From the IMG/VR virus record IMGVR_UViG_3300044950_000198, positions 1 through 38,047 of that record: 38,047 bases of DNA; one strand, given 5' to 3'. Each line of letters opens with the position of its first letter. Position 1 is the first letter of the stretch. Shown here one piece after another: positions 1 to 38,047 of this stretch. The stretch is from a virus. A program made the position numbers and the translations under genes. A model generated the notes under the pieces. It ran no database searches, was not told where the DNA came from, and saw nothing but the letters and a program-made list of their open reading frames with translations.

Positions 1-405
1 CGGCGTATGCTTATGGGTGGTATAGAACAGTCCGGCGTATTCCAGTAAGCCGAAGTCTAACCACACGTCCAGGGTACCAAAGTCCACGTCTAAGGCGACT
101 AACTGGCGGTGGCCTACAAAGCCCTTACGGCGCCACCCGTAGGGCGCCTTAAAGGTTACGTCCTGGCCCTTTATCTTATTGGTACCAGGTAACAGCTTCC
201 CGCCGACGAACCCGCCGACGTCCTTAATTTCGTCCTGTTTGTCCTTCGTGTAGCTAAAGTATTGCTTAACCGTTTCGCTAGTCCTTTCGGTCTGGCTTAA
301 CGTTTCCGCGACTTCTTCCCAGGTCGTCCGTTTGTTCTTCCACTTCGCCGCGTGGGCGCTGTTCGCGGTTGCTATGTCCAGCGCTATATTATGCTTTAAC
401 TTCAT
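1..405 (-). CDS. Primase-helicase, N-terminal part (gene cut by the window ends)
   Basis: This is the first 132 codons of a gene that begins with the ATG at 405-403 and runs off the window start. The 8 bases at 1-8 recur at 38040-38047. With that overlap collapsed, the frame continues without interruption into the minus-strand ORF ending at 35997, giving 815 residues. This part carries a motif like the archaeo-eukaryotic primase metal site (ALDVDFG, D106 and D108) followed by H131/H133, so it is probably the catalytic primase or PrimPol domain. The ATG overlaps the stop of the upstream methyltransferase gene as ATGA, which supports the start and translational coupling. The ATPase half is described at the other end of the window. 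The domain name is inferred from motifs only. Confidence 0.85.
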   Translation of the reverse strand, partial: MKLKHNIALDIATANSAHAAKWKNKRTTWEEVAETLSQTERTSETVKQYFSYTKDKQDEIKDVGGFVGGKLLPGTNKIKGQDVTFKAPYGWRRKGFVGHRQLVALDVDFGTLDVWLDFGLLEYAGLFYTTHKHTP

Positions 406-1475
406 AAAAGTTCGTCTAAATGGATGTGGTTAAATATGTGGGCGATAGTGTCCACGTTCCAGCCGTTACCTAGTTGGTTATACCTTTGGGTATCGCTTAC
501 CATTTCCGTATAGCCGTCGGGTAACGTCTGTAGCCGTTCACATTCTACAGGGGTTAACTTCCGTATCGTGTATAAGCCGTCTTCCAGCTTTACGGGTACC
601 TTCCTGTCTTTATACTGCATAAACCCGCCCAGTACTTCGAAAAATGGTACGTCGTCGCCTACAGGGTAGGTTACCATATTATCGGTAGTAACTGTAGTTA
701 GCGCATTCGCTTTGCCGTCTAATCGTACTTCCGGTCTTTTATAGCGTCCTTCTTTGGTACTACGGGGCCACGAACGTAAGGCGGTACCATACGCTACCGC
801 TAACACATTATAGGGCACCCCTTTAGAATAAGAAGACGTAAGGGTATTATTTTTTATTTGTCCCGTTTGTAATCTACTTAAAAATCGCCCGTTCATTTCT
901 GAGCGCGTTAAATAATCTAAGGCGCCTTCCGTATGGTAGTACTTTAAAGCCGGCCGGCTTTCCAATATATCGGCTAATTTTATCCCGCGGTCTTCCGGGG
1001 CGGTAACGTCCGGTATGTTCGTCCAGTACAGACGTTCGCGGTTTTGCGCCGATACTAGGGCGCTGTTAATGTATACAGGCGAAACGCCTAACGTTTCAGT
1101 TATAACTGCTTCGGCTTCTTTAGGCATACGGTAGTTATTTTCTACAAAGAAGTAACGGGGCTTAACTTCTTTAATCGCCCGTACCTGTTCCCAGAAAAGG
1201 CGCGAATGTTTACCTTCCAGCCCTTCCCGGTTGTTCTTACCTATACTAAGGTCGGTACATGGGAAGCCACCTATAACCATATCGAACCCGCGGTACTGGG
1301 TAAAGTCCGCGCCTTCGACACTTCCTTTTTGTTCTATGTCCGGCCAGTTCCAGTTAGACACCGCGATAGCGTGGGCGTCTATTTCGTACGCCACGTAACG
1401 GGATACAGTTAAGCCCGCCCGTTCTAAAGCCAGGCGGCCACAACTTATACCGTCGAATAAACTAAGTATTTTCAT
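402..1475 (-). CDS. DNA (cytosine-5) methyltransferase
   Basis: A 357-residue C5-cytosine methyltransferase that would transfer methyl from S-adenosylmethionine to cytosine in a specific DNA site. Motif I is at the N-terminus (LSLFDGISCGRLAL). Motif IV has catalytic Cys73 in GGFPCTDLS, motif VI has Glu112 in FVENNY, motif VIII is QNRERLYW, and a motif X-like LGNGWNVDTIAHIF closes the protein. The target-recognition region lies between about residues 190 and 290. No restriction endonuclease gene is adjacent, so it is probably a solitary protective or regulatory enzyme. It overlaps the gene before it (ATGA at 1475-1472) and the primase after it, placing it inside the replication operon. The target site cannot be read from the sequence. 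Confidence 0.93.
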   Translation of the reverse strand: MKILSLFDGISCGRLALERAGLTVSRYVAYEIDAHAIAVSNWNWPDIEQKGSVEGADFTQYRGFDMVIGGFPCTDLSIGKNNREGLEGKHSRLFWEQVRAIKEVKPRYFFVENNYRMPKEAEAVITETLGVSPVYINSALVSAQNRERLYWTNIPDVTAPEDRGIKLADILESRPALKYYHTEGALDYLTRSEMNGRFLSRLQTGQIKNNTLTSSYSKGVPYNVLAVAYGTALRSWPRSTKEGRYKRPEVRLDGKANALTTVTTDNMVTYPVGDDVPFFEVLGGFMQYKDRKVPVKLEDGLYTIRKLTPVECERLQTLPDGYTEMVSDTQRYNQLGNGWNVDTIAHIFNHIHLDELL

Positions 1476-1681
1476 AAATCGAACTTGTGTATATCTACGT
1501 AATGGGTAACATTTTCCAGGGCGGCGCTTTCGCCTTCCGCACTTACACCCGTTACGCTGTCGTCGTTAGCACTAAGATAACCTAATATCTTTTCCTTATA
1601 GCCGTACGTTCCCTTTTGGAAGTTTGCGGCTAAGACTTCCCGCCCCGGTAGATCGTCCGGGGTTACTGGTATCCATTCCAT
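1472..1681 (-). CDS. Small DUF551-like protein
   Basis: A 69-residue protein starting MEWIPVTPDDLPGREVL. The opening W-I-P-V-x-x-x-x-L-P resembles the small DUF551 family common in phages, whose function is unknown. An in-frame ATG eight codons upstream (1705) exists but lies inside the preceding gene. The ATG at 1681 follows that gene's stop at 1683 directly, so it is preferred. The stop overlaps the methyltransferase start as ATGA. The family call is by resemblance only. Confidence 0.6.
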   Translation of the reverse strand: MEWIPVTPDDLPGREVLAANFQKGTYGYKEKILGYLSANDDSVTGVSAEGESAALENVTHYVDIHKFDL

Positions 1682-1682
1682 A

Positions 1683-1898
1683 TTATAATAGTTTTTTGAT
1701 TGCAATATAGTAAACGATAAAAAGAGCTTCTATCGTTAAAAGAAAAAGCGCTAAAGGCCCCCAGCATGGTAGGAAAATTACCCACCACGCCCAGGCTATA
1801 GCGCCGTTAATCCTTAGAAATATCAAAACCGCCGTAGCGGTTATACAGGCGTAAGTACCTAGCCTTCCTAACTTATAGGGTAAAGATTTTCGTTTCAT
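1683..1898 (-). CDS. Small membrane protein, first gene after an early-type promoter
   Basis: A 71-residue hydrophobic protein with a basic N-terminus (MKRKSLPYKLGR) and two probable membrane helices at about residues 13-40 and 45-66. No family is recognised. It is the first gene behind the degenerate early promoter at 1911-1959 and is followed without a gap by the DUF551-like gene and the methyltransferase. Its position after a promoter suggests expression in infected cells. Candidate roles such as superinfection exclusion are speculation. Confidence 0.6.
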   Translation of the reverse strand: MKRKSLPYKLGRLGTYACITATAVLIFLRINGAIAWAWWVIFLPCWGPLALFLLTIEALFIVYYIAIKKLL

Positions 1899-1910
1899 AA
1901 ATGGCCGTTA

Positions 1911-1959
1911 GTTGAATGAATGAACCACAAAAATATATTATTTATTTTAAACTACCTAA
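1911..1959 (-). promoter_or_regulatory. Early-type Bacteroidetes promoter with TTCA-repeat leader (third copy)
   Basis: On the minus strand, TTAG (1959-1956) lies 20 bases before TATTTTTG (1935-1928). This is close to the Bacteroidetes -33 TTTG / -7 TAnnTTTG promoter. It is followed by GTGGTTCATTCATTCA, the same leader sequence as at 28021-28041. The flank ACTACCtAAT compared with ACTACCaAAT shows it is a diverged copy of the two strong modules. The -33 box overlaps the stop codon of the polymerase gene. It would drive 1898 down to the methyltransferase and primase. There is no clear hairpin in this copy. Confidence 0.6.
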
Positions 1960-3914
1960 TCCTTACGATAGTATTTTGATACATAGCCGTCACCTTTAAG
2001 CGGTAAACCCTTAGCCCATACCGGACTAACCGCCATTACTTCGTTCATAACTTCTAAGGTAGCTTCGGCCTTATCGTCGTCCGCTTCCGCTACTATTTCG
2101 TCGTGTATGTGCATAAGTATAGGTATATCGTATTTGCCTATCCCATACATGGCGTTACAAAGACAATCCCGCGCGATAGCCTGGGTAATGTTTTCCGTAA
2201 GAAGACCGCCGTACGCGTCCATTTTAACCCAGATTTTTTTAACCTGGTCTAAGCCCCAGTACGTTATTTTTGAGCCTTCCACGGCCGCCCCGTAGTACGC
2301 CAGCCGCCTCCCGGACGGTAGGGTAATAAACAGGTAGCCCCGTTCGAAGCTAAATTTAAGCGTACAGTATGGTTTACGAAGTACGTAGCTGGTCTTATTC
2401 TTTATAACGTGCTTAGCCGCGTCCTGGACGTCCCGCCATAGTTTTACTATGTGAGGGTTAGCCGAACGCCAGGCGCTAACGATAGCGGGTAATTCCGGTT
2501 CGGTTAGACCTTCCCGCAAAGCGCCCATAGTAATAAGCGCCCCTACGCTTCCCTGGTACCCCAGGGCCAGCGAAGCTACCTTACCCTTACCCCGAAGGTC
2601 GCTACCTTTGGTAACCATTTCTATAGGTACGTGGAACATATTAGCGGCGGTCGCTTCATAAATTTTACCGTGTGTGCGGAATACTTCTAACTGCCATTCT
2701 TCGCCAGCTATCCAGGACACTACGCGCGCTTCGATAGCGGAAAAGTCAGACACGGCCAGCGACTTACCGGGGGCGGCCACCAGGGCCGTACGTACCAGCT
2801 TACTAATTAAGTCCGGTACGTCGTCGTATAACAGTTCGGCCACGCCTTTACGTACGGCTTCCTTCGCTACTTCTAAGTTACCTTTGATCGTCCGCTTTAG
2901 GTTTTGTATCTGGACACCGCGACCGGAATAACGGCCCGTACGGTTAGCCCCGTAGAACTGCAAAAGACCGCGTATACGGCCGTCGCTACCTACATAGTCT
3001 AACATAGTCCCGTACTTACTGGTAGACGTCTTAGAACCTATCGCGCGAAGTTCCAGCACGCGGGCCACGTCGTCCGGTAATAAGTCGTTATCCACCGCGT
3101 CGGCTAAGTATTCCTTACCGATACTTTTAACGTCCTGGCCCAGCTTCTTTTTAAGCCAGGCTTTTAGCTGTACGGGGCTGTTAGGGTTACTTATCCCGGT
3201 AATGTCTATTATTTCCTGGCGTACTTCTTCTACCAGGCGGTCGTTAACTTCTATGGCCGCTTCGATAAAGCCGCGGTCTATAGTTATCCCGGTACCGTTT
3301 ATTACCTGGTCTTGTACCCAGTATTCGCGCTCTATGTCTGGAAGCCCAGGAAGGCGCGAAACGTACTTTAATATCTCACATTCTACCCGGACGTCCTGGC
3401 CGTTGTAATACTTAAAGTCTTCCCATTTTTCCGGGTCGTCGGTTGGTTCGTTAGTTGTCCGGCCGCCGTTCTTCTTCGTCGGTTTGCATGGCTTACAAAA
3501 GAACTGTATAAGGGCTTTACCTTTTGCGTCCTTTTGGTGTACTAAGCCTAACACCTGGCCCACCTTATCCAGCCCCAGGGGTAAGCCCAGGTAAGCGGCC
3601 GCCACCATAGTACAAAACCACTGGCGAAGGTCTAGGCCCAGCCCGAAGTAAGTACCGATACAAACGTATTCAAAATTCGCATTGTGGGCGATTTTAAGCA
3701 CGTCCGGCGACGTTAGGGCCTTCCATACGTCCGCTGGTATACTTTCGCCTGGGAACGCGTCGTAGTACGTATCTAGTACGGTTACGGGCTGGTCGTCCCA
3801 GGCGTAAGCGAATAGGATAATTTTAAAGCTGGGGTCTTCCGCGTAACGGTATACCCCTACATCGCCTACGTCCAGATCGCAAAACGTTTCTATATCTATG
3901 TGTAACTTTCTCAT
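1956..3914 (-). CDS. DNA polymerase I-like (family A) with 3'-5' exonuclease domain
   Basis: A 652-residue replicative DNA polymerase of family A. The N-terminus has the DEDD exonuclease motif D7-I-E9-T. The polymerase domain has motif A with D390 in SDFSAIEAR, the O-helix motif B around KGKVASLALGYQG, and motif C with D605 in HIHDEIVAE. No 5'-3' exonuclease domain is present, as is usual for phage-type polymerases. It would copy phage DNA together with the primase-helicase and the DUF2815-like ssDNA-binding protein. Its ATG overlaps the stop of the DUF4494-like gene as ATGA. The stop abuts the promoter at 1911-1959. Confidence 0.97.
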   Translation of the reverse strand: MRKLHIDIETFCDLDVGDVGVYRYAEDPSFKIILFAYAWDDQPVTVLDTYYDAFPGESIPADVWKALTSPDVLKIAHNANFEYVCIGTYFGLGLDLRQWFCTMVAAAYLGLPLGLDKVGQVLGLVHQKDAKGKALIQFFCKPCKPTKKNGGRTTNEPTDDPEKWEDFKYYNGQDVRVECEILKYVSRLPGLPDIEREYWVQDQVINGTGITIDRGFIEAAIEVNDRLVEEVRQEIIDITGISNPNSPVQLKAWLKKKLGQDVKSIGKEYLADAVDNDLLPDDVARVLELRAIGSKTSTSKYGTMLDYVGSDGRIRGLLQFYGANRTGRYSGRGVQIQNLKRTIKGNLEVAKEAVRKGVAELLYDDVPDLISKLVRTALVAAPGKSLAVSDFSAIEARVVSWIAGEEWQLEVFRTHGKIYEATAANMFHVPIEMVTKGSDLRGKGKVASLALGYQGSVGALITMGALREGLTEPELPAIVSAWRSANPHIVKLWRDVQDAAKHVIKNKTSYVLRKPYCTLKFSFERGYLFITLPSGRRLAYYGAAVEGSKITYWGLDQVKKIWVKMDAYGGLLTENITQAIARDCLCNAMYGIGKYDIPILMHIHDEIVAEADDDKAEATLEVMNEVMAVSPVWAKGLPLKGDGYVSKYYRKD

Positions 3915-4318
3915 TTGAACACGTCCAGTATAGAAGTTTCGGTAATCCCGGTTACCCGGTAGTCTATCATAGTCCCGGCCATAACTTCCGTAAGTCGTGG
4001 CCCCGCCGCTTTGTAATCGTCGGCGTTAAACAGGATAGACCGGGGCGAAGTCTTAATACCGCCGCTGTCTGTAGTGGTAATAATAAGTACCCGCGCTTTG
4101 TAGAAGTACCCGCCGTTATCGTTGGTTTGTATTTCCTGGTAAGGCGCGCGGCGTATGTTCGCTATTTCGTATTCGCCGGATATATACGGTAACATTTGGT
4201 CGGTTATTTTGGCTTCCGCTTCGGTATAGCTAAGCGCGTCCAGTAAGTACGTTTCGGTAACTCTTTTTACCTTACCGCCGTCCTGGGTCTTTTCGTATTT
4301 AATTTTTACTTCAAACAT
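3911..4318 (-). CDS. DUF4494-like protein
   Basis: A 135-residue protein closely resembling the DUF4494 family of Bacteroidetes and their phages. Supporting segments are KIKYEKTQDGGKVKRVTETY, LLDALSYTEAEAKITDQM, PYISGEYEI and the C-terminal ETSILDVFK. The function of the family is unknown. Its place directly upstream of the polymerase, with 4-bp overlap, suggests a role in DNA metabolism or simple co-expression. It overlaps the preceding small gene by 8 bp. The family assignment is from memory of the consensus, not a search. Confidence 0.8.
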   Translation of the reverse strand: MFEVKIKYEKTQDGGKVKRVTETYLLDALSYTEAEAKITDQMLPYISGEYEIANIRRAPYQEIQTNDNGGYFYKARVLIITTTDSGGIKTSPRSILFNADDYKAAGPRLTEVMAGTMIDYRVTGITETSILDVFK

Positions 4319-4547
4319 AGATTACATATTTTAAACATGGTTCTGAATAATCGGTAGTTACTTCGCCTACGGTCTTCCATTCGTCCGCGGTCTTTATTTG
4401 GATACGCCCGGTATCGCCGCCTATGTCGTAGATCAGCTTTGAGTTTTCCGGGGTAATAGTAAGGCCGAAACGCTGGCCTAGTTCTTCGCGTAAAGTGGCG
4501 CCGTACGTTTTAACGAAGTCGGGCCAAAGGTCTTTAATTATATCCAT
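4311..4547 (-). CDS. Hypothetical protein (78 residues)
   Basis: Starts MDIIKDLWPDFVKTYG and ends CLKYVIYV. A longer frame reaching 4607 exists, but the ATG at 4547 lies next to the stop of the gene before it (4538), which fits the tightly packed operon better. No motif is recognised. It is mildly acidic and probably folds as a small alpha/beta domain. It overlaps the DUF4494-like start by 8 bp. Confidence 0.6.
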   Translation of the reverse strand: MDIIKDLWPDFVKTYGATLREELGQRFGLTITPENSKLIYDIGGDTGRIQIKTADEWKTVGEVTTDYSEPCLKYVIYV

Positions 4548-4801
4548 TTTGTTAATATTTGTTTTCCAGCCGTCCCGTATTCCTTCGGGTAGGCGTCGTC
4601 GGTACAATCTACAAAACTATACATATATTCAATCTTACCCAGGGCGCCAATAAAGGCGGATTTAATTACTGCTTTTTTGCCCCGCGCTTTTACCATTTCG
4701 CCGTTAGCGTATATACGATTAGCCGCGATATATTCCGCTTCTAAAGCGTCTAATTTAGTGGCTATCTCTAACCGGGCGTATCTGTATTCTGAATAGCCCA
4801 T
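4538..4801 (-). CDS. Hypothetical protein (87 residues)
   Basis: Begins MGYSEYRYARLEIATKLDALEAEYIAANRIYANGEMVKARGK, with a predicted helical N-terminal half and basic middle. No family is recognised. It is the first gene after the terminator at 4805-4837, and no clear promoter is visible in front of it. It may be expressed by read-through of that terminator. It overlaps the next gene by about 10 bp. Confidence 0.55.
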   Translation of the reverse strand: MGYSEYRYARLEIATKLDALEAEYIAANRIYANGEMVKARGKKAVIKSAFIGALGKIEYMYSFVDCTDDAYPKEYGTAGKQILTKWI

Positions 4802-4804
4802 ACT

Positions 4805-4837
4805 TGTAAAAAAGGGCGACCGTTATAGCCGCCCTTT
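4805..4837 (-). terminator. Intrinsic terminator after the ssDNA-binding protein gene
   Basis: An 8-bp perfect stem, AAAGGGCG / CGCCCTTT (4811-4818 with 4830-4837), closes an 11-base loop. On the minus strand it is followed by a run of six T. It lies 15 bp after the stop at 4852. It would separate the nuclease and ssDNA-binding genes from the polymerase genes, or attenuate transcription into them. Confidence 0.85.
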
Positions 4838-4851
4838 GGGGTTTTTAATGG

Positions 4852-5406
4852 TTACGTTAAATCGTCTTCGTCGTCTTCGTAATCGTCCGCGCTGGCGCTA
4901 AATCCGCCCAGGCGTTCGCCGTCTTCCATTTTCATAAGGCTATTAAGGTAAAACCCGAAGCCTTTAGACTTATTATTAAAAGGCCTACAAACGATAACCC
5001 CGCGGCAAAAACAACCGCTATAAACTTCGTCCAGGTCTAAAATGTCCTGTTTGTCGCGGTCGAACACGGCGGGCTGGCTTTTGGTAGCCGCCTTAATAAA
5101 GTACATATCTTCGTACTCTAGCGCGTCCGGGTGTTCTTCCAGCCATTCGTTACCGTCGCGTAGAGGGTTCCAAAGTTTCGAACTGGTAAGGGGTAAGCCC
5201 TTAAACATACTTTCCTTATTTGCATTGTAGGCCGATTTAATGGCGGCTTTAATCTTTGCTACGTCCGGGTGGTCTTTGGGTATCAAAAACGTACAGTCGT
5301 ATTTTTTGTCTTCGCCGTCTTCGAAGGCGGTAGGTTCCTTAACGTGTACATACGTTACGCGGTGTTTGCCTAAAACTACTTTAAGCGGATTACTTTCGTT
5401 TGCCAT
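4852..5406 (-). CDS. DUF2815-like single-stranded DNA-binding protein
   Basis: A 184-residue protein resembling the DUF2815 family, thought to be T7 gp2.5-like ssDNA-binding proteins with an OB fold. Features seen include KYDCTFLIPKDHP near residue 35, the segment KSQPAVFDRDK, and RGVIVCRPFNNKSKGFGFYL. It ends in a very acidic tail (DDYEDDEDDLT), the usual hallmark of ssDNA-binding proteins that recruit replication partners. It would coat single strands during replication and recombination. The DUF2800-like nuclease upstream in the same operon is its usual neighbour. A strong terminator follows. Confidence 0.85.
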   Translation of the reverse strand: MANESNPLKVVLGKHRVTYVHVKEPTAFEDGEDKKYDCTFLIPKDHPDVAKIKAAIKSAYNANKESMFKGLPLTSSKLWNPLRDGNEWLEEHPDALEYEDMYFIKAATKSQPAVFDRDKQDILDLDEVYSGCFCRGVIVCRPFNNKSKGFGFYLNSLMKMEDGERLGGFSASADDYEDDEDDLT

Positions 5407-5429
5407 AATTGTAAATTGTTTGATGAAAA

Positions 5430-5792
5430 TTAATTTTGTTTTGCCCGTTCTGCTTTACAGGCTGGACAATCGCACGGGGTAGCGCTTTGTACAGCTTTTA
5501 ACATTGGGCCGACCAGGCGGTAGCCTTCGGCGGCTTTCATAACTACCCGACGCAAAGGCGGGTTTTCTGCCATAGCCCTAAGAAGGGCCGTTACGTTGTC
5601 TTCCATTGAACCCATAAGCCCGACGGCTAATACGGTCGTACCTTCGCCTTTATCCAGGGCGCCTACGCATAATAACGCGGTGTCGTTGTCTTCCGCCCCT
5701 TTAGCAAAATTACCCACTGTTTCGGCTTTGCCTAACATTTCCTTTAATGCTACTTCGGCTTCTTCGGCCGTGATCGTTTTTTTTTCTTCCAT
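5430..5792 (-). CDS. Hypothetical protein with C-terminal Cys pair
   Basis: A 120-residue, mostly helical protein. The C-terminus has CDCPACKAE, a possible half zinc site or redox pair. No family is recognised. It sits between the nuclease and ssDNA-binding genes in the early operon, 4 bp after the previous stop. A role in recombination or replication is only suggested by context. Confidence 0.6.
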   Translation of the reverse strand: MEEKKTITAEEAEVALKEMLGKAETVGNFAKGAEDNDTALLCVGALDKGEGTTVLAVGLMGSMEDNVTALLRAMAENPPLRRVVMKAAEGYRLVGPMLKAVQSATPCDCPACKAERAKQN

Positions 5793-5796
5793 AAGA

Positions 5797-6084
5797 TCAA
5801 TTACCTTTAATCGTTTGCGCTTTTTTACTACGGGCCTGGATTAGCTGGCCGACCCATATACCCAGGTTAATTACGTCCTGGCTGGTGGGTAAGGCCATAT
5901 CCAGGATATACGCGAAGTCTTCGCCTGTTACGTCGCTTTGGGCGTAAGCCTTACCGCCGTCCGTTTGTTGTGGCTGTTTGTCCACTACGCCGATAAAGTA
6001 TTTAACGCCTTCGGCTTCCAGGGCCTTAGCCGCGTCGTCCATAACTCGTTTAATACGGTTCTGCTTTCTTTTTTCTGCACTCAT
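5797..6084 (-). CDS. Hypothetical protein (95 residues)
   Basis: The N-terminus is strongly basic (MSAEKRKQNRIKRVMDD) and the C-terminus is helical (DVINLGIWVGQLIQARSKKAQ). The composition suits a nucleic-acid-binding or accessory protein, but no family is recognised. It is co-directional with, and closely spaced to, the nuclease gene upstream (12 bp) and the 120-residue gene downstream (4 bp). Confidence 0.6.
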   Translation of the reverse strand: MSAEKRKQNRIKRVMDDAAKALEAEGVKYFIGVVDKQPQQTDGGKAYAQSDVTGEDFAYILDMALPTSQDVINLGIWVGQLIQARSKKAQTIKGN

Positions 6085-6096
6085 ACGTTAGAATGG

Positions 6097-7275
6097 TTAT
6101 AGTAAATCGTCTTCGTAATCGTCCGCGGCGCTGGCCCCTATCGCTACGCGTGGGTCGTCGCTGGTCGCTAGTTGAGGTTTACCAGGATTAGTTATTATTT
6201 CTTCCGCGAATAGTTGGCCGAACTTTTTAGGCCCTATCTGTTTTTCCAGATCGGTAAGCGACTTTAACGCCGAATTAAAAATATCGTCGCTGTCTAGCCC
6301 TTCGCCTAATAGTATATCTACTACATTGTCTTCGTTCTTAAAGGAACGGCGGCCACGTCCGGCCACCAGCTTAAAGCCTGGTATAGACTTGTTAGCCTGT
6401 ATATCCTTTATCGCTTCTTCTTCCACCTTCTTAGCCCAGGTCGCTACCAGGGGGCCAAAGGTTAGTACTACGGCCTTTTCTTCCGGGGTCATAGCCCTTT
6501 TATCCATAACCTTTTTAACTACCGCGAAACGGTCGTAATAGGCTTTACAGTTGGTACGGGCTTTACAGAATTGGCAGTGTGAACCCGGCAAAAAATCGCC
6601 GATACCCGCGATAGCTTTTAACGCCTGGGGCTTTACTTCTTCTTCGGCCCATTTTAACAGGGCTTCGGCCGATATGTCCCAGGAAGAAGAACCGCCAGCG
6701 CGGGGCTGAAATATGCTTAGTACTATGGTTTCGATTTTATGGCCCGCTTTCCTGGCGACCAGTAAGGCGCCTACGGCGTATAACATAAGCTGTTTGTTAG
6801 CGGTGGCCGTTACTTTAACCCCAGCGCCGTACTTATAGTCGGAAACGTGTAAGACGACCTTATTTAAGTTAGTGGCGTCGGAAGTCCCAAAGCCCAGGGG
6901 TACGTATTGGCTTATGTCGCATTCGTGTTCTATGTGGATTTCGCCGCCTTTGTCCAGGATAAACCCGGCCCAGGCTTCGGCGTGGTCGAACATTTCGCGA
7001 AATTCGTTTTTACCGTTATCGTTACCTATGCTTAAATAGAAGGCTACTACGTCTTCTTCTATTTTGTTAAGCATGGCGTTAAATGTGGCCTGGTTACCTT
7101 TGAATAGTCCGGCCCGTGTTGAAAGTATTAGCGCCGCTAAATCGTGGGCTAACGTACCTTCGGCCGCGTACGGGCTTTCTTCTTCCGGTAACTGTTCTTC
7201 GAAACGCGCCGAAGGCGTACAAGTTAACCACCTGTACGCCGACGACGGGCCTAATATGGCGTGTTTCGCTGGCAT
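6097..7275 (-). CDS. DUF2800-like RecB/Cas4-type nuclease
   Basis: A 392-residue protein resembling DUF2800. It has the expected PD-(D/E)XK layout: H44 in GTLAHDLA, D133 in GTSDATN, D146-Y-K148 in SDYKYG, then Q162/Y166 in KQLMLYAVG. Four cysteines (C19 and C234, C237, C243) are placed as in Fe-S cluster nucleases of the Cas4/AddB group. It probably processes DNA ends during recombination or replication, with the DUF2815-like protein. Its ATG overlaps the upstream stop as TAATG. Like the ssDNA-binding protein, it ends in an acidic tail (ADDYEDDLL). Nuclease activity is inferred from motifs. Confidence 0.88.
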   Translation of the reverse strand: MPAKHAILGPSSAYRWLTCTPSARFEEQLPEEESPYAAEGTLAHDLAALILSTRAGLFKGNQATFNAMLNKIEEDVVAFYLSIGNDNGKNEFREMFDHAEAWAGFILDKGGEIHIEHECDISQYVPLGFGTSDATNLNKVVLHVSDYKYGAGVKVTATANKQLMLYAVGALLVARKAGHKIETIVLSIFQPRAGGSSSWDISAEALLKWAEEEVKPQALKAIAGIGDFLPGSHCQFCKARTNCKAYYDRFAVVKKVMDKRAMTPEEKAVVLTFGPLVATWAKKVEEEAIKDIQANKSIPGFKLVAGRGRRSFKNEDNVVDILLGEGLDSDDIFNSALKSLTDLEKQIGPKKFGQLFAEEIITNPGKPQLATSDDPRVAIGASAADDYEDDLL

Positions 7276-7700
7276 TAGGCTAAATCCCCGGTAATGTCTT
7301 CCACACTTTCGCCCTTACCGTAACGAACCACCGCGTTAAAAAAGTCGGCGTATTGTTCCGGTGCAAGTTCAGACGCGCGGCCAGCGTCGTAAGCGGCTAA
7401 CAACGCTTTAATATCGGCGCTTTTACCCTTCTTTGTGTGTTTGGTTACTTCGGCTTTGATCGCTTCTAACTGGGCGTCTTCGTCCAGGTCTTCAAAGGCG
7501 GGCGCTTCTTCCTTTTTAGGTTTAGCGGGGGCCGTGGCTTTCGGTGCCTTTGGGGCTTCGGCCTTTGGTTTTTCCGGTTCCGCCTTTGGGGCTTCTTCGG
7601 TTACTGACTTAGCGGGGGCGGCTGGTGCCACGCCTACGCCTGTTAATAGGGCCAACGTTTTAGGCCCTAGTTCTACGGTTACATTTACTTGTACGTCCAT
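7275..7700 (-). CDS. Two-part protein with Ala/Pro/Lys-rich linker
   Basis: A 141-residue protein. A short N-terminal part (MDVQVNVTVELGPKTLALLTG) is joined by a low-complexity Ala/Pro/Lys/Glu linker (about residues 25-68) to a helical C-terminal domain. That domain (KSADIKALLAAYDAGRASELAPEQYADFFNAV) resembles a small module often found next to phage recombination genes. No enzymatic motif is seen. It is translationally coupled to the nuclease gene by a TAATG overlap, suggesting a partner or accessory role. Confidence 0.6.
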   Translation of the reverse strand: MDVQVNVTVELGPKTLALLTGVGVAPAAPAKSVTEEAPKAEPEKPKAEAPKAPKATAPAKPKKEEAPAFEDLDEDAQLEAIKAEVTKHTKKGKSADIKALLAAYDAGRASELAPEQYADFFNAVVRYGKGESVEDITGDLA

Positions 7701-7728
7701 AATTGATTTATTTATTAAAACAGCCGGG

Positions 7729-7932
7729 TTATTCCGGTTTATCTTTGTCGCGGGTAATTGATACTACGCCGCGTTCTTTGTCGATTTTGCTAGCGAATTG
7801 TTTTACTGTTGTCGTCTGTAGACGTGTCCGACAACTTACGACGTAATCGTAGCGCGATAGTGGAAAATCCACCGACGCCCCTACTTCAAGGTCGTTAATT
7901 TGTGCGCGTACGCTTTTTTCTTTGGTTGTCAT
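7729..7932 (-). CDS. First early gene: small conserved-looking protein (67 residues)
   Basis: A 67-residue, soluble, charged protein (MTTKEKSVRAQINDLEVGASVDFPLSRYDYVV...). It reads like a small DNA-associated domain that I have seen in Bacteroidetes mobile elements, but I cannot name a family. It is the first gene behind the strong promoter at 7935-7989, so it is probably among the earliest products. A regulatory role is possible but unsupported by a visible HTH. Confidence 0.6.
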   Translation of the reverse strand: MTTKEKSVRAQINDLEVGASVDFPLSRYDYVVSCRTRLQTTTVKQFASKIDKERGVVSITRDKDKPE

Positions 7933-7934
7933 AT

Positions 7935-7989
7935 TGAATGAATGAATGAATTACACGGCAAAGGTAAATAAAAAAATCGCACTACCAAA
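7935..7989 (-). promoter_or_regulatory. Strong early promoter, copy 1 (minus)
   Basis: On the minus strand TTTG (7989-7986), a 19-base spacer and TACCTTTG (7966-7959) form a textbook Bacteroidetes -33/-7 promoter. The leader that follows carries TTCATTCATTCATTCA up to the ATG at 7932. It is nearly identical to the plus-strand promoter at 27986-28041. It would drive the early operon 7932 to 4852. The spacer contains the T-tract of the overlapping terminator. Confidence 0.88.
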
Positions 7990-8000
7990 TAATAGCGCGA
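7970..8000 (-). terminator. Terminator overlapping early promoter, copy 1
   Basis: The sequence at 7977-8000 folds as TCGCxCTA / TAGxGCGA (one mismatch) with an 8-base loop and is followed on the minus strand by seven T. It lies just after the tail-fibre stop (8023), so it would end the late structural unit. An A-run on the other flank could make it bidirectional. The hairpin loop contains the TTTG -33 box of the early promoter. Confidence 0.75.
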
Positions 8001-8022
8001 TTTTTTATAGAATATTTTTTAT

Positions 8023-10989
8023 TTATACATAGGCTTCCCATTCATAGCCGCCCGCCCCGCTAACCGTAAAGCCGCTTTTACTCGTGCTATTAACCATTAC
8101 GGCGCCATTTTGGAATATGCGAACGGTAGGCGCGGCCGCCAGTTCAAAACCGAAGTTAACATTACCCCCGGCGCTTACACCGGATAAGGCGCGGTATTTG
8201 ACTCCGCCCCCGGTGCCTACAAAACGGCGCGGGTAATCTACTTTAAGAACGCTAGCCAGTAAAAGCCTATACAGTTCTACGCCCGCGTCGTTAAGGTGTG
8301 TACCGTCGGAATATATGCCCGAACTATACCCGTTGTTCATTTGGTAATAATTTAGGTCTATACTGGCAAAACCATATTTAGCTACTAGGCTCCGAAGAAT
8401 TGTTAGCCCTTCATTTGGGGCGAAAGGTCGCGACGTGTCCCACCCTGTAGAATTATGCGTAACCAAAGTTAGAACGGGGCAACCCAGCGACGCCAGGCGC
8501 TTAAATACAGCTTCGTTATTAGCCGCGTACGTTGCTAACTGCTGCTTTAACTGCGTGCTACCTAGAACCCAGGCGGCGCCGTCGTATTCCATATAGTCGC
8601 CAGCTACCAAAGATAACCCGTTAAAATTGGCGTATACCCCCGTAACCGAAGCGTACCAAAAGTCGTTTAGCGCCGGGGTGGAAGAAGGCGCGGTAGCGGT
8701 AGTAGCGACGCCTTTAAATTTTGTTATCATTCCGGTACCCAGGTCGTTAAGGTATGGAAGTTCGTATATGATTAACGCGGGGTTATACATAACACTATAG
8801 AAGCGTTCCCAGCGTGCTAACTGGCTAGCGGCCACGTTACCGCCTTCCGCGGTTATAACTACGTTTACGCGTGGCTTAGCCCAGGTTTCAAAGCCCCAAA
8901 CGGGTAAGCCACCAGTAAGAACGGATACGCGTAACTTATACGTAACGGCTGGGTTAAACCCCTTCCAGATAAGGTTACCCCACTTATACGCGTTAGCGGG
9001 CAAAGTGTAGCGGCCGTCTGTACCGTTGTTCGCCCAGCTACATACTAGGCCCAGACTTTCCGGCGTTACATAGGTAGACCCCCCGTTTATAGATACTTCC
9101 GCTTTAATTTGGTTATTCATACCCCAGCCAGTACCATAGTAAGAAGAGTAAATAAATTTAGCATGGCTGGCGCCCGTGAAGGTTAAAGCGATAGACGAAT
9201 TAGCGGTATCGCTACCACAAAGGCGTATACAATCCGCCCCTACTAATCCTAAATCGGCCCAGGTTCCGGCCTTTGTGATTTCGGCCGCTACGTGGTTAAA
9301 GTATTTAACGTCGGCGTGGGGAAACTGCAACATATTTAAAACCTTGTATCCTACTACCTGTTCCCACATATTCGGCGGGAAGTGGCCCGTAACATACCCG
9401 GCGTTTACTTCGGCCGGATTATTGCAGTCAGGCGTTACGGATATTTCGGCGGTAGCGGGGGTAAATGTGGACTTATCCACCCGGCCAAATATACTATCGC
9501 CTACCATAGTAACGGTAAGCTGGTTAAAGTCGTCTACTTCCTGCATTTCGTATTTACGTAAAAATTCGCTAATACGCGCCGTATTATATGCTACATTATT
9601 CGCTGGGTCAGGCAGTTGCTTAGTACTAAACGCGGCTTCTATCGCGGCGTTTAGCACGGGTACGGACGGCGTTAAAAGCCAATCGTTTATCAATTCGGAT
9701 GCGCTAAGGGTATCGGCGCTATCGCCGAATTTCATAGCCAAACCCGTTACGGCGAAGTCGCCTACTGTATAGTCGGAAGGTACTAAGGCCGCTTCCCAGA
9801 CAGAAGCTATAAAGATATAGTTAAGCGTCCCGGTGTAGGAAATTAAAAAGGTCTTATCTACCCTATATACATTGTCGGATACTTTAGTAACTGTTACCGC
9901 ACCATTTGTCGAACCGGTACCGACCATAGTAACCGACCCCGTAGTAGTATTAGCGGATATACCTAAACGCCCCCCGGATAAATTCGCGGGGGCCACACCA
10001 TTTTTAGTATACAGATACCACCTAACCCGGCAGTATTTCCCGTTATTTGCGGCGAACAGATTAGCTAGCCCGTTCATGGGTGCCGGGTTGCTTGGTCTTA
10101 TCCAGTAGTATAGTTCTACGTTAGTCGCTTTTGCGGCGCTCATAACGTTAGATAGGCCCAACGTATTTACTAAATAGTCGTCCGTTGTCGGTAAGATCGT
10201 ATAGGGGGCGCTGTGGTTTCTAGTAGTTGGGCTTATTAAGGCGCCGTCTACTACTTCCGACCGTAATACGGGCGCTGTGACCGCCGTTTCCAGCAAAGAT
10301 ACGCGTACGTCCATTTCCTTTACTAAGTCTTCGGTAAGATCGGTAAGGCGGAAATTTTCGTTATATGAAGACCCGGTATTAATCCCGCAAATATACAGCA
10401 CGTCAGTAGCTAAAAAAGTACCCCCCGTTTTTTTCTTCAATACACACTCTAACCAAACGGCCGTTTTACCCACACCGTCGCCCGTATATTTATCCTTGCC
10501 AGATACTAGATATAGGCCGTCGGTTATTTTTGACAGGGTGCCGTTACCTGTAGTTAACGTGCCGCCCAAATAAAATACCTTAGCACGGTCAGCGGTTAAT
10601 AATTCGATTTCCGCGTTGGGGCTGTACACTAAAAAAGACCACTTAAAAAATTGGTCGGGTTTAGGCATTACAAACCCCGCGTTTATAGGGGCGTTTACAT
10701 AAAATTCTACGTTTGCGGCAGTACCGGACGGCACACACTTATACGCCTTTGTTAAGCCCAAATTAGATAGGGGCGCGAAAGTTGGTAAATCTAAGATATT
10801 AAAAGTACCGTTATATCCAAATACAGAATATAGGGAAGGTAGTAACGGGCTTAAAACCCCATTAGCGCCAGCCTTATTACGTTCAATTGTAGAAGCCGTA
10901 ATACCCGCTTCTAATTCCTTATCGTTAGCGTATAGTAAGTCGGCTACCTGGGCGCCTGTTTGGCCCTCTGTAATTTTGTTAATGCTCAT
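8023..10989 (-). CDS. Tail fibre / receptor-binding protein with SGNH-hydrolase domain
   Basis: A 988-residue protein ending the structural operon. The N-terminal part (MSINKITEGQTGAQVADLLYANDKEL) is typical of phage fibre attachment regions. The middle is beta-rich with repeated carbohydrate-module-like sections. From about residue 490 there is an SGNH/GDSL hydrolase: block I TMVGDSIFG with Ser499, then a late DGTHLND with D895 and H898. Such domains commonly deacetylate or de-esterify surface polysaccharides, so it probably trims host capsule during adsorption. The roughly 400-residue span between Ser and Asp/His suggests an inserted beta domain. The last about 60 residues may be a trimer tip. 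Substrate is unknown. Confidence 0.85.
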   Translation of the reverse strand: MSINKITEGQTGAQVADLLYANDKELEAGITASTIERNKAGANGVLSPLLPSLYSVFGYNGTFNILDLPTFAPLSNLGLTKAYKCVPSGTAANVEFYVNAPINAGFVMPKPDQFFKWSFLVYSPNAEIELLTADRAKVFYLGGTLTTGNGTLSKITDGLYLVSGKDKYTGDGVGKTAVWLECVLKKKTGGTFLATDVLYICGINTGSSYNENFRLTDLTEDLVKEMDVRVSLLETAVTAPVLRSEVVDGALISPTTRNHSAPYTILPTTDDYLVNTLGLSNVMSAAKATNVELYYWIRPSNPAPMNGLANLFAANNGKYCRVRWYLYTKNGVAPANLSGGRLGISANTTTGSVTMVGTGSTNGAVTVTKVSDNVYRVDKTFLISYTGTLNYIFIASVWEAALVPSDYTVGDFAVTGLAMKFGDSADTLSASELINDWLLTPSVPVLNAAIEAAFSTKQLPDPANNVAYNTARISEFLRKYEMQEVDDFNQLTVTMVGDSIFGRVDKSTFTPATAEISVTPDCNNPAEVNAGYVTGHFPPNMWEQVVGYKVLNMLQFPHADVKYFNHVAAEITKAGTWADLGLVGADCIRLCGSDTANSSIALTFTGASHAKFIYSSYYGTGWGMNNQIKAEVSINGGSTYVTPESLGLVCSWANNGTDGRYTLPANAYKWGNLIWKGFNPAVTYKLRVSVLTGGLPVWGFETWAKPRVNVVITAEGGNVAASQLARWERFYSVMYNPALIIYELPYLNDLGTGMITKFKGVATTATAPSSTPALNDFWYASVTGVYANFNGLSLVAGDYMEYDGAAWVLGSTQLKQQLATYAANNEAVFKRLASLGCPVLTLVTHNSTGWDTSRPFAPNEGLTILRSLVAKYGFASIDLNYYQMNNGYSSGIYSDGTHLNDAGVELYRLLLASVLKVDYPRRFVGTGGGVKYRALSGVSAGGNVNFGFELAAAPTVRIFQNGAVMVNSTSKSGFTVSGAGGYEWEAYV

Positions 10990-11002
10990 ATCTTATATAA
11001 TT

Positions 11003-11317
11003 TTAATTTGTCCATAGTCTGTTATCATACCAGTAGTTAGCCGTATGCCAAGTACCGCCGTCTAATACCCACGCCGAAACGCCGGGAACGGGGCAGGTAG
11101 TTAGGTCTACGGTTTCGGTCGGTTCCCCATCTAAGCCCGTGGTAAAGTACTTTTCCACTTCGTAAAGTGCCGGGTTTGGGTTAAAAAACCCCTGGCGCAA
11201 AGCTATAGCCTGTTTTCGGCCCGACACGCTGCAAAGCTGGCCGTTTACGTCTAGCGCGCGGCCGTCTGTATCTATCTTATAGGCTATCGTAGCCTTTTTA
11301 TATCCGGTATTAGCCAT
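11003..11317 (-). CDS. Small structural protein next to the fibre
   Basis: A 104-residue protein, MANTGYKKATIAYKIDTDGRALDV and later YWYDNRLWTN, rich in aromatic and polar residues like small fibre-associated proteins. No family is recognised. It lies 13 bp before the tail fibre and overlaps the preceding tail-tube-like gene by 8 bp. A role as connector or chaperone of the fibre is inferred from position only. Confidence 0.6.
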   Translation of the reverse strand: MANTGYKKATIAYKIDTDGRALDVNGQLCSVSGRKQAIALRQGFFNPNPALYEVEKYFTTGLDGEPTETVDLTTCPVPGVSAWVLDGGTWHTANYWYDNRLWTN

Positions 11318-11855
11318 TTTCGCAATAGGTATTATTATCGTAATCTACATTCCATACTTCCGGTATAACCATAGCCCCAGAAATAGCCGCGGCCAGCACT
11401 TCGAATAAGGGGTAGGTAGAAGTAGCCGTAATCGTAACCAGGCTTCCTATAGCTTCCGCCGTTTGGTTCGTATAGGACACCGCCGCCCCGGCTTCGTACC
11501 CGTATGTATAATAGCGCCCGTTTGCGGCTTTAAATACTGGCACCTGGCGCCGTTTAGTCGCTAAATGAAGGTTAGCCAGGGTATCGGCCGAAAGTTCGCC
11601 TATAAACGTTTCTAGCGTGTGGGCGTATACTCCGTTCGATAGCGTAGACGAATACTTAGCCACCAGGTCGGGGGCCTCAACTTCTTTAAATTCGTCAGTT
11701 CGAAGTATGGCCGCCACCAGGCAATTATTATAAAGGTCGTCGCCGTCAAACTGGAAGCCCTTAAAGTCGTCGAAGTCTAATAATAGAACTTCGGTTACGC
11801 CTTCCAGGACGTAACTACACGGGGGTTTTATGCTTTGTATTCTACACTTTGCCAT
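11310..11855 (-). CDS. Tail-tube-like protein B
   Basis: A 181-residue protein starting MAKCRIQSIKPPCSYVLEGV. A longer frame starts at 11906 but inside the terminator hairpin, so the ATG at 11855 is used; it follows the late-promoter motif by exactly three bases. The pattern GRYYTYGYEAGAAVSYTNQT and STYPLFEVL resembles putative major tail proteins of Bacteroidetes siphoviruses. It looks related to the gene before it (shared Cys-(K/R)-(L/I) opening, then C-(A/S)-Y-x-x-x-G, and a GR-x4-G core). Which of the two is the main tube subunit cannot be decided here. Confidence 0.6.
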   Translation of the reverse strand: MAKCRIQSIKPPCSYVLEGVTEVLLLDFDDFKGFQFDGDDLYNNCLVAAILRTDEFKEVEAPDLVAKYSSTLSNGVYAHTLETFIGELSADTLANLHLATKRRQVPVFKAANGRYYTYGYEAGAAVSYTNQTAEAIGSLVTITATSTYPLFEVLAAAISGAMVIPEVWNVDYDNNTYCENG

Positions 11856-11871
11856 ATTATAAAGATAAAAA
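11856..11871 (-). promoter_or_regulatory. Late promoter motif, copy 1
   Basis: The minus strand has TTTTTATCTTTAT (11871-11859), then three bases, then the ATG at 11855. It is identical to the motifs before 15078 and 33237. It sits directly behind a strong terminator, so a new transcript is needed here. The TATCTTTA core resembles a -7 box lacking the final G. No convincing -33 TTTG at the standard 19-21 spacing is present. Confidence 0.65.
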
Positions 11872-11899
11872 AAGGCGGTATCGTCAAAATACCGCCTTT
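11865..11899 (-). terminator. Intrinsic terminator between the two tail-tube-like genes
   Basis: A perfect 11-bp stem, AAAGGCGGTAT (minus 11899-11889) with ATACCGCCTTT (11881-11871), closes a 7-base loop. The minus strand continues in T. It lies 19 bp after the stop of the gene ending at 11919. The T-tract runs straight into the late-promoter motif that follows. Confidence 0.93.
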
Positions 11900-11918
11900 T
11901 CGTCAATCAGTCAAAAAA

Positions 11919-12491
11919 CTAAGGTGTAACCACTTCTTCGTAGATCGGGGTTATAACCGCTTCATTTTTTAAGATGGGCCCGATTTCGGTACTTACCCCC
12001 TGTAAAATGATAGTCCAGCCCGTCGCGTCAGCTTCCGCCGCGCCGCTGTTATAGTTAAACCCGCCCGCTGGGGCTTTAAGTCCGTTAGTCCTACCCAAAA
12101 GGATAGGGCGGCCCGCGTTGTCAATCACTACGGCGATAAATTTACCTAAGCTAAGGGCGTCGCCTTCGTTAAGTATATCTACGTCGTACTGGTTAAGCTG
12201 GGCGTTTACGGTGTGCTGGCGATATTTACCGCCATTACCCCCGGCTAACAGTTCGTCGGTAAAGGAAATGGTATTTTGTTCGCCGTCTACTTTGTAGAAC
12301 ACTTCGCCCGTGGGTAGGGTAATCTTATCTACGTAGCCGTCGGTATCGGTCTGGTAGGCTATTTGATTAGCCACGGCCACGGCGCCCGTAACAGGGCCGT
12401 AGTAGTTACCCAGATACAAAGCGCGGGCGCCCGCTACTGCATACGCGCACGCTTTGCCGTCTAGGCTTTTCGTCAATTTACAACCTGGCAT
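11919..12491 (-). CDS. Tail-tube-like protein A (putative major tail protein)
   Basis: A 190-residue protein beginning MPGCKLTKSLDGKACAYAVAGARALYLGNYYG. Middle segments (INTY-like beta hairpins, HTVNAQLNQYDVDIL, FIAVVIDNAGRPILLG) resemble proteins annotated as major tail proteins in Bacteroidetes siphoviruses. It follows the capsid gene and is bracketed by two terminators, which fits a gene needing high and separate expression. It appears related to the next gene. The assignment is by resemblance and position. Confidence 0.6.
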   Translation of the reverse strand: MPGCKLTKSLDGKACAYAVAGARALYLGNYYGPVTGAVAVANQIAYQTDTDGYVDKITLPTGEVFYKVDGEQNTISFTDELLAGGNGGKYRQHTVNAQLNQYDVDILNEGDALSLGKFIAVVIDNAGRPILLGRTNGLKAPAGGFNYNSGAAEADATGWTIILQGVSTEIGPILKNEAVITPIYEEVVTP

Positions 12492-12524
12492 AGTTATATT
12501 TTTTTAAATGGATTTATAAATAAG

Positions 12525-12557
12525 AAAAACTAAGGGCGGCGCCGAAGCTAACCGCCC
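12525..12557 (-). terminator. Probable terminator after the major capsid gene
   Basis: GGGCGG (minus 12557-12552) pairs with CCGCCC (12539-12534) around a 12-base GC-rich loop, and the minus strand then reads TTAGTTTTTC. It lies about 12 bp after the capsid stop. It is weaker than the other terminators because the T-run is interrupted. Confidence 0.65.
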
Positions 12558-12568
12558 GTCGCCCTCAA

Positions 12569-13879
12569 TTATGGCTGTATTTCTATTTGGTCTTCGGCAC
12601 GCTGGTTAAGCGTTACGATAGCGATACGGTCGGTATCTGGTAGGCTTACGACTACCTGGCCCGTACGTGGGTTCAAGTTTCCACCACTGGCGGCGGCTAC
12701 TACGGTTACGGTGGTAACACCTTCGGCGGTTTCGCCCGCTGTTACTGTAAAGCCTACAGCCCCGGCGGCGTTAACGGCTATCTGGTCTTCCACTTCTTCA
12801 CCACCTACCAGCGGTAACGCTTTGGTTACTACGGTAAAGGTTTTAGTTTCGCCCGCGGCGTCAAACACCAAAGAATTAGGAACGACGCGTAAGCCCTGGT
12901 CTGGGTCATAACCGCCGCTAGCGGTAGTTATAGACGGGTCGATAATTACTACTTCGTCTTCGAACGGAATAACGAAGCCCAAACGTAAACGACCTTTTAC
13001 AAAAATTTTGTCGTCGTTAGGTTTAGGGAAGCTACCTAATTCGATTTCTTCCAGGTCGCTAAGAAGGTCGGTTAACAGGAAGGCGTTAGTACTGTCGTAG
13101 AACACCAGCGTATTATTACCGATACCTTTAACAGGTACGTATTCCAGCCCTAAGTAGAATAGTTTAGGGTTCTTTTTGTCGGTGTCGTCCACCGTCCACG
13201 AAGCGGCTATTACCTGGTTTGATTTGTCCGACAAAGCGGCGCGAATCAAACGGCGGGTAGCGTAACTACCCATAACGTACAGCGTTCCGGCGTCTTCGGC
13301 CTGTAAGACCGCTTCCGGGATAGCTTCGTAGCCTGTTTCGATAAGGCCCAATACGTTAGCCTTCGTAATTGTAGCGCCCACCAATTTAATAGCGTCGGTA
13401 CTGTTAAGAAGGGTTTTTACCATACCGTCGAACTGGTTAGGGTCTACGGCGCTATCGCCCCCTATAATCATTTCTTCGATTTCGTTAGACAGGCCGATAG
13501 CGATAAGGGCCAGGGTAGCGGCTTCCAATTCGTCCGGCAAACTTTCGTTTTTAGCGCCAGGGCTAAGCTGGTACAAAGTACGCTTTTGTTCCAGTTCGTC
13601 GATACACTGTTCCAAATTGATTTTGTAGGTAGTTACCTTCGCCTTCTTTTCGGAAAGTTTAATAATTTGGTTTGGCGTCCAGGCGCAATCTTTACCGTCA
13701 ATTTGCAAAATTTTATTTGCTAAATCAATCTGGCTTAAAAGTTCGTCGCCTTTAATACCAGTAAGTACGCGGATATAGCCACCTTGCACCAAACGGCCGC
13801 CGAACATCGCACGCGTAAACCATTCGGGGTTTTCGTGGGTGGTGTACGATAGGCTGTTAATGTTATACATATTTGCCAT
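12569..13879 (-). CDS. Major capsid protein with C-terminal BACON/Ig-like domain
   Basis: A 436-residue protein downstream of the prohead protease, of the length and composition expected for a capsid subunit. Residues about 1-320 form the capsid part (MANMYNINSLSYTTHENPEWFTRAMFGG..., with an E-rich segment near 100-150 and VKGRLRLGFVIPFEDEVV before the junction). From about 325 the sequence changes to a beta-sandwich pattern: LRVVPNSLVFDAAGETKTFTVV, a central strand set, then TGQVVVSLPDTDRIAIVTLNQRA. This matches the BACON-like Ig fold common in Bacteroidetes. The domain is probably displayed on the capsid surface. The start could also be the second Met (13870). Confidence 0.85.
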   Translation of the reverse strand: MANMYNINSLSYTTHENPEWFTRAMFGGRLVQGGYIRVLTGIKGDELLSQIDLANKILQIDGKDCAWTPNQIIKLSEKKAKVTTYKINLEQCIDELEQKRTLYQLSPGAKNESLPDELEAATLALIAIGLSNEIEEMIIGGDSAVDPNQFDGMVKTLLNSTDAIKLVGATITKANVLGLIETGYEAIPEAVLQAEDAGTLYVMGSYATRRLIRAALSDKSNQVIAASWTVDDTDKKNPKLFYLGLEYVPVKGIGNNTLVFYDSTNAFLLTDLLSDLEEIELGSFPKPNDDKIFVKGRLRLGFVIPFEDEVVIIDPSITTASGGYDPDQGLRVVPNSLVFDAAGETKTFTVVTKALPLVGGEEVEDQIAVNAAGAVGFTVTAGETAEGVTTVTVVAAASGGNLNPRTGQVVVSLPDTDRIAIVTLNQRAEDQIEIQP

Positions 13880-13917
13880 TATTCTATAATTTTTTTTGCG
13901 TTAATACTTTGGTTTAC

Positions 13918-14544
13918 TTATTCGGCCGCTGGTTTGCGTTTAGCTTCCATACGGTCGCGGCGGCTTTTGATAACGGCGGCCATTTTTTCCGTATAGGTCA
14001 TATCGGCCGCGGCCTTTTCTGTACCTGGTACGGCGGGTTTCGCTTTCGGCGTGCTGGGTTCTTTTTCAAGTTCAGCCAGGCGCTTTTTAAGTTTCGCGAT
14101 TTCCGTAGTTTTCGGGTCGCCCTGTTTGGCTAACAGCGCCTTAGCGCGGGCCTTAGCGGCGTCCTGTTTCTTTTTCATCGCTACCGGATCGGCCGCTTTA
14201 GCGGGGTCGGTGGCGTCGGCTTCGGGCTGGGTTACGACCATCATACCCGTATCGTCGATAACGATAAAGTTACCGTCGGTTAAGGCGTGTTCGCCCGCTG
14301 GCGCCTGTTCGTCGTCCAGGGTGGCGTAGCCGTCCGGGTCTACGTAAATTTCCGAACCGTCGGCCAGTTCGAAAATTAAGAACGGATCGCCCGCCCCTAC
14401 TTCATCTTTAGCGGCTTCCGTTGCCAGGGCGTCGGCTTCCGCTACGGTGTCGCCTTCTAACATAGCCGTAACCGACTTTAAGAAAGACACCACGCCGTTA
14501 GCCTTAGAAGGCGCGGGCGTTGCTGGTTTTGTTGTTTTTTTCAT
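13918..14544 (-). CDS. Nested in-frame scaffold protein (internal start)
   Basis: An ATG at 14544 (codon 179 of the protease gene) begins MKKTTKPATPAPSKANGVV and shares the stop at 13918, giving 208 residues. The DNA around this ATG is suddenly AT-rich (AATTTTAATAGTGTAAAA before it, AAAAAAACAACAAAACC after it), unlike the surrounding coding sequence. A-rich leaders favour initiation in Bacteroidetes. Phage lambda C/Nu3 has the same arrangement. Separate production is inferred, not shown. Confidence 0.5.
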   Translation of the reverse strand: MKKTTKPATPAPSKANGVVSFLKSVTAMLEGDTVAEADALATEAAKDEVGAGDPFLIFELADGSEIYVDPDGYATLDDEQAPAGEHALTDGNFIVIDDTGMMVVTQPEADATDPAKAADPVAMKKKQDAAKARAKALLAKQGDPKTTEIAKLKKRLAELEKEPSTPKAKPAVPGTEKAAADMTYTEKMAAVIKSRRDRMEAKRKPAAE

Positions 14545-15078
14545 TTTTACACTATTAAAATTAAATAATCCTTCCAAACTGAACCCTTTAACGTTTCCGG
14601 TAAGTACTTCCGTACGCCAGTAGTTCGGGTCGTTTATTTTATAAGACGCGACTAAAGTACCCGCGGGTAATTCGCCCAGGCCCAGCGCTACGGCTTTGTC
14701 CTTTTTCGGGTCGGCTACTATCCATAATTCCGTTAGATAGTTCCCGCGTAAGGGCTTTTCGTGCTGGTGCGTGGTCGTACTTAGCGCGATACCTGTACGC
14801 ATCATTTTATTAGCTATCTTTTCTATATCCTGGGCGGTAAATTTTAGGTAGTATTCGCCTAAATTCTGGTCGTACCTGTAAATTAACTGGTCTGGGATAA
14901 GTACCACGCCCGTTAATACTTGTTTGTGCTTATCCAGGCTTAATTTAACGGGCTTCATTTTATTAAGCGCTACAAAATTACGTTCGTTCGCCGGGTAATC
15001 GACGAACGAAATAGCGAAAATACCCGTATTATCGGTACCTAGTATTTTCGCTTCGTATATTGGTATCTTTGTATCCAT
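13918..15078 (-). CDS. XkdF-like prohead protease (S78-type) fused to scaffold
   Basis: A 386-residue protein. The first about 175 residues resemble the PBSX XkdF / Peptidase_S78_2 family: ISFVDYPANERNFVAL, GVVLIPDQLIYRYD, a TTHQHEK segment (H104, H106) and VKGFSLEG with Ser167 as probable nucleophile. The rest is acidic, Ala-rich and coiled, ending with KAKPAVPGTEKAAADM, which suits a scaffold. It would cut scaffold and capsid delta segments during maturation. It lies just upstream of the capsid gene and starts three bases after a late-promoter motif. An internal ATG at Met179 probably yields scaffold alone. Confidence 0.85.
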   Translation of the reverse strand: MDTKIPIYEAKILGTDNTGIFAISFVDYPANERNFVALNKMKPVKLSLDKHKQVLTGVVLIPDQLIYRYDQNLGEYYLKFTAQDIEKIANKMMRTGIALSTTTHQHEKPLRGNYLTELWIVADPKKDKAVALGLGELPAGTLVASYKINDPNYWRTEVLTGNVKGFSLEGLFNFNSVKMKKTTKPATPAPSKANGVVSFLKSVTAMLEGDTVAEADALATEAAKDEVGAGDPFLIFELADGSEIYVDPDGYATLDDEQAPAGEHALTDGNFIVIDDTGMMVVTQPEADATDPAKAADPVAMKKKQDAAKARAKALLAKQGDPKTTEIAKLKKRLAELEKEPSTPKAKPAVPGTEKAAADMTYTEKMAAVIKSRRDRMEAKRKPAAE

Positions 15079-15094
15079 GCTATAAAGATAAAAA
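15079..15094 (-). promoter_or_regulatory. Late promoter motif, copy 2
   Basis: TTTTTATCTTTAT (minus 15094-15082), three bases (AGC), then the ATG at 15078 of the protease gene. It lies in the 30-bp gap after the tape-measure stop and would boost head-gene expression. No standard -33 TTTG is present. Confidence 0.65.
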
Positions 15095-15108
15095 TTTTCG
15101 TTACTGAC

Positions 15109-18100
15109 TTAAAAACCGGATAAATCGCGCACCGTTGTAACCTGGTCGGTGGCGTCCATAATATCCGTTACGGCTACCTTCGGTTCTATCTTGATATTAC
15201 CCATAGCGTCGGCCAGTTCTTCGTAATCTATCGAAGTGCTTACGTTATTTTCGATAGTGGGTATTTCGCCCCCGTCCGCTAGGTAGGTTTTAATACCGCC
15301 TTCGTACGCCTGGGCGGGCTTATTGAAGAAGTTATTAATATCGTCCGCGGTTAGCGCTTTACGTTGGCTATTAATGAAGGATACCAGCCCTTTATTTTTG
15401 CGCGTCGTATCTTTGTTAACCACATATTCGCCGCCTTCCACTTCTATATTAGTCCCGTGTATACGAACGCCGCCGTTATCGTGGCTAGGGCCGTTAATTT
15501 CGCCCCCTTTCGCCAGTTTGGTAAGTTGCTTAGCCATTATACCGACCTGTACGGCACCCATAGCCCCGACAATCCCGGCCACGACTAAGTTAAGCGGGAA
15601 CACTAGGCCCAGGGCCTTAGTAACGCCAGCGGCCGTATTAGCGATACCCTGGGCTATCTGGCTAACCAGTTCCAGGCGTTTCATTTGCTTTTCTTTTTTC
15701 GCTATTTCGGCTTCGCGTTTTTCCTTTTCCTTCGCTAATCGTTTTTCTTCCCGGTCGGCTTCCTGGCGCGCGTGCATCGCGTCGGCTAACTGGCTTTTAA
15801 GCGCGTCGGCCGTACCCCCGGTAGCGGTCTGTAACTGTTCTTCGATACTTTCGACGTTAGCTACGGCGTCTTCGCGCTGTTTCTGGGCGTCGGCGTAGCG
15901 TTCGTTAATTACGTCTAACTGGCTATTAAGGTCGTCTAACTGGGCCTGTAGACCCATACTTAGCGTATCCACTACGGACGTTACCGCCTGTACCCCGGCG
16001 TCGGCGTATTCGCTGATCTTACCGAATAAATCTTTAAAATATTCGATTTGAGCCGAAGCGGACGCCTTCGTATTGTCTACCTGTTCCTTTTGCGCTTTCT
16101 TAATTTTTTCGGTAACGTCCAGGTTAGCGGTAGCGTATTTCTGTAATTCGTCTTCGTATTCCGGGGTACCTTCTTTAAGAGTGGCTAAGGTGGCTTCGTG
16201 CGATTTTTTTAAATCGTCCTGGTATTTGGTAAGCCCGCCGATATACTGGCCCAGGGCGTCGTTAGCCGCCGCCAGGTTAGCCCGCGTAGCCTTAACGTCG
16301 ATTAACTTTAAGCCGTCCTTATTCCGTTTAACGTAGTCGCCTATTTTAGCCTGGGCCTGGTTTAAGGAAAATTCCACCCCGGCAAGTTCCTGGCTGGTTC
16401 GCCGTTGTATTTGTTCGGCCGTAAGGGCTTCCAATTCATTACCGCGGGCGTCCTGGGCGTTTACTATCATTTGGGTAATAGCGTCCTGTTGTGCCTTCGT
16501 TAAATCCTTTTCCGTTTCCAGGCGCTTTTTAAGGTCTTCTACCTGACGGTCATATCTTATATTAATTTCGGCGCGCGAACGGTCGGCCTGGCCCATAACC
16601 AGGGCTAAGCGGCTGTCTTCTAACTGGCGCTGAGATTCTATCGCTTTATCGGCGCGTTCTTTATCCAGGTCGGCCAGGTCTTTGTTACGCTGTTTATCCA
16701 GTAGTTTAATAGTTTCGTTAATGGCCGCGCGGGCTTTGGTCGTTAACGTTTTTTCGGTGGCTAACCTTATCTTTAAGTCCTGTATTTCGCGGTCGTACTG
16801 GGCGTTAATCGTACGGCGCTGTTTTTCGTACCCGTTAACGATAAGGGCTATACGTGCGTCTTCGGCGGCGCGTACCGCTTCTAATTCCTTTTCCGTACGT
16901 TCTTTCGCTTTTTCGGCCCGTTCCTTTGCTAAGTCCTTATCGCCTTTAATCCGGGCCGCCTTTTGTACGGCTATATCCGCTTTAATCTGTTCTTCGTCGG
17001 TTTTAAGGCCCACGGCTATATTAACCTTACGGCCCAGGTTATCTATAGCGCCCTGTACGCTATTAATGGCGTCTTCTATTTTTACTTTTTCTACTTTGCC
17101 GTCTAAATCTATGTCGATTTTTAATTTACTTTCGCCTTTGGCCTGGGCGGTTTTAAGTTGGTTTAGTACTTCGGTTAACTGTTCCACCTTCTTTTTATTC
17201 GCGTCCAGGTTCGCCAGTTCTTCCGCGTAAAACCCCCTTTGCTGGGCGTTATTAGATAAGCGGGCGGCGGCTAATTTGTCTTCGGCCGCGCGAATATCTT
17301 TAATTTTAGCCCCGGAAGCGGTAAGTACGGCTAAGTTAGTTTCGGCGGCCCGTACGCGGGCGTCGCCTACCTCTTTTAACTTCCCGGCTTCTCGTTCCAG
17401 GTTGTCTAAATATATGGCCTGTAGTTCGTTCGCTTCCTTTTGCTTTTCGCTGGCTTTACTGGTACCGCTGGCGAATATGGCGATAGCCCCCACGACTGTA
17501 ATAAGGGCCATAGCTAACAGTACGTAAGGGTTAGCGGCTGCCACTAAGTTAAACGCTTTTTGGGCGATTGTCGCGCCTATGGTGCCTTTAGTGGCTAACG
17601 CTTCCGCGGCGGTTCTGGCCCTCAACTGTACGGCCCGTACCCCATCAATTATAGCGGCGGCCTTTTGTTGTATCCAGCCTTCTTTAACTACGGCGTTATA
17701 CGCTTCGCTGGCGGTGCTGGCTAGGGCTAATATCCCGGCCATACCTTCGGTAGATCGCGCCACCAAGTTAGTAGTATTACCCAGAGTTTCCAGGGCCGCG
17801 TTAGACCCTAGTACTTCGGTAGCCATACCGACGCTTCCGCGTGTGGCTAGTTCGAATTTATCCGTTAAATCCTGTAAGCCCTTGTACCCCTTTTCGTAGT
17901 TACCCACGCTATCCCGGAAGTTACCCGTACTTTCGCGTAGCGCCTTATATTCGGCGTCCAGGGCTTGTATTTGTTCCAGCATTTTACCGCCCGTTTCTAC
18001 GTCGGCCCGTTCGGCCGCGCTTAGGGCTTCGTAGTTATTACGAAGGTCGGTTAACTGCATACCCATTTGGGCTATAGACCCTTCGGCTAGCTTGTTTACC

Positions 18101-18414
18101 TGGATAGACCGGGTAACTTCCCGCGTACGTTCCCGTAGCTGGGCGTTAGCTTCTATCTGGGCTTTATTCGCGGCGCTATCTACCTGGGTTAACCGTTTCT
18201 GGGTATCGGCTAATTTCTTCGCCGCTTTTTCTTCTTCGGATAACGCGGCGGCTTTGGCTTTAGCGGGCGCGGTGCCTTTTACCGTAGCTTCGTTTACCTT
18301 AGCTATAGACTTATCCAGCGCGTTTACCGCTTCTTCCAGTTTGGTTACGTCTTTTACATTCTGGGATAACCCGTTAATTTTTAGGGTATATTCTTTTTTT
18401 CCAGTGCTAGCCAT
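15109..18414 (-). CDS. Tape measure protein
   Basis: An 1,101-residue protein dominated by coiled coil, which sets siphovirus tail length (at about 0.15 nm per residue, roughly 165 nm). It has long charged helical stretches (for example residues about 330-660 and 830-920). Hydrophobic segments lie near 280-320 (ANPYVLLAMALITVVGAIAIF) and near 940-985 (FPLNLVVAGIVGAMGAVQVG). Its C-terminal LAKGGEINGPSHDNGGVRIHG/EGGEYVVNK is typical of tape measures. It lies directly after the large tail gene (5 bp) and before the head genes, an unusual order. Confidence 0.95.
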   Translation of the reverse strand: MASTGKKEYTLKINGLSQNVKDVTKLEEAVNALDKSIAKVNEATVKGTAPAKAKAAALSEEEKAAKKLADTQKRLTQVDSAANKAQIEANAQLRERTREVTRSIQVNKLAEGSIAQMGMQLTDLRNNYEALSAAERADVETGGKMLEQIQALDAEYKALRESTGNFRDSVGNYEKGYKGLQDLTDKFELATRGSVGMATEVLGSNAALETLGNTTNLVARSTEGMAGILALASTASEAYNAVVKEGWIQQKAAAIIDGVRAVQLRARTAAEALATKGTIGATIAQKAFNLVAAANPYVLLAMALITVVGAIAIFASGTSKASEKQKEANELQAIYLDNLEREAGKLKEVGDARVRAAETNLAVLTASGAKIKDIRAAEDKLAAARLSNNAQQRGFYAEELANLDANKKKVEQLTEVLNQLKTAQAKGESKLKIDIDLDGKVEKVKIEDAINSVQGAIDNLGRKVNIAVGLKTDEEQIKADIAVQKAARIKGDKDLAKERAEKAKERTEKELEAVRAAEDARIALIVNGYEKQRRTINAQYDREIQDLKIRLATEKTLTTKARAAINETIKLLDKQRNKDLADLDKERADKAIESQRQLEDSRLALVMGQADRSRAEINIRYDRQVEDLKKRLETEKDLTKAQQDAITQMIVNAQDARGNELEALTAEQIQRRTSQELAGVEFSLNQAQAKIGDYVKRNKDGLKLIDVKATRANLAAANDALGQYIGGLTKYQDDLKKSHEATLATLKEGTPEYEDELQKYATANLDVTEKIKKAQKEQVDNTKASASAQIEYFKDLFGKISEYADAGVQAVTSVVDTLSMGLQAQLDDLNSQLDVINERYADAQKQREDAVANVESIEEQLQTATGGTADALKSQLADAMHARQEADREEKRLAKEKEKREAEIAKKEKQMKRLELVSQIAQGIANTAAGVTKALGLVFPLNLVVAGIVGAMGAVQVGIMAKQLTKLAKGGEINGPSHDNGGVRIHGTNIEVEGGEYVVNKDTTRKNKGLVSFINSQRKALTADDINNFFNKPAQAYEGGIKTYLADGGEIPTIENNVSTSIDYEELADAMGNIKIEPKVAVTDIMDATDQVTTVRDLSGF

Positions 18415-18418
18415 ATCG

Positions 18419-21400
18419 TTAAATCTTTCGTATTAGTTTAATTTTCGTTTTGTTTTTCCCGGCGGGGTCATAGCCCCCCAGTTCCGCTATATAGTACTGG
18501 TCGCCGTTAAACATAGCCATAATAGACCCGTTAAGCTGGGCGTACTGTACCGGGGTTATGTATCCTTCCAGTTCGGTATAGTGGGAAGACCCGTTAATAA
18601 GAATAGTAAAGTAGTTATCCAGGATAGTATAGCGCTGGTTTTTATAGCTTAATTCGCTAAGACCGCCCAGCGTGTTACTTACCTTCGCTATCTTTAGTTC
18701 GGCCCCGTTAAACAGAAAAGACGCGCCCAGATCGTTTAAAAGGCCGTCGTAATAAAAGAACCTGTACGCCTGGTCGGTGTACCGTTTAGCCATAGCGGTA
18801 GGGTAACTTTCCGTAGGTAACCAAACGGCGTTTTTTGATATAACCGGAAGCGGAAGGGTTACGGCCCCTTTCGTAATATCTTTAAACCAGTTATACGAAA
18901 AACTACTTTTTTGCTCTACCACGTTTTCTTCGGCGGCCCCGGTCGCGTATTGTCCGCCGCCGTCGTCGCCAGTACGTACGTACCCTTCTTCTTCCGTATC
19001 GACGGTAAAACCCAATTTATACAGCGAAGGAAGACCCAGCGACGTATTAACCTTATCCCGTACCGAAGCCAGGCCGTCCAGGTTAATATACTGGGCGCTT
19101 ACGGTCTTTTTAGACTGTTTTACGTCCAGGTTAAAAGTAGCCGCGTCCACCTGGGTTAATTTCAAATTAAAAGCCTTGCAAAAGTTATCTATAAAATCGT
19201 CGGTCTTCATATCGGCCGAAAGAAAGCCCACCAGGTTAATACTATCCACGTCGAAATTAACGGTGTCGTTCCAGTCCATAGGGGCGATACCCCGCCCGGC
19301 GTAGTCAACCTTTAACCAGTCGCTATCTACCCGGAAAGGTTCTATATCCAGGGTAAAGGCTATTTCGTGGTTAACCCACCCGTACGTACTGTGCATACCG
19401 TTACGTCTGTAGCGGCCTTCGCTGGACACGGAAGCAACGGTAAGGAGTTCGCCCGCTTCCAGCCATACGACCGCGTTAGCACTTCCCTGGGCGTACCAGT
19501 TGGCGTCTGCACTGGCCCCGTTATACTGGCCCCGCTTCGCGTACGTGATAGGCGCGTTATTTAACGCTATATGGTAACGGTTAGTCGTTTCCCAGTCTAT
19601 CACTATATCGCTACCGTCGGCCACTTCCCGGCTAATTACTAAGGTACCGTCTACATTAAAAGCGTCGGTCTTTAAGTAGAAGGTAACGTAAGGCGCGAAG
19701 GAAGACAAAGCCGAAAACGACGTATCTAGCTGGGCCACGCCATTAACAAACGGTACCACAGCCACGGGCGTAGTACTGTACAGGCCGTTAAACAGGTAAG
19801 CGTACCCAGTATAGCCGGAACCCGAAGGCGCCGTAAACGTGTAGGTAAACCAGCGAACTAACGGGAAGCGATTAAGTATTATGTTAGTCGAAGTAATGGG
19901 CGTTCCGCTTACGACGATACCAGAAGCTAATAGCCCGCTAATACGCACATATACGGCCGCGGCTGGGGCGTCTATCGGTTCGTCCACATAAGACGCCGGG
20001 GCGTCCGCCGTAATGGTCGCGCCTATAAATTGCCTATTGCTATCGTAGAAAGCTACTACCGCCACGTCCGCGTTAAAATCTACGTCCGTAGTAAACGCCA
20101 GGGCCGAATAATTACGAAGGTCTATAAAATCGGTTACTAACCAGTTACCGTCTTCGTCCCACACCATAAAGCCGTTAGACGCGCTAAGGTAGTAGTTTTC
20201 GGTACGGCCTTCCAGGTCGCCCGTTCCGGGGCCGATAGGGTTACCGTTAGCGTCCAATATCTTACCCGTTACTTTATTCCCGCCGCTGTAATCTATGTTT
20301 GTGTTAGGGTTATCGCCTTCGCTATCGAAGCTACCTATACGGCCATACTTCCAGTATCCAGGGCTATTAATAGCCAGGCGCGTAGGCGTGCCGTCATTAT
20401 TGGACGTATCCCAGCTTAACGCGGGCTTAGCGGCTAAAATCTGGGCTAACGTCTGGTTAGTATCCTTCGGGTTAATATACGGACTTCCGCCGCCCCCGTC
20501 GCCGTTTTTCCCAAACTGGAAGCCTAGCAACATATTAGCATTCTGGGCCAGATCAATAAAATTAATTTGGCCGTTTGCCGATACCTGGGGTAAGTACTTC
20601 GGTACGTTGTCGCCGTTGTATGTTTCGTTCTGGGCCTGGTTATCGTAGTAAAAGGTACCGTCTAACTTTGCGCCGGATAAATTAAAATCAGCCTGTTTCT
20701 TATCGCGTAATAACTTTACTTCGTAGATATTGTCTATAAATCGGTTTTCGGCGTTTTCGGTTTTCCCGCAAATGTGCTGTACCCCCGTGTTAGGGTCGGT
20801 ACTTCGCCAGTTCGAATTATCGTACACGCGGATATTAGCCCCGAACTTAACACGGTAATAACCGGACATAGGTACGCGTATTTGGCCCTGTATCCAGGGC
20901 GTGTTATCGGACGCGTCGTTTATGGTTTTTAATAGCACGTTACCGCCCCGGTCTTCCAGGACGTTAAGGCTTACGTTTGTGGCGTCCAGTAAATCGGCGC
21001 TATATATAGCGCCCGTATTATCGGAAGACTGGTTTACCCCCCGTTCGAATTGGAAGGCGCCAGTACGTTTATTATATGTTGAGGCCCACGACCCCGCCAG
21101 CCTAATAGTAGCGTGGTAACCGTAGTTCCAGGGCTGTACGTATTCGGCGGCGTTTTTGTAACTCATGTATAGCCGTTTTAACCGTTCATCACTAAACGCC
21201 GACCCGGTTAACTGGTACCCTTTAGCTTTAAAAATATGGTTAAGCAATAATAACGGATTAATAGCCGGGGGTATATCCTGGATACCAAAACGTACGCTAT
21301 CGTCCCATACCGTACGGCCTGAATAATTATTAGCGTTCTTATCTATAGGCACCTTCGGAAGAAGCCCGTACAGGACATAAGGAAATATAGCCGCCTGGGG

Positions 21401-21835
21401 TTCGTCTTCCGCCGCCTGGTTATACAGGTTAACGTATTCGGCAAAGTCCAGGAAAGGTATACGCCATTCGGCTATAGCGTTTAACGCCAGATCGCCGAAA
21501 ATATCTTTAACCGATTTAGCTACGGGTATGTATAAGTTACCTTTGTACCCGCGGTTTATTTCGGATAGGCGGAAGTTACCTTTAAAAATACGAACACTAT
21601 TTACGACCAGTTCGGCGGTGTACACGCGGTTAAACTTGTTACGCGTTTCTTCGACGATAGCGTACCCAAAATTCGCGTTATTCCGCGCCGTGTCTGGTAG
21701 TGAAATACTGTAACTGTACTGGGCGTCTTTAGTATTCAGTTCGCCGGGGTTAATAAGCTGGCGGTTAAGCCGTACCCCGAAGTCCGGCCCAATATCGCAC
21801 AAAGCCCCGTTTATGTAAAATTCTGTATTAGTCAT
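18419..21835 (-). CDS. Large tail protein (putative distal tail / baseplate hub)
   Basis: A 1,138-residue beta-rich protein. It begins MTNTEFYINGALCDIGPDFGVRLNRQL and includes KDAQYSYSISLPDTARN, FKGNFRLSEINRGYKGNLYIP and a long middle with Ig-like strands. Its end (QYYIAELGGYDPAGKNKTKIKLI) follows TILDNYFTILINGSSHYTELEGYITP. It resembles large proteins next to tape measures in Bacteroidetes phages, where tail-tip or baseplate functions are expected. It overlaps the preceding gene by 8 bp. No catalytic motif was seen. The functional name rests on position and size. Confidence 0.6.
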   Translation of the reverse strand: MTNTEFYINGALCDIGPDFGVRLNRQLINPGELNTKDAQYSYSISLPDTARNNANFGYAIVEETRNKFNRVYTAELVVNSVRIFKGNFRLSEINRGYKGNLYIPVAKSVKDIFGDLALNAIAEWRIPFLDFAEYVNLYNQAAEDEPQAAIFPYVLYGLLPKVPIDKNANNYSGRTVWDDSVRFGIQDIPPAINPLLLLNHIFKAKGYQLTGSAFSDERLKRLYMSYKNAAEYVQPWNYGYHATIRLAGSWASTYNKRTGAFQFERGVNQSSDNTGAIYSADLLDATNVSLNVLEDRGGNVLLKTINDASDNTPWIQGQIRVPMSGYYRVKFGANIRVYDNSNWRSTDPNTGVQHICGKTENAENRFIDNIYEVKLLRDKKQADFNLSGAKLDGTFYYDNQAQNETYNGDNVPKYLPQVSANGQINFIDLAQNANMLLGFQFGKNGDGGGGSPYINPKDTNQTLAQILAAKPALSWDTSNNDGTPTRLAINSPGYWKYGRIGSFDSEGDNPNTNIDYSGGNKVTGKILDANGNPIGPGTGDLEGRTENYYLSASNGFMVWDEDGNWLVTDFIDLRNYSALAFTTDVDFNADVAVVAFYDSNRQFIGATITADAPASYVDEPIDAPAAAVYVRISGLLASGIVVSGTPITSTNIILNRFPLVRWFTYTFTAPSGSGYTGYAYLFNGLYSTTPVAVVPFVNGVAQLDTSFSALSSFAPYVTFYLKTDAFNVDGTLVISREVADGSDIVIDWETTNRYHIALNNAPITYAKRGQYNGASADANWYAQGSANAVVWLEAGELLTVASVSSEGRYRRNGMHSTYGWVNHEIAFTLDIEPFRVDSDWLKVDYAGRGIAPMDWNDTVNFDVDSINLVGFLSADMKTDDFIDNFCKAFNLKLTQVDAATFNLDVKQSKKTVSAQYINLDGLASVRDKVNTSLGLPSLYKLGFTVDTEEEGYVRTGDDGGGQYATGAAEENVVEQKSSFSYNWFKDITKGAVTLPLPVISKNAVWLPTESYPTAMAKRYTDQAYRFFYYDGLLNDLGASFLFNGAELKIAKVSNTLGGLSELSYKNQRYTILDNYFTILINGSSHYTELEGYITPVQYAQLNGSIMAMFNGDQYYIAELGGYDPAGKNKTKIKLIRKI

Positions 21836-23804
21836 TTGTATACGTTTCGCTTAAATGGTACTTAATCGTCGGTATTTGCATATTAAACGCCGCGGCCGTC
21901 TTACGTAAGGTAAAGTCTTCTTTAACTACGTAGTTACCTTCGCCGTCCAAAATTACCCGCGCGGCTGCCAATTCTTTAAGCCAGTCGGCTACGTCGTCCG
22001 AAACGGGCGCGCCTTCTACGGTTAAGGTATTATCCAGGCCCGTAGCGTATACCGTTTCGGCACTATCGCCGCGGCTAAAGCCCGGCGTAATGGTTCGGTT
22101 AAACGTATCAGACGTCGGCTTAATTTCGTCCTGTATTGGCGCGTCGAAATTAAACGTATCCCACCCACCCAGACGATTAAGAAAGGTAAAGGCGCGTAAC
22201 GTGTGTAAACATTCGGGGCGTACTACGTATTCCAGATCGTTAGACACTAAAGCCGTACCACGGGCTAACGCTACTTTAATTTCGCCAGCGTTAGGGTACA
22301 CGTCTAATACAGCGTCTATATTAAGCGCGCACGTATTAACCACGTTAAGGCTGGCCCGTGCTACGTCGTGGGCGTATATCGTCCCCAGGTACTTACCGCC
22401 CATAGTATAGGCGCGATAGGCCACGCGTAAAGTAAAATTAACCGGGGTAACGGCGTCGCGTTGCGGGTCTTCAAACAGGAAGTTAAGGTACTCTTTTTGT
22501 CCGCGTAGGTAAGTTGTCCGCGGCTTATTTGTTAGTAGTTTTATGGCACTATCCAGGTAAACGTAGTCGGCCAGGTCTACGTTATCCGTTAAAGGGCCAT
22601 AGCCGTTAAGCGCCCACAAAGCGTTAGAGTAGTAGAACGCGAAAGACGTAACCCCTTTAATCTTAGCTACGAAGCGGTATACGCTAGCCGTTCCGGTATC
22701 AAACCAACCGTAAGCCCCTGTAGGGCGATTATAGCCCGCGTAACGATTAAATAACGCGTTAAGATCAAACCACACGGGGGCGCCCGCGTATGTTTTATTT
22801 AAAGCCGTGGCGAAAGTTCCTAACTTTGCGGCGGTTGTCGGTTTATCGTCCGCGCCCAGGAATACCGCGCCCCCGGTATATACATCTAATTCTACTTCGG
22901 TTGTACTGGATTCGCCGCTAATACTATCGTTATTAACGCTACTTGAATGTACCCAGTTAAACGTATAGGCGGCGGTTGTAGGGTCGTCCGGGGCTGTTAT
23001 CTGTACGTTATAATCCGTTCCGGCCCCTTTACTTTTTATACTTATAATAGAACCATTTACGGGCGCCCCGCTTTCCCAGTTAGCGGGTACACTAATATCG
23101 TAATTAGCCGCTATCCAATCGTTAGCCATTAACGCACTATGTAAATTTCCGGCGGTTTCGGCCGTAGTAGGCGATAAAAAAAAAGTAGAACCGCTTACCT
23201 CTTTCGGGTCTTCGGTAGGGTTAAAAGTATACACGGCCCCGGAAGGTGTAGCAACACGAAGCGCCGCCGTATCTACTGGGCTACCCCCCGCAAACGTGGC
23301 CCCTACGTAGTCCATAGTTACCGTTATATCCTGGGTAAGTACTGTACTATTAGTTATCGAAAGAAACAGGGAACCCGCGGGAACGCCAGCGGACGCCACT
23401 AAGTTAGCTTCGAAATAGTACCAGCCGTCGCCGCCGTCTTCCCAGATCGTAGGGGCGTCCGGCGATATATAATTAGGCCAAACAGCCTGCCAATATAAAA
23501 CGCCGGATATAGGCGCGGACGCCTTAAAACGTACGGTTATATTTGGGGCATAATCTACGGGGGTTACTACCCCTATAAATTCGCCGGAGTGAGTAGCCCC
23601 CGCGGTAAATACCTTAGTAGTAGAAGACCCCATAGGCGATAAATTACCTATATCGTTAAGGCTTTTTACTTTTACCGTTAAGTTAAGTTCTAAAAAAGTC
23701 TTAGCCGCTGGTTTACTGGCGAACTGTACGAAGTTAGGAAGCGCGGCCAACGTTACGCGTTTCGGTTCGGTAATTACCGCTATGTCTTTACTTATGTAGC
23801 CCAT
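21828..23804 (-). CDS. Tail-associated structural protein
   Basis: A 658-residue beta-rich protein (MGYISKDIAVITEPKRVTLAALPNFVQF...). It contains a carbohydrate-module-like section near residues 100-170 (SGVLYWQAVWPNYIS, WEDGGDGWYYFEANLV) resembling a motif also seen in the fibre. The C-terminal part (HTLRAFTFLNRLGGWDTFNFD) recurs in Bacteroidetes phage tail proteins as far as I recall. It lies between a neck-like gene and the large tail gene and is probably part of the tail tip. Exact role unknown. Confidence 0.55.
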   Translation of the reverse strand: MGYISKDIAVITEPKRVTLAALPNFVQFASKPAAKTFLELNLTVKVKSLNDIGNLSPMGSSTTKVFTAGATHSGEFIGVVTPVDYAPNITVRFKASAPISGVLYWQAVWPNYISPDAPTIWEDGGDGWYYFEANLVASAGVPAGSLFLSITNSTVLTQDITVTMDYVGATFAGGSPVDTAALRVATPSGAVYTFNPTEDPKEVSGSTFFLSPTTAETAGNLHSALMANDWIAANYDISVPANWESGAPVNGSIISIKSKGAGTDYNVQITAPDDPTTAAYTFNWVHSSSVNNDSISGESSTTEVELDVYTGGAVFLGADDKPTTAAKLGTFATALNKTYAGAPVWFDLNALFNRYAGYNRPTGAYGWFDTGTASVYRFVAKIKGVTSFAFYYSNALWALNGYGPLTDNVDLADYVYLDSAIKLLTNKPRTTYLRGQKEYLNFLFEDPQRDAVTPVNFTLRVAYRAYTMGGKYLGTIYAHDVARASLNVVNTCALNIDAVLDVYPNAGEIKVALARGTALVSNDLEYVVRPECLHTLRAFTFLNRLGGWDTFNFDAPIQDEIKPTSDTFNRTITPGFSRGDSAETVYATGLDNTLTVEGAPVSDDVADWLKELAAARVILDGEGNYVVKEDFTLRKTAAAFNMQIPTIKYHLSETYTND

Positions 23805-23806
23805 AT

Positions 23807-24289
23807 TTATTTATCATTAAAAAACGTGTCCAAATTATCTACGATAGCGTCGTACAGTTTATCGGCCCAGTCGTCCGTAAATAGGCCGTCTAATTCGCGG
23901 TCGATAGTGGCGAATATCGGCCGCCCTTTATGGCCGTCGCGCCAGATCGCGTACGAAATTTTATACAGCGTATCGGCGTCGGTAGGTATTCCGTTCTTAG
24001 CGGCCCAGTCCTTTAAAGCGCTTATAGGCGGTTTCTTCTTATACTTCGGCGGTCTATCCCATTCCAGGAACACCACGTAGTTATTAAATAGCGCCGTTAT
24101 TACGGGGTCGTCGCCGCTAACAGTGCTTACCGTACCTTCTAAATCACCGTGTAACGCGCTATCGCGTAAAGTGTTTCGCCCTACTTTTATGTTAGTGCCT
24201 ACGCTATCGTCTTCCAGCACCAGGGCCGAAAGCACTAACAGATCGTCGGCTATTTTATTGATCGCCAGCCTTACACCGTCCGCGCTCAT
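23807..24289 (-). CDS. Putative neck / tail-completion protein
   Basis: A 160-residue protein. The segment PISALKDWAAKNGIPTDADTLYKISYAIWRDGHKGRPIFATIDREL resembles the pattern in HK97 gp10-like head-tail joining or tail-completion proteins (a W-x-x-x-x-G-I... helix, then a G-x-x-x-R-P-F strand). It overlaps the preceding gene by 4 bp and leaves 2 bp to the next. The call is from pattern and position. Confidence 0.5.
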   Translation of the reverse strand: MSADGVRLAINKIADDLLVLSALVLEDDSVGTNIKVGRNTLRDSALHGDLEGTVSTVSGDDPVITALFNNYVVFLEWDRPPKYKKKPPISALKDWAAKNGIPTDADTLYKISYAIWRDGHKGRPIFATIDRELDGLFTDDWADKLYDAIVDNLDTFFNDK

Positions 24290-24822
24290 ACGTCTATTTT
24301 AAAGTTCGGTAAACCCTTACCGTCGTTAAATATCGCGCACCCGTCTGGGTGTTCTACGTTAAAGTCCGGTAACGCCGCTATACCTGGGAACGTCTTAGCC
24401 GGGTCGAAGTCTTCCGCGCACTTATTAACCGGGTTAGCCTGGTTTAAAAACATAGTAAAACGATACCCGGCGGCGCCGTCGTCGTAATAGTCGCGTAGCG
24501 ATAGGAAGTTAAACCCCTCTACGCTTATACCTGTAACGTTTCGCGTGGCTTTTATTTGTTCTATAACCGATAAGCCCGCGTCAAAGGCGGCGGCTTGTAC
24601 GGTAGGTACTTCGTCGTCGTCCTTTGGTAAGCCTAGCACGTCTACATTAACCGTCCAGCGTATAGCGTTCGCCCCGACCGTCTGGCCCGCTATAGGGTCG
24701 TCCAGCCATAACAAAGGGTACATAGAGTTACCCGCGCCTTTCTGGTACGCCTTGTTATATGTGAAGCCCTTAATACGTTTGTGCTGGCGGGCCAGTTCAT
24801 AGAAAAAATTAACTATCTGCAT
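24286..24822 (-). CDS. Putative neck/tail-terminator-type protein
   Basis: A 178-residue protein (MQIVNFFYELARQHKRIKGFTYNKAYQKGAGNSMYPLLWLDDP...). Its layout (N-terminal helix, then strands with VNVDVLG, a central helix and RFTMFLNQAN) would suit a tail-terminator fold, but no family is recognised with confidence. It follows the chaperone gene and overlaps the probable frameshift product by 14 bp. Confidence 0.5.
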   Translation of the reverse strand: MQIVNFFYELARQHKRIKGFTYNKAYQKGAGNSMYPLLWLDDPIAGQTVGANAIRWTVNVDVLGLPKDDDEVPTVQAAAFDAGLSVIEQIKATRNVTGISVEGFNFLSLRDYYDDGAAGYRFTMFLNQANPVNKCAEDFDPAKTFPGIAALPDFNVEHPDGCAIFNDGKGLPNFKIDV

Positions 24823-25569
24823 TTTTACGGGTTTTAGCTATGAATTTATCTAACTTCTTTTGTGCCACTTCCGCGCGGTCTTTATCCTTCCGGTATTGTA
24901 GGAAGGTGAATACTTCCGTAACCGATAGCGTAGTAATGCTATCAAAGCTAAGTATCTGGGTATCCGCCATATCTGCGATAATTTTATACCAGCCCCACGA
25001 CTTAGCAAAGCTACGGTATTCCGGGGCAATAGGTCGGCTAGTTCCTGTATCTTCAAAAAGGCCGCGGTATGTTGATCGAATACGGCTTTGCAGTGTAAAA
25101 AAAAAGCCAGCACGCCTAAAACGCGACTTACTGGAAGGTCGGCAAACATAGCCGCCCGCGCTTCGTTTTGTTCGTAGCTGTAGGTTTCGCCCGTAGGTCG
25201 GCAAATGATCGCCAGGACGTTAGACAGTACGGCCGTACCCGCCTTCTGGGCTTCGTCCACGTCTACCCATTGGCCCAGGGTTATTTTATCGTCGATAGGT
25301 ACCACGTACTTAACGCCGTCCACTTCGATAAAAGGACACGGCGGTACGTCGGCGTCTATAAATAGGAAGTCTATAAACGTTACCAACTTGTTAAACACTT
25401 CGGCGGGCCAGTTTAGTAGTACTTCCGGTTCTACCTGGCATATCTTAGCCACGTACGCCACGCGGTCGCGGGCCGTTACGGGCTTTAGGGCGTATACTTC
25501 TTCGTAAACGCCTAACTTAACGTCTTCCCAGCTAGTAGGTACGTTAATTTTCGTGTTATCGTATTCCAT
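24809..25569 (-). CDS. Tail assembly chaperone, long form by -1 frameshift (GT-like)
   Basis: Reading starts with the 0-frame at 25569, shifts back one base in the T9 run (25105-25097 on minus) and continues to the stop at 24809, giving 253 residues. The -1 extension contains FAKSWGWYKIIADMADTQIL, SFDSITTLSVTEVFTFLQYR and KDKDRAEVAQKKLDKF, which looks like a genuine conserved domain. Phage lambda G/GT and many siphoviruses make such a fusion before the tape measure. An alternative is a homopolymer-length error that hides a single unshifted gene. Confidence 0.65.
24850..25569 (-). CDS. Tail assembly chaperone, short form (G-like)
   Basis: The 0-frame product has 239 residues: MEYDNTKINVPTSWEDVKLGVYEE..., a mid part FIEVDGVKYVVPIDDKITLGQWVDV, and EARAAMFADLPVSRVLGVLAFF just before the slippery run. 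The frame extends upstream to 26010, but only the ATGs at 25578 and 25569 fit after the divergent promoters; 25569 is chosen, while 25578 lies right at the late-motif position. The last about 40 residues are Arg-rich and look like read-through of the other frame. Together with the long form it should assist tail assembly on the tape measure. Confidence 0.7.
   Translation of the reverse strand: MEYDNTKINVPTSWEDVKLGVYEEVYALKPVTARDRVAYVAKICQVEPEVLLNWPAEVFNKLVTFIDFLFIDADVPPCPFIEVDGVKYVVPIDDKITLGQWVDVDEAQKAGTAVLSNVLAIICRPTGETYSYEQNEARAAMFADLPVSRVLGVLAFFLHCKAVFDQHTAAFLKIQELADLLPRNTVALLSRGAGIKLSQIWRIPRYLALIALLRYRLRKYSPSYNTGRIKTARKWHKRS
25097..25105 (-). other. Slippery T9 run, probable -1 frameshift site
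   Basis: On the minus strand the 0-frame reads GCT TTT TTT TTA CAC. A one-base backward slip on TTT keeps perfect pairing and moves to TTT ACA CTG in the -1 frame. That frame carries the conserved-looking C-terminal domain. This is the longest T-run I see within coding sequence. No downstream hairpin was established. Confidence 0.65.
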
Positions 25570-25578
25570 TGTTACCAT

Positions 25579-25593
25579 ACGTAAAAGATAAAT
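25579..25593 (-). promoter_or_regulatory. Late promoter motif, looser copy (minus)
   Basis: Minus strand TTTATCTTTTA then three bases (CGT) then ATG at 25578. This is the same geometry as the three exact copies. It would start the chaperone-tail operon. It faces a plus-strand copy at 25600-25617, forming a divergent late promoter pair. Confidence 0.5.
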
Positions 25594-25599
25594 TAGCCC

Positions 25600-25617
25600 T
25601 TTTTTATCTTTTGGATA
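25600..25617 (+). promoter_or_regulatory. Late promoter motif, looser copy (plus)
   Basis: TTTTTTATCTTTTG followed by three bases (GAT) and then ATA at the position where other copies have ATG. The portal ATG follows at 25636. If transcription starts here, the portal mRNA has a leader of about 19 bases. With the minus copy it forms an inverted repeat of AAAAGATAAA. Confidence 0.5.
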
Positions 25618-25635
25618 TAACGAACAGTAATAACA

Positions 25636-26862
25636 ATGGAAGAAAGTAACAAAGAATTGGTAGTAATAAATATGGCCGCGGCCGACACGGCGCCCGCGTT
25701 CCCTAAAATCGCGCTTAACCGCGCGGGCTGGATTAACTTCGGCCCTAAAAACGACTTCCCCCAGGAACTTATACGCATTAACGCCAAAAGCCCGGTTAAT
25801 AGCGCCATAATAGACAGTACCGTAACTTATATTTGTGGTAAGGGCGTCCGCGATACCCCAGAAAACGCCGAACTTTTCGTAGGCGTCCCGAATACTTCCG
25901 AAAACTGGGACGACTTTATAGAACCTATCGCGAAAGACTATAAAACCTTCGGCGGCTTCTACTTCCAAGTAATCGTTAATAAGGGTAGTACTACCGTGTC
26001 TTTGTTCCACCAGGATTATAGTACCGTCCGTATCGGCCGTATTAGCGAAACAGGCGACCCGCTTAGCTTCCGTATTTCGAACGACTGGAAGAAGACCCAG
26101 GGAAAGTTAAAACCTATCGAACTGGATATATGGCCGGGTATACGTAAGGCTAAAAAGGGGGTGGCCTATATGTTCCACCACTGGGATTATACGCCGGGCC
26201 TTAACCATTATTCCGTACCGGGCTACTTCCCGGCGATTGAATACGTAAAGGCCGACGGTACGCTAGGCCAGTTCTATAATAATAGCATAGATAACGGCTT
26301 TACCCCTTCGGTCGTTATTAAAATGCCTTCGAACCCTTCCGAAGACAAAAAAGCAATGTTTCAAAAGCAAATGGAAGACGCGTTTAGCGGCGCTAAGGGC
26401 GCTTCGTCTATCATTATCCTTTGGGGCGAAAACACCGACGTTAAACCGGATATAGTGCCGTTTAACGCCAGCGCTAACGCGGACATATACAATAATATCG
26501 AAGGTATCGTATTCCAAAAAATCGTAAGTAGCCACCGCCTTAGTAGCCCTACCCTGGCCGGGGTGTCCGGTTCGGGTAACCTATCCGGTAACGCCGCCGA
26601 AATTATCGACGCGTACGTACTTTATAACTACACTGTTATCGAAAAAATGCGACGTAAAATACTGGATAAGGTTAATATATTCACTAAGATAAACGGAACG
26701 GCGGCCCTTACTATAGCCGACCTGGACGTACTACCAAAGATACAGGAAACGAATAATCCGGCGCCAGCCGCCGCCCCGGAAGCTAAGGCCCCGGCTACTT
26801 TGCAAAGAAAAAAGCCGCGCGCCCTTCGCGCCCTGGAAGCGCTAATAGCTAAACTAAAATAA
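25636..26862 (+). CDS. Portal protein
   Basis: A 408-residue protein resembling Bacteroidetes-type portal proteins: WINFGPKNDFPQELIRINAKSPVN near the start, SAIIDSTVTYICGKGV, then DYKTFGGFYFQVIVNKG and a long helical stem. The C-terminus is Ala/Pro-rich with a basic end (RKKPRALRALEALIAKLK). Twelve copies would form the ring through which the terminase packages DNA. Unlike the other head genes it is on the plus strand, divergent from the chaperone. The whole gene contains no GAG or CTC trinucleotide. Confidence 0.92.
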   Translation: MEESNKELVVINMAAADTAPAFPKIALNRAGWINFGPKNDFPQELIRINAKSPVNSAIIDSTVTYICGKGVRDTPENAELFVGVPNTSENWDDFIEPIAKDYKTFGGFYFQVIVNKGSTTVSLFHQDYSTVRIGRISETGDPLSFRISNDWKKTQGKLKPIELDIWPGIRKAKKGVAYMFHHWDYTPGLNHYSVPGYFPAIEYVKADGTLGQFYNNSIDNGFTPSVVIKMPSNPSEDKKAMFQKQMEDAFSGAKGASSIIILWGENTDVKPDIVPFNASANADIYNNIEGIVFQKIVSSHRLSSPTLAGVSGSGNLSGNAAEIIDAYVLYNYTVIEKMRRKILDKVNIFTKINGTAALTIADLDVLPKIQETNNPAPAAAPEAKAPATLQRKKPRALRALEALIAKLK

Positions 26863-26864
26863 GC

Positions 26865-27404
26865 ATGGAAATAGCATTAATTAACGAAGAACTGTTTAAA
26901 GAAAACAGCCCGATAAAAGACGATACGATAATATCTAAGTTCGTGCCATACATAAGTATAGCGCAAAAAATGTATATCGAACGTATCTTAGGTCGCCCCC
27001 TGGTCGAAGAACTTAAAGACCAGATTAAAGCGGCCAGCGTTACACCCGCGCCAGACCCTAACCCTATTTCGGCCGATAACCAAGCGCTTATAGTTATGCT
27101 GGCGCCCGCGCTATCCTTCTACGCCGTGTACCAGGGTATCCCGTTCCACTGGGCGGCTATCGTTAACAAAGGTATTACCGTCCGCGAAAGCGAAAACAGC
27201 AAAGCGGTAGACATAAAGGACATAGCCCAGTTACGCCGCTGGCTTAAAGACGACGCCGAAGAACTGGCGCGCGACCTTCGTAACTATTTGACCGGGTGTT
27301 TTGGTAAATACCCGCTTTGGGCGCCGACCGACGGCCAGGGGTGCGAAGGTAAAAAAGAATCGGTACCCTACGACTTCGGGATATTCATACCAAAACGCCG
27401 CTAA
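26865..27404 (+). CDS. Putative head-tail connector (DUF6712-like)
   Basis: A 179-residue helical protein two bases after the portal stop (MEIALINEELFKENSPIKDDTIISKFVPYISIAQKMYIERILG...). It resembles the protein that follows the portal gene in Bacteroidetes phages and prophages (DUF6712-like), where a connector role is plausible. Segments such as PALSFYAVYQGIPFHWAAIVNKGIT and a Cys-containing C-terminus (LTGCFGKYPLW) are seen. The family call is from memory. Confidence 0.55.
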   Translation: MEIALINEELFKENSPIKDDTIISKFVPYISIAQKMYIERILGRPLVEELKDQIKAASVTPAPDPNPISADNQALIVMLAPALSFYAVYQGIPFHWAAIVNKGITVRESENSKAVDIKDIAQLRRWLKDDAEELARDLRNYLTGCFGKYPLWAPTDGQGCEGKKESVPYDFGIFIPKRR

Positions 27405-27476
27405 TCAATTAACCAGATTTATAAACCCCCGCGGGCCGCTAAAATAAACAGGCCCCGGACAAACACTTTTTTAAGC

Positions 27477-27953
27477 ATGGAAAAAATAATCGTATCCCTT
27501 TGGCTGTTATTCGGCATTTACATTTTAGTACTGGTCGCCATTATGGCCGACCTATGGAGTGGCGTAAGGAAGGCCAAACAGAACGGTATAGCCCGTTCGT
27601 CCTACGGCTTTAAACGTACTATCGACAAGATCGCGCGTTACTATAACGTCTTACTGGCTTTGTCCGTGGTCGACGCTATGCAAATGGCTAGTATATGGTA
27701 CTTAGAAGTCTATTACGGGTATAAGGTGCCTATGTTCCCGGTTATATCGCTGGTCGGCGCTATCGGTATTTGTCTAATCGAAATTAAAAGTATCTACGAA
27801 AAGGCGGAAGACAAAGTACGGATAGAAAACGTAGGCGCGCTAGCGGGCCAGGTAATAACCCACAAAGACGACATAGGCGCGATAGTAAAGGCGGTTTTAG
27901 AGTATATGAATAAGCCGGAAGAAGCGGCGCCGGATACGCCCAAAAAAGAATAA
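27477..27953 (+). CDS. Holin
   Basis: A 158-residue membrane protein with three probable helices at about residues 5-27, 55-78 and 86-104, and a charged cytoplasmic C-terminus (PEEAAPDTPKKE). The segment ADLWSGVRKAKQNGIARSSYGFKRTIDK is typical of the Bacteroidetes phage holin family. It would form the membrane lesion that lets the endolysin out. It is separated from the endolysin, which lies on the opposite strand at 29977-30399. The 72-bp gap before it holds no clear promoter. Confidence 0.8.
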   Translation: MEKIIVSLWLLFGIYILVLVAIMADLWSGVRKAKQNGIARSSYGFKRTIDKIARYYNVLLALSVVDAMQMASIWYLEVYYGYKVPMFPVISLVGAIGICLIEIKSIYEKAEDKVRIENVGALAGQVITHKDDIGAIVKAVLEYMNKPEEAAPDTPKKE

Positions 27954-27974
27954 TACAAAAATTTGTGTTAAAAG

Positions 27975-28006
27975 TCGCGCTATTATTTGGTAGTGCGATT
28001 TTTTTT
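27975..28006 (+). terminator. Terminator overlapping early promoter, copy 2
   Basis: The same imperfect hairpin as at 7977-8000 (TCGCGCTA / TAGTGCGA) is followed here on the plus strand by eight T (27999-28006). It lies 22 bp after the holin stop, so it ends the portal-holin unit. Its loop carries the -33 TTTG of the following promoter. Confidence 0.75.
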
Positions 28007-28041
28007 ATTTACCTTTGTCGGGTGGTTCATTCATTCATTCA
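27986..28041 (+). promoter_or_regulatory. Strong early promoter, copy 2 (plus)
   Basis: TTTG (27986-27989), a 20-base spacer, and TACCTTTG (28010-28017) form a textbook Bacteroidetes promoter. The leader repeats TTCATTCATTCA up to the ATG at 28053. It is an inverted, nearly identical copy of the module at 7935-8000, differing by one A in the spacer and a few leader bases. Confidence 0.88.
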
Positions 28042-28052
28042 CTAATAAGATT

Positions 28053-28550
28053 ATGAAACTAAAGTATAACGACGGTGGCCGTAGGGCGTCCGGGTTCGAT
28101 AGTCCCGGTAAAGATTGTACAGTACGCGCGGTAGCTATTACAACAGGACGCGACTACGCCACCGTTTACGCCGAATTAAAGGCCCTGGCGCCTTCTTTAG
28201 ACGCGGAAGGTATAAACGTCCACGCGGACGCCTTCGCGTCTTATCTGGCCGCCCTGGGCTTTGCCTGGGTACCAGCTATCGGCGCTACTGTTTTGTCTGA
28301 TCTACCAAAAGGCCGGGTTATCGCTTCGGTACCCGAACACGTTACCGCCGTTATCGAAGGCGTGGTAGAAGACGTAATTAACACCGAAGGCGAACCCGTA
28401 CGCGGTTACTGGGTTCTAAACGGGTCGCGGCTGTATAACGTGTACCGCGACGAAAAGAAGTTAAACAGCTACCCTATGGCACTGGGCCAGGCGCTTACCA
28501 TGCGAAGACTAGCCCAGCTAAACTACGGGGGCAAAACCTTTGTATTATGA
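28053..28550 (+). CDS. Papain-like cysteine-peptidase-fold protein
   Basis: A 165-residue protein. The frame extends to 27987, but that part lies in the promoter, so the ATG at 28053 is used. FDSPGKDCTVRAVAITTGRDYATVY has a probable catalytic Cys22, and EHVTAVIEGVVEDV gives His96 and Asp107. This C-H-D order fits the papain-like fold seen in small phage and plasmid proteins. It is the first gene of the plus-strand early cassette, so a role in early host takeover is plausible. Activity is inferred. Confidence 0.65.
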   Translation: MKLKYNDGGRRASGFDSPGKDCTVRAVAITTGRDYATVYAELKALAPSLDAEGINVHADAFASYLAALGFAWVPAIGATVLSDLPKGRVIASVPEHVTAVIEGVVEDVINTEGEPVRGYWVLNGSRLYNVYRDEKKLNSYPMALGQALTMRRLAQLNYGGKTFVL

Positions 28551-28813
28551 AGTTAGGGACTTACCGATACAAACAGTATAACGTATTTACGCGGGAATTT
28601 ACCGCCCATACGTTACGCGTCGAAATAATCGGCGAAAGCGAAAAGCGCTACCAGGTTAGGTATATGGACTTCCACGCCAACGGCCAACGGCCGAATTATA
28701 CGACCTGGGTAGGCAAAAGCAAAGTAACAGTAGACGGCGAACCCGTCCAACAAAATAACGGCCAAACGCACGCGCCGGATATTGAAAGCGTGCGATTACC
28801 TTACAAAGATTAA
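28547..28813 (+). CDS. Hypothetical early protein (88 residues)
   Basis: MKLGTYRYKQYNVFTREFTAHTLRVEIIGESEKRYQVRYMDFH... is a small basic beta-rich protein. It overlaps the previous stop by 4 bp (ATGA). No family is recognised. It is co-transcribed with the papain-like and P-loop genes. Confidence 0.6.
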   Translation: MKLGTYRYKQYNVFTREFTAHTLRVEIIGESEKRYQVRYMDFHANGQRPNYTTWVGKSKVTVDGEPVQQNNGQTHAPDIESVRLPYKD

Positions 28814-28819
28814 AAGCAA

Positions 28820-29323
28820 ATGGACGTAATTTTAAGCGGCCCCCAGGGCGGGGGTAAAACCCAAACAGTAAAAAGTTTAACGGAACTTTACAAAAACCGT
28901 ACACGCCAGTATAACGCGGTAATCCTGGAATTAGAAGGCGGTACGCCCATAGTGGAAGACCCATTAGTAGACGGCTTCGTAGAAGTTAAACCGGACGTAG
29001 TTATTTTCGACGGCTGTATAACTGGGGCTAAAGACCTGGCGGCGGCTGTATCCGCCGTACGTAGGTACCGGGAAACGGGCCGCGAAGTTATGGCAATCTA
29101 CGCCGTACAGTCGGAAGTAGTCAACCTATCGAAGGCGCTAGGAAAAACGGATACGGATTTTATACCCGCCGAACTTTCATTAAGCGACTACCCGGACGGC
29201 ACTATAGCGAAGGGTTGCAGCGGCGAAAAATGGGTAAAAACAGCGGGTTACTGGTTGGACGAACGCGGGGTACGCTTTGGTAATTTACCTTCTACCTGGG
29301 ACGGCCTGGTAAAAACGCCGTAA
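28820..29323 (+). CDS. P-loop NTPase, early cassette
   Basis: A 167-residue protein with Walker A GPQGGGKT (residues 7-14, Lys13) and a Walker B-like VVIFDG (Asp64). This size and layout suit a small kinase-like or AAA-type NTPase, but no specific family is recognised. It starts 6 bp after the previous stop. It may act on host or phage nucleotide or DNA targets early in infection; that is inference. Confidence 0.65.
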   Translation: MDVILSGPQGGGKTQTVKSLTELYKNRTRQYNAVILELEGGTPIVEDPLVDGFVEVKPDVVIFDGCITGAKDLAAAVSAVRRYRETGREVMAIYAVQSEVVNLSKALGKTDTDFIPAELSLSDYPDGTIAKGCSGEKWVKTAGYWLDERGVRFGNLPSTWDGLVKTP

Positions 29324-29325
29324 TT

Positions 29326-29433
29326 ATGGGCTGGGTTATAGCCGCCGTAGTACTATTTAACGCTTTTGTATTTGCCTTTATATACGGCGCGGGCAAACAG
29401 AACAAAGCAGTAGAAAAAGAACTATGCGAATAA
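29326..29433 (+). CDS. 35-residue membrane peptide
   Basis: A short gene starting two bases after the P-loop stop: MGWVIAAVVLFNAFVFAFIY then a charged tail (GAGKQNKAVEKELCE). One membrane helix is obvious. Tight spacing, direction and the terminator that follows support it as real. Function unknown. Confidence 0.6.
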   Translation: MGWVIAAVVLFNAFVFAFIYGAGKQNKAVEKELCE

Positions 29434-29436
29434 ACT

Positions 29437-29475
29437 AAAAGCCCCCCTTATCGAATTAACGGTAAAGGGGCTTTT
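29437..29475. terminator. Bidirectional terminator between convergent units
   Basis: AAAAGCCCC (29437-29445) and GGGGCTTTT (29467-29475) form a perfect 9-bp stem closed by a 21-base loop. T-runs occur on both strands. It ends the plus early cassette on one side and the minus packaging-lysis unit on the other. Confidence 0.9.
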
Positions 29476-29476
29476 C

Positions 29477-29980
29477 TCATTTAGACCAAAGGACGAACCC
29501 GGCCGTAACACCTACGTAGGGCCGTATCTTTTGCCCGTCCCAGCCAACGCCAGGCCCTACGGTAATAGACCACCGCGGGGCCTTTAGCTTTGTAACCGTT
29601 TCGCGTATAGTCGTAGTTTTCGGGTAGACTTCCATAGACACCAGGTTAGACCGCCAGCCTTCTATTACCGCTTTGTAGTCCGGGGTGCTATAGGTTTTCT
29701 GTTCTATAGACACTACAATAGCCCCCGCCTGGCTTAATCCTAGCCCCGTAGCGGCATTATCTACACTATCGGCGGCCGTTGGTGCCGGGACGGTATCGTA
29801 GTGAACTACAGCCACGTATACGGGCTTCGGTACTTCCATCCGGACGGTATCGCGAACGGTAACCGTATCGCGTACGATTGTTTCTACTGGCTGGGTCGTG
29901 GCCCGCTGGTACATTGCACCGGAAAAAAGCCCCGCCACCAGGGCGATAAGGGCTACTAAAATTACATACTTTGTCTTCAT
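29477..29980 (-). CDS. Spanin-like protein: N-terminal anchor, beta-barrel-like C-terminus
   Basis: A 167-residue protein. Residues 5-25 form a membrane anchor (VILVALIALVAGLFSGAMY). A periplasmic part follows with VETIVRDTVTVRDTVRMEVPKPVY. It ends RWSITVGPGVGWDGQKIRPYVGVTAGFVLWSK, which alternates like outer-membrane strands with a terminal aromatic. It overlaps the endolysin start as ATGA. It probably helps disrupt the outer membrane at lysis. It resembles the small DUF6808-like proteins of Bacteroidetes phage lysis regions. Confidence 0.6.
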   Translation of the reverse strand: MKTKYVILVALIALVAGLFSGAMYQRATTQPVETIVRDTVTVRDTVRMEVPKPVYVAVVHYDTVPAPTAADSVDNAATGLGLSQAGAIVVSIEQKTYSTPDYKAVIEGWRSNLVSMEVYPKTTTIRETVTKLKAPRWSITVGPGVGWDGQKIRPYVGVTAGFVLWSK

Positions 29981-30399
29981 ACTTGAAAGTGTGGCGGGTC
30001 GTACGGCTTTTTCCAGTCGCCGCCCCAGGTTATTACTACGCCTAAACGCGCGGCCGTGGCCTTAACGTGTTGGGCTATTTGCTTTAATTTGCTTACCACT
30101 TCCGGGCCGTTTATTTGCGTAGCCCCGTTATAGTAAGGGTACACGTCTACCGCGTGGCCGTACCCGTCCGCCTTCGGCTGGTGGTTAGACTTCTTACGTA
30201 CGCCGTCCGCGTAGGTAACAATAGTTCCGGGCTTCGTTCGCCCCTGGGCGTATAACCCGGCCTGGCGTTCTACAGTTCGTACGCCTTCGACTATCGTAAA
30301 GTCTACGGGCGTATCCACTATAGCCGCTTCCATAACGCGGGCTAAATCCGGGTGTACCCCGGTTAGCGCGTCTTTACTTCTTTTTCCAAATGTAGCCAT
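29977..30399 (-). CDS. M15-family peptidase endolysin
   Basis: A 140-residue protein of the L-alanyl-D-glutamate / D-Ala-D-Ala peptidase type (M15). Zinc-site features are S71-N-H73 ... GYGHAVD with D85, and the C-terminal PPHFQV with H137. VEGVRTVERQAGLYAQGRT is typical of this family. It would cut peptide stems of peptidoglycan. It has no signal peptide, consistent with holin-dependent release. It sits behind the terminase genes. Confidence 0.93.
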   Translation of the reverse strand: MATFGKRSKDALTGVHPDLARVMEAAIVDTPVDFTIVEGVRTVERQAGLYAQGRTKPGTIVTYADGVRKKSNHQPKADGYGHAVDVYPYYNGATQINGPEVVSKLKQIAQHVKATAARLGVVITWGGDWKKPYDPPHFQV

Positions 30400-30411
30400 C
30401 TGTTTTGATTA

Positions 30412-31587
30412 TTAGCGGCGGGACGCGCTACCTACGGTAACGTCGAAGCCCGAAGCTATGTTAGACAATTTATTTAAAAATACGTACCGTTCAGCGTCCT
30501 TTGCGTGGCCGAAGGCTTTTATAGGGATACCGCCGTAGCCGCCTGTAGGTAGCTGGGGGTAACGGTACTTCCGGTTTTCGTCGATACTATCTACGCTTCG
30601 CTGGGTGTAGTGCTTTTTATAGCGGTTCATTACCCTAATACCTAACTGTATGTCTTTGTTATTGGTCGCCACGGCGTTAACGCCCGCGTTTTGTAGTTCC
30701 TTAATACTCTTTGGTTCGGCCCCGTCGCAAATGGTTTCTAATTCGCCGTAGCCGGAAGTAAGTATACAGGTAGCTATATCCGGGTTATCCATACCGGGGC
30801 CGTAGCCTAGCTGGTCTATCCATACTTCACCCTGGCTTAACACCACCAGCATAATAGCCGAAGGGGCCGACCAGCCGAAGTCTATACCTATATACGCCTG
30901 GCGCCATTCGCTACGCGGTGGAAGTCCGGCGACTATATCCCAGTTCTTAACTACCAGACCTTCGGCGCTTCCAGTAAGGCCCAGCCCGTACACGCGCCAC
31001 CATTCCGGGTCTATGTCGCGGTTACTTTCGATTTCCGCTACCTGGGCCGCGGTTAACATATCGTTATCTAAATACGTGGAATGTATTATACGAACGTCGG
31101 CGCGGGGCGCTAACTTACTATCTACCCAAAATTCGAAGGCCGGGTTATAGTCTAGTATTATTTTTTCGGTAGTACGTACGGCTAACTGGCGGTACACTTC
31201 CCACGACATATTAATAGCTTCGTTCATATAAAGAATGTCGCGGGCTGGCCCTAGTACCTTACCCGCCTGGTCGGCGCTAAAGAACTCTATACGGCCTTTG
31301 TTATAGCTGTAAATTTTGTCGGTGTCGTGCCAGGCGTTAACGTTGTACGCGTTTTCGCCTTCTAACATATTCTTAAAATCGCGAATAGCCCCGCGTTTTA
31401 GGTGGGGCATAGTTTCGGACACTACCGAAATTAAACGCGGCTTCTTAGACCTGGCGCCGATAGTATTAAGCAACTGCAAAGCCGACCACGTTTTACTACT
31501 ACGCGTACTACCTTTAAGGGCGATAACGCGTACGGACGGGTCTACGTAGGCGGCCAGTAGGTCGCTAAATACTTTTGTAGTTTCCAT
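30412..31587 (-). CDS. terL: Terminase large subunit (PBSX type)
   Basis: A 391-residue DNA-packaging motor. The ATPase has Walker A at residues 26-33 (GSTRSSKT), a Walker B-like DILYMNEA with Glu123, and SVVSETMPHLKRGAI near 55. The RNase H-like nuclease has D236 in GIDFGWSAPSA and D288 in ICDGAEPKSIKEL. This matches the PBSX/Terminase_3 group. The ATG overlaps the small-subunit stop as TAATG. Confidence 0.95.
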   Translation of the reverse strand: METTKVFSDLLAAYVDPSVRVIALKGSTRSSKTWSALQLLNTIGARSKKPRLISVVSETMPHLKRGAIRDFKNMLEGENAYNVNAWHDTDKIYSYNKGRIEFFSADQAGKVLGPARDILYMNEAINMSWEVYRQLAVRTTEKIILDYNPAFEFWVDSKLAPRADVRIIHSTYLDNDMLTAAQVAEIESNRDIDPEWWRVYGLGLTGSAEGLVVKNWDIVAGLPPRSEWRQAYIGIDFGWSAPSAIMLVVLSQGEVWIDQLGYGPGMDNPDIATCILTSGYGELETICDGAEPKSIKELQNAGVNAVATNNKDIQLGIRVMNRYKKHYTQRSVDSIDENRKYRYPQLPTGGYGGIPIKAFGHAKDAERYVFLNKLSNIASGFDVTVGSASRR

Positions 31588-32114
31588 TATAACAGGTCTT
31601 CCAGGGCGTCCAGATTGTCGGCCGTTTCCTGGTCGCGTACGGTTACCCGTAACACGGCGTCGCCCGTATTGTTCTGGTTCACGTTATCGGCGATACCATT
31701 AAGGCGCGCCACTAGGTTAGTATTAAAAACGCCGACGGCCGCGCCTTCGACTTGCTGGGTACGTACTACCTGTTCTATCCATTCGATAGCGTCCAGTACG
31801 TCCAGGTCTTCGGCGTTGGCCCGCCCGCGTTCCCGTTTATCCACTATGTTAGACTTAGCCGCGCGGAAGTAACCGCCGGATACACCCAGGTAAACGGTTA
31901 AACCGTCCATAGTATACGGGCGGCCTAACGGTACTTCGGCTTCTTCGTAGTCGCCTTTATACTTCACTAATTCGGACTTTAACCAGGGGTGGCGGTCGCA
32001 CCAGTCGAAGTATTTAATAGCTTCTTCACGAAGCAACGCGCCGGAATTAAATAGCTTGTCCCGGCCGTGCTTCGTGCGAAGTTTCCAAAGTTGATTACCT
32101 GTTAATCGTTCCAT
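31587..32114 (-). CDS. terS: Terminase small subunit (gp3-like DNA-packaging protein)
   Basis: A 175-residue protein. The PLGRPYTMDGLTVYLGVSGGYFRAA segment resembles the HTH region of P22 gp3-type DNA-packaging proteins of Bacteroidetes phages. The Asn-rich tail (NGIADNVNQNNTGDAV) is also common there. It would recognise the packaging site and hand DNA to TerL. It is coupled to both neighbours by TAATG overlaps. Confidence 0.85.
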   Translation of the reverse strand: MERLTGNQLWKLRTKHGRDKLFNSGALLREEAIKYFDWCDRHPWLKSELVKYKGDYEEAEVPLGRPYTMDGLTVYLGVSGGYFRAAKSNIVDKRERGRANAEDLDVLDAIEWIEQVVRTQQVEGAAVGVFNTNLVARLNGIADNVNQNNTGDAVLRVTVRDQETADNLDALEDLL

Positions 32115-32902
32115 TACGTTAAGTCTTCTATTTCCTTAATGCTGGCTTTTCCGCCTACCTGTACGGCGATTTCCAGCCCTTCGGCGGTAACATACGTTCC
32201 AGGCTTTACGGTAGTACCGTCGGCGCGTTTTACCGTACCCTTTACTAACGTACCTTCGTTCGGTAAAAAGTCGAACGGGATACCTTCGGCCATAGGGTAA
32301 CGTACCGTACCTTCGGCCTGGTCTACATAACCGGGGGCGCTGGGGTCGTCGTACTGGGGTGTTACCGCTTCTTCCACTACGGGCGCTTCTTCCACTACGG
32401 GCGCTTCTTCCACTACGGGCGCTTTGTCGAATATCGTAGGGTTTTCGAAGGCCAGTTTATCGTAGCGGGCCTGGACTAACGCGCGTTCTTCGTCGGTTAG
32501 TTTTACCGGGTAGTCTTCCACTTCCAGGACTGTACCCAGTACGGCCAGTTCGTCAATATCGGAAGTAAAGGAAACACCCAGGCGGGCTACTACGGTGTCG
32601 TAGGTTACTTCGTCTTCGGGGCCGCCTATGTTAGTACCCAGTGGCGTAGCCACTACCTTAGCGGGGGTCGTGTCCTTATCGTACGCGGCCTTCCATTGTT
32701 TCAATTCGCGGACGCGATTACGTAGACAGCTACTACACGTTTGCGGGGTGTCCCGCTTTTGCATAACCGCGTTAAAAGCGGCGAATACACGCGACACGCT
32801 ATACGTGTGCTTTTCGGCTTCGGCTAATACGCCTTCCACCTGTTTAACCATTTGCGGGGTTACGTGGTCGTACGTACCCGCTTTCTTTGCTTCTTTACTC
32901 AT
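32114..32902 (-). CDS. Hypothetical protein with Cys motif and APVVEE repeats
   Basis: A 262-residue protein. The N-terminal part (YSVSRVFAAFNAVMQKRDTPQTCSSCLRNRVRELKQW) resembles a module seen in Bacteroidetes phage packaging regions, with a C-x-x-C pair. Three perfect tandem APVVEE repeats follow around residues 161-178. The C-terminal part has a small beta domain (GTLVKGTVKRADGTTVKPGTYVTAEG). The function is unknown. It is coupled to the small terminase. Confidence 0.6.
   Translation of the reverse strand: MSKEAKKAGTYDHVTPQMVKQVEGVLAEAEKHTYSVSRVFAAFNAVMQKRDTPQTCSSCLRNRVRELKQWKAAYDKDTTPAKVVATPLGTNIGGPEDEVTYDTVVARLGVSFTSDIDELAVLGTVLEVEDYPVKLTDEERALVQARYDKLAFENPTIFDKAPVVEEAPVVEEAPVVEEAVTPQYDDPSAPGYVDQAEGTVRYPMAEGIPFDFLPNEGTLVKGTVKRADGTTVKPGTYVTAEGLEIAVQVGGKASIKEIEDLT
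32368..32421 (-). repeat. Three perfect 18-bp tandem repeats in coding sequence
   Basis: The unit CTTCTTCCACTACGGGCG (plus strand) occurs three times without a mismatch, encoding APVVEE x3. The reading frame is kept for any copy number. It forms a flexible acidic linker between the Cys domain and the C-terminal domain. Confidence 0.95.
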
Positions 32903-33215
32903 AAATTCGGAATTTTGTTTTAATGTATAAATAATTGATTAGACCCACCAGGAAGGCTACGCCGATTAACCCGGCTATAACAATTACCCGCGCTTCGGTG
33001 TTAAGTACAGGGGCTACGTAGCGTACCAGGACGAAGGCCCAGGCCACACCCATAAGCCAGGTAAGCCAAAAGGACATACACCCCCTACAGTTAAAGGGCT
33101 TTTTCTTAATCGGTAGTATAATTACTTCCGTAAAAAACCAGGCTAAAACCCACGCTATCAACGCGTTAGCCAACATAACGGCCGCGGCCACTAAAATAAA
33201 AACAAGTGTTTGCAT
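32895..33215 (-). CDS. Membrane protein with CxxC motif
   Basis: A 106-residue protein with three probable membrane helices (about 3-30, 50-68, 75-97). Between the first two is KKKPFNCRGCMSFWLTW, a CxxC pattern repeatedly seen in Bacteroidetes phage membrane proteins. It overlaps the next gene start by 8 bp. It is the first full-length gene after the late-promoter motif at 33238-33253. Role unknown. Confidence 0.65.
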   Translation of the reverse strand: MQTLVFILVAAAVMLANALIAWVLAWFFTEVIILPIKKKPFNCRGCMSFWLTWLMGVAWAFVLVRYVAPVLNTEARVIVIAGLIGVAFLVGLINYLYIKTKFRIYE

Positions 33216-33219
33216 ACTC

Positions 33220-33237
33220 TTAAAAATTACGGTTCAT
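33220..33237 (-). other. Five-codon mini-ORF at the start of the packaging unit
   Basis: The ATG placed exactly three bases after the late-promoter motif opens a five-codon reading frame (M-N-R-N-F-stop). Its stop lies four bases before the ATG of the CxxC membrane gene (33215). It may be an incidental product of the promoter's fixed ATG, or a leader peptide coupling translation. Confidence 0.4.
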
Positions 33238-33253
33238 ACTATAAAGATAAAAA
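33238..33253 (-). promoter_or_regulatory. Late promoter motif, copy 3
   Basis: TTTTTATCTTTAT (minus 33253-33241), three bases (AGT), then ATG at 33237. It is identical to the copies before 15078 and 11855. It lies immediately behind the stop of the sigma-like gene and would drive packaging and lysis genes. Confidence 0.65.
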
Positions 33254-33254
33254 A

Positions 33255-33905
33255 TCACAAAAGCGATAGTAAATAGTCGCGGCGGTCGGCAAAGCGTACG
33301 GCCACGTCTTTACGTATAGCGCCTATTACGGGCCATATCTTATTAGCCGGAATACCTAGCATACGCGCCAGTTTTTTGTAGGACATTTCGGGCTGCAAAG
33401 TTACGTATATTTCGAAAAGCGATACACTAACCTGGTCGTAACTGGCGCGTACGTGTTCCAGTATTTCGTTTTGTACCGCGTCTAATTCCATTTCGTAGGT
33501 AGTATAATCGAAGGTCGGCGCGGGCAAAATATCGCCGTACATAATTTCGCCTATTACGGGTTCGTCCACCGACACGAAGGCGGCGCGCGCTTCGCCGTTT
33601 TTCTTTTTCGCGCCCAGTAACGCGGTATGGTAAGCGCGCAAATAATACCATTTGTAGTTATCAATCTTTAGCCCTTTATACGCGATACAGTCGTACAGGT
33701 ATAACGCCGTATCCGTTGCTACTTCGTCGTCGTAAAATTCGTCGTAAAGTAACTTACTTCTAAGCGCGTCGAAGTTATCGCCGTACCATTTCATAAATTC
33801 ACTGGCGCGCGCTTCCGCTTCGGGCGTCGCGATTTCGTCGCCGCGAAGTTTAACGTATTTTTTACCCTTATTACGCCCGCCGCTATTTCCGTATTTTGCT
33901 GCCAT
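33255..33905 (-). CDS. Sigma-factor-like HTH transcription protein
   Basis: A 216-residue protein. A helical part (ATDTALYLYDCIAYKGLKIDNYKWYYLRAYH) resembles sigma region 2, and a C-terminal helix-turn-helix (MSYKKLARMLGIPANKIWPVIGAIRKDV, about residues 172-200) resembles region 4. The N-terminus is basic (GGRNKGKKYVK). It may direct RNA polymerase to the late-promoter motif, which sits just downstream of this gene. It overlaps the helicase gene by 23 bp. A general DNA-binding regulator is the alternative. Confidence 0.65.
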   Translation of the reverse strand: MAAKYGNSGGRNKGKKYVKLRGDEIATPEAEARASEFMKWYGDNFDALRSKLLYDEFYDDEVATDTALYLYDCIAYKGLKIDNYKWYYLRAYHTALLGAKKKNGEARAAFVSVDEPVIGEIMYGDILPAPTFDYTTYEMELDAVQNEILEHVRASYDQVSVSLFEIYVTLQPEMSYKKLARMLGIPANKIWPVIGAIRKDVAVRFADRRDYLLSLL

Positions 33906-35340
33906 ACTTTCGCCTTAGTTCTTTAATTTCGTTTAATAAAAATGTTTGGTTAGTCTCTTTACTTCCCAGGCGCTTACGTACCTTAATATCGCGCGTACCC
34001 AGTGCTATTAATCGGTGTATATAAATTTCGCTTAGCGCGCCGCGCCGAAGTAAGCGCGCTACTGTTTGCTGGTAGTGTTCCAGGTTCCACGTTACGGAAA
34101 ACCATACCATACGACGCCCGCCAAATTGTAGGTTAAGGCCGTGGCCCGCCCCCGCCGGGTGTATAAGTAGTAGCCGTATTTTTCCTTCGTTCCAGTCCCG
34201 GAAGTCTTCGACCAGCCCTTTACCCTTCCTAAATTCGCGGGCGAACGGGAAGGCCGCTTTAATCCGTTCTACTTCGTGCCTGAACTGGTAGACTACTATA
34301 AAGGTTTCTTTAGGGTGTCGGTCTAACAGCCCGCCCAGCGCTTTTATTTTAAGGTCGTTTACCTGGTGCCATACGCGCGGCGCTTTCTTATCTACCCGGT
34401 CTTCGTAGATAGCGCCGCTACTTACCTGTAGTAGCTTGTTAGTAAGATCGGCGGCCGTCTTTACCGTTACTTCGCCCCCGCCTAAAAAGTCTAACGTATA
34501 TTCTTCTTCTAGGGTGTCGTATACTTCCCGGTCGAACGGGGCTAACTGTATTTCTTCGTCTACCGTATGAAGGTCGGGTAATTTCAAATAGTCCCGCGTT
34601 TGCATGGTTAACGCTATGTCCTGTATCTTTTTGGCTATTACCGCGGGCGCCCCTGGCCGTGGGATATATTCGTAGACTATCATACCGTTACCGCGGGTCG
34701 TAAAGTACTTATCCAAATACTTACCGAACGTATCGCCCAGGCGTCTACCGTCGTCTAGTAACATCATTTGCGCCCATAGGTCTATATATCCGTTAGGCGA
34801 AGGCGTCCCGGTCATACCTATACGGTAGTCTACCTTACTGTTATCCAGGGCGCGGCGTAACTTCTTAAACCGCCCGCTATCGCGGCCCTTAAATAAACTA
34901 AGTTCGTCCAGTACCAGGCTATCGAATGGGAGCGACCCCAGCCAGGGGCCGTACGGTTTGCCCGTTACTTTACTTTTACGCTGGTATATAAACTTATCAA
35001 TTAGCCAGGCCAGGTTATCTATTCCAATTATGTATATTTCGGCGTCGGCTTGTATCGCCGCTTCGCGCTTCTTAGCGTCGCCCGCTATAAGGCTGTAGCG
35101 TATCCCTTCCAGGTGTTCCCATTTAGCCAGTTCGTCGGGCCAGGTTAACCGGGCCACTTTGTCCGGGGCTACTACCAGCGTCTTAGTTATCGCGGCTTCC
35201 CGGTAGTGCATATCGTACAGGTACGTTAAAGCTATTACCGTTTTGCTTAACGACATACCTAAGAATAGCGCGGCCCGTGGATTGGCTACCAGGTGGTCGT
35301 ACGCTTCTATCTGGTGGGGGTCTGGGTTGTACTTAATCAT
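33883..35340 (-). CDS. SNF2-type superfamily 2 helicase/translocase
   Basis: A 485-residue protein. A Q-motif-like PDPHQIEAYDHL precedes motif I GMSLSKT (28-34), motif II is DELS in LVLDELSLFKGRDS, motif III is TGTPSPNGYIDLW, and motif VI is QQTVARLLRRG. It matches the phage SNF2-like helicases that often sit with a VRR nuclease and primase. It would remodel DNA at forks or during recombination. Motif I (S for the usual G) and motif II (S for H) are slightly unusual. It is coupled to the nuclease gene by ATGA. Confidence 0.92.
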   Translation of the reverse strand: MIKYNPDPHQIEAYDHLVANPRAALFLGMSLSKTVIALTYLYDMHYREAAITKTLVVAPDKVARLTWPDELAKWEHLEGIRYSLIAGDAKKREAAIQADAEIYIIGIDNLAWLIDKFIYQRKSKVTGKPYGPWLGSLPFDSLVLDELSLFKGRDSGRFKKLRRALDNSKVDYRIGMTGTPSPNGYIDLWAQMMLLDDGRRLGDTFGKYLDKYFTTRGNGMIVYEYIPRPGAPAVIAKKIQDIALTMQTRDYLKLPDLHTVDEEIQLAPFDREVYDTLEEEYTLDFLGGGEVTVKTAADLTNKLLQVSSGAIYEDRVDKKAPRVWHQVNDLKIKALGGLLDRHPKETFIVVYQFRHEVERIKAAFPFAREFRKGKGLVEDFRDWNEGKIRLLLIHPAGAGHGLNLQFGGRRMVWFSVTWNLEHYQQTVARLLRRGALSEIYIHRLIALGTRDIKVRKRLGSKETNQTFLLNEIKELRRKYGSKIRK

Positions 35341-35615
35341 AGCGTTAATATAAAGCCGTCCACCGCTTCCCGCGTGTCCAGGACTTCCACCCGGAAGCCT
35401 AAAGAGCGTAAACGGTTATGTATTTTTTCCTGTAGCTTCCTGGGCTTTTCGCCCGGCGCTTTTGTTTCTACGAAAACAACCAACGCGGGGGCCGCTAAAC
35501 ATATCCTATCTGGGAAGCCCGCGTAGAATAGCGGCGGGAACTTTACGCACATACCCCCGGTAGCGCTTTCCCACTCACTTATTAAATAGTTTTCTACCTG
35601 TTTTTCCTTTGCCAT
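35337..35615 (-). CDS. VRR-NUC nuclease
   Basis: A 92-residue PD-(D/E)XK nuclease of the VRR type: E8 in QVENYLI, D36 in GFPDRICL, E50-T-K52 in FVETKAPG, and Q62 in KLQEKI. A frame reaching 35669 exists, but it would run through the GGTTACA repeats, so MAKEKQVEN at 35615 is used. It probably cuts branched DNA. It is the usual partner of the SNF2-like helicase. Confidence 0.88.
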   Translation of the reverse strand: MAKEKQVENYLISEWESATGGMCVKFPPLFYAGFPDRICLAAPALVVFVETKAPGEKPRKLQEKIHNRLRSLGFRVEVLDTREAVDGFILTL

Positions 35616-35996
35616 TTCTTTGGTTACATTTTGCCGTTTTTGGTTACACCTTAACGGCTTAATTATCAATCGTTTAACTTTTTACGTTTTTCTTTGGTTA
35701 CACTTGGTTACATTTTGCGCCCTTGATACTCAACGGTTTAGCCCGATTTTGTAACCAAAAAACTGTAACCAAAGGTTTAAAACTCCTTACGGGCGTATAT
35801 AGGTGTGTAAATAGGTATTTTCCCTATTTTATATACTAATATACTCTTTACCCTATTTTTTGGTTACATAGTTACACTTGATACGCGCCCCGCTGTGAAT
35901 CAATTAGTTAGGGTGTAACCAACGCCCGAAATTTGGTTACACGCGCTTTTAGTTTAATTCGTTAAGCCTCAACGCTTTAAGGTGTAACCAATGTAA
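35616..35996. other. Gene-free iteron region, putative replication origin
   Basis: This 381-bp stretch has no credible gene. It holds ten exact GGTTACA/TGTAACC copies, on plus at 35622, 35642, 35696, 35706, 35862, 35935 and on minus at 35750, 35764, 35914, 35983. Two one-base variants are at 35870 and 35992. Between the two halves is an AT-rich core (about 35795-35860) with repeats of CCCTATTTT. It lies between the nuclease-helicase and the primase-helicase. Iterons plus an AT-rich unwinding region are typical of replication origins, but a promoter/operator is the alternative. It is the only gene-free stretch over 300 bp. Confidence 0.65.
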
Positions 35997-38047
35997 CTAA
36001 GCGCGTTTCGTGTACATTTTTTGCGCCCCGTACCATTTGACACGCGCGGCGGGCGCTGGCGTCCAATCTCTAAACGTTTTCATAACGCGCCCTATGTCCA
36101 TACTATCGCGTCGCGTTATGTCTTCCGGGGCCTTGCCTAAACATTCCGTCCAGATTTCCAGGATACACACGCTACCCCGTTCTACCGTCCCTACGTTGTC
36201 TTCTTCTTTTAGCCACTGGCGACGGCTATACGGTTCCAGGGTGTCCCAGTTCTTCGGTAACTTCCGTTCCAGGTATTCGCGTATAAGCCCGCTTCGTTCG
36301 TCTTTCTCTAAGTGCTTATCCTGGATAGCGCGGGCGACACCTTCTAAGTCGTCTTCTAAGTACAACTTTTCGCCACGGGCGTAACGTTCCTTCGCTTCGG
36401 CCCATAGCTGGGCTACGGTGGTCTTACTCATATAATCGTAAAACGGGGTAACCCCTACGCGTCCTTTGCAGTTCATAACCCAAAAGCGGCGGTTACCTGT
36501 AACGTCCCTTAAAAAGTCTTCTTCGTTCGTAGTGCCAAAGAACACGCAACGGCGCGGGAAGTGTTCTATACGTTTGCCATACGCCACCCGGTAGCGGTCT
36601 TCGGTCTTACTTACGAAGTGCTTAACCGCATCCACTTCCGCCCGGCGTAGGCCCGCCAGTTCGCCCAGTTCGATAAGCCAGGCGCCTTGTATACTTTCTA
36701 ACGCTTCCTTACCCGTAAGGGTCGTAACGCTATCGCTAAACCAGTCGCCGCCCATAGCCTTTAAAGTGCTGGACTTCCCTACGCCCTGGTCGCCTATGAT
36801 AACTACTATATAGTCGTACTTAATACCAGGCTGGTAAATACGGGCCACGGCCGCCGCGAAGGACTTACGGGTAATAGCCCGCGTATAGTCGGTATCGTCC
36901 GCGCCGAACAAACGTATAAACAAAGTGTCCAGGCGTTCCACGCCGTCCCATTCCAACGCGTCCAGGTACGACCGTATAGGGTGGTAGCTGTTGGCTTTGA
37001 TAACCACCGTTAAACCGTCCGCTAACTTTTCCTTACCCGTTATATCGTAGCACCGTTCGAAGTATAAGCGTAATTCGGCGTCGTCGCTATCGCACAAAGG
37101 GCGCGGGTACTTCGTACCTACCTTATCCCAGGGTAAAGCCTTTACCGCGGTTTCCCGTTGTTCGAACTCATTAAAGCCAAAACACCCGGCTAAGTTCGCG
37201 TCGTTGTTGAGGATAAGCACCACGTTATTAATAGTACTTTTAATCTTACCGCTTTTACCTTCGGTTTCCAGTTCGCCTACCCAGTCGTCGTTAGTCGCGG
37301 TATCGCGGGCTTTCGTTTCCAGGGTGTCGTAATCGTTGGCCGTGCTTTCGCGGCGTTCCCGTACTATTTCTTTTTTGACTTCTTTAAGCGCCCCGGCAAA
37401 ATCGGCCATAGCTTTATAGCTGGGTGTTTTGGTTACTTCGGTGTCTTCCTTTACGCGTTCGTCCAGATCGCCGAACTTATGAAGCCTAACCAGGTCGAAG
37501 GCGTTACACAACTTACCGCCCGCCGGGTCGGTGTTGTGGTGGCTGTACGCTAACTTATGGTCGTAAACGATAAGCCCGCCGCTGGTCGAACCCGCGATAA
37601 AGCTATAGCGGTCGTCGCCCAGTTCTTCACAGGGCGCGTAAATGTCCGGCAAAAATTCGGCTATCGCTTCGTCCAGGGTAAACGCCCTACAGAACGCGCC
37701 GACTATACCGCCTTTAGCTTCCGGGTCTTCTACCTGGTTGCTGGCGCTTCGCCTTACTTCCGTTTCGCGGGAAGACGCGGGCCAGGTCGTTACGTCTGTC
37801 CAGTCGTCCAGTTCGGCTAAAATATCGTCGGCCACCATTATAGGGCCGTCGATAAGGTTAGTTAAAAATTCGCCGTCTTTCGAAGTGCTGGGATAATACA
37901 TTAACCGCGTAGGCTGGTAGGTCGTATCGTCGAACATTTCTATATCTAACCAGGAAGCCACGACCCGCGCGATACATTCGTATTCGTCCGGGGTTACTGG
38001 CCTATCCAATGGGAAGACAATACGGAAGCGCGGGACTTCCGGCGTAT
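35997..38047 (-). CDS. Primase-helicase (PrimPol plus VirE/D5-like ATPase), main part
   Basis: The C-terminal 682 codons of an 815-residue protein whose start is the ATG at 405 (see the entry at 1-405). Just inside this part, RFRIVFPLDRPVTPDEYE and FDDTTYQPTRLMYYPS look like the rest of the primase catalytic domain. The C-terminal half is a VirE-type ATPase with Walker A GDQGVGKS (Lys557) and later VFFGTTNEEDFLRDVTGNRRFW. It would prime and unwind phage DNA at the adjacent origin. A TTG at 38009 could be misread as a start if the window ends are ignored. It stops as TAG at 35997, inside the last iteron-like repeat. Confidence 0.9.
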   Translation of the reverse strand, partial: TPEVPRFRIVFPLDRPVTPDEYECIARVVASWLDIEMFDDTTYQPTRLMYYPSTSKDGEFLTNLIDGPIMVADDILAELDDWTDVTTWPASSRETEVRRSASNQVEDPEAKGGIVGAFCRAFTLDEAIAEFLPDIYAPCEELGDDRYSFIAGSTSGGLIVYDHKLAYSHHNTDPAGGKLCNAFDLVRLHKFGDLDERVKEDTEVTKTPSYKAMADFAGALKEVKKEIVRERRESTANDYDTLETKARDTATNDDWVGELETEGKSGKIKSTINNVVLILNNDANLAGCFGFNEFEQRETAVKALPWDKVGTKYPRPLCDSDDAELRLYFERCYDITGKEKLADGLTVVIKANSYHPIRSYLDALEWDGVERLDTLFIRLFGADDTDYTRAITRKSFAAAVARIYQPGIKYDYIVVIIGDQGVGKSSTLKAMGGDWFSDSVTTLTGKEALESIQGAWLIELGELAGLRRAEVDAVKHFVSKTEDRYRVAYGKRIEHFPRRCVFFGTTNEEDFLRDVTGNRRFWVMNCKGRVGVTPFYDYMSKTTVAQLWAEAKERYARGEKLYLEDDLEGVARAIQDKHLEKDERSGLIREYLERKLPKNWDTLEPYSRRQWLKEEDNVGTVERGSVCILEIWTECLGKAPEDITRRDSMDIGRVMKTFRDWTPAPAARVKWYGAQKMYTKRA
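38040..38047 (+). repeat. 8-base terminal overlap with positions 1-8
   Basis: CGGCGTAT ends the window and also begins it. Collapsing the two copies restores one uninterrupted reading frame across the junction (2,448 nt, divisible by three). Keeping both copies would break the frame. This suggests a circular or circularly permuted genome rather than true ends. Confidence 0.8.

Follow-up and report, generated by a model that had tools for sequence, protein, structure and literature searches.

Type I restriction enzymes recognize two half-sites of about 3 to 5 bases separated by a spacer of 5 to 8 bases (PMC6158711), and they methylate one base per half, usually an adenine, the two lying on opposite strands; the Me-intervals listed range from 6 to 9 (PMC3874165, Table 1). 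A survey of almost 4000 prokaryotic virus genomes did not observe avoidance of Type I sites; where avoidance was recorded, the sites were of the orthodox Type II kind, and temperate phages had less often eliminated them completely (Rusinov et al. 2018, PMC6286503). For plasmids and phages of Staphylococcus aureus, the part of the report considered here describes the loss of target sites of single Type I systems (PMC3753647). Likewise, in the part considered of a study of the Bacteroides fragilis group, 639 methylation motifs are listed and the bacterial genomes themselves are found to be motif depleted (Tisza et al. 2023, PMC10333322). Type I systems have been thought too changeable for phages to escape them site by site; in the phage group described below, a large repertoire has apparently been evaded at once.

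The window, i.e., the whole stretch of DNA that was analysed, comprises the 38,047 bases of IMG/VR record IMGVR_UViG_3300044950_000198. We take it as probably a complete circular map because the record carries an 8-base direct repeat at both ends and a VapE-like gene appears to span them. The features referred to here are as follows.

402 to 1475, minus strand: C5-cytosine DNA methyltransferase, whose target-recognition region varies among relatives.
25636 to 26862, plus strand: portal gene, containing 0 GAG, 0 CTC, 1 TGA, and 3 TCA.
30412 to 31587, minus strand: terminase large subunit, the query used to find relatives.
35670 to 35996, no strand: non-coding iteron-like region with TTGGTTACA / TGTAACCAA repeats, containing 4 of the 66 residual CTC.
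35997 to 38009, minus strand: VapE-like replication gene, which appears to run on across the contig ends into 1 to 405.

Over the whole window, with both strands pooled, GAG/CTC was seen 66 times where base composition predicts 1163 (ratio, 0.06). On the same whole-window, base-composition basis, TGA/TCA (240 seen, 1213 expected; 0.20) and GCA/TGC (351 seen, 1163 expected; 0.30) were also strongly depleted, and CAT/ATG and CAC/GTG reached observed/expected ratios of 0.41 and 0.47, while CGC, CCG, and GCC, which lack A and T, and words with a T-A step were over-represented. Compared with a null that keeps both the protein and the codon use (SDs, 5 to 9), out-of-frame GAG occurred 6 and 14 times where 43 and 82 were expected and out-of-frame CTC 9 and 9 times where 99 and 86 were expected, so that both are 6 to 11 times rarer than this null allows. 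The coding and template strands were equally depleted (GAG, 39 versus 642 expected; CTC, 21 versus 354, with the protein kept). Depletion was even from gene to gene, with a significant excess in no gene, and it depended on the following base, with 3 CTCG against 313 expected, 9 CTCC against 192, 27 CTCT against 181, and 27 CTCA against 59. Recent gene import as a source of the residual sites was rejected, given that no gene had a significant excess and that the orphan gene at 8023 to 10989 has 8 sites versus 76 expected. Five of the 66 residual sites lie in ATGAG starts, a small fraction, and start codons were set aside as no more than a minor source.

These counts bear on most of what a preliminary description had reported from reading the letters. 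Its estimate of some tens of GAG/CTC against about a thousand expected was accurate, and its view that the bias goes beyond codon choice is borne out by the protein- and codon-preserving null. It had placed the bias in coding DNA, but the bias is not limited to it: GAG/CTC is scarce in all frames, on both strands, and in non-coding DNA as well. The 1.6 kb outside called genes, which includes positions 1 to 401 that are actually coding, has 6 occurrences, where the average of the window would give about 49. Four of these six sites lie at 35670 to 35996, the iteron region in which several CTC had been noted, and the TTCA repeats that it mentioned are present at 28026 to 28041, 7935 to 7950, and 1913 to 1924. 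In the portal gene, where about 30 GAG/CTC would be expected with the protein kept, neither word occurs, as had been described, and the reported four or so TGA/TCA are 1 TGA plus 3 TCA. The codon-junction rules proposed for this gene were also recovered: TCN never follows a C-ending codon (0/12), AGN never follows a G-ending codon (0/16), and GAN almost never follows a T-ending codon (1/43).

When synonymous codon choice was modelled given the neighbouring bases and scored in nats per codon, a strand-symmetric word model with 44 parameters scored -0.886 against -1.031 for codon identity. Twelve strand-symmetric mono- and dinucleotide parameters (-0.968) beat 63 parameters that included codon identity (-1.030); trinucleotide parameters improved the prediction to -0.885, and dropping strand symmetry gained almost nothing (-0.881). 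Strand-symmetric words were also the best predictor in the relatives, in one of them (G003) only with trinucleotides, whereas in host DNA dinucleotides were outdone by codon identity. At fourfold sites, T is disfavoured when C or G follows, C when A follows (AG being the exception), and G when A follows; relative to its average, C falls to 0.05 before TC, and G to 0.07 before AG. In short, the genome keeps clear of S-A and T-S steps, whichever strand is read. Since strand-symmetric words predict synonymous choice better than codon identity does, the force acts on double-stranded DNA. The earlier suggestion of selection at the DNA or RNA level is thus supported for DNA, while its RNA half finds no support, strand-specific word weights adding almost nothing. 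We rejected codon usage and a host signature as the cause on the basis of the codon-preserving null and of DNA from the relatives' hosts.

Terminase searches yielded collinear phages with terminase identities of about 50 to 80%. Two relatives reside in host genomes, one as a 39.3-kb contig of Bacteroides stercorirosoris DSM 26884 and the other as a prophage in a Rikenellaceae MAG, where it carries an integrase-like gene and lies beside chromosomal genes. This prophage contains about 4 to 5 GAG/CTC per 2 kb and the adjoining DNA about 50; the ratios for CTC, TCA, and GCA are 0.83, 1.10, and 1.33 in B. stercorirosoris host DNA and 0.19, 0.41, and 0.47 in its phage. The hosts of these close relatives do not share the bias, and neither a host-wide bias nor counts near a codon-preserving null, the two outcomes set to refute the preliminary description, was seen. 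The word that is avoided most strongly varies across the clade, being CAG in G008 (0.16), CTA in G003 (0.25), and CTC in G005 (0.21), and CTC stands at 0.86 in G001. Type II palindromes have gone completely from some relatives, as in G004 (CCGG, 0 versus 291; GATC, 0 versus 100 expected under a Markov model). One near-identical pair of trait-bearing phages was compared and differed by indels only.

The clue to the cause comes from pairs of 3-mers separated by g bases, a pair being called absent when at least 12 occurrences are expected and at most one is found. Counting each pair and its reverse complement both, the numbers of absent pairs for g = 0 to 9 were, in order, 221, 13, 2, 2, 21, 48, 53, 47, 22, and 6, followed by 0 at g = 10 and 11, 2 at g = 12, and 0 at g = 13 to 20. 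After removal of double counts, 106 distinct words were absent at g = 4 to 9, 91 of them asymmetric and 15 interrupted palindromes. Every one of the 106 has an A in its left half and a T in its right half, against a background of 30% among the tested pairs, and this share is 98 to 100% in seven relatives. Examples are AAGN6CTT (0 versus 33 expected), AAGN5TCG (0 versus 27), GAAN5TTC (0 versus 25), CGAN6TTC (0 versus 23), and CCAN7TCG (0 versus 20). One simulated sequence encoding the same proteins with fitted strand-symmetric 4-mer preferences, which does reproduce the GAG/CTC count (66 versus 60), had 0 absent pairs at g = 4 to 9, where the real coding sequence has 194. The host DNA of B. stercorirosoris and the Rikenellaceae had no absent pairs at g = 2 to 13. 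A..T pairs as such were depleted at separations of 7, 8, 9, and 10 (observed/expected, 0.90, 0.85, 0.86, and 0.88) and not at 6 (0.98). Of more than 80 DNA sets, the window ranked first by the spacing statistic; most Dysgonomonas prophages lay near zero, and two Bacteroides phages, B40-8 and BT24, were weakly positive. The avoided half-sites differ between related phages.

Context-dependent mutation, in which a phage polymerase or cytosine methyltransferase would raise the mutation rate of C in CTC and neighbouring contexts without any selection, accords with a bias that is graded, strand symmetric, and extends to 4- and 5-mers, and the phage does encode a C5 methyltransferase. Mutational contexts span a few neighbouring bases, however, and do not predict the absence of A-left/T-right pairs 4 to 9 bases apart. 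Moreover, the third codon base before TC is G in 58 cases, T in 58, A in 16, and C in 2, so that T is not the only replacement for the lost C, and m5C deamination fails because G takes its place as often as T does. The share of T before TC is somewhat higher than in the TT context. The presence of the methyltransferase does not track the CTC bias across relatives, which tells against it as the cause: no homologue was found in G005 (CTC, 0.21), and one is present in G001 (CTC, 0.86). Altogether, we regard a mutational origin as very unlikely. Possibly, the enzyme gives additional protection against other restriction systems.

An extremely unlikely explanation is PAM loss, in which CRISPR in the hosts would use GAG/CTC as its PAM and the phage would have shed the word to escape many spacers at once. 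PAM depletion is known in phages (PMC4246573, PMC12174588), and a few residual sites would be tolerable under it, but it predicts no gap-specific word pairs. In addition, the B. stercorirosoris array (26 spacers, with a Cas9-like protein) gave no credible match to these phages, and Cas1 was not found in the Rikenellaceae genome. Avoidance of some other dimeric DNA-binding protein, or a constraint on DNA structure such as hairpins or bending, is likewise extremely unlikely in our judgement. Dimeric proteins typically do use inverted half-sites about one helical turn apart, but hairpins do not account for 91 asymmetric words among 106, and neither form of the idea explains why each absent word has A on the left and T on the right, why so many half-sites are involved that differ between related phages, or why the pattern is not repeated at 14 to 20 bases. 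A primase recognition site (CTN trinucleotides), considered only as an idea, does not predict gap-specific pairs.

Type I restriction, by comparison, matches the absent words in several respects. They consist of two parts whose spacer falls within the range of Type I sites, and they carry an A in each half on opposite strands, and the A..T depletion at separations of 7 to 10 agrees with the published Me-intervals of 6 to 9 (PMC3874165). Published motifs were scored against identical half-sites at spacers of 11 to 30 in the same genome. Published interrupted palindromes and their derivatives occurred 4 times versus 58 for this spacer-shifted control, eight Bacteroidales motifs 29 versus 62 times (P = 2.8e-6), and 36 general Type I motifs 103 versus 142 times (P = 3.3e-4); in hosts, lambda, T7, and crAss001, the ratios for the published sets were near 1, with no depletion. 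Not all listed motifs are avoided, CGAN6TACC being found 23 times versus 11 in the control. Type IIB and interrupted-palindrome enzymes have the same architecture, so that true Type I enzymes cannot be told apart from them here; the site of the Type IIB enzyme BcgI (CGAN6TGC), for instance, occurs 0 times in the window. Other types of restriction-modification probably act too, since GGWCC (0 versus 69) and GANTC (6 versus 147) are also missing from the window, although the loss of Type II sites does not explain the depletion of GAG. Matches to HsdS (Pfam PF01420) numbered 0 in B. stercorirosoris DSM 26884 and 1 in the Rikenellaceae genome, both of them hosts of relatives. None of the 29 window proteins scanned had a Pfam match to the anti-Type-I genes Ocr, ArdA, and ArdB, and no anti-restriction gene was seen among eight accessory genes scanned in the weak-signature relatives G001, G016, and G017.

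The same reasoning may extend to the trinucleotides. In a test run for every A-containing trinucleotide, T[CG] was suppressed 4 to 8 bases downstream of words with A after G or C (GAG, 0.31; CAC, 0.29; GAC, 0.33; GAA, 0.43) and not downstream of GTA, TAA, TAC, TAT, or CTA (1.05 to 1.19). Depletion of a word correlates with suppression of its partner in the window (rho, 0.65) and in the strong-signal relatives (0.45 to 0.63), except G004 (0.29); G003 is a misfit in that it avoids CTA without partner suppression for this word. Because the suppression is limited to S-A words and correlates with depletion, avoidance of bipartite words and the bias in trinucleotides look like two sides of a single phenomenon. 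In Prevotella intermedia, also of the Bacteroidales, the bipartite motifs GAGN6TGG, GAGN6TTA, and GAGN4TAC have GAG in common, and the specificity genes of one strain undergo rearrangement within a culture (PMC5608340). GAG may have been removed as a commonly shared half-site, which would be the cheapest general escape from many changing specificities. A bare 3-bp half-site does not predict the dependence of GAG/CTC loss on its flank (from CTCG to CTCA).

We therefore consider it very probable that the cause is long selection against a large repertoire of Type I, and Type I-like bipartite, restriction systems, which makes the earlier guess of a host defence specific through the Type I geometry and the A/T requirement of the missing words. 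Phages with fewer sites would be cut less on entry, and site-breaking changes, mostly synonymous, would be retained. Escape would follow two routes. Usable half-sites in which A is preceded by G or C (GAG, TGA, TCA, GCA, CAC, CAT, and CAA) would be thinned, GAG/CTC almost to nothing, and the remaining ones (GAA, CGA, CCA, AAG, CAG, and GAC) would be kept without a partner at a dangerous spacing. Words composed only of C and G (CGC, CCG, and GCC) or having T before A (TAA, GTA, and TAC) would be safe and hence over-represented. We infer restriction as the selective agent, and the identity of the hosts' systems, from features observed directly, namely, the spacing, the A/T requirement, the strand symmetry, the absence in hosts and control phages, and the depletion of published motifs.

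More broadly, it seems likely that a Bacteroidales phage clade, which includes one integrated prophage, has evaded Type I restriction as a class through its sequence alone, that selection against a very large vocabulary of half-sites has shaped its di- and trinucleotide composition along with many of its synonymous choices, and that the hosts' Type I specificities can be read from the missing words. The price would be a loss of synonymous freedom of about 0.3 nats per codon. If true, this runs counter to the view that avoidance of Type I sites does not evolve in phages, turns phage genomes into records of the specificities with which uncultured hosts restrict DNA, and gives the odd genome signatures of some phages a mechanistic reason; A..T pair statistics by spacing would then offer a simple scan of viral collections for Type I pressure.

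A limited literature search found no earlier report of class-wide Type I avoidance. The depletion of PAMs in phages (PMC4246573, PMC12174588) is alike in that short words are lost as an escape from host immunity, but it concerns single contiguous words, with weaker effects and no bipartite geometry. The avoidance described by Rusinov et al. (2018, PMC6286503) is closer, in that a phage genome sheds recognition sites to escape restriction; unlike those cases, the window avoids many bipartite sites at once, and its clade has a prophage member. The S. aureus elements (PMC3753647) and phage phiAGO1.3 (PMC6346686) are likewise mobile elements without the sites of particular Type I enzymes, whereas in the parts of these reports considered here, a few specificities were tested by motif and neither genome-wide half-site avoidance nor an altered trinucleotide signature is reported. 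Finally, the work of Tisza et al. (2023, PMC10333322), in the part considered, concerns bacterial genomes and does not describe bipartite-site avoidance by phages, but its 639 motifs represent a restriction-modification repertoire of the size that such avoidance would need.

The depletion of GAG/CTC in the window varies with the base 3' of CTC, the observed and expected counts being 3 and 313 for CTCG, 9 and 192 for CTCC, 27 and 181 for CTCT, and 27 and 59 for CTCA. Other features of the window are as follows:

8023-10989: gene of 988 aa, close to tail genes
35670-35996: non-coding region adjoining the VapE-like gene, with the recurring words TTGGTTACA / TGTAACCAA
28026-28041, 7935-7950 and 1913-1924: tandem TTCA (or TGAA) repeats of 3 to 4 units, close to gene starts

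The product of gene 8023-10989 is possibly a tail fibre; the gene is without a Pfam match, and no homologue was found among the relatives compared. GAG is already scarce within it (8 observed, 76 expected), and its TCA/GCA depletion is weaker (observed/expected, 0.40).

The two contig ends have 8 bases in common, CGGCGTAT, and the VapE-like gene apparently runs on in frame over them (1-405 and 35997-38047). The record is therefore probably a complete circular genome, cut within this gene. The non-coding region 35670-35996 looks like a candidate replication origin.

Among related phage records, CTA/TAG is avoided in G003 (L025; observed/expected, 0.25), where suppression of matching half-sites at Type I-like spacing was looked for and not seen. 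An Eco47II-type restriction endonuclease gene is carried by G016 (L167:14364-15116), a phage record with a weak signature. G004 (L026-L027) and G006 (L030-L031) lack a homologue of the window's C5 methyltransferase, and in these two records both CCGG (0 and 2 occurrences, respectively) and GATC (0 and 4, respectively) are nearly gone, a scarcity read as Type II avoidance.
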